A stretch of DNA of 64,000 nucleotides from Punctularia strigosozonata HHB-11173 SS5 (Eukaryota; Basidiomycota; Agaricomycetes; Corticiales; Punctulariaceae), in the NCBI RefSeq assembly GCF_000264995.1, contig NW_006767435.1, forward strand, positions 2,485,774-2,549,773. Reading direction: 5' to 3'. Within the stretch, counting starts at the first letter, position 1. Each line of letters starts with the position of its first letter. The notes below the pieces were generated by a model. The model was not told the origin of the DNA. It saw only the letters and a program-made list of their open reading frames with translations, and ran no database searches. The position numbers were made by a program, and so were the translations under genes. Shown here piece after piece: positions 1-64,000 of this stretch.

Positions 1-379
1 TGCACCGATGTAATCAATGACCGAGCCAGCCTCGGCTTGGAATGCTTGCAATTGAGTCAGATACGAGTCCGGGATCTGAGCCGCGAAGCCCTGCGGACGT
101 CAGGTTCAATCAGAGCGGAATGGGAGATCGACTGCCACACTCACCTTCAGGACCGAATCATAGACATTGCTGACCTCGCCGCCTACAGTCGCATTCAGCA
201 AGTATCCGTGAGGTCGCAAGGGGGATTGGACTCGCCAGCGTTGGTAACGCCCTGGACGTAGTTCTGGATGTCGGCGTCGGTGGCCGAGGTCTTGAAGACC
301 ACTATGTATTCTTGCAGAATTACATATTCGAGCTCCGTCCTCATTCAAATGAAGATTGGCACGTACTTCCGGAGGCCAT
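1..379 (-). CDS. Peptidase inhibitor I9-type small protein (C-terminus cut by window edge)
   Basis: Exons read on the minus strand are 379-367, 310-236, 182-145 and 90-1. Joined they begin MASGKYIVVFK and continue with a subtilisin-propeptide (inhibitor I9) pattern: a TDADIQNYV helix, NAGGEV, YDSVLKGFAA and SYLTQLQ, then VIDYI at the window edge. Family knowledge: such stand-alone propeptide-like proteins (Pleurotus POIA1 type) bind and inhibit subtilisin proteases, usually in about 75-110 residues. Seventy-two codons are visible, so few are missing. No signal peptide is seen. Intron 2 (235-183) begins GCGAGT and ends TAG with a CTGAAT branch-like site, so it is a GC-AG intron. Intron 1 ends in AAG rather than CAG or TAG. 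The frame is kept across all joints. Nothing ties it to the terpene cluster. Confidence 0.8.
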
Positions 380-483
380 CTCTGTGTTTGCGGTTGCAAG
401 GGTGGAGAGCAGTAGAGCAGGGAGCGAGTACAGAAGCTGCGCCCGCATGTTATCAACACTATGAGCCCCAGAATGGGTTGCTA

Positions 484-680
484 CCACCCACATGATGGGG
501 GATATCAACCATTCACCCACGGTCTGGTCGATATGTGGTTGATTGAGGCCGTGTGGGTGATTACCTTGGATCACCCACTTTGTGGTTTGCTGTATACAAT
601 CACCCACAGTTCCAGTGAGCAGTAATGTCGACGAAGTCCATGGGTGATTTTCACCCACTGTACCAGTGGGTCGTGCCAAT
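484..680. repeat. Palindrome-rich repeat A (CACCCAC/GTGGGTG cluster)
   Basis: About 200 bp hold several copies of CACCCAC in both orientations, such as 513-520, 553-560, 571-578 and 600-607. The inner palindrome at 640-656 (atgggtgattttcaccc) matches, inverted and with two mismatches, 3837-3853 of repeat B. No coding sense is apparent. It looks like a short non-autonomous element or a decayed MITE. Confidence 0.5.
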
Positions 681-1412
681 GCTTGCCGCACAGCAGCGGC
701 AACCCGTGCACAGCTTCTCGTTGAACTGTTGACTCCCGCCATCATCCATGGCCAAACGATGGGCTCACTCTCGCCATGGCCCAGGGCACGGGCCTTGGTA
801 GAGTCGTGCCACTCTCTGAGCAGGCTCAGAGAGTATGGGTCGGGAGATGGGGTGTGCGTCTATAGCGGGTGTGCCCACCGCTGCAAGATGAACCCCCGGA
901 CGACCTGACATGCCAACTCCCCAGCGATCTATGTGTCCCTACAGTGCTGTGCGGGCTTTGGGTACGTCTGCTACACTGTGGTCTACGGTACGTTCAAAGT
1001 TCTGCTCTCACCTTTGTAAGACCAATGCACTCATACTTGAATTCAGGCGTGACGTGGCACTTTGCATCCCACTCCGACAGAAATTCATCCACCACGGCGT
1101 CCGGATTCTCCCAGTCTGCGCGGCGGGATGCCCCACTCCGACGACCACCGTTGAAGACACGTCGCCCTCCTGCTGCATAAGCGCGGCTCCCCCATCGGCC
1201 GAGGCACATTCGCCAACGTTGCCGCCCCATCACAAAACGGGTCGGCGATGTTCCTCCGTGGGTGTACGCGGCGCTGCGAAAAGTCCCCGTGCACTCGTTA
1301 CGGAACATCGTCCAGGCGGAGGAGCGCCTATTGGAGGTACGCTCGAGCACACGGGGATCATGGGTTTTCTCTCGTCTGATGACGCGGCTTGCACTCAGTT
1401 TGGTCAAAACCT

Positions 1413-1895
1413 GATAAGGGAGTACGAGAAGGGAGGTGGCGGAAGCGGCGAAGAGAAGGGGCGCTACAACATGATCGCCCACTTGTATGATTCTACTGAC
1501 CCGGTGACCGGAACGAGTATGTCCGAAGAGATGCTCGTGTCCATGGTGCGCATAGTTTCCTTGTTGTGCCTTGCGCTGATCGATGACCTGTTTACGCAGT
1601 GTGTCACATACATCATCGCGTGAGTCCTACACGGCCCGTTTTGCATTCAACGCACCGACGGGCTATCTCGAATAGCGGCACAGACACCACCGGGACCACC
1701 CTGTCGTGGTCCGTACTCCCCTGCTTGCGCGCCAAGGTAGCCCGTTGACGTTCCTCCAGGCTGATGTGGGCGCTTGCGAGCCACCCGCACGTCTACGACA
1801 CGCTCCGCGCCGAGCTCATCGCAGCTTTCCCCGATCCCGGCGCGTTCCCCGACCTGGCGTCGCTCCGGAAACTGCTCTACCTGACCGCCGTCATC
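1413..1895 (+). repeat. Left copy of duplicated contig edge
   Basis: This 483 bp segment is near-identical to 2308-2790 and stops exactly at the N run. Differences lie only in the first 70 bases of the right copy, where there is an N, small indels and substitutions typical of a poor contig end. Confidence 0.9.
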
Positions 1896-2307
1896 NNNNN
1901 NNNNNNNNNNNNNNNNNNNNNNNNNNNNNNNNNNNNNNNNNNNNNNNNNNNNNNNNNNNNNNNNNNNNNNNNNNNNNNNNNNNNNNNNNNNNNNNNNNNN
2001 NNNNNNNNNNNNNNNNNNNNNNNNNNNNNNNNNNNNNNNNNNNNNNNNNNNNNNNNNNNNNNNNNNNNNNNNNNNNNNNNNNNNNNNNNNNNNNNNNNNN
2101 NNNNNNNNNNNNNNNNNNNNNNNNNNNNNNNNNNNNNNNNNNNNNNNNNNNNNNNNNNNNNNNNNNNNNNNNNNNNNNNNNNNNNNNNNNNNNNNNNNNN
2201 NNNNNNNNNNNNNNNNNNNNNNNNNNNNNNNNNNNNNNNNNNNNNNNNNNNNNNNNNNNNNNNNNNNNNNNNNNNNNNNNNNNNNNNNNNNNNNNNNNNN
2301 NNNNNNN
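1896..2307. other. Assembly gap (412 N)
   Basis: This is a run of N between two copies of the same 483 bp. The true distance is probably zero or negative because the flanking contigs overlap. Confidence 0.95.
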
Positions 2308-2790
2308 GATAAGGGAGTACGAGTAAGGAGGTAGGCGGAAGCGGCGAAGANAAGGGACGCTACAACATGATCGCCACTTGTATGATTCTACTGACCCGGT
2401 GACCGGAACGAGTATGTCCGAAGAGATGCTCGTGTCCATGGTGCGCATAGTTTCCTTGTTGTGCCTTGCGCTGATCGATGACCTGTTTACGCAGTGTGTC
2501 ACATACATCATCGCGTGAGTCCTACACGGCCCGTTTTGCATTCAACGCACCGACGGGCTATCTCGAATAGCGGCACAGACACCACCGGGACCACCCTGTC
2601 GTGGTCCGTACTCCCCTGCTTGCGCGCCAAGGTAGCCCGTTGACGTTCCTCCAGGCTGATGTGGGCGCTTGCGAGCCACCCGCACGTCTACGACACGCTC
2701 CGCGCCGAGCTCATCGCAGCTTTCCCCGATCCCGGCGCGTTCCCCGACCTGGCGTCGCTCCGGAAACTGCTCTACCTGACCGCCGTCATC
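2308..2790 (+). repeat. Right copy of duplicated contig edge
   Basis: Same sequence as 1413-1895 (P450 I-helix to K-helix). The first 70 bases carry an ambiguous base and indels; the rest is identical as far as I compared. Confidence 0.9.
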
Positions 2791-3775
2791 AAGGAAGCGC
2801 TGCGGCGCTACCCGGCGACGCCGATCTACCTGCCCCGCGTCGTCCCCGAAGGCGGCGCGGTGCACCAAGGGCACTATCTGCCCGCCGGGACGGTAAGCAC
2901 GTTCAGCCTCGATATAACGGGTTATTCGCCTTTCCATTCAGGGGTGCTGATCGACGGCAATGGATCGTTGGCAGACGATAGGCTGCCTGTCTTACGCGAT
3001 GCACCGCGATGAGGAGTTCTTCCCGAACCCGGAGGTGTACGACCCCTCGCGCTGGCTCGAACACGTAGACGGCGTCCTCAAGGTGAAGAACACGCCGGAA
3101 CTGACGGCGTCGTAAATGCCGTGGTCGACGGGCGTGCGCTCGTGCCAGGGACAGCCGTAAGTCCCCCCCCCCCCCTCAGGTTCTTGGCGCCGTTCCGTCT
3201 GTCTTCAACCGACCGCTATTTCTTTCCAGGTTTGCCGAGCTTGAAATCTACACCGTGATCGCGAACCTCGTCCGGCGGTACAAGTTTAAGCCGGGGCCGC
3301 ACGCGACCCACCAGACGATGAAGTACGTTTCTGTTCCTACGTGGTTGCTGGTCCTCATGACCAATGCGACCTACGCTGATACAGGGACGTTGACCTTCTC
3401 ATCTTGAAACCGAAAGGGCACAAGGTGGAACTTGTCTTCGAGAAGAACCCGTACTAAGATGTAAAGCCTGTCGTTCTGCCAAGAATCCCGGGCAACGCGG
3501 GACATTCAACTTGATTTTCAAGCTTTGGTGAATAGTACTCAATGTAGCACCCAGCGTGTAGCCTCTGTGCCCTTAACCCAGACTTCCTGGTAGCATCTTG
3601 GCTATGCAATGTGCCCGTGTGCGTGTAAGGATGAGTGCGCTGGCAAACAGTGACGGCGAGCGCTCGGGCGGCGCTGGCGCGATCACGATCGATCGATTCC
3701 CAATTTGGACCAACCGTGCGACTGGCGGGGTCAATGTACACTGCTAGGATGCAGGCTGTATACATAACCAACGAA

Positions 3776-3980
3776 ATGGGTGATACGAGTGGGTGAGAGC
3801 CCGTGAACTGCGTGTGGTTTAAATCGGACATGTACTGGGCGAAAATCATCCATCTGACTTCACCCACACCCTGGGATGTGTCCCCCAGGATGTGGGCGAA
3901 TTCAATCCACCCTGATGGTCGGTAGACCCCATGTTATGGGTAAATCCGTGGTTGAATATCACCCACACCGAGTAGCACAG
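3776..3980. repeat. Palindrome-rich repeat B, inverted relative of repeat A
   Basis: It holds GTGGGTGA/TCACCCACA motifs in both orientations, and 3837-3853 (gggcgaaaatcatccat) matches the reverse complement of 640-656. With repeat A it brackets the P450 pseudogene. The rest of 3458-4403 shows no gene. Confidence 0.45.
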
Positions 3981-4327
3981 TGCAAGCGGTTGAGGGGTCC
4001 GATGATGACGCAAGGGTCATCTTGACTCTTTATGCATCCCTTGGCTGACACTCTCAACTGGTCCACTGCGCCAATGCACCAAACCCGTCTGATGACGCTC
4101 CTGCATATCTAGCTTATCGATACCGATAGTATTGCGCGCTGGACTTAGTAGAGCCAGCAATGAGCAACGACAGACGCGCTAAACGCCGCGGGGTTGGCGC
4201 TTACCACCAGTGGGCGTGCGGCTGACCAGCAACAAGTGGACGTGGACGTTTTCTTCGCCGCCGCAGCCCTACCCTGCATTCGTGCTTAAGCACTAGAATG
4301 ATGCCGCGGCCGTATGGCAAGGTCAAT

Positions 4328-4334
4328 CCGACCG
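4328..4334 (+). promoter_or_regulatory. CCGACCG motif upstream of P450-A
   Basis: CCGACCG followed by ACG lies about 70 nt before the P450-A start. The same core occurs in two other promoters of the cluster (9621-9627 and 18796-18802). It is a candidate regulator site by recurrence only. Confidence 0.2.
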
Positions 4335-4403
4335 ACGCTGGTTATAGTCCGATACCATACTTCTCTCGGCGAGGAACTCGAGGGACGAGTTTTCGCCATC
4401 GAG

Positions 4404-6821
4404 ATGTCCTCTCTTTCAGCGACCGATGTTGCTCTGTTCTCTGTCTTCTTGGGAATGCTGTACGCCTGGAGGCGGCAACGTCGTCCTCCCTTTCCGCCTG
4501 GACCGCCTGGTCTGCCGCTGCTAGGCAATCTTTTACAGGTCCCGACGAAACAAGAATGGCTTACTTATTTGCGGTGGACGAGGAAGTACAGTGCGTAGCG
4601 TTTTCAAGGAGTGAAGGAATTCTATCATGCTCACCGGAATATCTAGACTCGCCCATCATCCACTTCACGGCTCTGGGACAGCATTTCATCGTCTTGAACG
4701 ATGCAAGGACCGCAGGAGACCTATTCGGTACGTCTCTTGTATACACTACAATCTCATCGCCGATTCGATATGGATATGTCAGATAAGCGATCGTCCAAGT
4801 ATAACGATAGGCCCCAACCTATCATGCTGGCCGAACTGTGGGTTCTATTCAACCCTAAAGGGATCACTCTCATGTACAAATGCAGCGTCGACTTGCCGAA
4901 GTTTAACTTTGGTAAGGGCGAACTGATATATGATGCGCGGGCTATAGGTGATGGGACTCATGGCATTCATAGGTTTTATGCCCTACGGAAATCGGTGGCG
5001 TGCAAGCCGGAAGGCGAACAACGCTCTGTACTTATGTCGGGACAATAAACTGAAAAGAGCCTTTTTAGATCTTTCACTCGCAGTTCCAAGAATCGGCCGT
5101 CAGGAAGTTCCGCCCGAGAGAGATAGAAGGTGCTCACGAGCTACTTCGCAATATTCTGGAACATCCGGCCGAACTCTTCCAACATTTGCGCTAGTAAGCA
5201 TGGAACAGCGTCGCGTGGTCTCCATCGTGCTCAGTGTTGTTTTTCCCTTCGATTCAGCTACCCGGGCAGCCTCGTCTTGTCGGTGGCGTATGGTATCAAG
5301 ACCGTTCCTAAGGGCGATCGGTACCTCTATTGGGCCGAGAAAGCAAACGAAGGCATTATGGAGGCAGCAAACCCGCATCTCGTCGAATTTGTGCCTTTTC
5401 GTAAGCCTTGTCTGCTGTCATCCACCTCAGCCGACTCTTAGCTGTTTTCACAGTGAAATATTTCCCCGACTTTTTGGCTAGCTTTAAGCGGAAGGCAAAA
5501 GTGTGGAAGGAGTGGACAACCACAGCCTGGAATACTCCTTTTGTTCATGTGCAGAAGACTTTGGTACGCATTCCCGATTGTATTTACACCTGTCGCGTCT
5601 GAATGTAAGCGCTGTGACAGGCCGATCCTTCACCCGACACCAATATAGCAACCTCTCTGGTCGGGATGGCCCTTTCTGCCGCTGACGAGAAAGAGGACCA
5701 GGTGTTCCACGAGGAAAGCGTGAAAGCCGCTGTATGTAATCTTCACTGGTCCTGCATTGCCCTACATCTAAACCCGAGATCACAGGCCGGCGCAATGTTC
5801 GAAGGTGACCCTTGTTTTCGATCCGATGCGTCCGAATTCAAGTCTCATGAATCATCCTATGCTCTTGCAACCAGCCGGGTCGGATACTGTGAGCGGCGTT
5901 ACCTATGGCCACTCGATAAGGGTGTTCTCAAGAAATATTATGGACAGACCGTCAGTGCAATGAAGTGGCTTATACTCTGGATGCTGCGACGCCCGGACAT
6001 CCTTGCTGCGGCACAGAAGCAGATCGACGACGTTGTAGGGCCCGATCGGTTGCCCGAGTTCGCGGACGAAGCCTCGTTGCCGCTCGTATCGGCGATCATC
6101 AAGGAAACGGTGAGTCGTCCTAGACGTTCTGATTCCCTGATTCATGACTGACCTAACCGATGCGCACTGTTACCACTGCAGCTGCGTTGGAGTGCTTTCG
6201 TTCCCCTCGGTATGCCTACTACGTCGTCCGATTAGTGATGCTGATCTTGTGTCGCCAGCTCTCCCGCATCGGCTCACGGAAGACGATGTTTATGAAGGCT
6301 ACTTCATCCCGAAAGGTACGATCGTGCTCGGCAACATTTGGTAAGCCGGGTTCGCAAGCTGGACCGTTTGCACATTCCAACGAACGGCGAAAAACAGGGC
6401 CATGTTGCGTGACGAGCAGACTTGGGGTCCTGACGCGCACGAGTTCAATCCGAACCGCTTCCTCGACGCGTCCGGCGCTCTCGACGCGACGGTCCCGGAC
6501 ATTACACAATCATTCGGTTTCGGCCGACGTATCTGTCCCGGACGTTACATGGCCTGGGATAGCATGTGGATCGCGGTGGCAGGGATGCTCGCAACGTTCG
6601 ACATTGCGAATGCGGTAGACGAGACTGGGCAGCAGAAGACGCCGACCTTGGAGCACACGGACGGCATCGTTATGTGAGTATTAACCATTCATCCGATGTA
6701 CGCATCTTACTGTGTTTCCTTCTGCGTGTATGATAGCTATCCGAAGGATTTCGCATGTTCCATGCGGCCCAGATCGAGCAAAGCCGAGGCCTTGATCCGT
6801 GGGACCCAAGAATTCCTGTAA
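4404..6821 (+). CDS. Cytochrome P450 A (microsomal, O-methylsterigmatocystin-oxidoreductase-like group)
   Basis: The start MSSLSATDVALFSVFL gives a membrane anchor, followed by PPFPPGPPGLPLLGN (proline hinge). Later exons give DRPQPIMLAEL, FMPYGNRWRASRK (helix C), SAVRKFRPREIEGA, I-helix AGSDTVSG, K-helix KETLRW (ExxR), EGYFIPKGTIV, NPNRFLD and heme loop FGFGRRICPG with the axial Cys. About a dozen short introns are needed, and the last exon ends at 6821 (TQEFL). The joint between NAL (about 5031) and FQESAV (about 5091) is one nucleotide short with the only good GT-AG pair, so there is a probable frameshift (mutation or assembly). The joint at 4841/4842 uses a weak donor (gttcta). Family role: NADPH-P450-reductase-dependent hydroxylation in the ER. 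As left-most oxidase of the cluster it is a plausible tailoring enzyme, if functional. Confidence 0.8.
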
Positions 6822-7465
6822 CATATTTCGAATTGACCATGTCGTGCATTCATAATACGATATTCGAGTGATCACGCATACGCTTCTCTGCCTTTGTTCC
6901 ACCCCATGTGCCCTTTGGCTATACATCCGACGACGTCAGTGGCCTCAGATGTAAATGTTCTAAGGCGGATGGGCTGTGAAGTTTCGTCTGGGATTCATTA
7001 AATCGGTACCGGGGTTTGGGTTTGTCCCATAGTAAATGTGTTACAGCATGATCTGATTGAACAATTCATCCACGATTCGACCCCATGGACTGAAGCTTGG
7101 ATCCACTCTCATCCATGTCTTGTCTCCATAATGCGCCCCGTAGTACTCAATTCTAGGCCCACATATGGTTAGTTTCAATGTTGCGTCATGACGATCCACC
7201 TACTTAACCTATATGTATCTGACAATAGTGAGTCAATAGTAAGCAAGATCACCAGGTTGTTTTCAATGAAACCTTGGTCGCACATCAGCCTGATTGTTGT
7301 TCTTTCAATGGGGGCGACTCGTTTCAGCAAAATGCCGATTATATTCGATTAAATACTTCAATCACATAGAAACGAAGGTGACGGTGACTATTAAATGATG
7401 TTATAATGCGATGGAAACGATAGAATAGCGATGACAATGCACTGGGAAATCAAAGATGTCCCCTC
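6822..7465. other. Intergenic, no feature
   Basis: AT-richer spacer between the convergent ends of P450-A and BBE-like oxidase 1. I see no ORF of merit, repeat or RNA gene. Confidence 0.5.
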
Positions 7466-9303
7466 TCACTGGAACTTCCATCCACCGGTGAGGTTCGTCA
7501 ACCCGGTGGGGTCGACCTCGAGCTGAATCTGCCTTAGACGAGGGATCTGATCGCCGAAGAGGCGTTCCGAGGGCGTATCGAACGAGGCGTAGTTCGGGTA
7601 CAAGAACGTGCTGTTGAGATTCTGGCCCTCGGAATTGCCGAAGGCCACGACCGACTCGTCGATCCCCTTCAAGACACCTTGGATGTGCGCATCCTCGGAG
7701 ACATCGTCCCAGCTGGCAATGACGAGCGAAGGGAAGGCGACGTTGTCGGGGTCATGGACGTACGCCGTGGGCTGACCAGCGTGGTGGGAGAAGATGGTCG
7801 GGAGCATGAGCTCGATACCGAACTCGAGCGCACTGCCGGTGTGGTTGAAGACGTCAGGCCCGTTGGTCTGCAAAATGATGAGCAACATCGCAACGGAGAG
7901 GGATCCGGAGGTAACGTACCCCGAGCTGGTCCATGATATGTGCCAACAGGGGCGCCGTGTAGTTCCTGATCGAGATGGAACGCCAGTTGGCGCTAGCGGA
8001 GACGTTCAACACATATATCAGTCAGTACCGTCGATATATTACTCACCGCGAAGACCTCGGAGGACCTTGAAGAGCGCTGATGAGCGAAGCGTAGGATTGA
8101 GTAGCAAGACCGTTGGAGGCGGTTGGAAGGGCGAATAATGCGTCAAAGAGACCTTCGGGAGGAGTCGGTGCGTCATAAAAGAGGAAGTACGACGCGAAGA
8201 CGCCTGGTTGGCCGGAAAGAAATTAGGACTAAACGGCCAACGCATGAAGCATCAGTGGCACATACCGCCCTGTGACGGATCGAATCCGTAGGTCGCCGAT
8301 ATAGCAGCCTTCGGGTCTGTGTTGTTGTCTTGAAAGGCAGCGAGCACGTCGTGTATCGCCGGGATCGCGGAAGAGTTCAATACGACGAGACCGCCCTAAA
8401 GGGACGCTCAGACACAAGCAGCACGGGAAAAGACGACGTAGACCTACGAAGACGGCAGTCTGCGGCTTGGTGGTCATCTTGAGCTGAGTGACTATACCGA
8501 AGTTGTTTCCTCCACCCTATGTGACCATAAGCAAGAGCTCGTAGGGACATGTCGCAACGGGAGTACCTTGAGACCAAAGAACAGGTCGGGACTCGTCTCG
8601 TTGTTCACCGTGAGGATTTTTCCGGTCGGAGTGACGAGCTCGTACTCCAAGGTCGTGTCGCAAGAGAGTCCGACTTGATTAGTGGTCCATGAATAACCAC
8701 CGCCAAGGTTGAATCCGACGCCGACATCAGAGATACGACTGCCCGCGACGGAGACGTTGAAGGGCTCGAGCGCCGCGTACACCTTGTCCCATATCTGGCC
8801 GGTTCCGACCGTTGCAATCCCTGTAGAGGGATCGAACTGGGTCGTGTTGAACCGCGAAAGAGTGATTTGAACGCCGGGGGTAGAGCTCCAGCCCTCGTTC
8901 GTGGCATGCCCTCCAGATTTGACCGCCCATGGGACGCGGTCCTGGCCCAGGATCTTGAGCTGAACAGATCTAGATGAGAACAGGATCCGGGACGAAATGC
9001 GATCATGAACATACAATGTTGGCGACATCTTGCGGAGTGCCAGGCTCTACACTGCAGGTCGAGTTCTGCGAGCTGCTCGAGAACACGTGGAAGATGTCGG
9101 TCTCGTAAGTGGCCGCAGCTGAAAGTGAGAAGGCTGAGTCAGTGGACAGTGGGCATGCGCGAGAGATACGAGTACATACGGGGGAAGAAGACGGCAGAGG
9201 CGTCGGAGATATTGCCGGCTATCTTGTTGCAGGTGTGGAGGAAGCTGGCGGCGGCGACAGTGCGCGCAAGAAGGGCAGCGAAGCCCAAGCTCAAAGCGTG
9301 CAT
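7466..9303 (-). CDS. BBE-like FAD-linked oxidoreductase 1 (secreted)
   Basis: The minus-strand start at 9303 gives a signal peptide (MHALSLGFAALLARTVAAA). First exons are 9303-9180, 9118-9015 and 8959-8567, all in frame. The PCMH-type FAD domain shows VPWAVKSGGHATNEGW with His94 as the expected covalent FAD residue, then SSTPGVQITLSR, LGGGYSW and LTVNNETSPDLFFGLKGGGNNFG. The substrate domain follows, with several N-glycosylation sites (NNT, NHT, NYT), and the BBE C-terminal motif is FLYPNYAS...GLTNLTGGWKF. Family role: flavin-dependent oxidation of alcohols or C-H bonds with O2 as acceptor, in the secretory pathway. The usual GVGG before the LGGG loop reads GVGF, one glycine short of its paralogue. 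No second covalent Cys is seen. It is divergent with P450-B over 526 bp. Confidence 0.88.
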
Positions 9304-9829
9304 GACGGCGAGCAAAGGATGGGCCGATGAATGGATGGAAGGAAAGAGGCTCTCTCAGAAGAGCGTGTGCTGGGCTTCCTGAGCGCCTCATGGTTTAAAT
9401 GGAGGCGAGTGGTCCTGCGGGGAACCGCCCCGCTCTGTGTAAACTGCGTCGGTCGGCGTCCATCGTGGGTGTGGCAAGAACCTGCTCAGCGCATCGCCCT
9501 CGTAGTGAATTACCCTTTAAGGTTGGACCCGGTGCCGTGGCGCTAGATTTGGATCCGGTCGGCACGGCACCGTCGCGGACGTAAAATCGGGCCGACGCGG
9601 AGTGATGTACATTTCAAATACCGACCGCCGCACACCCATCTCGCCTACGACTCGTTCACTCGTTGCAAGCCGCAGTCCCATCCACTCGCGATCTGTTGGT
9701 CAGAACGCGCTATGCTCATACGGGCTCCTCTTCGATGCAGTGACCTGCTATGCTTATATGGTCCCTCTTAAGGATCAGGGTCTCGACAGTCGGCCTGTCT
9801 GAGTCTCGTTCAACAGGCCAGCCATCAAC
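9304..9829. promoter_or_regulatory. Shared divergent promoter, BBE 1 / P450-B
   Basis: 526 bp lie between two start codons facing away from each other. A TATA-like TTATATGG lies near 9752, about 75 nt before the P450-B start. A CCGACCG core followed by CCG is at 9621-9627, and further GGTCGG cores occur near 9451 and 9558. Confidence 0.5.
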
Positions 9830-11930
9830 ATGGACAGATCGGTCTACCTAGCCTTGTCCTGTTTGACATTCTACTTGCTCTGGCGCCTGACTCGCCGAAC
9901 ATCGGACCGCAAGCTGCCTCCAGGCCCCAAAGGGCTCCCGCTGATCGGAAATTTGTTCCAGCTCTCGAACGACGTCTGGCTCCGTTTCTCAGAGTGGAAA
10001 CAAACCTATGGTAAGCCGTTGCCAAAGCTATGCGTGATGTAACCCGCCTGAGCTCCGTGTCTCAGGTCCGATTATACATCTCAACATCGCCGGCCAGAGC
10101 GTAATCGTGGTCAACTCGCATGAAGTCGCGACGGACCTCTTTGACCGACGGCACCAAATCTATTCCGACCGCCCCCGAAACATCGTCGCTTCCGAGATCA
10201 TGAGCGGGGGCATCATGATTGTTTTCACTCCGTACGGCGACCTGTGAGCGCCTCCGTGATTCGCAGAGTTGTTTCAGACCTCAACATTGTACATGTGTCA
10301 CGTAGGTGGCGGAGGATGCGGCGCGCGGCGCATGAAGGGCTCGGCAAACGTGCAGTGGCCACCATGAACACCATCCAGACCAGGGAGGCTCTCCGACTCG
10401 CAAACGACATGCTAAGCGATCCGGCGCATTGGGACGAACACTGCGTGAGGTAGATGACGCCATGGCACTGCGCTTGTTCTCGTTTTCTGACAAGTGTTCA
10501 GAGCAACCGCCTCCGTGGTCTTGTCCAGCGTCTACGGCCAACCTTCCTTGGATAGTCATGATGATCCCATGGTCCACAAGATTACCAACTTCGTGGGCAG
10601 GCGCGTCCGTGCCGCATACCCTGGCGCTCATTTGGTTGAGATCTTCCCGTGGATGATGGCCTTCCCGTCTTGGTTGGCGAAATGGAAGCGAGACGCCGAG
10701 TCGTGGTTTAAAATCGACTCAAAGATGTTTCGCGACCTTTACATGAACGCTTCAACGGTCAAAGTGAGGTCTTTTTCCGGGCTGCATTGAGCACTGCTGA
10801 CTAGTACGTTTTACAGGTTGACGGCCAGGAAGAACACACTTTCTCGACCCTTTTGGCTGAGAATCAAGAACGTTTGACCTTGAACAACGACGAGGCGTCA
10901 TGGCTTTCGGGGGTGTTCTGGTCAGCCTCTTGTCGCTAAGCTTGCTTCCCCTGCTGACCGGCGCATATCAGTGCGGCCGGAACGGAAACGACCGCCGCTG
11001 TCTTGGCTTTCTTCATTCAGGCAATGGTGTGCTATCCCGCGGTGCAAGCTCGTGCTCAAGTGGAGATCGATCAAGTCTGCACGCCCAGCAACCCCCCTAC
11101 CTTCGAGGATGCCGAGCGACTGCCGTACATCCGTGCGATCGTGAAAGAGATACTGAGATGGAAAGCCGTTGATCCTGTCGGTCAGTTGAAATGCGCTTCG
11201 TCACTTCGGGCCCGCTGAACGATATCCATCTCCAGGGCTGCCGCGCCGGGCGACAGAGGTAAGTCAGGATCGGCATCAAATCGGGAACCGGGCAAACATT
11301 GATGCCGTGCTTGCTGCAGGATGACGTATATGATGGTTACTTTATTCCCAAAGGAAGTATCATCATCGCGAACGTCTGGTAAGTCGACACAAATTGATCG
11401 CCGCTACTTGTTTGCGAATGACCGACGATTCATTACCATCTGACAGGGGTATGAACCGCGACCCAGACGTGTACGGCCCAGATGCTGCAGAATTCAGACC
11501 CGAAAGGCATCTGACGGAGGACGGCAAAGTCGTGAGGATACCCCACACCAAGGAAGAAGGTCATGTCACGTACGGCTTTGGCAGGAGGTGAGTATTCTCA
11601 TCGCTGGCACTTCATCGACTTAGATGTATAAATTCTTTTGCAGAATTTGTGCCGGTGTCGGGGTTGCGAACGACTCGCTGTTCATCGACATTGCCACTAT
11701 CCTATGGGCCTGCAGGATTGGGCCCGGTAAAGGCGCCGACGGGAAACCGGTATATGTCGACCCGGCCGGTATCTTGAACACAGGTCTCGAACTGTGGGTG
11801 TGCCCGTGCCTTAAACTAGGTCGCCACTGACGCTCTCCGTTTTAGGCGACCGCCGCCTTTCCCGTGCTCCATCACACCCCGATTCCCATCGGCCGCGGCC
11901 GTTCTGGCCGAAAAGATGGATCGGTTCTGA
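9830..11930 (+). CDS. Cytochrome P450 B
   Basis: The start MDRSVYLALSCLTFYLLWRL is a membrane anchor, followed by KLPPGPKGLPLIGNLFQL. Then come GPIIHLNIAGQSVIVV, IYSDRPRNIVASEIMSGG, helix C WRRMRRAAHEGLGKR, I-helix AGTETTAAVLAFF, K-helix KEILRWKAVDPV (ExxR), DGYFIPKGSIII, EFRPERHL and heme loop YGFGRRICAG. The last intron (about 11795-11846) leads to a terminal exon ending KMDRF at 11930. All landmarks of a microsomal class II P450 are present in about 500 residues and around ten introns, with no stop seen in the frames I joined. It is a close paralogue of P450-C at 20886-22988. The residue after the heme-loop glycine differs (CAGVGVAND here, CVGRHVAND in P450-C). It is divergent with BBE 1. 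Confidence 0.88.
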
Positions 11931-12224
11931 CGTCGCGCGGAGGATGCATCAACAGCTTCCAAAATGATGTCGTCGCACGGCATACTTGCACCGCTGCAAT
12001 TCATTCGATTAGTTCCGTAGACTCAGCGCCATGTACTCTAAGCAGGACGTTTACTGCTCTTTGCTGCCGAAGAGTTGTGCATTTGAGGGCGCGTTTCATC
12101 GAGAGGTTAGGAAGGACCTTGTCAATTCATCACCTTTATGGACCGCTTGCACTATGCTCCGAATGTTGGTCATCGCTCTGTACGGCGCTGACGACAAGTA
12201 CACTCCAAACATAGTCCTGAATCA

Positions 12225-12325
12225 GAGACGTTCTGTTCCAATAATTATTGGGAATCTCAAAACTTTTTCTACTGGCCCGGATCTCAATACCGGACCTCAA
12301 TGATTATTGGAAAACAGAACGTCTC
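12225..12325. repeat. 101-bp hairpin (inverted repeat), MITE-like
   Basis: The left arm starts GAGACGTTCTGTTCCAATAA. The reverse complement of the right arm starts GAGACGTTCTGTTTTCCAAT. Arms are about 28 bp with one 2-nt indel and one mismatch, and the loop holds a smaller CCGG...CCGG pair. It lies between the convergent ends of P450-B and SDR 1. I found no target-site duplication. The rest of 11931-12528 shows nothing. Confidence 0.7.
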
Positions 12326-12528
12326 TATTGTGTGCGGTGTTTGTTATGTACGGGATGCAACCCGGGAAAGCGCCAGTGTCTAGATGTCTTTACAGCGGCC
12401 TTTACGGGTTTGAAGTACATACTCATCATTTGTACTATTTTACATGTGAACAAGCGGCGATAGCGCGTCGCGCCTAAGCGACTGATGACATTGACAACAT
12501 GGAGTAGCGACTGAACCCGAATCACCCG

Positions 12529-13618
12529 TTATTGTGAGCCAGCTCCGTGACCGGGAGTCCAACGCACTTCCGCATTACTGAAAGCTTCCAGCTTCAGATC
12601 TTGGGCGAAGTGCGCCACGCGGGCCTTCTCAGCGTATTCCTTGAAAGAGTCTCCCTTCCTCAACGCCGCATCCACCGCGTCCTCGCCTAGCAGTACGTGG
12701 AGCGGCAGCTCCGGTTCGTACACGAGAGCATGTATCGCACGCGCGGCCTTGTTGGGGTCGCCGGGTAAGGTCGCAATGGGGAGTTGTTGACGCATGATGG
12801 CCGTGAGGCTGCCGGAGTAGGCATATGCCGGGTGCTGCGGTGTGTCGACGAGTGAACCGCTCTTAGTACCGCGGGTCTCGAACGCGCCGGGCTCGACGAT
12901 TATGAGCCTAATGTTCCAGGCCGGGTTGAGCTCCATCGACAGAGACTCCATCAGGCCGTCGGCAGCTGTTAGCGAGGGGCGGCAGGAACCACGGATTAGC
13001 TTACGCACGGTTCTTGAGCATAATAAAGTCCACGTACCGTACTTGCTGGCGGCATAAAACCCAAGGCCGGGCTTGGGTTCAAAGGCAAGCATAGAAGACA
13101 TGTGTAGAAGTTGGCCGCCCTGAGGCTGGTTAACATCGCGGAAAAAGCGGATAGCTTCGGAGGCGACGGCAGCCATTCCCCAAAAATTAACCTCGAAGAG
13201 AGCGCGTGCAGCGTCCGAAGGTGTACCCTCGACTTCAGCCAGGATGCCATATCCCGCTGCAAATATCGCTCAGTATCGGCGGACGGATACGTGTGTAGGG
13301 AACAATACCATTGTTGACTACAACATCAATACGGCCGAATGTTTCTGTGGCTTTAGCAAACGCAACCTTGATCTGTTCAAGCTTTGAGACGTCCAGCTGG
13401 AGGACTAGGAGCTGCGACGCCTTGTATTTGTCAGAAAGATCGTCGAGCACTTCGGGATTGCGTAGGGTGGCGACGACGGTATCTCCCTTCTCGAGAACAT
13501 ATTCCGTTATAGCACGTCCAAATCCGACAGAGCAGCCAGTGACTGCGGGCAAACCTCCTCAATCGAATGACCAGGCAATAAACAGCGTGCACGCACTGAA
13601 CCAAATTTTCGGAGCCAT
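12529..13618 (-). CDS. Short-chain dehydrogenase/reductase 1 (classical SDR)
   Basis: The start at 13618 gives MAPKIWFI joined over a 5' intron to TGCSVGFGRAI, the Rossmann TGxxxGxG motif. VNNAG follows over the next intron. The catalytic YAASK sits in GLGFYAASK with an upstream Ser in MSSMLA, and VEPGAFETRG completes the fold. The protein ends PGHGAGSQ at about 285 residues, usual for the family. It probably oxidises or reduces a hydroxyl/ketone with NAD(P). It is clearly paralogous to SDR 2 at 32912-33970, which shares the intron after the first eight codons and the same PxxIRLxxVEPGAF-type block. It is divergent with BBE 2. Confidence 0.9.
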
Positions 13619-13996
13619 AGTATCGTACGAGGGTCCGGACGGGATGTAGTGCACCGCTCGCCCTGGCTAGACCCTATTTGTAGTCCGCATGTTAACTGAG
13701 CGGGGTGTGCATCGGCCGCGCATTGACTGAACGTTGACCGATCGTGAGGGTGTGGATGTAAAAGCGCTGGAGCAATGGTCGGCGTTTCTCACGCCTCTCG
13801 GACCATTCAAGTTCAACGAGGACGGAGTTGAACGTTATCTTCACCCCGCCAGTGCATGGAACCATTACGGTTACCACTCGCTTGTCGCTTGGACAACTCA
13901 GAGAAAGCATGGCCGCAACACCATGCAGTACCTCGAGCGAATTGGTACATTTAGCGTCGGCGGTCATCCTACCTAGTCACCCCCGAGCCGTTCACT
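13619..13996. promoter_or_regulatory. Shared divergent promoter, SDR 1 / BBE 2
   Basis: 378 bp lie between outward-facing start codons. No clear TATA box is seen, and no ORF here is convincing. Confidence 0.4.
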
Positions 13997-16057
13997 ATGC
14001 GCGTGCTACGCTACGGCTCTGTGATACTCGTTGCGCGCGCTGCATCAGCCGCTAATGTTCTCGACTCACTCGGAGACTTGTTCCGTTAGTAAAATCGTAT
14101 TCTACTGCGCATTGGTTGCCTAACGCCTGTCGTTCAGCGTCCTCCACGTTTCAGGCTGTCTTGAACACCTGGAACTTCTTTGCTGGGAACGTTTCTGACC
14201 GTCAGTACCTCGCAGATCTCAGCTTTTGAGCAGGAAAACTGACTGGACTTAATAGATGCTCCACCGAATCTGAGCGCTTGCCGTCTCATTGCTGGAAGGA
14301 TTTCTGATGCATCCGCCGTTTTCTACCCTGGTCAGTCAACTCGTTCTTGAACCTCGCGTTCACCATTTGCAACTCCGATCTACTAGACGCTGTCGCATAT
14401 GAAACGGACATGGTGCATGCATTCGGCAGCAGCGCACAGAACGCGACATGCAGTGTACAACCCGCCAATGCTCAAGACGTCGCTGAAGTCGTTCGTATAT
14501 TGTCTTCCTCTTGCCCTCAATACGCTCACGATCGTATCTATCAGGTGAACGTTCTTTCGGAGATGCGCGTTCCTTGGGCGATCAAATCTGGCGGACACGC
14601 TTCAAATCCAGGCTGGAGCTCAACCCCGGGTGTACAAATCACTCTGTCGCGCATCAACGCGACGACCTTCGATGCGGCTACACGGGTCGCCACCGTCGGT
14701 GCCGGGGCACGCTGGGAGACGGTCTATGCGGCGTTGGACCCTTATAACGCGTCCGTTGCGGGCGGTCGCGTGTCCGGTGTGGGCGTGGGCGGGTTCGTGC
14801 TCGGCGGTGGTTACTCGTGGTTCACCAACCAGGTTGGTCTCACAATTGACACCGTTGTCGAGTTCGAGCTAGTCACGCTGGCGGGCGACATATTGACGGT
14901 CAATAATGAAACGTATCCGGACCTGTTCTTTGGGTTGAAGGTGAGATCTGGTGCTCCCTCTCTGGGTCTGTACCCTCAATGATGCCGACTCAGGGCGGAG
15001 GAAACAACTTTGGTGTCGTGACACAAATCAAGATGAAGACTCACCAACAGGGTCCAGTATATGTGCGCTGCACCATCTGGTTATGTTTCAATGCCTCTGG
15101 TTCTGATCGCCATTGCAGGGAGGAATGGTGATCGTCGATGCCAAGGCCATGGCGCAAGCACACAAAGAAGTTTCGAAGTTCCAAGACTCGACCACCGATC
15201 CGCGTGCTGCAATGGCGGTGATCTATGGATTCAATCATGCACTTGGCGGTAAGGCTTGCCTTCACTACGTTCATCCCATGCCTGAGGGCCTTCGTCTTGT
15301 ATCCTAGGACTTTTTGGGTCGTTCTTCCTCTTCTACGATGGCCCAACCCCACCGGAAGGACTGTTCGACGGGCTGCTTTCCCTTCCGGCTGTATCCAAAG
15401 ATATCCACGTCCGATCAATGAGCACGCTGATAGGAGGACTGTCAGGCCCCGCATACTCCCCTCGGTAAGTAGGCTGATCAGAAGGCTACTCTCGCCGTTC
15501 TGATTCATCGTCGCTAGCGGGGCGTACCGTGCTCTTGCCGTCAAGAACTACACAGTACCTATGCTGGAGCACATAGCCGGCGAACTCACGGTTTGTCGCA
15601 TCTTGTATACTCTGCGATAATGCGTAGCTCATCGTGGTCCTGATGACAGGTCCACGCTTCAGAACTCTTCGCGCACACGGGAACACAGTTCATGATCGCC
15701 ATCGAGCCGATGCTTGACTCGATCTTCTCCCACCATGCCGGACAACCCACGGCCCTCATTCACGACGACGGCGACTTCTTCGCGCCAACGGTGTTGCTCG
15801 CCACGTGGGATAATGCCGCGGAAGACAAGCGCATGCTCGATATCCTCAAGGCAATTGACGATTCGATCGTTGAATTCGGCGTCAAGGCCGGGCAGAAGAT
15901 CGGGCCAGGGGATGCGATCCTGTACCCGAACTACGCGTCGATTGACACGCACGTCGAAAACTTCTTCGGCCGAAACCTTCCGGAACTGAGGAGGATTCAA
16001 GAGAAGTACGATCCTCATGGATTGACCAAGTTGACCGGAGGATGGAAGTTCGCTTGA
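13997..16057 (+). CDS. BBE-like FAD-linked oxidoreductase 2 (secreted)
   Basis: Exons 13997-14084, 14138-14200, 14256-14330 and 14387-14490 join in frame and give a signal-peptide start (MRVLRYGSVILVARAASA) and a 5' extension that BBE 1 lacks. Exon 5 (from 14545) carries VPWAIKSGGHASNPGW with His128 as the likely covalent FAD anchor. Then follow STPGVQITLSRI, GVGVGGFVLGGGYSW, NNETYPDLFFGLKGGGNNFGVVTQ, SFFLFYDGPTPPEGLFDGLL and the C-terminal ILYPNYASID...GLTKLTGGWKFA. Role as in the BBE family: O2-dependent flavin oxidation in the secretory route. About 500 residues and ten or so introns, with no broken frame seen. It is the close paralogue of BBE 1 and convergent with BBE 3. Confidence 0.88.
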
Positions 16058-16536
16058 GATGATGTAAAATCAAAGCATATGCAACGGGAATCTCAAAGGC
16101 GTGTGCCGATTATGAATGGCCATTCAGAGTGATCGATACATATGGACTCGGTCTTCACATATAAGATATATGCGTGAACAAGACAAGACAATCGGGAAAT
16201 TAACACTTTCACCTTGTATCCCGGCGAAGAAGCCCCCACAGAACGGTAATAAATTAACGCAATTTTGAGTATGAGCCAATAACTAATCAACTTCCAACTC
16301 GGCTTGGCTGAATGGTGCTCCTGGGTTTCCATAGATCAGCGGTGCTTTCAGGTTAGCGATTCCGTGCTATGGTTTATGTCGTAATCTTTCATTACTGCGA
16401 AGCATTATGAATAATGAATCGATATTCCAGGACTACACATATGAGTGAACCGCGGTGAAAGGAACGTTTGGAGGCGTGCACCGCTCATAATTCATCACAT
16501 CCAGAAGTTCAACTAGACGGTGCCGCTTGAACGTCC
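16058..16536. other. Intergenic between convergent BBE 2 and BBE 3
   Basis: AT-rich 3' spacer. I see no gene, repeat or structured element. Confidence 0.5.
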
Positions 16537-18367
16537 TCAAAGCCCGACAGGCCCTGCCATATGTTGGACGTTAAAGCTGATGACATTGACCCCGTCAGCA
16601 ACGTTCGGTATACATGCGACGATACTTGCCGAGTTGGGTCGTATTTGGCGTACGTCTGCTGAAGCGCCGCGAAATCTCCGTAAGTGGAGTACACGTCCTG
16701 CAACTCGTCGCACTCATCAAGAAAGAGCGGCTTGCCCGGCGCGTTCGGGATTCTAAGGTTGTTTGTAGCTCAGCGCTAGGGTCAGACAGGGTTACGTGAA
16801 CCACAGCTTACTGCTCAAGCATCAAATTAAAGGCATCCTGGAAGCCTGCAGGCTTCTGCGTCACACCGGACTTGAACGTCTGAGCGAACTGCACAGAGGC
16901 GAAGCCGCCGTCGGGTGGGCTGATCGCATTGCCACCCATCGCGCGTCCGGCGTCAATCTGCGGCTGTAATACGGGCGTGATCGTGTACAACGATTGGTTG
17001 AGGTTGTCCGCAACCGCCGTCGTGAAGTTCAGGAAGTGGCGGTGAGCGTCGAGCAGGGCGCTCCGCGAGCCTGGGAGCGCGGCCGCGCCGTCGTGTTGGC
17101 CGAGCTGAGTTCCAGGGGGAGCGGCGCCCGAGGGCAGCGTCTGCACAATGTCGAGGTAGCTGAGCGAGCCAAGGGTCTTCGAGACCGAAGGAATGGATTG
17201 GAATGAACCGAATATGGAGTCCGGGAGAGAAGTGCCATTGTAGAAGACATTGACTAGGATCGTAGGGGTGTTGACTCCATTTGATATGGAGTTGATGATG
17301 GAGGTAAGAAGTGCTGAACATTATGTCAATATCCGCTCTTAGTAGATGTACATTATATTATGAGCCTCACTAGCTTTCGGGTCGGAAACGCTCGCCACAT
17401 AGTCGGCCGTTGCATTAAGCACAGCTTCAAGTGAGGAGTTTGCATACTAAGGCGGTAACGATGAAGCTCAACATCATTACGCAGCCATGACGTTGTATTG
17501 TGCTCACCGTAATTGAGCCTCCAAAGAAGTTCTTGTCTGTACCGGTACCGGTCTGAATGGCATTCAGCTCGTACCGTGTGACGATTCCAAATCGACTTCC
17601 TCCGCCCTTCAGAGCTCTGAAGAGGTCGGACTGCGAATTCGTGGCTGTCGCCGTCAACAAAGTGCCATTAACCAGGACAACGTCCAACGCTTTGATCTGA
17701 TCGGCCGCGTAGCCCCATGTTGGTGAGAGGAAACTGAGACCGCCACCCAGAAGCAGAGAGGTGCCCACATCCCTGTACGCGAAGTCAGACACAAGTACAT
17801 CAAAGAAGGAGGGTGCGCACGCTTGTCTCCCACCAATGGGAGCAACGCCGAACTGCGCAGTGGTTGTGTAGACATTGCCCCAACGCGCCCCGGGACCAAT
17901 GATGATGCTATTATCCGGGGCGTCGTACGAGATAGAGGCCATTTCGGAGAAGGAAATGAGCACCCCTTGGTCGACACTAGGACATCATTATTATCGATCT
18001 CAGCGAGGAAGCTCGGAGCTATCGTAACAGTATACTATACGCACTTATTCCACCCAATCATGTGAGAATGTCCACCAGACTGTATGGAATATGTCGACCC
18101 AGCTGAGAATATTGCACTCATAGCTGTTTGCACCTGCGAGGCATTCCTTGGGAATACGATGCATCCCGGCGTTTGCTCGTCGTTGAACAAATTCCAAGCC
18201 CCTGTGGCCGTCGCATCGTACTGCGCGCCGGAAGATTGGACGATGGCACCACCAAGGCTACCAAGTAGCGAAGTGCATGCTACAGATCCTGGGTTGGATG
18301 ATGCAAGAGAGGCGGCGACCTTGAAGGCCAGTGGAACGATGAACAGGCAGCGTAGACTGAGGGACAT
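16537..18367 (-). CDS. FAD-binding (PCMH/BBE-like) oxidoreductase 3 (secreted)
   Basis: The start at 18367 gives the signal peptide MSLSLRCLFIVPLAFKVAAS. The FAD domain shows TPGCIVFPRNASQVQ, YSIQSGGHSH with the covalent-FAD His, IGPGARWGNVY, LLLGGGLSFLS, and ALKGGGSRFGIVTRYEL. The substrate half follows, with many Asn glycosylation sites, and the end is CDELQDVYSTYGDFAAL...RFNVQHMAGPVGL. The last intron (16629-16577) has a GCAAGT donor and CAG acceptor, so it is a GC-AG intron; only this joint gives the conserved ending. It belongs to a different subfamily from BBE 1 and 2. It is divergent with the SDR at 19062 across a MITE. Likely role: extracytoplasmic flavin oxidase, substrate unknown. 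Confidence 0.87.
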
Positions 18368-19061
18368 GGCTTGAGTTGATCTTCAGTACGGTAATCAATT
18401 TCTTGCTTTGCTCAAATAGTGAGCGCGAAGGCACTGCCAATATGCAGTACGTACGTATTTTATTTCGCTGCCCTGGTTCTCCAAGTTCTTCCGCTGCGGT
18501 TCACCAGGAACCGAGGTAGGCGGAGATCCATGAGCAGTGCTTGTGACCGCTTCCGTTCATCCGAGTGTTGTGCCGGCCTGTAGAAGACCTAAGGCGCTGT
18601 ACGGTACACGTGTGATTTGAGAGAATCGCCCGTCTTTGCGATTTGACCTTCCGTGAAAGGCAATAGATGGCTCTAGAAATTTCCGGTTAAGGCAACGTCG
18701 TGAGACATAGTTACCGATAATGGTAACCCAGAGTCGCAAAGACGGGTGATTCTTCTGAGTCACCCCTGTACCGTACAGCGCCTAAGTAGTAAAGACCGAC
18801 CGCGCCGTGTGAGAACCGGTCATTTGCGCGATGCCGGTCTTCACAGGCTGCGGCCGTAAGACCGGCAGTGTCCCTGCACCCTGACTAGTTGCTGAATGGT
18901 GGCCTGTCATCTCATCTTCGTGAAGACCGGTTGACCATCGACGCCGTCTTCGGTTTCATGCACGATGCGGCTGCCGCAGGGCCATACCACTATAACCAGT
19001 CTTTAATGGATACTGCAATACCGAGTTGACGGTATTTGCCATCACTCGTTACAGCACGAGA
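18368..19061. promoter_or_regulatory. Shared divergent promoter, BBE 3 / SDR 3
   Basis: 694 bp lie between outward-facing starts. It contains the 190-bp inverted-repeat element, then a CCGACCG core (18796-18802), then a run of ACCGGTC-type motifs, and a TATAA near 18992, about 70 nt before the SDR 3 start. Confidence 0.5.
18593..18782. mobile_element. PIF/Harbinger-like MITE (190 bp, TAA target duplication)
   Basis: Terminal inverted repeats begin GGCGCTGTACGGTACA at both ends and extend imperfectly to about 55 bp (inner parts cgcccgtctttgcgat and its complement). The element is flanked on both sides by TAA (18590-18592, 18783-18785), a TWA-type duplication as made by PIF/Harbinger transposases. 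It has no coding capacity. Confidence 0.75.
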
Positions 19062-20424
19062 ATGTTAGGCGAAAGGATTGCTCTCGTTACTGGCGCCGCG
19101 CAAGGTATAGGACGTGCCGTTGCATTGCGACTCGCCGACGATGGCTTTGACGTGGCTGTCAACGATATGATACCGAAGGCTACGGAGCTCGAAGAGCTTC
19201 AGGCGGAAATTGAAGGTAAAGGCCGTCGGGCTTGTGTGGTGCTCGCGGACATATCCGACGAGAGGGGGGTTCAGAGGATGGTAGACGATGCTGTAGCTAC
19301 GCTCGGCGGGCTGGATGTGGTGAGCTGCTTCATATTGTGTATGCGACGTAAGCCCGGATCTGACCAAAGCGGGGGGGTTGCGTAGATGGTTGCGAACGCC
19401 GGGATCACACTGCTGAAAGGATTCATGGATAGTGAGTTCAGGCCAGTCCTGGGCCGGGTCTGAAGCAAGTCTGAAGCAAGTTCTGTGTCGGTGCATTGTT
19501 CCCCCAAGCTACCGTTGCTGAATGGGATCGTCTTTTCGACGTTAACGCGCGGGGAGCCATGCTCTGCTATCAGATTGCAGCCAAGGTTATGATCAAGCAG
19601 GGCAGGGGCGGTCGAATCGTCGGTAGGCAGGGATAACGCAGGTCGGGCATGTGGCGTGTGACTTGATTACTATTATAGGTGCCTGTTCTTCGGCTGGAAA
19701 GAAAGGTGTCCTCTTCCAAACTGGTGGACTTGGACCTTTTGCTTACATCCATCTCCAGCAATTCCTTCATTCAGCGCTTATTCTGCCACCAAGTATGCCG
19801 TGCGGGCAATTACGCAGACAGCTGGTGTGCCTTGCTCGCCACGTGTACACCGGAGAAGCGCTGAACTCTCTGTAGCCGCAGAGCTCGGTAAATATGGCAT
19901 TACAGTCAATGCATACGCCCCTGGTCCAATTTCGGGACACATGAGTACGTCACTTGCGACTGCTGTGGGACAAGCTCTCTGAAACGTGACGTTGCTCAGT
20001 GGACAGCATGATTCTTGAGACCGCGTCGGCCGTTGGAGCGGATCCAGATACGATCAAGAAACAAGTGCGTCAACAGTTTATACCTCCATAAACTGTCATC
20101 CATTGAACTGAGGAGGGTCTGTCGTTGTTTGATTTGCTTTTGTAAAGCTTAACGGTGCCGCCGCTGTAGGACATACCGGCGAGCCACGAGACGTGGCGAA
20201 TCTGGTTTCCTTCCTTGCGTCTCAAGAATCTCGGTTCATCACAGGTCAGGGAAAAACAAGGCTTGATCATGCCGTCTCATCTGAGTCTGACGAACGTGTC
20301 TTCTTTTCATGTGGTTCCTAGGCCAAACTGTGAGTATAATCTAGCAGATGAATGATCTTCTTCTCCGTGTGCTCATAGCTTCATCCGGCAGATCGTGTGC
20401 GATGGCGGGGTCATATATGATTAA
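19062..20424 (+). CDS. Short-chain dehydrogenase/reductase 3 (acetoin/diacetyl-reductase-like)
   Basis: The start MLGERIALVTGAAQGIGRAV carries the TGxxxGIG nucleotide motif. Later exons give NDMIPKATELEEL, MVANAGI (NAG motif), DVNARGAML, ACSSAGKK and YSATKYAVRAIT with the catalytic YxxxK. The tail is AAELGKYGITVNAYAPGP, GEPRDVANLVSFLAS and IVCDGGVIYD. The end at 20424 is reached through small introns, one leaving an exon of only eight nucleotides (GCCAAACT, near 20323). About 260 residues, the usual family size. Role: NAD(P)-dependent carbonyl/alcohol interconversion, cytosolic. It is not closely related to SDR 1 or 2. It is divergent from BBE 3 and convergent with P450-C. Confidence 0.88.
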
Positions 20425-20885
20425 GATCGAAGGAGATCGACGCGCCTCGAAGCTGGAGTTCATGCAGAATGCATTCGGGATTCAGACTTACTCACTGCCC
20501 GCGGGGAATTCGTGTCAATAGGTGTACATCGGTGTATATGCGCGATATGAATATACTTCACCCAAAGGTTTAGTATGACCGACGAATTGTAGAAAAGTAT
20601 CCGGTACCTGCCATATGCACATGGTACATCCGGCTCGGAAATCCGTTGTTGACGGTAGTAGCAGCCTTCAATGACGCCGGTATCAGACAGCAGGCACGTT
20701 GTTGCGCGACATAACCATGCAAGATTAAGATCATGAGAGATACTGTCTGGGTATTTGGGTTCATATTATCCAGGGCCAGCAAGCTTCGGTCAACTCTTTG
20801 TTGAATTACATAATCATGAATGCAAGAAGTGTACTCTAACAGATAGTACTACTGCATCGCCTGCATGAAATGTCGATTATATGCG
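20425..20885. other. Intergenic between convergent SDR 3 and P450-C
   Basis: 3' spacer. I see no gene or repeat. Confidence 0.5.
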
Positions 20886-22988
20886 TCAAGAGCGATCGAT
20901 AGTTTCCGCAAGAACAGCTGCGGCGGACTCGAACCGAGGTTTGACTGAGACCTGGAAAGGTTTCGGTCGTCTGACAAGAATTCGTTAGTGCCGAGGGCGC
21001 CGACAGAATGGGATAATCCAACGGACTCACACAACAAGGCCCGTATTGATAAATCCGTCCGCGTCTATCGGGACCGGTTTACCGTTGGCGTCCTTGATAG
21101 GCTCAATCTTGCAGGCCCATAAAATCGTTGCAATCTCGATGAAGAGCGAATCATTCGCTACATGTCGACCGACACAAATCCTGGTGAGAAGCATTGGTAT
21201 GAGTCCGAGGATCATATTAGGGTGTCTAAGACACACCTCCTCCCGAAGCCGTACGTGACATGGCTTTCTTCTTTGGTGTCGGGGATGCTCACAAAACCGC
21301 CCTCTCTGTTAAGATGTCTACCAGGGTTGAAGTCTGCAGCGTCTGCGCCGTACACCTCAGGGTCTCGATTCAAGGACCTGATAAGAGGGATGGATTAGGC
21401 CACCAGACGCAGCAGTTTGCTCTCTCACCAGACATTGCCAACGACTATGCTTCCCTTAGGGATATAGTAACCTTCATACCAATCATCCTACAAGATCAAG
21501 ACGGCGCGTTCAGTCTCTACCGGCGCGACAGTCACATATACTCACTTGCATCAATCTGTGGGGGAGGCCTGACACCACATATCAATACACGGCATAAATT
21601 GATATGTGCCAACTTGCCAATGGGATCGATTGGTTTCCATCGCAAGGACTCCTTGACAATGGCGCGGATGTATGGTAATTGCTCGTAGTCATCAAACGTG
21701 GGAGCAGCGCCAGGAGCGAGAACTCGATCGAGCTCTTCCTGGGCACGAGCTTGGACTTCCGGATAAAGGACCATAGCTTGCATGAAATAGAGCATGACGG
21801 CAGCGGTCGTCTCCGCTCCTGCAGCACTAGAGTGAACCAGTCAGCACACGGATCCAACGTAACGAAACATCTTCAATGGCATACTATAAAGTTCCGGACA
21901 ACCAGGACGACTCTTCATTACTCAGGTTATGTCGTGCCCGATCCTCCGCGACAGATGTAGAGAAGGTATCGTGTTCTTCACCATCAACCTTTGGACAGAC
22001 AAATCGTTAAAAATGGGCACATGATGATAAGACATAATGCGACAATATCAACTCACTTTCACTTTGGAGGCGCTATTAAACAGATCGATAAACATGGCGG
22101 AGTCCACCTTGTACCATGCCTGAGCATCACGCTTCCACTTCGCCATCCAAGACGGTAGATACTTCATCCACGTGAAGATCTCAACGAGATGAGCCCCAGG
22201 GTAAGCTGCGCGGACTAGCCGTTCGGTGAACTCGTTGATTCGACGGATTGTCGGATCACCGCTGTTCCGAATCGGGGGCTTTCCGTAGAGTACCGACAGG
22301 ACTAGCGAGGCCGTCGCTCTACAAACGGGGGAATGTGCTCAGGACAGGCGGTGTAGTACTAATAGATATATTATTCACCTTTGAGTGTGTTGATCCCACC
22401 GCGCCGGATCAGTGAGGAGATCGAATGCAAGGTGCAAGGCCTCCTTGCGTTGAAGAACACGAAACGTGGGTACTGTGCGTTTTCCCAGTCCTTCGTGAGC
22501 CGCTCGCCGCATTCTCTTCCACCTAGTGGACAATAGTCAATGGTTGCACACCAGGCAGTCAGAACGATAGACATACACATCATTGAATGGCGTGAACACA
22601 ATCATAAGACCTCCACTCAAGATTTGCGAGGCGACGATGTTCCTCGGACGGTCGGAGTAGATCGACGCGCGCCGGTCAAGTAGATCCGCCGCCGTTTTGT
22701 GGTCATTGAGGACGACGACGCTCTGCCCTGCAACATTGAGGTAGACGATGGGCCCTACCAAATGCGCGTTCAACTTTCATGGCACAGGGCAGCGTCGATG
22801 AACATACCGTACGCCTCCTTCCACTCGGCAAACCGAAACCAAATATCATCTGACAGCTGGAACAAGTTTCCCACCAACGGAAGCCCCTTGGGTCCAGGTG
22901 GAAGCTTGCTAGTGAGCCTCCGGCGACTGAGTCTCCAAATTAGGTAGAATACCGCGCAAGAGACTGAAATATAGACGATTTTCGCCAT
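20886..22988 (-). CDS. Cytochrome P450 C
   Basis: The start at 22988 gives the anchor MAKIVYISVSCAVFYLIWRL, then KLPPGPKGLPLVGNLFQL, GPIVYLNVAGQSVVVL, YSDRPRNIVASQILSGGL, helix C WKRMRRAAHEGLGKR, and AYPGAHLVEIFTWM. I-helix region AETTAAVMLYFMQAM, K-helix KESLRWKPIDPI (ExxR), EGYYIPKGSIV, NRDPEVYGADAADF and heme loop YGFGRRICVG follow. The terminal exon gives VKPRFESAAAVLAE and ends DRS at 20886. Landmarks and spacing match P450-B through its length, so it is a duplicate of that gene. About 500 residues, apparently intact. It shares a 953-bp divergent promoter with the sesquiterpene synthase, which makes it the best candidate for the first tailoring hydroxylase. Confidence 0.88.
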
Positions 22989-23941
22989 GCCGGTGTCGTT
23001 CGCCAGAAGGATCGAGCCACTACATGCGCCGCGCAGCGATGCATAATCTTTATACGGTCCGGCCTGTCATCAACATTCAATATTCAACCATTGGCTTGAT
23101 TGAGCAGATCAGCAGCGAATGGGTGCGCGGAGTTGCGGGCCCGTCAATGGGTGCGCGGAGTTGCGGGCCCGTCAATGGGTGCGCGGCGCCACGCATCCAA
23201 TGCGGGTTGACACAGCCTTTTACGTCAGTATCGCGCTGACTGACAAGCTTGAGGCTGTAGCGCCGTCAAATGCTTTGCAACTATTCATGATGACGTTTGT
23301 CTGAGGCAAAGAACGAACGTAGTGGAACCGATAAGCTACGGTTCCCATGATTAGTATCCTATAACACGATTATCCGGCAGCTGGCCCTTCGACACTTGAG
23401 CTTGAGCGTTGGTGCCCATCTCCCAGTATACTAGGGCCCGGTTATGAAACCGCTGTCGGTGAGTGCATAGCTACATATTTGACTATCAGCCTGACCTGAC
23501 TTGCTATCAGCCCGCTTCCTCGCAAGACATCGACTTAGTATCGCGACTTGAGCCCTCGGGAAAAGGCTCTTGCTATCACCTTAGGCACCGCTTTGAAGGG
23601 CTCCTGTTAGGTAGATCTCTCCCATCAGAATGATATGCCCGCTTGCTATCATATTATTCCAAACACCGCCCGTCTGGATGGTCTTGCGGCATATTGGGGT
23701 TAGGAATCGCCACGGCGTTTGTTTCGTGTTAACCATCGACTTATTCAAGTACACGGCACGCGCGACCCGTGTCGCCGAGAAAGGCGTAGAATCAATCTCG
23801 TTCGAACATCACTTGCGGTCGCAGATACGAATAGTACGGGCGCTACACGATCTGCCGGCATATCGCACGTGCATCCTAACAACTCGAGCTATTTAAGTGA
23901 AGATATGCTCGCGGGGAGCTTATCGAAGTCAACTCGCCAAG
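22989..23941. promoter_or_regulatory. Shared divergent promoter, P450-C / sesquiterpene synthase
   Basis: 953 bp between outward-facing starts. TATA-like sites are TATAAAG on the minus strand at about 23048-23054 (60 nt before P450-C) and TATTTAAG near 23889 (50 nt before the synthase). A 28-bp tandem repeat lies at 23118-23186. Confidence 0.5.
23118..23186. repeat. 28-bp tandem repeat, 2.5 copies
   Basis: Units start at 23118, 23146 and 23174; each begins aatgggtgcgcgg and continues agttgcgggcccgtc. The first two copies are identical; the third stops after 13 bases. Confidence 0.9.
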
Positions 23942-25268
23942 ATGCCCACATCCCAGCCAATCATCTATCTCCCTGACAATCTTGCCTCTTGGCCATGGCC
24001 TCGCAGTCTCAACCCACATTACGAAGAGTGCAAGGCCGACTCAGCCGCGTGGCTTGAGAGCTTCAAGGCTTTCGATCCCAAGGCGCAGTCGGCATTCAAC
24101 CTCTGTGACTTTAGTGCGTGCATTTCTTCGCGTTGTATGTGCTATTGCTTACGGTGATCATAGATCTTTTGGCCTCATTGGCTTATCACAAAGCGAGCAA
24201 AGGTATTGCCAACCCGCTGCGCATGAGTAACAATCACGGTTGACTGCCTGTCTCGCGGAATATAGCCAACAATCGCACCGGCTGCGATCTCATGAATATG
24301 TTTTTCATCGTCGACGAGTACACCGACATCTCAAATGCTCACGACGCTCGCCTCATCGTTGACGCCGTTATGGATTCCCTGCTTCATCCTGATCGCGTGC
24401 TGCCTGACGATGAATCCCCTGATCGGAACACCCTTGCCGGCCGTGTAGCTCTCGCTCGCATAGTGGCAAAAGAGTAGATTCTATCTCATACCGTCTTCTA
24501 CCGGAGAAATCTGACTCTAAGATGTTTAGATTCTGGGAGCGCGGATTCCCCAAAGCTAGCGCGTCGTCTAAACGTCGCTTCCTTGCCACCTTTTCCACCT
24601 ACCTCGAATCCGTGGTCGAACAAGCCGCTGACCGGGACCGAAGCCACATCCGCGACGTTGACAGCTACCTGGAGAACCGTCGCGAGAACATCGGAGCTTG
24701 GCCTTCTTTCGCCCTGCTGGAGCTCGACACCGACATTCCGGACGAGATAATGAATCGTCCAGAAATGTACTCGCTTCATATCGCCGCGATCGACATGCTC
24801 ATACTTGGAAATGTTCGTCCCCCCCCCGCTCGATTATTCTCGTTACAATCTGACGGTGTTTTGGATGTACAGGATATGTGCTCTTACAACGTCGAGCAAT
24901 CTAAAGGTGACGATCGACACAACATCGTCACCATCCTCATGCATCAGAAGAACATTGGCGTCCAGGATGCCATGTACGAGCTCGCGAAGATTCATGCTGC
25001 GGCTGAGGAACGTTTCCACACCGCGCGCGCGGCTGTCATGTCGTGGCCGGAGCTCGACACGCAGCTGACAGAGTACGTGGACGGCCTTGGGAACTGGGTC
25101 CGAGCGAACGACTCGTGGAGCTTCGAGAGCCAGCGTTATTTCGGTACTGCTGGCGTGGAGATAGAGCGTACTAGGCAAGTACGCCTCCTCCCTAAGCACT
25201 CGGCGCGGTTTATGGCACCGCCTCCTCGTCCGGTATTTCCTGCCAAGGTCGCCGTAGCCGTTGCTTAG
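23942..25268 (+). CDS. Sesquiterpene synthase (class I terpene cyclase)
   Basis: Exons 23942-24113, 24164-24202, 24266-24462, 24522-24812 and 24873-25268 join in frame to 364 residues. The metal-binding motif is D87-E-Y-T-D91 in [15 protein letters not shown]. The NSE motif is N233-D-M-C-S237-Y-N-V-E241, followed by [12 protein letters not shown]. The C-terminal RY pair is in [10 protein letters not shown]. Family role: ionises farnesyl diphosphate with Mg2+ and cyclises it in the cytosol; basidiomycete members make cuprenene-, protoilludene-, muurolene- or cadinene-type skeletons. Which one cannot be told from the sequence by eye. Intron 4 has a gttcgt donor that other genes here also use. 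It is the scaffold-forming enzyme of the cluster, divergent with P450-C. Confidence 0.93.
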
Positions 25269-28229
25269 AGAACTTGCTTCGGCAACATTGGATGGAAGTC
25301 GTCACATAGATATGTCTCATGAATACTACTCTGCGCAATCACACCGTTTAGCATTTGCCGCATAAGTATGTTTATGCATGCCCGTCCACAAGCGAACATG
25401 ACGCCGGCTTCGCTCCTTCGCTGATTGGAGCAAGGCGGCGGCGGATTTGACAGCGGTATCTATAGGCACGCCGTGACAGCTGTGAATGGCAGTCCTGCCG
25501 GCCTCGAGAGCTCTAAATTACATTCTGAGACTACAGACGCGTGCTTGGTGATAATTTCCGGTCCCTGAAAATACTGCAAGGCCGGATACGTGCTATGACT
25601 AGTCGGTCGGACCGCGATGACCATACGTTGACCGTAGACCTGGAAAGCGCGCCTGAGGTATCGTATCGGCCGTATTCGGCTTTAGACCAGGCGCTCGTCT
25701 GGCGAGGTCGGCGCTTGCGGCTGGCCGATCACACAGCTCGTCAACGCATCCATTCTGCACAATGGCCGCTTACCCAGCGCTGGTTGTGCGGCTACGAGTG
25801 TACTAGGATGTCGACACTCAGGACGAGATTGGCCGTGGGCCAGCTGCCTACCTGCGACACCTGGTCGCCCGGGCAGGACCGGGGCACGGTTGCGCAACGA
25901 GCATCAGCAAGATGCTCAACGTCCAGTGTTCACTCCTCGAAACCGGCTCTACGGCGCGAATTACCTGTGAAGCTAGAGTCGCAATGCGAGTGGTCGAGAT
26001 GTAATTATCTTGTCGGAGTCACGGTGGCTTCGTGATGAGCAGGGCCGGTATGTCTGGGCCCCGCCTTACCGTGGTCTTCCAACAGCGACACGGGCTACAC
26101 ATGCCCCAATGTGGGATCGGAGGTGATCCTGAATCTCACTTCAGCTTGTCGACGTCGCAATGTTTTGATCCAAGCCAACCCATATGCGTGAGGATTCAGT
26201 CTATCTAATACCGGAACTCGCGTATATACCTGATTGATCAGTACAGGCTTACGGGCTAGTGGTAGCGTAAAGACGTGACCATGAGCGGTGGAAGAGCGCA
26301 ATCCTGATGACAGTGGAACAAGGCCAACGCTAGGCACCGCAGCCGAGAACAGTGCAAATGTGCCTTCCCGAAGATAGGATTGACAATTCGCCACTCACAC
26401 GCTCGGAGCGGTTCGCTCGTGTGTTAGGTTCTGTGCTGAACGAGACTTTTTGCAAAAGCAGTATGTACCGCCGTTCAATCTGCAATTGGACTGACAACCA
26501 ATCCAATCGTCGAGCAGCTCGTAACCACGAAGCGCATCGTTCACTCTCGCAAGTGGTATTCACGTAAAGATTGCGAGTGAGCTAGGTGCTAGGCCTTGAA
26601 GAAACCGTAGCTGGGCGGTCTAGATTCCATGCCGCGGCATCAGTCATTGCATCTGAGCCAGGGCGAAGCATCCAAGGCATCCAGGGCTCAGCTTCTCATT
26701 GACATCGGTGGACCTTGTGTTATCGATGCACTTTCAGGTGGAAATTGGACCTGTCCTTCACGATCCATCGCATGGTTTCCCCGCCATCTCCCAAGCCGGC
26801 TATGCATGCCGCGCAGAGGCCAAGACAGTTTTTGCCGTTCAACGTTCAAGCGCGGTGCTGACTCCGTCAATCACTGGGTTCATGTGGTGGAGATGACGTT
26901 TGTCTAAGCCCGCCGCTTTTAACAATAAAGTCCACCGCCGGGCCCGGTGACTACCACACGGCCGAGACACGCGGAGGACTGAATATACTGTAGTGCGTGC
27001 TTACAACGAGCGGTTGGTGTAAAGCAAAGACACCGACCTCGTCCGTCGGGTACGGCACCGACCTTCACTGTTCGTTCTTGCGGCAGTACTCACACCTGCA
27101 GGTTGTATGGCGTTTCGGGACCAGCGTGAGTACTCCGTCAAGATCGGCATTCCGACCAAGACGCCAGTCGCCGCGTTCCTAGTTCGGCTGATTGCTCCCT
27201 TGTCAGCTGCCAGAGAAGCGTGTGTATAGGGAGCCTCGCAGAGCAAGTACTTCCCTCATGGAGCCCTTTTCGTCCCTCACCCTGCTTGTGCTCGCCGGCA
27301 GGCTTCGGCAGCTGCATCGGAGCTAAGCTCAACGTCGCGACGCGCGCGCAGTGCAGAACTTCACCGCCCTTCTATGATGTGGAAGCCAACGCGCTTGACG
27401 AGCCTCAAGACGATGTGGGACGTGTTCTCCTTGACCTATATGCGACCCACGTAGCACGCCATGCATGTTTAGAGGGTTCATTGCGCCAGAATATCAACAA
27501 TACGTCGATCGCTAAAACATAGAATGTTTGCTTTACGAATGCGAAAATATGTAGCTCTGCGACATTGAAAGTACGCCGTCCACCCGTTTCCGTCTATTTT
27601 GAAATACGTGAACCTTCAACCACTCTGGGATATGTCCTGATGCATGGGTTTAGGGCGGTGCAGGGCCAAGAGACTCGATGGGAGTATTAAGTAATACTGA
27701 CCGGATGTGGACGAATTCAGAATCGTTCCTGCGATGTGAAATCAAGTGCGATGGGGCTCCGTTGCTGGGCGGAAGAGATCTCCCCCGACCGCCTGAAGGA
27801 ACCCGAGTCTGTCTCCGGAGGAGGCGAAACTCGGTGATAGGGCCACGCGCTGCGCGACAATCCGCCCGAGAGAATGGCGGCGCCTAGAACGGGGGAAATT
27901 TTCTGAGTTTCCAGTCGTCCTACGTTGCCCTTCTTTCCTACTATCATGGCCAAGTGGATCTGCGTATGTATCTTGCGCGTATTAAGGAGTGGAGCGCGGA
28001 GAAATGTCCTTTCTCGTGGTCACCACTTCAGGTGAGTGACCTTTGGTATCTTACTCATTATGAATTTCACGTCCACTATGATATATTTGATATAAGGGCG
28101 TGTCACTGGGAAAGGATGCAAAACCCACAGTACACCGGGAAACCGATGCTGCCGCAGTGCTCAGGCTGAATCGTCCAGTGATGGATAAGACTTATAAGCA
28201 CATCCTTCTACTTCGGACTTGACACAACC
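25269..28229. other. 2.9-kb non-coding spacer inside the cluster
   Basis: No ORF here shows family features or consistent splice joints. The longest (25541-26035) is compositionally unremarkable. A TATA-like TTATAAGC near 28190 lies about 35 nt before the C2H2 gene. Confidence 0.5.
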
Positions 28230-29655
28230 ATGCACCTTTCCTTTCCCTTGAATCAGCTCCGAGACGCTCCTGTGAGGCTTTGCGTCAAGGAGCTCGGAGA
28301 TGGGCTGTCCATTGAATACACGACTACGACCAAATCATTTCCTATGACCGACAGCCAATGCGATTGCGCTTGCGCAGTCAATGTCGAGTTCATACACGAC
28401 GGAAATCGTGTTTTCTTCACCATGTCGGCGACTCAAATGGCTCGCTCTATCCCGCATCAGTCTCTCGTGAATGCTGGAGATGTGTCGTCAGATTCTAGTT
28501 GAGTCACTGACTCGTCGATGGTATCCTTCACTTACTCCGTCTTCTGATACGCTCTTGTAGACTACCAAGACTTGGAAACGTCAAGTAAAGCTACAAACTG
28601 CAGTCTGCCGGCGAGCAACGTCGCAGAGGATGGTCCACATCCAAACGGTGCGCTTGCATGGTCATCCACAAATGAAGTTCCCACTGATCTTCATTCCGCA
28701 GATTCAGCGGACAGAATGACGGGCTCGATGTATGATTCCGAGATGGCTCCCGTATTAGAATTGGCTACGAATGACGTGGGCCTCAAGTACGACGATCAAA
28801 CGGGTAGTGCGCAAGGCCTCATTCAGGGTACTCGCCCCTCTACTACTCACTCCGTCCGCAGGGTGTACTGATAACAAGGACCTTTCCTAGGCAGCGATTC
28901 GGTGACCTACTCTCCCTTCATTACTAAATCTCTCCCTAATATCAACATGGACATGGCGCCGAGCGTCAATTCCTCGAGCGACGAGCCCGGAGATATATCC
29001 AGTTCGTCTTCGTTCAATATTACAATTTCTCCGCCTTCATCGCTAACCGCGTGCCAAAGATTTCGATGTTCCGCAAACTTGGTTTACGGATTTGATGCAA
29101 TTAGCCGGAATGCCATCCATGCCAGAGAATTCTATATTCGCTTTTCCAGAAGTAGGAACTACATCGCCCCTCGATGATGCAGTTCTTTCAGACCACGACC
29201 AGTCTAGTAATACACCCGGGTGTTCGCCGACAACCCCTCTAGAAGACATGGACTCCATGACTCCGGAGGCCGACCCCGCTGTCGGCACTCGTCGACGCCC
29301 GCGACCGCGTCGTATCCTTTGTCTTCATGACGGCTGCAAGCGACGATTCACGTCGGAGTATACACGCACGGTCCATATGAAGACGCACGGTCCCAAATTA
29401 CCCCGCAAGAAACTCATGTGCTCTAGCGGGTGCGATGAGACCTTTTCAAGGTTCTTGACTTCTGACTCCTATGATACTGCCATATGTCTAAATCTTCTTA
29501 GACAGCACGACCGGCTCCGACACGAGGTGATTCGACACGGTCGAGAATGTGAACATGTGTGCAAAACCTGCTTCAAATTCTTCTCCAACGCCACCACGCT
29601 CAACGCACATAAGTGCCGTGGGCCTGGAGAAGGAAGAACTTTGCGGTACAGATAA
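28230..29655 (+). CDS. C2H2 zinc-finger transcription factor, candidate cluster regulator
   Basis: Exons 28230-28497, 28561-28827, 28891-29001, 29060-29450 and 29502-29655 join in frame to 396 residues. The N-terminal 250 residues are Ser/Asp-rich and look like an activation region. A basic stretch (TRRRPRPRR) then leads into three C-terminal fingers: C-x4-C-x12-H-x3-H (CLHDGCKRRF...HMKTH), C-x3-C-x12-H-x4-H (split by the last intron) and C-x2-C-x12-H-x-C (CKTCFKFF...HKC), the last with Cys for the final His. Intron 3 uses a gttcgt donor, a CTAAC branch site and an AAG acceptor. It lies next to the synthase in the same orientation. That it regulates the cluster is inference from position. Confidence 0.82.
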
Positions 29656-31599
29656 GGTGAGATTCGCAACCGATTCAATTCATGGCATAGTTACGAATGG
29701 CAGGACCCACAGAGCGCTTTGAACGCCCAGGAGTCGACTGAGCACTGTACGATAGATATTCTTAGAAACACCACGATACAAGACGCATACGCATGCGATT
29801 TAGATAGGCTTCCCCATGCCAAGGGGCGGTCGTCCCCGGCAGCGCCGGCGATGAATGTGATTATGTGTTTTATGTTTTGATTATACGCAGTTCTCCATAC
29901 AGATCTGGTTTTTGATACAGGGTTCAGGTTTGGAGGGGCTTGATAGAGGGTGAAAGGATAAGTACGACGGCATGCCACCGCAGATACGTGCAGTAAATAC
30001 TCCGTTACAGGAACGTGTATGAATCCCGGTTTCCGGTTTCAGCGCCTTCAACCGACAATTTGAACTCGTCTTCGTTCTATGAGTCACCACTGCGAATGCC
30101 ACCGGTATCGGCAATTAGAGTGTATCTGCAGCTGGTAAAAGATCGCCGTCATGGTAAAGATCCACACCGTGATAGGAAAATTTGAGAGCTCCACGGGCAC
30201 TGAGAAAGGCATCGCGGCGAGGCGAAAGTGGTCCGTGTGCGGGCTAATATTCAACGGAATTGCCCGGTATAGCTACATGCTCCATGATTTGTGGGGATGC
30301 ACCTACTTGCAAAGGGAAAATGGAAAATGGAAAAGGTCTTGACCTCCCGTGTTGTGGAGCAGAGGGATCGGCGCACTGGCGATGCGGTGCACGGTAAGTT
30401 TCGGGCGTCCGCGGGGTAATGTTGGGATGACACTTCCGCTTTAGTATTATCCGCTTTAAGTAGAGTTATGTACGTGGCACAGATATGTACAAGGATATGC
30501 TAATCATCACGAATATTCTTGGCGATAACGCATATTCGTGTACATATCTACAGTGAGAAAATAACTGACCTCCGCGTGTGTGGCGATTTTGGGCGCGGCA
30601 GATACAGTACCCGACCAGTCCTTTGTACACCAAAAATGTAATTTGACCATTACTCCATGTCCTCCCATTCATACCTTGTAAAAGCTATCTCATATGATGC
30701 ACATTGTGCTTCTGCACAAACTCAGCATACTGTTATGGCTTGCAATGTGTTGAGGAGCTGTGTGGATGCCGATTACTGGCTGTCACACGCTTAAGACAAA
30801 AACTATTCATTTGCACACCGGCTATGTCACGCCGGCCTCTGCCAAAACGGCTGTCACGGCTACCATATTTGGAAGCCAAGATGGCTGTGCGACTCAAATC
30901 TGTCACACTTTCCCCGTCGTTTCGGCTGTTTTGCACATGGTTTGCACCCTGGTGGACGTAGTTCCGCATTGATGTCCACATAAGAGTACGGAAAATATGC
31001 CTTGGGTACACTTGGTTGATACAAGGAGCTGCGGTTGTCAGTAGACTCCGCAATCGTAGCTCTACATACAACGTGCAAGGAGCAGAAATTTGGTCAGAAT
31101 GGGACTTCACGCATTCTGGACAGTCTTACAATTAATCGAGTCGATAAATCGCATCCCATGCAGTATCAAATATTGTAGCCAGCATGTATATTAACTATAT
31201 GGTACTGTAGTTCGAAGAGGAAGTAGCTAATTCTGAGCGAGGGGAGCCAGATCAAGGCAGGTGTACAAGTGACTGGTACTGTACAAGTGACTGATCGGGC
31301 ACTGTACACTCTATTGCGACTTCGGCGGAGAAGCCATGTGAAGGGCAACACTATGGCCTCAGCGAAATCGTCATGAGGAGGGTGAGTAACGTTAGCGGCT
31401 GGCACGAGGAAGTTAAGATAGGGCTCATTCCGTCTCCCGGGATAGTACGCATGCCTTTGATTGGCCCGGAGGCCAAGGCCGATCTTACGCAAACAGCATG
31501 AATACAAGTATCGGCGGCCTTGTGTATTGCGCCGGGTCAGTCAGCGTTGCAACTGTCGGCGCATTGCCATACTGAGGGAGGTACGATATGCGATTCATT
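29656..31599. other. 1.9-kb non-coding spacer
   Basis: No convincing gene on either strand. A short internal duplication (ctgtacaagtgactg-like, near 31265-31310) is the only structure noticed. Confidence 0.5.
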
Positions 31600-32384
31600 T
31601 CAATACATCTGGAACGCTACATGTACGACCGAGGTTTCCGCCAAATCGTTGACCTCGCCAACAAGGGTCGCATAGATTGGAGTGTCGGCGATCAGTTGCA
31701 GGTGGGCCTTTAGCAAATATTCAGTATGGAAAGGACGAAACTAAGAATTGATAGGGACCTCGACGCTGGCGTAACCCCTAACGGCAAAATAGAGTTGGTC
31801 ATCTTCACGCGTAATACCGACCGCCCCTTGCGCTCCTTCAGACCCATAGAACATGTCCCATATTTTTGCCAACCTGAACGGCAAACCTGTGAGGGGAGTG
31901 TCACAGAGACAAGAGAAACCGTACCCTTGGCGGTTTTCGGGTCTTCTAAGGCGTACAGTTGCGACTTCACAAACAGGAGAGTCGAATGACGGGCGCGGCC
32001 CCGTCGTCGCCGGTAGAGCAATGGACGGGAACGGGATATGATACACCTTGGCGTTGGCCGGGTCGGCAATCTTTCGAAGGACGTCGGCGACGGGCTCGGG
32101 AATAGAGCCGGGGGTATTTTGATGCCAAGCCGTCGACTCTAGAGACCAATTGTCGATGTGAATATGGAAGCGCGGTACAAAAGGAACTACGAACCGACTA
32201 CCAACCACAGGATCTTCGCACCGTGGGGGCCGGGTTCGACCTGCAGCCCGGCATAGGTGGCAATAGTGCCGGGCGCGCTGGCCGCAGCGTGAGCAACAGA
32301 CTTGATGGCCTGGTCCGGGGCGTGCGCGTCGCTGGAGGTGAACGAGAGGACAAATATCGATGAGAGATCTGGAGAACGAGACAT
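31600..32384 (-). CDS. ABM-domain (antibiotic biosynthesis monooxygenase-like) protein
   Basis: Exons 32384-32195, 32138-31925, 31873-31759 and 31707-31600 join in frame to 208 residues. The N-terminal half has SSIFVLSFTS, IKSVAHAAASAPGTI, AGLQVEP and ILWLVVESTAWHQ. The second half has CEVATVRL, WDMFYGSEGAQ, LYFAVRGYASVEAH and VVHVAFQMY. These are two tandem dimeric alpha/beta-barrel (ferredoxin-like) repeats, as in basidiomycete ABM proteins. Family role: some members are cofactor-free monooxygenases acting on cyclic or aromatic substrates; others have no known activity. There is no signal peptide. It is divergent with SDR 2 over 527 bp, which supports but does not prove cluster membership. 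The last intron ends in AAG. Confidence 0.72.
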
Positions 32385-32911
32385 GGTGATGAGCGAGGGG
32401 CGAACCAACTGAAATCCAGAGCCATGACCCACAGAGATAAATACCCGGCTAGCGCAGGTGAGATGACCTCTACCGCGTCCGTTGTGCCATATCGTCGAGA
32501 ACACCAACGTCAACGTTTTGAGCCATAGCCACAACATGGCCAGTAGTCGTGACACGGCCGTTGAGTGACCATGTAGCCATCGCGAACGACTTGCCCTTTC
32601 CGATCGCGCTGCGAAAAACAATTAAAACAAATTGGCTTATCATGAAGACGTCATGACGTTCAGCTACTTCAGGAGAGACCGGGGGTGGATGAGGCAGAGA
32701 TATTGCCGTCTAAGGGAGGCATTGCCGCCGGTTGCCGAAGGTGCTCCGGTGACTATCTGACCTACCGTGGTTGTCCGGAACAACTGACTTCGTGGAACGT
32801 CATCCAAGACGCCGTTCTCATAGCTTTCACAGGACCGCGGTTCTATGGCTCAGTCAGCATGATATACAAGTAGCTGTACGCCAGCCATTCCAACTCGATC
32901 TCATCTTCAAC
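32385..32911. promoter_or_regulatory. Shared divergent promoter, ABM protein / SDR 2
   Basis: 527 bp between outward-facing starts. No clear TATA box is seen. Confidence 0.35.
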
Positions 32912-33970
32912 ATGGCTCCCCGCGTATGGCTCAGTGAGTGGTGCATCATGTCCGTAGAGTTGCCTCGTCCACTAACTCGCATATCGTCAAGTCACTGGCA
33001 GCTCTGTCGGTTTTGGTCGCTTGCTGACAGAGTTGGTGCTTTCGAAAGGAGAAATCGTCGTCGCGACGCTCCGCAAGCCGGAAATCCTGGCCGATCTTGC
33101 GGCCAAATATCCGCCGTCGCAGCTCCTTGTCGTTAAATTGGATGTCACCAACGAGGAAGATGTCGATGCTGCGTTCGCGAAGGTGAAAGAAACGTTCGGC
33201 CGCCTCGACATTGTGGTCAATAACGGTCGGTCATCGGGCTTCCAAATAATACCGCGATATTGACAATCCCTTGACAGCCGGTTATGGACTTCTCGCCGAG
33301 ATCGAGGGGACACCGCTTAATCTTGCTCGTACCATGTTCGAGGTCAACTTCTGGGGCGCCGCCAACATCGCACGCAGGGCGGTTGAGTTCTTCCGCGATG
33401 TAAACAAGCCGCAGGGTGGTCGCCTCCTGCACCTCACCTCGATCGTCGCCCTCCAGTCGCAGCCCGGGAACGGATACTACAGCGCTAGCAAGTGCGGTAA
33501 GCAGCTTCGTGATCCTTGTCCAGCCGGACAATCAGCTGACATCTTCTTTAGCGTCCGATGGGCTGATCGAGGCATTCGCAAAGGAGATCGATCCGTCGTG
33601 GAACATCAAACTCACGCTCATCGAACCAGGCGCGTTCCAGACTCGCGGCACAAGCCCAGAGTCTCTTGTCTCCGCACCCCAGCACCCGGCGTACACGTTC
33701 CCTGGCTCCATTACGAAGGCAGTGCGCGACTACGTGCCAGTAGCGACCTTGCCTGGTGATGCAGAGAAGCTCGTTCACGCACTCTACGCGATCGCGAATG
33801 AGAAGGACACCCCGCTGCGTGTGCCCCTCGGCGACGACGCCGTGAACGCAGCACTTTCGAAGGCGAAGAGCCTCAAGGCAGACGCTGAGCGAGTGCAGAA
33901 GGCGGAGTATGCGCAGGACCTCCTCCTTGACACTCCAGGTGGAACGGAGCCCCCGGGCTGGCGTCAGTAA
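32912..33970 (+). CDS. Short-chain dehydrogenase/reductase 2 (classical SDR, paralogue of SDR 1)
   Basis: The start MAPRVWLI joins over intron 1 to TGSSVGFGRLL, the nucleotide-binding motif. LDIVVNNAGYG spans intron 2, EVNFWGAANIA follows, and the catalytic GYYSASKC (YxxxK) precedes intron 3. KLTLIEPGAFQTRG, PGSITKAVRDYVPVATLPGD and the end GTEPPGWRQ complete about 285 residues. Intron positions match SDR 1, and blocks such as PQHPAY, VATLPGD/IATLPGD and LGDDAV/LGEDAV are shared, so the two derive from one gene. Role: NAD(P)-dependent alcohol/ketone conversion, substrate unknown. It is the right-most enzyme gene of the cluster. Confidence 0.9.
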
Positions 33971-34659
33971 GCGGCTCGCGGTAAAGAAGGGCCCAGATGG
34001 CGCAATCAGATGACGCGCTTCCATGTAATTGTCAGAAAGTGTTCGATTCGCTGGAAAACGAGCATGCCTTACCAGCCAAGCTATCTCTTTCAAGGAATGC
34101 ACCAATGATCGTATTGACGTTATCGGTAAAGAGTCACTTGCTGCTATCTCCATTAAAAGCAAGGGGTAGCGGTCTAATCAAGCAGAAGTTGGCGGCTGCC
34201 ATCCGTGATGAGAAACCCGCAAGTTGATGTCCGCAACCTTCATGGTTCGGAATACGGTGCAGTACGTCAGAATACCAATTTTCTCGTGTGGTTGGTTTGC
34301 TCTCGTAGGAAGGAGGAGTCATCAATGTGAGGTCGCGTGTCGCCTGCTTCCCTTCGAACAAGGAAGGCAAAGAGACTCACATTTGACACCTGTGTATATA
34401 GGCCAGGTTGTTATAGGTTGGTAGCCAGTTTTCATGTACTTATACGTTCCAAAGGTTGTCGGTTATCGAATGTCCTCCTAACGCGCTGCAGGAAGAAAAC
34501 CAGCAATATATCAGTGCGTAGCCCTGAAGCACTTCAGTCGGAATGCAGCAACATCATACAGTCGCGAATGCGACAAACAGGCTGAGGACCGGGGGGTAAT
34601 TTCCACGCTCATGCCTAAACCTGACCCGGCTTCTGCCGCCCTGATTGAGCTCGATACAC
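33971..34659. other. Intergenic, right edge of cluster
   Basis: No gene, repeat or RNA seen. The biosynthetic genes give way to housekeeping genes after this point. Confidence 0.5.
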
Positions 34660-36266
34660 ATGGAACTGACGGATACAGCAAGCTCCTTCGCCAGTCTTCC
34701 AGATGACATACTCTACTGTATTTTCGCCCAGCTAACTCCTAAGGAAATCCTGCTGGTACGCCAGGTATGCCCCTCGCGCTCGCTGTTGGAACGTGCGGTG
34801 GCTTATCCAAACGCTCGCGCATCGCGTAGGCTTGTCGTCGGTTGAAAGATAGCACCTACCATAGAACCGTGTGGTTGACGCAGTACGCCAAGGAGTCACG
34901 TCGATACTCACTCGCTCCTCTGGGAAAAAGCGCTGGTGGCGTCGATGAACTGGAAAGCATCGTGCTCAGGGCGGTGCGCTTGCACGAGAAATGGACGTCT
35001 CCTTGCCCCCAACCGGTCTCGTCCCGGGAGTACACCCACCTCATCCCACGTGTACCGTTCGCATTGAAACTGACGCATGGACGGTGGCTATTTATCGGTG
35101 ACTGCGATGGCCTGCGTTGCTACGACTTGGACCAACCCTCGCGTCCGGATCAAGCGCAGCCTTTGGCTTCATATCCCGGGCCTGTGCGTCATATAGAGTC
35201 CGAATATTGCTCGGAGAATGGGGAGGAGTATTTGCTAGTCGCTGCGTGCAAGATCAGTCTGACCTCTTCGAGCACGTACGTTCGCCTGTCCACGGATTTG
35301 CGAACGGTTCACTGACCCTGATGATAGAAACATCCTGAAGATGCCCCTGACGAAAGATGGGCCTTTAACGTTCGAACACCTTCGACGTGTACCAACCCCC
35401 GGTTGGAATGTGCGGCTTTCACCCAAGGGATTCCTGCTAATGTGGACTTCTGCGACCATGACTCTCCACGACGTCTCGACAGGCGTTGTGTATGGGTTCA
35501 CGCCGACCGCAAGACACGTGGTGCGTACGAGGCTGTCATCGAGATTTTGATATGACCTGATCATTTCCTACAGCTCAGTGCAACTGGTCTGGCTCCGCTT
35601 CCCGTAGTGCACAATACCACATGCGCGCTGTTTGACACCCATGTTATCACAGTTAGGATGGGCTCCAGCGGCACTGTGATCGAGGCTTGGCCGCTTCCAT
35701 CGGAACGCAAGATTCCCTCCGCAAACACGCCTTCTGGCAATGACTCGCCTTCAATTCAACCATCCCACTTGATGCTACTGTCATCTCACGCCACTGTTGA
35801 TACCTTTCTCTCAGCAGAGTATATTCAAGCCAGGGACGAAATACGTTTGACATGCTGTTGGAGGCCCCCGATGGCTACGGACCCTAGTCGCGATACCCTG
35901 GTCTTGGACGCGTTAACCCTTTGCCGATATCCCGAACCACCGACAGTTCCTGACGCGGTCGGATTCTCCACCTCGCTCGCGACACAACGTACAGAAAGGT
36001 ACATCTGGGCGGTCACTTCGGCGATTTCCCCAAGAAGCGGCATTATGCACGCTGTCGGCTGCGCGTCTACGCGTGCGGGAGGGGATGTTGTTGCCCTCAC
36101 CTTCGACGTTGACGCGCCATCTCGTGACGATAGGATTGTTGTCAGAGATCTGGGTATCAAGCTTAACCAGGACGTGATTGGCTACGTCTTCGACCCTCTC
36201 AGAGGTCGCTTATGCTTCGAAGTAACTGGCGCGTGCAATACCATACGAGTAGTAGACTACGTGTAG
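34660..36266 (+). CDS. F-box protein
   Basis: From the ATG at 34660 the N-terminus reads FASLPDDILYCIFAQL, then TPKEILLVRQ joined over a short intron to ACRRLKDSTYHRTVWL. That is a canonical F-box at about residues 12-55. The rest (about 430 residues) is a beta-rich region with repeated WD-like short strands (LKLTHGRWLFIGDCDGL, IIVRDLGIKL-type pieces), as in the many basidiomycete F-box proteins. It ends IRVVDYV at 36266. F-box proteins link substrates to Skp1-Cullin ubiquitin ligases; the substrate is unknown. Two further introns are needed (about 35270-35340 and 35520-35580); I did not fix every joint. Confidence 0.75.
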
Positions 36267-36490
36267 ATGATGTGTAATAGCGTAGCTGCTTGCCATAGAT
36301 CCTGACGGGGAACGTACGGCAGTTCCCGATCCGTACGCCTGCGGAGGCGCCGGGCTGACTCCTCGCGAGACCACCATGAGTGTCTTGACGCGTCGCGTCT
36401 CTGCGTATTAGGGTGCATGCTCCTTGGCTTTGCTCCACCGCAACGACTGCTGCTCAGCTTGGGTCTAGGTCTCTACATCCGTTGTCTTGC

Positions 36491-38550
36491 ATGCCAACTA
36501 CGCGCTCCGCCCAGCGCGCCGAGGACGCAGTGCACGCGCAGTCTCTGGTCCGCTTCAACAGTACGCTCGAAGAGGTCACTCAAACGTCATCGACGCGTTC
36601 GCGCACCACCAAACGGAAGGCGGACGGGTCTCCTGTCAAGGGCACGCCGAAAAGGAGCCGCGCCGGAAACGAGGACGCGGCTGCATCTCCAAAGAGCATA
36701 CTGAAGCCTTCTCCTAGCCCCGGTCCAACCGCACAGCGCGCCAGCCTCGAGCCGGAGGGTGAACTCGTCCCGGCCGTGCTCACGTTCTCGTTCGAGGGCG
36801 CCAAGCGACATCTTATCTCCGTAGACGGGAGATTCGCGGATGTTTTTGCGAAGATGAAATGCCGCCCGTTCCAGAATCTGGAGAGAGTCGATCCTTTCAG
36901 GACGCTCACGCAGTCCATATTGTGTGTGATGAGACTGTACTTCGTTGTTGTTTGTCTGCTTGACGCCGGTATGCGACTACGTAGGGGACAACAGATATCT
37001 TGGAAGGCTGCGCGCTCCATCACGTACAAGTTTATACGGCTATTCCATATGTCCTTGCCAGAGGCGCGACCTGATGGACCCGAGTCAGTATTGTTTTTGA
37101 TGCTACCCGCAGTCATTTGCCGACGAATTGACTTCGCGATCTGCTGCTATTGGTCCGATGGGTAACATTGCCAATCGCCGATGATTCGCCAATCACGCTA
37201 CGAATATTCTAGCCAACAATTCCCGTTCCCGACGGCTCATCAAGTCGCCACGATTGATATCCCCGCGTTGAGAAGTGCGGGGCTCAGCGGGCGAAAGGCC
37301 GAATACGGTTCGTTTCGCAGCCAGTTTATGGGAAGTGACTTGACGACTTGGGTCTAGTGCAAGATCTGGCGCAGCGTTTCGCGGATGGGCGGCTGTCTAC
37401 CAAGAAATTACTGGAAGCGGACGACGAGGAGCTGGCGCGGATGTTACTAGAAGTCCGCGGTATTGGTCGGGTATGTGCGGGCTGCATTCGTCGCGGACGC
37501 TTCTGTATGCTCATGACGCTCGATATAGTGGACTGGTAAGGTTCATATGGACAGGCCCGTTGGTGCTGAATCTCATTACTGCGTTCGTACAGTGGACATG
37601 TTTGCCATGTTCTCGCTACGACGCCCCGATATTCTTCCTGTCGGTGAGTTCTGCGGCGCGACTTCTCATCTGATCACATCCGGATGAACGGCATGACGCA
37701 ACGCCCAGGGGACCTCGGCGTTCAGCGCGGGATGCTTAGGTGGTTCCTATCGCTGCACTCGCCATCACACCGTTTCGCCATCGCGGCCGATAAGCTTCCC
37801 AAACCGCCTGGCGACGAGCAGCAGCAGCAGCAAGATAGCGCACCCAAGGCGACACCGGGCTCCAAGCGAAAGAGGCCGAGAAAGCCGGCGGAGGGCGACG
37901 GCGACGCGACCGTTGAGCAGGCAGCGGCGAACGAAGAGTTGAGCGTACCGCGCGGGTCTTCCCCGGACGTGTCATCAGTCCCGCCCGCGCCCGTGCCCGC
38001 CACACCAGCGGTCAACGCGGGGAATGATGGCGCGAGCGAGGGTGATGCGACCGATCCCGCGCAGGAGCTGCGTTTGCCTGCCTTGCCTACGCCGTTCACG
38101 CCTTCCATCGAGACGACCCTGAACGCTGGCGGGGGCGACGAGTTGCCCGGCGCCGGTAAGAAGACCAAGCCCGCGCCTCTCCCAGAGGGCTTGTCCGTCG
38201 CCGTGCTCAAGAGCAGGCTCGACGGCAAGAAGAAAGTAAAGTGCGCATGCCTATCGCCATTGCTTCTGCGCCAGAGGGTTCTTTGTTCGCCTCCTGCCTT
38301 TCTTCGGGTTATTGAGACGACTCGCGATGCGCGCCGATGATTGGACCGATTGGCTGACTCAGATCGGTCTGTTGCTATCCCAGGGGCGCGTTCCTGACGC
38401 CTAAAGAGATGGAAGACCTGACGGAATCGTGGAAACCGTACCGTAGCCTCGGTAAGTGCCCCCGATGCGTCGAGCGATATGACGCTGACGAGGAGACCGG
38501 TAGGTGTGTATTACATGTGGGCGTTGGCAGAGGAGCCGTCGTCGGAATGA
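36491..38550 (+). CDS. HhH-GPD DNA glycosylase (3-methyladenine glycosylase, Mag1/AlkA-like)
   Basis: The start MPTTRSAQRAEDAV leads to a basic, disordered N-terminus (TTKRKADGSPVKGTPKRSR). The catalytic domain has FRTLTQSILG, QQISWKAARSI, HQVATIDIPALRSAGLSGRKAEY, VQDLAQRFADG and the helix-hairpin-helix LEVRGIGRWTVDMF, then FSLRRPDILPVGDLGVQRG with the catalytic Asp after PVG. A long Pro/Glu/Gln-rich insert (37790-38230) precedes the C-terminal FLTPKEMEDLTESWKPYRSLG and VYYMWALAEEP. Role: nuclear base-excision repair, removing alkylated bases. The TVD part of the hairpin is read through a 7-nt exon (37529-37535) between introns of 58 and 57 nt. The insert is longer than in yeast Mag1. Confidence 0.88.
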
Positions 38551-39019
38551 GAGGCTGCGGTGGTCTCTCGTCGTGGCGTGGAGGTGGCGACTTCTGATAG
38601 AGGTGGGACCGACGCTTGCTGGAGACGCGGATGGAAGCGCGTCGACCTGCATCACGGGCTTCGGGGGTGTTACCCGCTAGCGCACCCCAGGGTTCTGGTC
38701 AGAATGCTCCATCCGTTTGCGCCGGGGGTGGCTGCGATTCATGTTCATAGATGGCTGATCTCGATCAGACGTCATGTATTGCAGCGTTAATGATACGGAG
38801 GAGTGGATGACTTCCCGTAAGATTTGGAGCGACAGAAACACAGAATAAACAGTTCAAACCCCGATTTGTGGGTTATGCTGTACGTTTATGCCCCCGTACG
38901 GTGTGGGGCGGAAATAGACATCATAAACGCGGAGATCCGTTGAGAAGGGCTGAGCAGCGAATGAGGAAGAGATAGGGTCACGTGTATGACAAATTCCTGT
39001 CTGTAAACGGTCATTTTGG

Positions 39020-39051
39020 TCTGGAAGGGGGGGTCGACCCCCCCTTCCAGA
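39020..39051. repeat. Perfect 32-bp palindrome
   Basis: TCTGGAAGGGGGGGTC is followed directly by its exact reverse complement with no spacer. There is no mismatch in 16 base pairs. Confidence 0.95.
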
Positions 39052-39097
39052 TAAAAGGTCTGTACGAGCGACTTGTAAACCGACAACTTGGCTCGTC

Positions 39098-39117
39098 GAT
39101 GCCGATTTTTCGGCATC
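39098..39117. repeat. Hairpin, 8-bp stem with TTTT loop
   Basis: GATGCCGA, TTTT, TCGGCATC. It lies 46 bp from the large palindrome. Confidence 0.7.
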
Positions 39118-39647
39118 GCTCGCTTAGTGGATTTGTAAGCGAAATCTATTCTATTCGGCCTTACAGATCCTTACGGGAAGTCACCCAGTGGTGCGGGCTA
39201 TCTTTCCTGACAACAGAGGATCTCCGGCACCGCCACGCGGTGGCCCTCGGTCTCCGACGACGAGCGTTGGTTCCGCCTGCGTGTCGAGAGCGAGTAGTAG
39301 CGGTGGCAACGAACGTTTGTACTGCTGGGACGCGATGGGATATGCGGTCGCAGGCGCATCAGACGGCCTCGCGAGCAATGGAGGGGAAAGGCGCCGTGTC
39401 CGGATATGGAGATGTGATAGTTTCCAGGCGATTGCCGCGCCTTTTGGTTTGAAGGCACTCGAACCGTTACAAGTTTGCCTGTCATCAGCCCGGCCACCGC
39501 TTCAAAAGCAACGGCGGACGATGCAGATCCACCGCCCGCCCTCTCCCCCGCCGCCGTCCCCTTCCCCCTTCCCCTTCCCGCCCGCCGCTCTTTTCTTCGT
39601 TCGTTTATTCTCATTTTCTTCCGCCTCCACCGACTCGAGTCTCCCCA

Positions 39648-41443
39648 ATGCGTCCCATCCAGCTCCCCCGCCTCCACTCCGTCGCGATACCTTACATCCC
39701 CGGCCAGCCCTCGCCCGCCTCCCCCGCGATGGAGTCGCCGTCCACCGACACCGAGTACTCGTCCTCCGAAGAGGATCCGCTCAACACGCCGCTCACCGAG
39801 GACGAGTATCTGAACGGTTCCGGCAGCAGCCTCTTCCGGCGCGACTACCTCTCCGGCCACATCTCGTACTTCCAGCAGCAGCAGCTCGAGGCCGCTGCCC
39901 ACAAGCACCTCGCCGCCATCTCTCCCCAGAAGTCGCCCGCCGCGATCAGCCTACCGTTCTCGCGCCCGCTCACCCCGTCGCCCCCGACGTCAGCCCAGTC
40001 GCACTACAGTCATTACTCTCCCGCCCCCGCCCCCGCCTTCTGCACGCCCCAGATCCCCCGCGTCTCGTCTCACCCAGAGCTCGGCAGCTTCCGCTCCTTC
40101 GAGCCTCCCCGGCCCATCGCGATCCCCACCCTCTCGCTCTGCGTCGACGACAACGACGCTGTCTCACCCTTGGACGTCGCGATGGACGGAGACGAGTCAC
40201 TCAGCCCCAGCACGGGCTTTCCGCTCCTCGGACGCGCGTACTCAGACCGCTTCCCCGTCGACCATGAGCTCAACTCGTACTTTGTCGAGACTTACGAACT
40301 CGAGGACGAGCTCGGCGCAGGTGGCTATGGTTTCGTCATGACGGCCCGGCATCGCACCGGCGGTCACGAAACCGCCGTCAAGTTCATCATCAAGGACAAG
40401 GTTCCTGCGCACGCGTGGGTCGAGGACGAGAGCTTTGGGCGCATCCCGTCCGAGGTCATGCTCGTCAGCCTGCTTGAGCACGATAACATCGTTCGGTGCT
40501 TGGACATCTTCGAAGACTCGCACTACTTTTATCTCGTACGTCTTTCCCTGGATCATCGTCGCGAAGCTGGGGCTCATGATGCCTCTGTAGGTCCAGGAGC
40601 TGCACGGAACGCCCTGGGTTTCCAGAAAGAAGGCTCAGCATCAGGAGCTCGCTGTGCCATCTCTGACGCCGTCATCATCCTGTTCCACCCTGGATTCGCT
40701 CCCTCTATTGACGCCGCATCCCACGGACACTGCGATCTGGGAAAGCCAGCTCGAGCAGTTTAGAAACGGGCAGAAACAACCGGAGAATCTCCAGCCGTTG
40801 CCACCTCCCGCCTTCGGACGGCGCGCCTCTCACGACCTCTTCGAGTGCATCGAGCAGTCGAGGCACAAGCGGCTCCCCGAGCCGCAGGCACGCTACATCT
40901 TCGCGCAGGTGATTGAGGCCGTCCACTACCTAGAGCAACTCGGGATCACCCATCGGGACATCAAAGATGAAAACCTTGTCATCGACAGCGATTTGAAGGT
41001 GATTGCTTGATCTAGATCTACTTGCGACCGACGATGGCTAAGAATCATCGGCGTCTTGGCAGGTCAAGCTCATTGATTTTGGGAGCGCCGTTGTCTCCGA
41101 CCCTGAGCAAGAACGACCTTATTATCAAATGTTTTACGGCACCACCGCCTACGCTGCCTCGGAGATCCTACAGAGGAAAAAGTATCAGGCGCCGCCGGCG
41201 GAGATCTGGACGCTTGGCGTCCTCCTCTCCTTCCTCCTCACGGGCTCGTCGCCCTTCCTGTCGGAGGACGACGCCATCCACGGCCGCGTATCGATTCGCG
41301 AGTCGATTGCCACGACCCTGTCTGAAGACTGCCTCAGCCTCATGCAGCGGTGCCTCGAGCCGGACCCCTCGAAGCGGGCAGATATTTATGAAGTGCGGGC
41401 CCATCCGTGGCTCCAGGGTACTCTCGACATCGAATGTCTCTGA
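39648..41443 (+). CDS. Serine/threonine protein kinase (PAS-kinase/Psk-like, CAMK group)
   Basis: A disordered Pro/Ser-rich N-terminus (about 210 residues) precedes the kinase domain: YELEDELGAGGYGFV (Gly-rich loop), ETAVKFIIKDK (VAIK-type Lys), HDNIVRCLDIFEDSHYFYLV, HGTPW, then a Ser/Pro insert, HDLFECIEQ, THRDIKDENLVID (catalytic loop), KLIDFGSAVV (DFG), FYGTTAYAASEIL, PAEIWTLGVLLSFLLTG and a final HPWL. Two introns, near 40537-40590 and 40999-41062, join cleanly. It ends IECL at 41443. The large insert between HGTPW and HDLFE is unusual. Family role: PAS kinases couple nutrient state to sugar storage and translation. No PAS domain is visible here. A start further downstream (39729) is also possible. 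Confidence 0.85.
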
Positions 41444-42787
41444 GCGACGCACTTCCCCCCACCAATCACACTGTTTCATACTCTGGGAGATGAATTTATT
41501 CGGACGCTCTTCCGACGGACAGTTAACCGGTTCGTTTGGGATAGAAATTAACGTATGGATATATTTATTCTTTTTTATTGGGTTGGTCGGACGAGCCTGC
41601 CTTCCCCATCGCAACAGCACTGTATAACATGCAATTCTCCCCCTCCATCCTCATCGTTTCTCTTCCCTGTTCGATAATTTATCAACATCTTGGCGCGAGC
41701 CCCTTTGGCTACCCTTTCGTTCTCCCTCTCTCCACTCGCGATGTCGACGACCTCTGTCGTTAGCGCTATCGCATGTCTCATTTACACCCACCTCCCGTCG
41801 TATAATGTGTTCCATTTAGAGTTACATACGTATTACTGTACGTGCTGTCGATTTGTCGAGCTGTCAATGGATGGATATCGGGCGCGATGGGCGCCCCGAG
41901 AGGACCTATTTTGGATAACATTACCGTGGATGGATCAGGGCTGCGAAGCGTGAAGCTGGACGAGACAAACATGAAGGTGAAACAAGGTCCGTACGCAATG
42001 CGATGCTAAATCACCATGGAAGGTCCATTTGGCATTGGGATGTGCCGTTGATTCTTGGTCTAGGACCAATGCGCGTCCCGAGGAAGTTCAGTTTGAGACC
42101 AAGGTATATGCGCCGCGTGGTTGATCATCCGGGGATAACCTGCTATTGCTAAAATCAAAACGGACAACGAAACGTTGATCATGTATTCTCATGCCTGGGC
42201 TGTACATGTCGCTCAGAATATACCAACCCGACGGCGACGGAGCCATTGATCTGATTCAGATTCAGATATAGTCCGAACACTAGAGGTGTTCAACCGTTCC
42301 GCACGTCGGTTACTCAATATGCGACGGCCTATTCATGGATCCGAATCGTCCATTGCTCGACCCGCAGTCGGCCCCGAATAAGATACGTACGGGAATGATT
42401 ATCAGGATATAAAATATTCAATGGCATCTCTCCGATGCGGGTTTCGTGCTTCTCCAACCAACACCCGATCCGCTTTTGAATGGATCCACAAATCTCCTAT
42501 ACAAGGAATGTGCACACTGTAGCTACCGAAACCGCTACTGCAGATAAATTACATTCAGGAAAGGAGCGTGAACTAGTGCGATGAGGTAAGTCCGATATAA
42601 CAGAGAGGTGCGTAACCAGAAGATTGAACAGGAAAGCAGACGGTCCCGAAGAGCGAGCAGAGGAACAGGGGGGAGGGAACGTATGTCTATAGAACAGTGG
42701 GGGCAAGCAAACGAGTGCGAGATCGTGTAGCGATTATGAGATTATAGGTGTACTTTGCGTGATGGAGAGACTGCAACGCCGTCACGA
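41444..42787. other. Intergenic, convergent 3' ends
   Basis: 1.3 kb between the kinase and the minus-strand gene at 42788. I see no gene, repeat or RNA. Confidence 0.5.
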
Positions 42788-45700
42788 TCACCGGAGCAGT
42801 TCCACCTCTTGGCCGTCGGAGGGGTAGCGATAGGCCACGAACTCCCGATCCTGGTCAACGAGGTCCTCAAGCGCTTTCCGCGAGGTGACCGACATGCGTG
42901 GGATGCTCACGGGGGACGCCGCACCGGCGTAGCCAGCGTTGATCATCCCCTCGTGTCGCGCGTCCGAGCTCGAGGACCGGATAAGCGGGAACTCGGGAAC
43001 GGGAGCGGGCTCAGGTTCGTGTCCTACGGACTTCTTCCCTAGGAAACTGACTAGCCCAAACTTGCTCCGGCGTTTCTTCGGTGTTCGCAGAGAGAAGGCG
43101 GAGCCGTTCGCCTGGTTGAATGCAGCCGCACTGCCAAACTCGTCGTACGCCTCCGGCCTCGCGGCGGACGGGGCGCGCGTCGCGGGGAGCGTTTGGGCCA
43201 TCTGCGGTCGGGTGGCCATTCCGCCGAATGACTGCCGCCGCGTCTCGGCCGTTCGGAAGGGGGCCTGCGGCTGAGCCAGTTCGTGAACGGTAGAACTGCC
43301 TTCGAAGGGCGCCTGCCGGGGGTCGTACGTGAACACGGTCGTAGGCCGCATATCTCCGCCGAGGGACGTGGGGTGGCGAGAGCGCGCTTCCGGGGGGAGA
43401 GGAGGCAGGGATTTGTCGCGTCTGATCATAGACCCCGGGCGTGCGGCGTTCGCATAAAGCGGGATGTCCAGGCTCGAGAGTACCTCGCGCCGTGAGTTCG
43501 GCGAGATCCGTCCTCGACCGCCGACTTCCTGGGATGTCCCGGCAGCTGGAGCTGCGCGCGACCGATCTTCGCCTGGGGTCGAATCCTGGTCACTCAACCC
43601 ATTACCCTCCCCATCGCTGTGCAGGTGTTCACCCGCCGATTTGCGCGAGGAGACGGGAGACGGGACGAGACTGGAGGGTGCGGTGGCGGGCGAAAGCGTC
43701 ATGGCCGGGGATGCAACGGAATAATTAGCGGTGGAGGTCGAAGGCAGTGAAGGCATGGATGACACATGCCGGTGATCACCGGACCCTCTGTCGACGAGGT
43801 ACGACAAGGGTGGGGGAGGCGCGAGAGGTAGATCGTCTTCCGGTTTTTCCAGCGACCGAGCCTGGTTTGGACTGGGCTTGCTCTTATACGAGCCCGTCAC
43901 GATACGCCAGAACTTGGCAAGGCCTTTCTTCTTCTTTGCCTGCTTCTCGGCCTCTTTTGCCATAGAGGCAGCGCGTTCGGCATCGTAGGCAGGATAACGC
44001 CCCTTCTCCCGAGCGCCGTCGGGAAGGACGCCCATATCCATGGACATCTCACCCACGTGGCCGAGCCTCTGCTCTTCCCGTTGTAGTGCGACACTGCAGT
44101 CATACAAGTAAGCGCTTTTCCAAGATGACCATGAAACAAAACATACTGCATGTCTACCATACTCCCCGATATGCCGGAAACGGCCAAACTATCCCGGCTG
44201 CGCCAAGGACTCAGGGTGCCCAAGAAGCGCGAGCGTCGGGGCGACGCCGGTCCTATACTTTGAACATCCGAGAACGACGCCTGCGAGTACGCCCGTGGTA
44301 GTCCGGAGCGGTCCAAAGGAGCAGTCAGGACGCTGGCGGGTCGGCCAGAGCTCGCTTGAGAGAAGCGCGAGTCCGGCTTGACACCCGAGTGGAAGCCGTT
44401 GTCGGTCATTGGGAGGGGACTATGCGCCGAATATACTGACAAGACGTCCGCGCCTGAGCCCCGCGACGACTTTCTCGCACGGCTCTTCTCCCTGCGCTCC
44501 TCTTTCCGCCGTCGTTCACGCTCCTCCTTCTCCTCCTTTCGCACATCGACGTGCTCCACAATCATACCGTTCTCGAGCAACGTCACCTCGCGAGAGTTGC
44601 TGTACGCGTGTTGGGCGACGGAAGGCATCGATGTCGACCGTGGCGCTTTGATGCGGACGCCGCCGATGTCATCGGCGGGTGCAGCGCTCGACCCGATGTC
44701 GTACGCCGAACGCCGCAACTGAGAGTACGCATCGCGCATCTTGTTGTCGATTTGCCGGGATTCTTGCATAGCGCGAGCGTGCGCCAAGGCTTCAGCCTCG
44801 AGGAGCGCTCGCTGCGATTTGACGTATTGGTTGAGCGTCTGCTGCCGAGACGTTGGTTCTTTCGGGTTCTGTATATGGCTTAGCACCAACATCAATGTTA
44901 CGGACGTAAACGCGTACCATAGCCAACCAGGCTTTCAGATTGGGTGTGATCAAGGGATCACCTCGCGCCTTCGGTCGTTCGGGATCATCCGATACAATGC
45001 CTGCCGCCTCTTCTTCCTCTTCCTGTCGTAAAAGCTCATGAAAGTGCACGTCGCTCTCGCGTTCCCAAACACCAGGACTCGTGACGTCCACGTCGGCCAT
45101 GTCCTGATCGCGCATCGCACATTCCACGCAGACTTCTTCCTGGATCGGGAGCGGGCTGGGGGAATAGACAGGGTTGATGGGATTCGGGGACGCAGCGGGG
45201 GTAACGTAAGTCGGTTGTTGGGGGTACACTTTCGGCTTGGGGACGATGTTGACCGGCATGGGGCCCGAGGGGGCGTACGTCGGGGACGCGGACATCGGCG
45301 TGATGGGAGACCGGGCCTCGTGGAAGGCACTACTCATTACGGGTAGGGCTGGGTGTCGTGGGGAAGAGGGGACGTAGGGAATCAAACTGTCGCGGAAGGA
45401 CTGGCTGCCCTGGCCAGGTGAGACAGACTGGGGTTGGGACCCGTTGTGCGCGTTCTCGCCGAGGTATGAGGGTTCGTGAGCAGACTCGGGCGATACAATG
45501 CCCGGTGTCGTGGCCGGGGGTGAGAGTTGACCGCCGTACCGCGCCGATCCCGCAGGGAAGACGTAAGACAGCACCTTGTCGTCTTGGGAAGATGGCCGAG
45601 GTTCTGCGCCGTTAGCGTGATCTGCGTCGTAATTGGCAGGGGATTCGTGGGCGGGATTGCGGGGGGCTTGCTGGGCAGGCGGCTCGTCGAAGGCGGGGGA

Positions 45701-45964
45701 AGTCAATGGAGACCCGCTAGTCCGGCTTCGTCGCGGCGCGTTGGCGCCCTCTACGTCCGCCTGGGGTTCCGGGTGGTCGCCGTCGTACTCAGGCCCGTGC
45801 GATGGACGGCCGTCGTTGGCGGGGCCTGCAGCGCTGGACGAGAATCGGCGGGGGTAAAGGTCGAGCGGGCTTTGGAGGTTCGTGGGCATGGCTACGGGGG
45901 ATTCGGCAAAGACGGAGGGCCCGTTGTCGTATCGCATGGGATGGAGGGTCGTTGCCGTCGCCAT
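42788..45964 (-). CDS. Large disordered protein of unknown function
   Basis: Three exons on the minus strand start at 45964 (MATATTLHPMRYD) and end at 42788 (DGQEVELLR). Introns lie near 44882-44930 and 44095-44150. The product is about 1,000 residues, rich in Pro, Ser and Gly, with a Glu-rich run (LLRQEEEEEAAG), a coiled-coil region (LEAEALAHARAMQESRQIDNK), a highly charged stretch (RKEEKEERERRRKEERREKS), a Lys-rich piece (KEAEKQAKKKKGLAKFW), and short SH3-type proline motifs (KSLPPLPPEA). I do not recognise the family; it resembles conserved Agaricomycete proteins with no assigned role. The coil and proline motifs suggest a scaffold, which is inference. Confidence 0.75.
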
Positions 45965-46617
45965 TCGGCCACCGTTTGCGGCCTAAGCACTGGGGATGAG
46001 CAGGAGCTGGGGTCGGGCAGACCGCGAGGCTGGGGCTGTAGCCGCGTTCCCAGGCAGGTGAATGACGCCGCTCCCAGGCCAGATGCGACGAATCAGAACG
46101 GGTGAGGGGGGAACGTAGGAAGCAGAATGCGCTGGATACGATGAAGAAAGAGTTGGAAAGCGAAACGAAAAATAGGAGGTAGTAACAGGGGACGCCCACA
46201 CAGGTCGACGTCGAAAGGTCGAGCGAGGGTGAAACGCCACTAGCCACGCGCTCAAGTGCGACCCCGATCACATCCAGGCTCGCTTCCGAATAATATATGT
46301 TCCAATTTCTCAGGGCATGCTACCTGTGATTTCCCTCCTTCTGGGGGAAGCTCCACCGAAGCGCGAATGCGAAGGGTGGAATATCCAGGTCAGGAAAACC
46401 ACACATATGTTCAGACCACGGACTGGGTAAGGTGAGCATCAAGCAGCTGATACCGGCAATGCAATTGGGCAGAATTGGCCCCGAACTCTCAATACGATTC
46501 GGGAGATGCACGAGTGCCCTCAAAACCATGCCAGCGTTGCCAAGGCAATACATATACTACGTCCAGCAGAATCAAATACAGGACGTAAAGATCCAACCGA
46601 CGCCCTGGTCAAGAACT
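45965..46617. other. Intergenic
   Basis: Promoter region of the disordered protein and 3' region of the NDUFS7-type gene. No other feature seen. Confidence 0.5.
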
Positions 46618-47659
46618 TCACTTGCGGTACCTGGCATGCGATGAGCAAGGAATCGGGAACACAAGATCAGTGCGACATACCATAGGACGCCCTTGCGACT
46701 CCTCCTCATCTTGCGCTGGAGCTGCAGCATGCCATACAGCAGAGCCTCGGCGGTTGGTGGGCAACCAGGTACATAAATGTCAACCGGAACGATACCTGGC
46801 GGAGTGAGTGGTGAATACCGGAGCACATGAGGGGGGAAAGGAAGCGGACGCACGGTCGCATCCACGAACGACCGAGTAGGAGTAGTGGTAGTATCCACCT
46901 CCGTTCGCGCAGGATCCCATGGAAATGACCCATCCTGTCCCGCCGCGTGTCAACACCACAAGTAACAAAGAGAAGGATGGTGAAAACGCACGTGGGGAAG
47001 GCATCTGGTCGTACACCTTGCGCAAAGCGGGTGCCATCTTGTTCGTGAGGGTTCCCGCAACGATCATTATATCCGACTGCCGAGGACTAGCTCGGAAAAC
47101 GACACCCAGCCTGTCCTGGTCATACCGCGCGGCGGCCATGTGCATCATCTCCACGGCACAGCAGGCGAGACCTGGAGACGGGACATACAAGTTGGGAGGA
47201 AGTTCAAGCTGTATCGTCCTGCAAGCACGCACCGAAAGTCATTGGCCACATGGAAGACTGCCTAGCCCAGTTGGCGATCTTGTCGAATGTGGAGAGAACA
47301 TACTCTATGAGTTCGTATCAGAGTATGGTCGCAGTCGAAACGGGCCCAATAGAAACCGTACCTGCCCGGTTTTGCGGCGTCTCCAAACTGAGTTGATTAG
47401 AACCTTGCTTCGCAAGGGCGGTTATAGGCGTCGGTTCGGGTCCGGTATGCGATGAACGGGCAAGTGCAGGGAATTGGCGGTATACTAGGAGAGATAAGGC
47501 GGGTCAGATCCCATGTCCGCATGCTGCTATACGCTACCCCTAATCAAATGTACCTTGGATGCCTAGAGCGTTTGCCGGTCGAGTGGCGACAGAGCGTCCT
47601 ACGTTGGCCGCTAGAGAGCACGTAACATGGCGAGTTAGTCGCGCTGCAAATCTGGACAT
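46618..47659 (-). CDS. NADH:ubiquinone oxidoreductase PSST/NDUFS7 subunit, mitochondrial (complex I)
   Basis: The start at 47659 gives an Arg-rich presequence ([18 protein letters not shown]). Exons 47659-47554, 47484-47362 and 47304-47233 join in frame to [15 protein letters not shown] and WPMTFG. The core follows: [17 protein letters not shown] (C104, C105), [54 protein letters not shown] and [21 protein letters not shown]. These four cysteines bind 4Fe-4S cluster N2. The final intron leads to a last exon coding only YRK, giving the conserved GVLWYRK end at 46618. Role: quinone-module subunit carrying the last iron-sulfur cluster of complex I in the inner mitochondrial membrane. The gene is nuclear, intact and of normal length (about 220 residues). 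Confidence 0.95.
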
Positions 47660-47964
47660 AGAAAGTGCAAGTGACCTGAGGCCTGGAGGAACCGGAGGGA
47701 CATGGTGAAGAGAGTGGAGAGGTTGGGCGGGTCGAGCTGAATAACGGACCAATGATTGGTCGGCTCGGGTCCTCGGGAGGACTTGGAGGCGGCTTAGTAA
47801 GCGGGCGTCCTCCGCATTAGCGCCCAATCGGCTGAGTGCGAAGCTACCGTATACTATAAACAATTATCACTAGTAAAAACGTATCTATGCAATCAAACAT
47901 GGCTTGGGAGAACCGGTAGGTAAGCCGGATAGCGTATAAACCAAGTAATACTCCGATCCGAACA
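47660..47964. other. Intergenic
   Basis: 305 bp between two minus-strand genes; nothing else seen. Confidence 0.4.
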
Positions 47965-49540
47965 TTAGCTTTCCAACTTGGTGACTACCTGAAGAGCCGC
48001 CGTCGCGGTAAGCGAAATCAATGGCGAGAGGATGTACTGGAAACATGTCAATGAGACTCTGCAGCATCCTCGTAATCCCTACGCACCGCAATGGTCAAGT
48101 ATCCGGCGATCGGTCCTTGATCCTTGTTGACCATTTCCGAGATGCTCGCCAGAACCATAGCCGACGGACCCGACGGAAGCAGAATGAGCAAAAACCTGAA
48201 ACCGAACAAAGTCAGCTTCTGCGAACGTTATGGTGATCTATAGTGATCTGAGACATACCATGTCAGTGGATCATCCACGTAAATGCCCTTCTTGGCCGTC
48301 AAGAACACGAAACCGATGCTGAGTGCCGGCATCGCCAAATATCGAACCATAATGGCGAATGACGTTGGTTTGATACCTGGGTAAGCAGTTGGGACGGTGG
48401 CTAGCTGACCGCCGACAGCAAACATTTGCAAGGAGACACTAGACAAGTTGTCGGGACAGAGCATGCGCACCGCTGAGTGTTACGCACAAAAGATCGCCGA
48501 GATTCTTCACAGCTCGAGTGATTGAATTGTAGAAAGCCCCTTCCTCGTCGAAAACCGTCTTGCGCACAGGCGATATACACTAGTCTCCTGGTCAATGCTT
48601 GCTGTATCAAAGGGGGAAGCTATGGAACGCACCCCCAATATCAGAGCAATGATGGCGCCGATCAGTGGTGGGTTGAGGTATGATGCGATCTTCTTGACCG
48701 GTTTCTCCAAGAACAGGATACGATTGGGCCAGTGAATGTCGGGTATATTCTCGAGCTGTTTGATAGGTGCGCTCGGGTACTCTGTATTGTCCATCCCGTC
48801 ATGGTCCGCTAGTAGTCCAACATGCTCCGAATCCTGTATCGTCGCTCCGATCCCACTTGGACCAGGCAGCAGACGATCATGGTCCTCTTGATCCGCGTCC
48901 TCCAGAATTTCAGGCCCGATCGCAAAGGAGAAGCACTGTTGAACGATGGCATTCAAAAGCACGATGGTTTTTGCGCGGTTCATAGTGCTTGAGGAACTGT
49001 CGCTGTCGTTCTTCTTTAACGCGTCAAGGACACCAGTACTGTCGAGTGCGTCGAGAAGAAGCAGGGGCAGCGCATTGGAGTTTGGGCGTCCAGAGGCAAT
49101 AATGGTCCATTTAGGAAGCTAGGCGAGCATCGGATCAGGGCTAGAGGAATGAGAAAGCCTCGACATACCTTGAACAGTTTGACGCCAACCCAACCCAGCC
49201 CATGAGCGATGACCGTGCTTACGAGCCCCCAAGCAGGCATGATCCAAAGCCGTCCCAAGTTACTCGGAGACAGCTCTGGTCCCATTTGTTGGATGAGCAG
49301 ACAGGGCAGGAATACTGATGTCGACAGCTTCATTATCTGCTTCGCGGATTGCTTGTTGAGCATACCAGCTCGCGTAGCAATATACCCCGCCAGAAGAGTC
49401 AGTAGGACCGAAATCGAACCCTTGTGAGCATAGCGCGTGAGCATTTCCAATCAGTCCTGAAATCCGATGAACAGCAGACCTCCAATGCGCCAAGGACTGT
49501 GGCGGAAGCTGCTTTCTTCTCGCCGTCCGAGTTATCCATG
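47965..49540 (-). CDS. Auxin-efflux-carrier/PIN-like membrane transporter
   Basis: Starting at 49540 (MDNSDGEKKAASATVLGALE), an intron leads to GSISVLLTLLAGYIATRAGML, then LSTSVFLPCLLIQQMG, LWIMPAWGLVSTVIAHGLGW, a conserved PNSNALPLLLLDAL, a hydrophilic central loop rich in acidic residues, LNPPLIGAIIALILG, FVTLSVFAVGGQLA, YLAMPALSIGFVFLT, ILLPSGPSAMVLASISE and the end LQVVTKLES. About ten membrane segments around a central loop match the membrane-transport (auxin efflux carrier) family found in fungal ER and plasma membranes. The fungal substrate is not established. Around six introns are needed; the terminal one was checked by hand. Confidence 0.85.
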
Positions 49541-49904
49541 GTACGTGAGGTGAGTTTGTGCTATCGTTGGTTTTGTCGGTGCGATAATAAATCCCGGGAG
49601 TTGGTGTGAGCGAGCAGCTTCATCACGCCGCCGACGTTCAGGTATTATAAAACACTCCCGCCGCCCCAGCGGACGGGAGTCGAGAGCGACGTCACTGTTC
49701 AACGGGACACCGCCACTCAACGAAACCTTTCTTTAACGTCGTCATCGACGCAGGTATTAATAGACACACATGCATCAGTATAGCACGACTCTAGATACGC
49801 GACAGCACGATGACATCAACTCGAAAAACATGAACCTATCCTCAAACCACGGGAGCAACGTTTAACGAGGAGCGAGAACAACACAGTGGATACAGGTCCG
49901 CAAT
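49541..49904. other. Intergenic
   Basis: 364 bp; no feature seen. Confidence 0.4.
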
Positions 49905-51075
49905 CTAGTTGATATCTTCATACTCTTCGTCGATCTCTAAGAATTTGCGTATTTCTTCGGGGTCCACGCCTTGCCGAGTCATGTGTGATAGCAAGATGCA
50001 GTAGTTGTCTGTGGCCCAGGCAAGCGCTGTGAGCTGTTGTGGCGACCTTGCGAGTGCATGTTCGGGAGGTCATTCGGGCATTTCTCGACGCACCAGTCCA
50101 TCTGATCGCCGCCTCTTTGGCCAAGGTGACTGCGCGTCTTTTTTCCTCGACTTTGATTGGATCGCAAGCACCATAACGAGCCAGTTCCTCTTCTAATGCG
50201 GCCAAGCGTTCCTTTGCAGCATCAAGTTGAGAAAGAGAGGCAGCGCGGTCCTCCTGCTCATGAGAGTAAAGTGGAAGGTAGACCCGCGACGAGGTTGTGC
50301 GGTCCCATAAGGATCACGGCACTGTGTGAGCTTGGAAAGCGTTTACGTTCCGGTTTAAGACGAACACTTTGCGGCCTCGAGGCCTTCTCCACTTCGGTTT
50401 GCGCCTTGAGTTCAGCGAATTCTTCTTGCTGTGCTGCTTCAAGATCTTTGACGGCCCTTAGTCGGTTTTGTACCTATTGAACTGAGATTGTCAGTGACGA
50501 CAGACTGCGTGCAGTCGCCCGAGATGACCTCTGTCCCATGTTGGGATGGAAAGCTCCAGAAAACTAGAGTATTAAGACAATCGTAGGCATAAAAACAACG
50601 CGTCAGATTATTGAGCCCGTTTCATGGAACGTGAATGCACCATAGCGTACAGTTCGACGAGCCGATTTTATCTGTTTTGACGAGGTTGTCATCAACTAGG
50701 GATTGAACTACCTCCTTGACGGTTTGAGAGACTGCATATAGTCACGATCAAATGATGATAATGTCTCCCCATCCTTATTATTACCGATTCCCTTGAGCTT
50801 AGGACCAAGCTTCTCTAATTCCTTGAGCTTCATGACGCCGGCAGCCTAGATTGGGTGATAGCAATAACGGTAGAAGTAGACCTCTTACCTGGAAGAAGTC
50901 TTTCTGTTGCGACCCGGTATATGAACAGAACGTATACGAGGAGAATATATGCACTCACACTTTCATGGAAAATCTCCAACATTTTGACGCGTTTTTCTTC
51001 AGCGGAGAGACCCCGTGGTGCCTAAAGATACATTATAAAACGTTTGCGAGTTGATTTCGGTACGCTTCATACCAT
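49905..51075 (-). CDS. MND1: Meiotic nuclear division protein 1 (MND1)
   Basis: The exon joined after the first intron reads APRGLSAEEKRVKMLEIFHES. Later exons give MKLKELEKLGPKLKGI, SQTVKEVVQSLVDDNLV, KTDKIGS and SFPS, a coiled-coil region (AALEEELARY...VEEKRRAVTLAKEAA) and the acidic end LEIDEEYEDIN at 49907-49905. This is the full set of MND1 landmarks: winged-helix N-terminus, leucine-zipper coil and acidic tail, about 210 residues. Role: with HOP2 it stimulates Dmc1/Rad51 strand invasion in meiosis, in the nucleus. Only the ATG (51075-51073) is on exon 1; intron 1 starts gtatga directly after it. Several exons are very short. Confidence 0.9.
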
Positions 51076-51632
51076 CGTTAAGTATGAAGGTGCTAATCAG
51101 GTTCGATCACCTGAACGAATGTGAATGCCGCAGTTAGGAGACTCCAAGTCACGGTAGTCATGGTCACAGTGAAGCAGCCGTCACACCACTTGAATTCGAA
51201 GCCCCGGCCCGACGGACAGTATCATTTTGGCGGCTCTTGGGCTGCTCACAAGGGTGGTTTGATTGTGCGTGTTCCTGGCGAGCATATGCGCCGACGTTCA
51301 ATTCAGTCCCAGCATCAGTTACGACTCTCCGAGCTGGTCATTTCCCCTCATCTTCGATATCGCCGACCCGATTTCCGCGTTTTGGCTAAAATAAGTATGA
51401 GAGGTTGAGCGCAACAGCGTATACAGTACTCTTATGGGAGTTGTCACACTGGGCCCCAGGCGTTCTGATGCGAAACAGGAGACGAGGTACTGTATACCCC
51501 ATGGCACGATCACGTAAGATCACACCGGCCGGCGGGGCCGGACCTGCGTCGGTAAGCACGTGGGCGATGGGCGGGGAGGCGAGCGAATAAACCTTGCAGT
51601 CCCGTCGAATTAGTTCGATATCGCCCCTCACG
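51076..51632. other. Intergenic, divergent promoters of MND1 and Zn2Cys6 factor
   Basis: 557 bp; no further feature seen. Confidence 0.4.
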
Positions 51633-54600
51633 ATGTCTCTTTCGCCAAACTCGTCAACAAGCTCGACAACGACCAAGCGCAGGCGGATGAGTATCAACAC
51701 GATGCACTCTGTCGACAGTAGAGCCGAACTGCCCTCGCCGGATGACTCTAACAGCCACATGCATTATCAACAGCAGCCACAATCGCAGGGCCCGACAGCA
51801 CACATCCCGAAGCGTGGTGCGCGCGCCTGCACGAACTGCAGGAAGGGAAAGAATCGCTGTGAAGGCGAGGTGAGCCAACTCTTAACTGGCGTAGTGGCCC
51901 GCCATCCCGCTCATGGCCCGCCTTTCCGCTCCGGCCCGGGGTAGGCTCCATGTCGTCGCTGCCAACTGAGCGGCCTCCCCTGTGTGTTCGAAAAGCCAGA
52001 GAAGAAAAATGGAAACCCTATGGCGGGACCCAGCGTAGAGTGCGCTCTTCTCACCTTCTCTCGACTAACGATTGTTTACGTCCGTGTCGTATAGGCGTCT
52101 CTCACGGCTGGAAGGCCAGTACCTGGTATGTTCGTCTTTCTCGCCTTACAACGTACCACTTAAATCGCACGACAGGTCATGCAGAGCCAAATGATCGGCA
52201 TGCAGTCATCATTGGACAGAATCCTGACGGTTTTGCAAAACCAAACACAAGCGAATTCCCCTATGGCCCCGCCCCAAATGTACCAATCCCCAGGTCGAGA
52301 TTATCACTCTAACGGACGTAATAACGGGGACTCCTACCAATCACCACGCAGCCAACCTAAATCGTTTCCGCCTTTACCCGGTTTTGCGCCACCGGTGAGG
52401 TCTTGTTGACGACTGTTCGAGAGCGTTGACTCAACGTTTTCTCAACAGCCTCACAAATATGCTACATACGGCATCGTCCCAAGTACTGCTCCATCATCCG
52501 ACGACGAATCTGAAGATACTTTACCTCGAGCTACGCTGAATGCCCCTATCGAAGCATTGCAGGGTTTAGCCAACGCGGCAGCGGAGGCCGCTGCGGCTCC
52601 CTCGAATTCGCCGCCTAGGTAACGTATACCGAACAGCCGTGGATGATTTACTTTTTCTCTGATACCGACACCCAGGGTCAAAAAGCGCAAGAGGGCAGAG
52701 CCTATCCCCCGAAATGCTTTTCCACATGTCGTTGAAAAGGTGCTCACCATCAATTTGTGCCGCTTCGCGAATGCTAACTGTCGGGCGCAGGGTCTCGTCA
52801 GCGATTCTGAAGCTCGCGAGCTCTATCATATGTACGTTGTTCGGACCCTTCCTCCTTACTTTGCTCACACCCACGTAGCTTCTTCTCCGGTTGTCACCTA
52901 TTCATACCGCTCTTCGACACTGCGTACGATACATACGAAGGCGTGATGGAGCGAAGTCCTTGGACCTTTGATGCTATCCTAGCCGTGGCAGGAAAAATCC
53001 GGAGCGGCAACGGACCCCTCAGTTCGACGTTCTACAAGTGCCTCGAGGAAGCACAGGGAATCGCTCGTTCGTCACTCTTCGGACCGGTCGTGCGGAAGGA
53101 AGCTGTTATGGGTGCGTTCGTCAATGAAGTCCGATTCTATATAGTGCTCTGTTTCCAACTCCGCGAAGCCTGCCTACCATGTTGACAAACTCGCAGGGAT
53201 GTTGCTACTCGCTGCATGGAGCACCAACGGATGGCTACCTAGTGGACATGCAATGCGGATGGCACTAGACCTTGGCTTGCATCGGGCCCTCGAGAAACTT
53301 GTGGATGATAATGGCAAGAAGCGCACGGAGGAGGAAGAACGAGATCTAGGTACGATATGTGTTCACCTTTCCTACTTCCATCTGAGCTTATGGGCCTCCT
53401 CGAAGTTGTGTCCGCTCGTATATGGCTTTGCCTCTATTGGTTCGACCATCAGTGAGTGCGGCGTTGGCACACAGACGAAGTCACGCTTAGCCTGTGCAAT
53501 AGGATGAGCCTTGGCACGGGTCGGCCGATTGTACTCAGGGACGAAAGCTCTATCAAACACTGCCGGGTTCTCCTCACGCATCCAATGGCATCACCTACCG
53601 ACGTTCGCTTGGTTTCCCAGGTTGAGCTCATTGCGCAAAAGAGTGAGCTGATATTTAACCACTGCGAACACTTGGCTCAACCTGTCCTCAGCGCAAATCT
53701 ACGAAACGTTATCTCCACTGAATGGCCAAGTCAACCACAACACGCTGGCGTTCATCCGCCGAGCGAACTTAGCGCTTGACAAGTGGTGGCAGGATTGTGA
53801 TGAACTGCATCGTACGTTCGCATGTTCTCCCAGTACACTCGTGAATTCATCATTCCGTAAAATAGGTCAAACTATGGATGAAGAATCTCTCTTGCGAAAA
53901 ATGCTCGCGGGAGAGTTGCACTACGCTAAGCTCTGGCTGGTATGCGTAGCCCTTCGGGGCGTTTCGTGGGACAAGATGCCGTTCGAGCAGCGTGAGCTTG
54001 CGTTCCAGGCGAAGGATGCTGCCTCCAATTGCTTGAGCATCTTCCTCGGCTCTCCTGCCTATCGGTACGGCTCTCGAGTCGCATGCTCATTTTCCTGTTT
54101 GACTGAAGTAACCCTTTCGCAGAGCGGCGCTCCGCTACGCGGTGCACGACAGCCTAGTTACCGCTGCGTTCTCCGGCCTTTTCTTGCTCAAGATGGCGAA
54201 CCTGTTTCCGGCTGAACTTGACTTGGCAGCGATCATCAGTCAGGTTGAGCAGCTGGCGCACGTGTTATCCGAGGTTGCTGCGGAGAGGTTTGTACAGTTA
54301 CTTGCTCAAACCTTGATGCGGTCTGATAACAGCGACAGGTATGCGCTGACGCTGCGCATTATGCTCGCCAACCTCAGGCGCAAAATTGGGCTCTCGACAG
54401 CGGCCCCTCCACCGCCGATGCAACATGTCATGCCCTTACCCGCCAGCGCGGAAGGTATGGTCGTCCCAGCGACGTTCGTTGACCCCGGAACGGTGCCCCA
54501 ACCGTTCACTCTAGAAGAACTCGGTTTCGCATGGCCGCCGGAACGCGGCATATTCAGCCCATCCGCGATTCCGTTATGGCTGCAGGAGCAGGTACGCGTC

Positions 54601-54763
54601 CCCCTTTATCCATTTCAGGCACGATCACTGACCCGATCGTCGCATTGTGCAGAGCTTAACGGACTTAGGCATCCCGATGAATGGCAGTGATGGTATCTTC
54701 TTGCAGATGACTGGGTCGAATGGCTGGGGTGGTGATCTCAACGCAATGCCGGAAGCGTGGTAG
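51633..54763 (+). CDS. Zn(II)2Cys6 transcription factor with fungal-trans domain
   Basis: The start MSLSPNSSTSSTTTKRRRM leads to the binuclear cluster, KRGARACTNCRKGKNRCEG joined over an intron to APCRRCQLSGLPCVF, giving C-x2-C-x6-C ... C-x2-C-x6-C. A linker coil (SRLEGQYLVMQSQMIGMQ), Pro/Gln-rich spacer and nuclear-type KKRKR follow. The fungal-trans middle region has LYHIFFSGCHLFIPLFD, RSPWTFDAILAVAGK, GMLLLAAWSTNGWL, GHAMRMALDLGLHRALEK and YWFDHQMSLGTGRP. It ends GGDLNAMPEAW at 54763. About 850 residues and a dozen introns. Role: nuclear DNA-binding regulator, target unknown. It lies 17 kb from the cluster among conserved genes, so a role there is not implied. Confidence 0.88.
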
Positions 54764-55250
54764 GGTTCTGCTAGTCTTCTGTCGCTATCCTGTAACATTG
54801 GTTTGTGCTCGCTACGTTTCCTTCATTGCGTGTTGTCTATCGTAAGCAGTATCCTTGTACTCTATCTTGTCGTTGTTTTGTGGCTTGCTTAATCCTATCA
54901 CGTTGGAAACGTGGACAGTGACATCAACAGCTTCCGCCAGTACACGCAATTATTACGTTGAACTGTCTACATGCATTCGAGCAGCTAAATTTACCAGGAG
55001 ACGCTATTGCCGTCATACCGCTCCACAGAATCCGATGGAGCGGATGTTCCGGAGATGTAAGCGTGGTAACTCTACGTCACCTTCAGCCCCAGATAAAACT
55101 TGCCCGCCCATCTGCGGCATACGCATCTCCCCTTGCGACCTCACGACCTTTACGACCCCTCTACGCTATAACTTGCATCGGTAGGTTCATTTCGAAACAA
55201 TCACTAATTAAACCGAAAGTAAACAACATGTCGCAGTAACAGTAACCATC
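54764..55250. other. Intergenic
   Basis: 3' region of the Zn2Cys6 gene and promoter of the PalI-like gene; nothing else seen. Confidence 0.4.
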
Positions 55251-55945
55251 ATGGGCGCCTCCGCCGCTTATCCTGGTCTCTTCTTCTGCTTCGCCGCAAT
55301 GGTGCTGCTCATCTTCGTAAGTCCAACTTGAACGGGTCACACGCACTGTAGACTCATTCGCTATGTAGGTCTCCGTCGGTGCCCCCACGTGGGACAAGAT
55401 TGGCTTCCTCAAGGCGAACATCGATGGGACTAAACGCTTTGGTGTGTTCGGCTACACTGGCACGTCGTCCACCGTGGGGTGGCACTTCCAGCAAAGCATA
55501 CTTGGGTTTGAGTACGTCTAAGCCGCATAACTACCTCCTAACAATACTGACCACATAACGCAGTGACCATCGTCTGAACCACGGAGTGGTACACAATCTT
55601 ACCTTTGTCCTCATCCTGCTTCCCATAGCGGCAGGCCTGTCCGGTCTCGCCGTATTGTTCGGACTGTGTGGCGCACACTATCACCGCTCCGGTACAGTGT
55701 TCATGTCCCTCGCCGCTGCCCTTGCCACGCTTTGCACCCTTGTCGGCTTCATCATTGAGCTAGTGTTATTCGGCATCGCCGAGCACGAATTCCACAAACG
55801 CGGCTTCAGCGCCAAGTACGACAATGCGACTTGGATGACGCTTGGCGCGCTCGTGGCCTTGCTGGTGGGCTGGTGCACGTCGCTCTTCGGCGTTTTCGGC
55901 CACTACAGGAGAAGGAGGGCTGCATACCCTGCCAATAGCTACTAA
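55251..55945 (+). CDS. PalI/SUR7-type four-TM membrane protein
   Basis: Three exons. MGASAAYPGLFFCFAAMVLLIF (TM1) joins to VSVGAPTWDKIGFLKAN, then FGVFGYTG, then VVHNLTFVLILLPIAAGLSGLAVLF (TM2), TVFMSLAAALATLCTLVGFIIEL (TM3), GFSAKYDNATWMTLGALVALL (TM4), and a short basic tail (HYRRRRAAYPANSY). About 200 residues. Layout and the first-loop GxxG/W pattern match fungal PalI/Rim9 and SUR7 families. Family role: plasma-membrane pH-sensing helper (PalI) or eisosome-associated protein (SUR7); sequence by eye cannot separate the two. One N-glycosylation site (NAT) lies in the last outer loop. Confidence 0.8.
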
Positions 55946-56214
55946 GCTGCATCGTCACAGCATTTTCCATCTTGTTTGAGGATATATTGTCTTCCTCCTT
56001 CGCCCCTTTCCCCACCGATGATTATACTAATCCAAATGTACTCACGAAAGCTCCGAACCTACGTTTGGCGATATCATAATGTTTTAATGTTGTAATGATA
56101 TGTTTTCGCCCTCCAACGCAATGATTACCACTGCGGCAAGGATATTCACTAACCCCGACGGAGTGCGTCATTCGTACATACGGAGAATATCACTGCGTTT
56201 GACCGACGAAGTCA

Positions 56215-56430
56215 TTTATGAGAAGTGATAAACTCACGGAGGGTGATTGAACACCTCCTACCCGAGGAGTGAGCTTCTCACCTTGCAAGAGTGAGTTAGT
56301 ACCCCGTAGGAATTGAGTCACAAAATGAATGTATCAGTCAAAACGGCCATTTTTAGTGAGTAAGTCAGCTCGGGTGAGGAACCCGATCAATCGTGAAAAA
56401 TGAGTTGTTCAGTCTCGAGGACGGATTGGA
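56215..56430. repeat. Palindrome-rich repeat C (GAGTGAG/CTCAC cluster)
   Basis: It carries several short copies of AGTGAGT, CTCACTT-like and GTGATTGA motifs in both orientations over 215 bp, in the same style as repeat D at 57340-57475. Confidence 0.45.
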
Positions 56431-57038
56431 TCACGGCTCACAAGGGACAGGTTCACTGATAGCGAGCGCCTCATTCATGACACAGAACACACGGATATAT
56501 TGAATACGTGGACATACATCACTAGCAATACAGGTCCGCGTCCAGTACAGTACAGAAATCATTAGCGAACCACGGGGAAAGTGATCGTACACAGAGCCTG
56601 ACGTCTTCGAAGCGGAAGGTCGGAGTTGCCTGGTCAAGAGAGAGGGCGAGGGGACAAAGATGCGAGGTTGACGATGGATCGAACACTGATGATGAGAGGA
56701 AGGGCAGGTGTGCGCGGAGAGAACAAGATCGTTACTCCGCGATTGCTGCTGTATGCCGCGTCAGTACTAGCATTTGCGATGAGTACCACTGGAATACGCA
56801 CTAGTGTTGCCACCGCGCATGCGCTGACTTCGCCGTATAGGAACCTAGTGGATGAATTATCAGCGCGGCACAGAAGAGGGCAGTCGCGCGAAGGAATGGT
56901 TTGCGGCGCGTCGCAGGTCGTCGGAGGCGACGTCGAGGGGGCACAGAATCCGCCGGACAGCCCGGCGAGCGGCGTCCAGCGTGGCCGGCCGCCGCCCACA
57001 TGATTAGTCTAGAGTTGGCCTACCGGTGGTTTACTCAC

Positions 57039-57311
57039 CAGGTTTTTCGTGTCAACGATTGGCGCAAGCGGCGCTCTTGCGTCCATCGTCTTTTTGGTCG
57101 TTGCTGGCATGCAAAGAGTGAGCATCAGATTCTGAGAGTAAGGAGCAAGTTCTCACCGCTCTTGGTCACGACCTTGACCTTGTCAGCCTGAAAAGAAGGG
57201 TCATCGAGAACAAATGAGAGTGAGATTAAGCAGAAAATGCGGTGACGCACCTTTGGCGGTGCAGACTCAGCACTCGCAGACGCAGCGGGTGTTCTCTCGG
57301 AGACCGCGATA
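57039..57311 (-). other. Possible exons of an unrecognised minus-strand gene
   Basis: Segments 57311-57251, 57187-57157 and 57103-57039 (minus strand) are separated by introns with good GT donors and CAG acceptors and keep one frame: AIAVSERTPAASASAESAPPK, then ADKVKVVTKS, then ATTKKTMDARAPLAPIVDTK. No start or stop was found. The repeat at 57340 lies directly upstream. It is low-complexity and could be chance. Confidence 0.3.
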
Positions 57312-57339
57312 GCCTTGCACTGCGGCTAGCGGAGTCGCT

Positions 57340-57475
57340 CAATTTGAGTAAGCCAGTCGCTCATTCCCCAGAATGAGTGAATTACGAGTGATTGACTCAC
57401 TCAAACGGGAAATGTCCGCCGCCGGGAATGAGTGAATTACCCCTTTTGTTCAGGAATGTACTAAAATGAGTGATT
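57340..57475. repeat. Palindrome-rich repeat D (AATGAGTGAATTAC)
   Basis: AATGAGTGAATTAC occurs twice exactly (about 57372 and 57427), with AATGAGTGATTATGG near 57463 and inverse forms (GCTCATTCCC, GACTCACTC) between. Confidence 0.6.
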
Positions 57476-57619
57476 ATGGCAGTTAACGTGCGTGAGCGGA
57501 GCTCCGACGTCGACGCGTCGACGCACATGCACGATCGCGTCTGCTGCTGCTCGTCGTCTACTACGCCTTGCCGCCCGCTTCGCCAGCCCGTTCTGCTCGA
57601 AAATCTCAACAGACATCCT

Positions 57620-57810
57620 CTCGTCGCGGGCTCTTCGGAGGTACTACCGGGGAAGCAAGATATACCTGCTGTCACAACGCTGGTGAGCAGGATCCCTTCC
57701 TTCGCATTTGTTGTCTCCCGAAACCCGATGACATCGCCTAAGGCCAATGGACTCCGAGAGCGGGACGGTGGATTCCCTGAAACGCTCTCGGAGTCCGTTA
57801 ATCTCTCTTG
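57620..57810. repeat. Direct repeat copy 1, with 14-bp-stem hairpin
   Basis: It is related to 58025-58205 over most of its length (shared blocks: GAGGTMYTACCGGG, CAAGATAT, CTGGTGAGC, TTGGACTCYGGGAGCGGGA-type). The hairpin GGACTCCGAGAGCG (57749-57762) pairs exactly with 57783-57796 over a 20-nt loop. Confidence 0.6.
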
Positions 57811-58024
57811 CTTGTTGTACCCGGGGGGCACATAACTGATCGTAGAAGGCTTAGGCAGGATAACGTCAATCCATCTACTCAACCCAGCACAGAACACGGC
57901 GCGGGTCTTCAAGAGTCGGTACGCGATGTTCCAACCCACGCACTATGACTAGGGATGACATTGCCGACTACAGACCTCGCTTGCAAGCCGCACGATGCGG
58001 ATGCGACGTTCAGGGACTGGCACG

Positions 58025-58205
58025 CGGGCATCTGAGGTCTTACCGGGCCATCAAGATATCAGTGCATTCCTAGTGCTGGTGAGCGCAGTCATGTCATTCC
58101 ATCCTCTTATCTTTCAATTCCTTCGCCCGAGGCCGTTGGACTCTGGGAGCGGGATAATGGATACCCCCATATGTTCTCACAGTTCGCTAATATCTCCTCT
58201 ATGAT
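58025..58205. repeat. Direct repeat copy 2, diverged
   Basis: Diverged partner of 57620-57810. It keeps the left arm (ggactctgggagcggg) but has lost the matching right arm of the hairpin. Confidence 0.55.
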
Positions 58206-58732
58206 GTACAGGGAGCGCATGGATGATCGCAGAAGACACACGCGGATCAAGCTTAACCCACCGCCTCAACCTTACACAGGACATGACGCGGGCCCAAAGG
58301 TGAGTACGCGCTGTCTGGACGCATACGCCCTGGATAGCCATGACACAACAGGTCATACCTATCGCTCAAGCTCAAGAGTCCCGGGTCAACGTTGAACCAA
58401 ACATGAAAGTCCGGCCAGTGCTCGCGCGGGCTTTCTGGTGTCGAAGATGGAAACGCATGCTCTCCATGCGCCTGTGGTGAAGCAAGCGCATGCACATCTT
58501 AGGTGGGTATCCACTTCATCATTTGCGCAGCGGAGGCCGATGCACCGTAGTCTTTGATCATGTACATACCTATGCCCCTTTGATATCAATCATATCCCGA
58601 ACGGCACGGAACTTGTCGCCTCCTCTCGCGGGCTGCTCCTTGCCAGCTCTCCCATCGCCCACGTCAACGTATTCCTGCCCTCCCGTCGTCCCCATACAAC
58701 GCATCCTTGCTCACAACCCCGTGCTCGTCAGT

Positions 58733-61700
58733 ATGCCTAGTGCAGCCAACAAACGCATCTGCCGGTGCTCTCCGCATTGCGGCCTCCTCCTATCCGACCG
58801 CCAAAGGCGTCGTCATTGCGCCCGCGCCAAGGACTCAGGCCGGGAGGCTGAAATTCTGTCGTCGGAGAGCGAGCCTGATTGCGTTGCGGAGTCTAGCAGC
58901 TTAGATGAAGCCATGGAGCCTTCTAGTCGCAGCTATATTGCTAGTCATTCTGAAGAGCTCTCGGATCATGGAACCGCGGATTTTTTAGGCATTGCAGACA
59001 GGTTACCATCGCCCGGTTTTATAGATGATGTGTCTCCTTCCGAGGGATATACGAACAACGCCGCCTTGGATTCATGTGGGGTCTCCACCTCATCTAGTGC
59101 CCATGAGTCGGATATCGAAGACACCCGCTCTTCTGCTTCGGACCAGACTGACAACGACGCAGATTTAGATATCTTGCTGCATGATCTCACGTACCATGAG
59201 GAAACCGATGTAGATGAGGAATGGACGATCGAGAGAGTCATAGCAGACTTACGTGCTGTCATCGGAGATGAGAAAGAGGCGCATCTGGAGCAGCTACGTT
59301 CGTCGGCGGTTTTGATTCTACGCACGTTCTCCTTGGGCTGATGATATGTTCAGGACACGATGTCCTCACTGAGGATGATCGCGATGACATCCGGATGTTT
59401 TGGCTCCGGTTTCTCAGCAACATGCCCCGTTCCACGTATAACTTGATGTGCAAGATGTTTCGGACTCGCATTCACATCAACTCCGAGTGGGTTCTTCTAC
59501 GCCGCATAGCCCTGTTGAGTGGTGTGGTCCCGGTCTGGTACGACTGCTGTGTCAATTCATGCATATGTTATCTTGGTCAATACAAGGATGCGGACACCTG
59601 TCCATATTGTGGCGAGCTGCGCTACCTGGAAGGCCGGCGCAACCGGAAGGCTAGACGATACTTCTGCTATGTTCCCTTTATTCCTCGACTCCAATCATAT
59701 TTCCGATCGGAAGATATGATCACGCTTCTACGGTACCGAAGTGAACACGCTGGATCTGAAGATGTCATCTCCGATGTATTTGATTGTCAGCACTACAATA
59801 ATCTCAGGAAAGCCCCCGTCGTCATAGATGATGAGGAGCAGTCATTCTGCTACTTTTCTGGCGATACAGATCTTGCTTTTGCATCCTGTTCCGATAGCTA
59901 CCTCATTTTCCGGCGCAAACATGGAGGACCAAGCGCCACCCCATTGCTACTTCAGAATCTTAGCCTTCCTCCTTCTATCCGAACACATCTCGAGCATTTG
60001 CTATGCATAGGAGTTATCCCAGGTCCTCGCGTGCCGAAGGATATGGCTTCATTTCAGATCCCTGCAGAGGAGGAGTGGGCCCAACTCGCACGTGGTGTTC
60101 GTACATTCCACCTCTCCATGCGTACCCACTTTCTTTTACGGGCCTACCGCATATTTGAAGAGGGTGATATAGTGGCGATCGAGAAGATATTGAATATGAA
60201 AGGTCATAATAGTGTTTCACCGTGTCGCTCTTGCTCAATCAAGGCATTCCGCCACCCTCTCCAAACCAACTATTATGCGGCACTTCATGCTCCCATGGTT
60301 TTGGGCGAGCCGCCACGGAGCTGGGATCCTCTTGCGCTGCCCAAGCGGACACATGAAGGCTTCCTGGAAGGCGCAGCTGCTGTTACAGCTGCATATGGGA
60401 TATCTCAGGCCGCTGGTAAACGGGTTGACAAGTGGTGGGGCGTACGTGGATCACCTGCGATTGGCCGTGTTAAATCTGTCGATTATGCACGGTCTTTTCC
60501 TTGGGACTGGATGCATTTATTTGGACAAAACATCATACCAAACTTTATACTCCTATGGACGGGACGGTTCAAGGGACTGGATGCAGGTACCGAGGATTAC
60601 ATTCTCGCCGAGGATGTATGGCAAGCAATTGGACAGGAGACTGCCGATGCAGTGCAAAACATTCCCTCATCCTTTGTCCGGCGCATAGGGAATATTGCTG
60701 TTGATCGCTCCGATATGACAGCTGAATCATACATCTTCTGGTTCATGTATATTGCCCCCAACCTTCTCCAACACCGCTTCAAAAAGGTGAAATACTACAG
60801 CCACTACATCAGACTGGTCAACATCATGAAATATACTCTGAGATACAGCTACTCCAAGATATTCCTCGATTCAGAGCTGCGCAAACAGATTGCTACATGG
60901 GTTGAAGACTATGAAAGGTATGCCCTAGACAACACATACTCGTGTTATCCTAGCTAATATTTTGTGAAGGTACTACTACCAGTTTGATGGCGAGCGACTT
61001 GCCATCTGTACACTACCCATACATGGTCTTCTCCATCTCATTGATGGCTTTCTATTCTGTGGACCGGGCTGGACAACCTGGACATTCTACATGGAGCGCT
61101 TCTGCGGTTATTTGAAGGATGCCTTGAGGTCAAGAAGCCAACCATGGAGTAATCTGAACAACCGCATCCTACAGCTAGCTTATCTCAACAAGCTTGCAAT
61201 TCTCTATACTATTGATGATGATGACATTGCAGGAGTTGATAGAGGATTAATACTTTCAAAAGGGGAACATATCTATCCTAACTGTGAGTTGTCGATCAAT
61301 CAACAACTTGGACTGCAACTGATGTAATAATCAGATCCATACAGTATTCTTCGTCCACCGCGTCTGTCTGCATTCCCCCTCGACCCTTCCAGTGAGCTGC
61401 ACAAGAAGATTGCACAGTATTTTCTTGAGGTGGTTGATTTTCACCGAGAGAAGAGAATTACTCTTGCACAGATACGTTCCAAGCTTCCAAACATTGTTAC
61501 ACGCTGGGGAAAAGTGCGAATTGCCGAGAGTAGTGTTGCAATACGCTCAGCTGTCGCATCTCAAACAGGAGTTGGGAGGCAGAGGGACTCGTCCTATGTC
61601 AGAGTATGTGGTGTCATTCAGATCAAGTCATGCTTGTCTGACTCATTGCATAAACTCTCATTAGTATGTGTTATCAGTTCGCAGCAACAAGAGGGTGCGA

Positions 61701-62069
61701 GGTCAAAGGCAGGAGCCACCTACAGTCCTGCAAGTGTTTTATGGCCGACTCATGGCGATTTATGCCTGCCAGCTATCCAACGATAATGTCTGGGGGGAAA
61801 TGGCAGGCACGACCAGGTTACTTGCATCTATGGAGATGTGTCACACTGGTGGGAAGGATGCCAGAAAGGAAGTCACAGAATACGACCGTACTTCCGGCCC
61901 AAATATCACAGATCTCCAGACAATTGAAGGCATTGTTGGGAGAGTTCACACAAGGGGAAGATGGGCCATAATAGAGAAGTCAAGAGACGAGGCACAAACT
62001 GTCTTTCTGGACACTGAAGTTGCAGAGATGACCAGGGTTGTGGAGGAGGATGACTCTGATTCAGACTAG
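58733..62069 (+). mobile_element. Tnp2-family transposase gene (Plavaka/CACTA-like), apparently intact
   Basis: Exons 58733-59297, 59354-60917, 60970-61283, 61335-61603 and 61665-62069 join in frame to 1,038 residues. The N-terminus is a Cys/His motif (ICRCSPHCGLLLSDRQRRRH) followed by an acidic Ser-rich linker. Then come LSNMPRSTYNLM, the zinc-like CPYCGELRYL, RRYFCYVPFIPRLQSYF, a conserved FSGDTDLAFASCSDSYLIF block, LCIGVIPGPRVPKDMASF, NMKGHNSVSPCRSCS, WDWMHLFGQNIIPNF, and late ICTLPIHGLLHLIDG, PGWTTWTFYMERFCG. These match the tnp2-type transposases common in Hymenomycetes; acidic residues in the SDS and PKD blocks are candidate catalytic ones. Introns 2-4 are standard; intron 1 uses a gttcgt donor. 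Terminal inverted repeats were not found by eye. Confidence 0.85.
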
Positions 62070-62698
62070 CACCATGAGTATCTATAGTATCGCTGTGTAA
62101 ATACAACTAGCTGGTTGACGCGGGCGGTGGCTGTGGCACAACCCGCGCGGCCGCAAACGAGTGGGATCCGGTGTAGTATAGCAAAAGACTGTAGATACAC
62201 TCAGGACTGCGTGCGTTATATAAAGGTTTCGGCATGTCTTGGCGATACCAGATAATCATATCGAGCTTATCACTGCACTCAGATCATTCAAAGGGCTGTT
62301 TGTAAATTCTATCGAGTCACTACCTCTTAGTTATAAGCTAAAAGAGCATATAAGAACCGTGGGAATTGTGCCACTGAACCTCGGCACACCTCTGTCAGGC
62401 TTATCTTCATAGCACCGTACAATGTTGTTGCATTTAAGGCTTTCAAACCCAGTTAGCAGGTACTCTATGCAAATTTCATAACTTGACAAACTAGACACAG
62501 TGCTCAGCGGCTATCCAAACACACTGATGTCCTGCACCAGCGCATTTCGCAAAGTTGTCATATCACGTGACCTCACTTCAATGCATTGCGACTTGGTCAA
62601 TTGACCTCGTTCCGACTTTCACCATTCACCACGGCCAGTCTGTTTCAGGAATTCGTCTTCATTATTCATAGTAAGAGATTAAGTCTATTATATGCTAT
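62070..62698. other. Spacer downstream of the transposase
   Basis: AT-rich; may include the element's right end, but I could not identify an inverted repeat or a target duplication. Confidence 0.4.
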
Positions 62699-63497
62699 AT
62701 GATGACCCCAGAGAAATCTCAGGTGCACCGAAGATACACGATGAACCAGGAGACGAAGATTCCCAAGCCGCCAGGTTTTCCTGGAAGAGATTTCTCAATC
62801 CGAAAGGCTATGAGAATCGGCACCACGCAGCAGCAGAACAACATGTACAATGACTTCCGGGTAAGCTTTTTTGATGCATATATGCACCGGTACTCGGCAC
62901 CGCATGCATATATGCATGATATATGCATCATACTCAAAGTATGTGTTGGTAGGCCCGCATGCGAAAAGCGATATCAACCCATCTCGACACCGACAAGCCC
63001 TTTTCTTTACAAGAACGAGGCAATCTTATGCTGGTTGAAGCATATGTAAGGCTAGATCACTTCGTCTTCAGTAGACTCATACTCTATGGTAGATCAAAAA
63101 AACGGATCCGACTTTACTCGCCAAGTACGAGAAGGCTTGGGTTATCGACGCTATCATGAAGACTGTACTCGCAAACAGCAGTCAACGCACCCGAAACCGT
63201 GACCGCCGTACAGCACTCCAATCCGACCCCAAAGGGACTTCGTCGAGCACAGACACCAACGACAATCCAACGGCTGCCGACTCGCCATCGAACAGCTCAC
63301 CAAGCCCGCCTCAAATCAACAGAGCAAGGAAACAAGTACGTAGTATGAATATATGTACCATACCGATTTGCCAACTGGCCTCTAATCTTACCGATTCCTA
63401 GGTGCGCCCATCGAAGCAGCGTGTAGCTCCGCAGAGCTCGTCTCGAAAGCCAGGTTTTTTCCGTGACTCATTCACGAGCTCTTTGTCATGCAGCTGA
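62699..63497 (+). CDS. Short protein of unknown function beside the transposase
   Basis: From the ATG at 62699, exon 1 reads GFPGRDFSIRKAMRIGTTQQ...NMYNDFR, then over an intron to ARMRKAISTHLDTDKPFSLQ, LMLVEAY, then IKKTDPTLLAKYEKAWVIDAI, then a Ser/Asn/Pro-rich stretch and a basic tail (VRPSKQRV) to a stop at 63497. About 190 residues. The middle resembles uncharacterised Agaricomycete proteins with a LDTNKSF/LDTDKPF block; no function is assigned. Intron 1 contains repeated GCATATATGCA palindromes. It may be a passenger of the neighbouring element, a fragment, or an ordinary gene; further exons past 63497 are possible. Confidence 0.5.
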
Positions 63498-64000
63498 TTC
63501 CTGTGATAACATAGATATCGCAGGCAGGCCTTGCGCTCTGTCTTATGTAGGCTGTTCCGACATCGCCCCATCTCCGCTGTCACCGGCTCTGAAGTTCCTG
63601 TACTCGACTCTCGACACGATTCGTGCTGATGAAACTGAAGCTGAAGACAGTAATGACGTTGTCGCGACGGAAGTTTGTGTGATGTGTGTGGCTGTGTCGA
63701 AGAGGCGAGGGGAATTCTTGAGGTGATAGGAGTGTACCACCGATTCTTCAGCTTCTTCTTGCAGAAACTTCCCTGAGGTCCCGGGCTATCTAAGTCGGGG
63801 ATTGCTCAGTTGGCCGTCGGTTATTGAACCTGACTTGAATTTGATGAGACAAGCTTTGTGAGCTCGTCGGTGATACCTAAAGAGGTAATAAGACGGTTAG
63901 CCTGTATGGGAGGCTTGAGGGGTCTTGTGTTGATGTGTTGTACGACACGCCGTGCGTCGAAGTTCCTAGAGAAATAGAGAGAGGGATCAGTTGTTCCTTG
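63498..64000. other. Right end of window, no firm gene
   Basis: It may hold a further exon of the preceding gene (a Ser/Glu/Asp-rich open stretch around 63540-63720). Nothing firm. Confidence 0.3.

What the first reader, a model, noticed from the sequence alone, without database searches (positions are those of the whole stretch)
4404..33970. Sesquiterpenoid gene cluster with three P450s, three BBE-like oxidases, three SDRs, an ABM protein and a C2H2 regulator
A terpene synthase with intact DExxD and NSE motifs sits among ten oxidative genes and a regulator in 30 kb, and ordinary conserved genes begin right after. Three secreted-type flavin oxidases beside one cytosolic terpene cyclase is unusual. 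It suggests late oxidation of an exported or lumenal terpenoid.
Basis: partly seen in the sequence, partly recalled or inferred. Interest (0 to 1): 0.8.

Follow-up and report, generated by a model that had tools for sequence, protein, structure and literature searches.

The report
Wood-decay fungus sesquiterpene gene cluster
A wood-decay fungus carries, side by side, a gene that looks like a ringed-terpene maker and about ten genes for oxidising its product; this looks like an ordinary, so far uncharacterised fungal natural-product cluster with a few less usual enzymes.

Summary
The cluster is real. The window is Punctularia strigosozonata HHB-11173 SS5 (Corticiales). About 29.6 kb hold a sesquiterpene synthase (DEYTD, NDMCSYNVE), three P450s, three PCMH-type flavin oxidases with leader-like N-termini, three SDRs, a three-finger C2H2 protein and one protein modelled as a two-domain α+β barrel. 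The synthase is closest to Δ6-protoilludene-type (1,11-cyclising) enzymes: solved relative 8H72, 51% identity. P450-B/C (65%), FAD oxidases 1/2 (56%) and SDR1/3 (57%) are duplicate pairs. Among eight synthase loci found in this genome, only this one had a matched flavin-oxidase locus within 30 kb.

Corrections. The flavin oxidases are 'BBE-like' only loosely: the histidyl-flavin site is kept, the second (cysteinyl) site is not, so they should be monocovalent. 'ABM' has fold support only. P450-A has one unresolved exon. An eroded fourth P450, cut by an assembly gap, lies upstream.

Precedents exist: a FAD oxidase beside the naematolin synthase, BBE-like enzymes in subglutinol-type pathways, an ABM enzyme in fumagillin biosynthesis. 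So the mix of families is not surprising. Product, co-expression and conservation in other species could not be tested. Verdict: new member of a known kind, modest interest.

The parts
4404..6821 (+). P450-A, I-helix AGSDTT, heme motif FGFGRRICPG; the exon with its C-helix motif (NRWRASRK) does not join the next exon in phase by canonical GT-AG, so the model is provisional there
7466..9303 (-). FAD oxidase 1 ('BBE1'), PCMH type, leader-like N-terminus, 11 sequons
   Evidence: (P0123)
9830..11930 (+). P450-B, AGTETT, YGFGRRICAG; 65% identical to P450-C
12529..13618 (-). SDR1; 57% identical to SDR3
13997..16057 (+). FAD oxidase 2 ('BBE2'), PCMH type with BBE C-terminal domain; 56% identical to oxidase 1
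   Evidence: (P0122)
16509..18367 (-). FAD oxidase 3 ('BBE3'), distant (26-28%) PCMH oxidase; best solved match mitomycin radical oxidase
19062..20424 (+). SDR2, closest to acetoin reductase models; last small exons provisional
20886..22988 (-). P450-C, AGAETT, YGFGRRICVG
23942..25268 (+). Sesquiterpene synthase, DEYTD and NDMCSYNVE; Delta6-protoilludene-synthase-like
28230..29655 (+). C2H2 protein with three zinc fingers, candidate regulator
31485..32384 (-). Protein PUNSTDRAFT_132141, modelled as two-domain alpha+beta barrel (ABM/SchA-like)
32912..33970 (+). SDR3
776..3457 (+). Eroded fourth P450 just upstream: in-frame stop before a heme-like motif, N-terminal half not recognised, 412-N gap at 1896-2307 with a 300-nt perfect repeat around it

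Best explanation
A sesquiterpenoid biosynthetic gene cluster of Punctularia strigosozonata. SHOWN by sequence: gene content, metal-binding motifs of the synthase, His-only flavin site and leader-like N-termini of the oxidases, duplicate pairs inside the block. INFERRED: the cytosolic synthase cyclises farnesyl diphosphate by 1,11-closure (trans-humulyl cation), most likely to Delta6-protoilludene or a near relative. P450-B and P450-C (and P450-A if intact), anchored at the ER, hydroxylate it; SDRs interconvert alcohols and ketones. The flavin oxidases, in the secretory route or outside the cell, take allylic alcohols on to enals, enones or lactones with O2. The alpha+beta-barrel protein adds an oxidation or cleavage step, and the C2H2 protein controls the block.
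For: TPS: PF19086; 321 homologues at E<=0.001, the 120 listed all with PF19086, among them solved Delta6-protoilludene synthase 8H72 (51%) and Armillaria Pro1 (49%); best solved chain 8H72 at E 2.6e-110, next 8gy0 at 6.4e-70; in the tree it falls near the lineages of both (fork open). Oxidases: His in 123 of 123 aligned rows, Cys at the second covalent site in 0 of 123; best solved matches EncM (oxidase 2, E 2.4e-23) and mitomycin radical oxidase (oxidase 3, E 2.3e-21), both with early models. Duplicate pairs. Contrast with 7 other TPS loci. Precedents PMC7778616, PMC7019648, PMC7020470.
Against: No expression, product or conservation data. The TPS branch is long (0.86) at an open fork, so the skeleton is a guess. 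SDR2 looks like an acetoin reductase. P450-A may be damaged. Apart from Punctularia itself, no contig size of a listed FAD-oxidase relative matches that of a listed TPS of the same species, compared by eye (120 of 321 and 120 of 853 hits listed), so pairing in other species has no support here, nor is it excluded.
Confidence: 0.7

Rival explanations
1. The pathway is a 1,11-type sesquiterpenoid, but the skeleton is not protoilludene: for example humulene/caryophyllene, pentalenene, sterpurane, tremulane or hirsutane.
For: Long branch outside the Pro1 and 8H72 lineages. Clade III makes protoilludene, pentalenene and aromadendrene among others (PMC10608071, passages). In Hypholoma fasciculare, enzymes 87% identical to Omp6/7 were reported to give humulene (PMC7019648 and PMC8181146, passages).
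Against: The two relatives in the hits that are named as characterised protoilludene synthases (8H72, Pro1) are near.
Confidence: 0.4
2. Only part of the block is one pathway: the flavin oxidases are extracellular carbohydrate oxidases (CAZy AA7-like) and SDR2 is an acetoin reductase, lying next to a smaller TPS-P450 cluster.
For: One of the 120 listed homologues of oxidase 2 is named AA7 (P0171; another, P0183, is named 6-hydroxy-D-nicotine oxidase). Leaders and sequons. SDR2's best model is acetoin reductase, 265.6 bits against a cut-off of 304.35.
Against: The cysteinyl-flavin site used by glucooligosaccharide oxidase (recalled) is absent. Three such genes interleave with P450s and SDRs, while 0 of 7 other TPS loci had a matched one within 30 kb.
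Confidence: 0.2
3. The cluster is decaying and makes no product today.
For: Eroded fourth P450; unresolved C-helix exon in P450-A.
Against: TPS, P450-B, P450-C, three oxidases and three SDRs have open spliced models with their motifs.
Confidence: 0.1

Closest known systems
Melleolide / armillyl orsellinate cluster of Armillaria gallica (PMC7778616; listing and passages seen)
   Same: Protoilludene synthase with several P450s beside it; Pro1 is 49% identical to this TPS.
   [quoted passage not shown] here no GMC or methyltransferase among the modelled genes, but PCMH flavin oxidases, SDRs and a barrel protein.
Naematolin candidate cluster of Hypholoma (PMC7019648; abstract and passages seen)
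   Same: 1,11-type cyclase with an adjacent FAD oxidase that yields oxidised caryophyllanes in A. oryzae, plus two P450s. A Hypholoma sublateritium protein (P0127, 49%) is among the closest relatives of FAD oxidase 2.
   Different: One FAD oxidase named there against three here.
Fumagillin cluster of Aspergillus fumigatus (PMC7020470; passages and gene table seen)
   Same: Sesquiterpene-derived product, P450, ketoreductase and an ABM-superfamily monooxygenase (Fma-ABM, oxidative cleavage).
   Different: Fma-TC is an integral membrane cyclase, with a PKS and other partners; no sequence comparison with Fma-ABM was made.
Subglutinol-type diterpene pyrone clusters (PMC8235479; one passage seen)
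   Different: Diterpene pyrones; different scaffold. No sequence comparison was made.
EncM and other monocovalent PCMH flavin oxidases
   Same: Best solved match of FAD oxidase 2 (E 2.4e-23, early model); His kept, second-site Cys absent.
   Different: EncM is a bacterial polyketide enzyme (recalled); the match covers mainly the FAD domain (query residues 136-283).

Membership tests
Basidiomycete clade III (1,11-cyclising) sesquiterpene synthases | PF19086 with DExxD and NDxxSxxxE metal motifs | tested here: met
   PF19086 E 7.8e-43; DEYTD 87, NDMCSYNVE 234. These motifs are shared with other clades
Basidiomycete clade III (1,11-cyclising) sesquiterpene synthases | Groups with characterised clade III enzymes | tested here: inconclusive
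   Tree of 123 rows (119 hits, this TPS, 3 of the 7 other synthases of this genome): near the 8H72 and Pro1 lineages, long branch, open fork; no characterised enzyme of another clade included
Basidiomycete clade III (1,11-cyclising) sesquiterpene synthases | A 1,11-type product such as Delta6-protoilludene | not testable with these tools
   Needs expression and GC-MS
Berberine bridge enzymes (bicovalent flavin) | 8alpha-histidyl site | tested here: met
   His in 123 of 123 rows, 122 of them distinct
Berberine bridge enzymes (bicovalent flavin) | 6-S-cysteinyl site (place in BBE/GOOX recalled) | tested here: not met
   I, V and Q in oxidases 1, 2 and 3; Cys in 0 of 123 rows at that column
Berberine bridge enzymes (bicovalent flavin) | PF08031 BBE domain | tested here: inconclusive
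   Over cut-off in oxidase 2 (23.6 bits), under it in oxidase 1 (18.4 against 20.6), not listed for oxidase 3
ABM (antibiotic biosynthesis monooxygenase) superfamily | Sequence match to a family model | tested here: not met
   No Pfam match at E<=1; no NCBIfam match at E<=0.001
ABM (antibiotic biosynthesis monooxygenase) superfamily | Alpha+beta (ferredoxin-like) barrel fold, here two in tandem | tested here: inconclusive
Melleolide-type cluster | GMC oxidoreductase and methyltransferase beside the synthase | tested here: not met
   None among the modelled genes of 4404-33970
Naematolin-type cluster | FADox orthologous to the Hypholoma enzyme | not tested
   Its sequence was not in the text seen; no supplement look-ups allowed
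Co-regulated fungal gene cluster | Shared expression under one regulator | not testable with these tools
   No RNA-seq at hand

The most novel reading that the evidence does not exclude
Three monocovalent, lumen- or secretion-targeted flavin oxidases act in series with a taxonomically isolated alpha+beta-barrel oxygenase to finish an exported 1,11-type sesquiterpenoid of new architecture: a pathway split by the ER membrane, with hydroxylation on the cytosolic side and flavin oxidation on the other.
Probability: 0.12. Interest if true: 0.55.

Novelty: new member of a known kind. Interest (0 to 1): 0.27.

Why it matters
If the inference holds, it gives a compact, genetically defined route to a highly oxidised 1,11-type sesquiterpenoid from Punctularia, a genus for which my searches found no protoilludene or sesquiterpene pathway paper (listings of an open-access library only). 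It also offers a test of how far terpenoid oxidation happens inside the secretory route. The barrel protein, whose only detected relative was a paralogue in the same genome, is a small enzyme-discovery target.

Tried and rejected

Mended: P450 E-values, oxidase 1/2 identity (56% with the corrected model, 54% with the early one), BBE-domain status, status of the ABM fold test, scope of the literature claim.
Full report
ORIGIN. The synthase matches P0001, 'terpenoid synthase [Punctularia strigosozonata HHB-11173 SS5]', 93% identity over the whole query, on a contig of 2,824,611 bases, the size of the contig that holds the window. The species belongs to Corticiales, Basidiomycota. The genome copy has 33.6 Mb in 32 contigs.

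GENE MODELS. ORF listing does not handle introns, so I wrote a small gene finder, trained on the window and 20 further 10-kb stretches of this genome. Hand corrections: P450-A I-helix exons, C2H2 fingers 2-3 and the start of the barrel protein; FAD oxidases 2 and 3. Outside check: oxidase 1 equals NCBI's P0123; oxidase 2 has 519 aa against 520 in P0122; the barrel protein is 100% identical to P0121 over 88% of my model. My TPS model keeps a piece that NCBI's omits, and 11 extra residues against 8H72 near residues 118-138 suggest that one junction is still off.

OBSERVATION. From left to right: P450-A, FAD oxidase 1, P450-B, SDR1, FAD oxidase 2, FAD oxidase 3, SDR2, P450-C, TPS, C2H2, barrel protein, SDR3. 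To the right, the piece scanned from the first gene had no Pfam match; then follow an HhH-GPD glycosylase, a protein kinase, a Mem_trans carrier and Mnd1; to the left lies a metallo-beta-lactamase-fold gene (not all flanking models were scanned). Its first piece matches PF00067 only from profile position 235, a stop lies before a heme-like motif, and a 412-N gap flanked by an exact 300-nt repeat cuts it. P450-A has I-helix and heme motifs, but the exon with its C-helix motif (NRWRASRK) does not join the next exon in phase with GT-AG, as I read; sequence error, odd splicing or damage cannot be told apart.

IS IT MORE THAN CHANCE. The genome gave eight loci matching PF19086. With matches to PF01565, PF00067 and FAD oxidase 2, the window TPS has two merged flavin-oxidase loci (oxidase 3 was merged with oxidase 2) and four P450 loci within 30 kb; of the other seven TPS loci 0 have a flavin-oxidase locus and 1 has a P450 within 30 kb. 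These are lower bounds: matching is exon by exon, only 92 of 266 P450 candidates were scored, and I left out rows taken as further exons. The same tally has 19 flavin-oxidase-like loci elsewhere in the genome. Inside the cluster P450-B/C are 64.5% identical, oxidases 1/2 56% and SDR1/3 57%, so the block grew partly by duplication.

THE SYNTHASE. 321 proteins at E<=0.001; the 120 listed all carry PF19086, among them the solved Delta6-protoilludene synthase of Dendrothele (8H72, 51%) and Armillaria Pro1 (49%). Best solved chain 8H72, E 2.6e-110, far ahead of 8gy0 at 6.4e-70. A tree of 123 rows (119 of the listed hits, this TPS and three of the seven other synthases of this genome) places it near both, but on a 0.86-long branch at an open fork. 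PMC10608071 (abstract and passages) describes clade III as 1,11-cyclising via the trans-humulyl cation. I take 1,11-cyclisation as likely and Delta6-protoilludene as the best single guess.

THE FLAVIN OXIDASES. In an alignment of the three with the 120 listed hits of oxidase 2 (two of which are oxidases 1 and 2 themselves), the flavin histidine is kept in 123 of 123 rows, and Cys occurs in 0 of 123 at the second covalent site (the place of that site in BBE and GOOX is recalled). They are therefore probably monocovalent, as EncM and 6-hydroxynicotine oxidase are (recalled). EncM is the best solved match of oxidase 2 and mitomycin radical oxidase of oxidase 3 (early models). All three have hydrophobic leaders; sequon excess is clear for 1 and 2, not for 3, and absent in the other nine proteins. 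No signal-peptide predictor was available. Oxidase 1 and seven relatives from Flammula, Hypholoma, Moniliophthora and Paramarasmius share a Cys (GxSCDT) that oxidase 2 lacks.

MECHANISM. Shown: gene content, motifs, leaders. Inferred: FPP, then a 1,11-cyclised hydrocarbon in the cytosol; P450 hydroxylation at the ER; SDR alcohol/ketone steps; flavin oxidation of allylic alcohols in the secretory route; a late barrel-oxygenase step; C2H2 control. SDR2 is closest to acetoin reductase models, below their cut-off, so its place in the pathway is least sure.

COMPARISON. PMC7778616 (listing, passages): protoilludene synthase, four P450s, GMC oxidoreductase and methyltransferase. PMC7019648 (abstract, passages): caryophyllene-type synthase plus adjacent FADox giving oxidised caryophyllanes in A. 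oryzae. PMC8235479 (one passage): BBE-like enzymes tailor diterpene pyrones. PMC6116744 (summary, passages): in Postia placenta the three P450s found to hydroxylate protoilludene lie apart from the synthase loci. So clustering occurs but is not universal, and terpene synthase plus flavin oxidase is known. The new points are small: three such oxidases together, and an isolated barrel protein beside them.

VERDICT. Observation confirmed; interpretation partly supported; a new member of a known kind.

Noticed in passing
window 1896-2307, repeats 1479-1778 and 2374-2673: 412-N assembly gap with a perfect 300-nt repeat around it, probably a scaffolding artefact inside a P450 remnant.
   Followed up: partly
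G000:C13:345904-347211 (locus L031): Diverged paralogue of the barrel protein, beside what reads as a ribonucleotide reductase large-subunit gene, not in a recognisable cluster.
   Followed up: partly
locus L031, C13:348869-349559 and 349895-351079: Two neighbouring gene models with identical C-terminal protein sequence: recent tandem copy or assembly duplication.
   Followed up: no
window 7466-9303 (FAD oxidase 1): A Cys in GxSCDT is shared with seven agaric relatives and absent in FAD oxidase 2; possible functional split of the duplicates.
   Followed up: partly
loci L005 and L006 (C20:337 kb, C10:775 kb): Two closely similar synthase genes; the L006 model is truncated and looks eroded.
   Followed up: no
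window 25269-28229: About 3 kb between synthase and C2H2 gene with no convincing gene: one low-scoring model without a Pfam match.
   Followed up: partly
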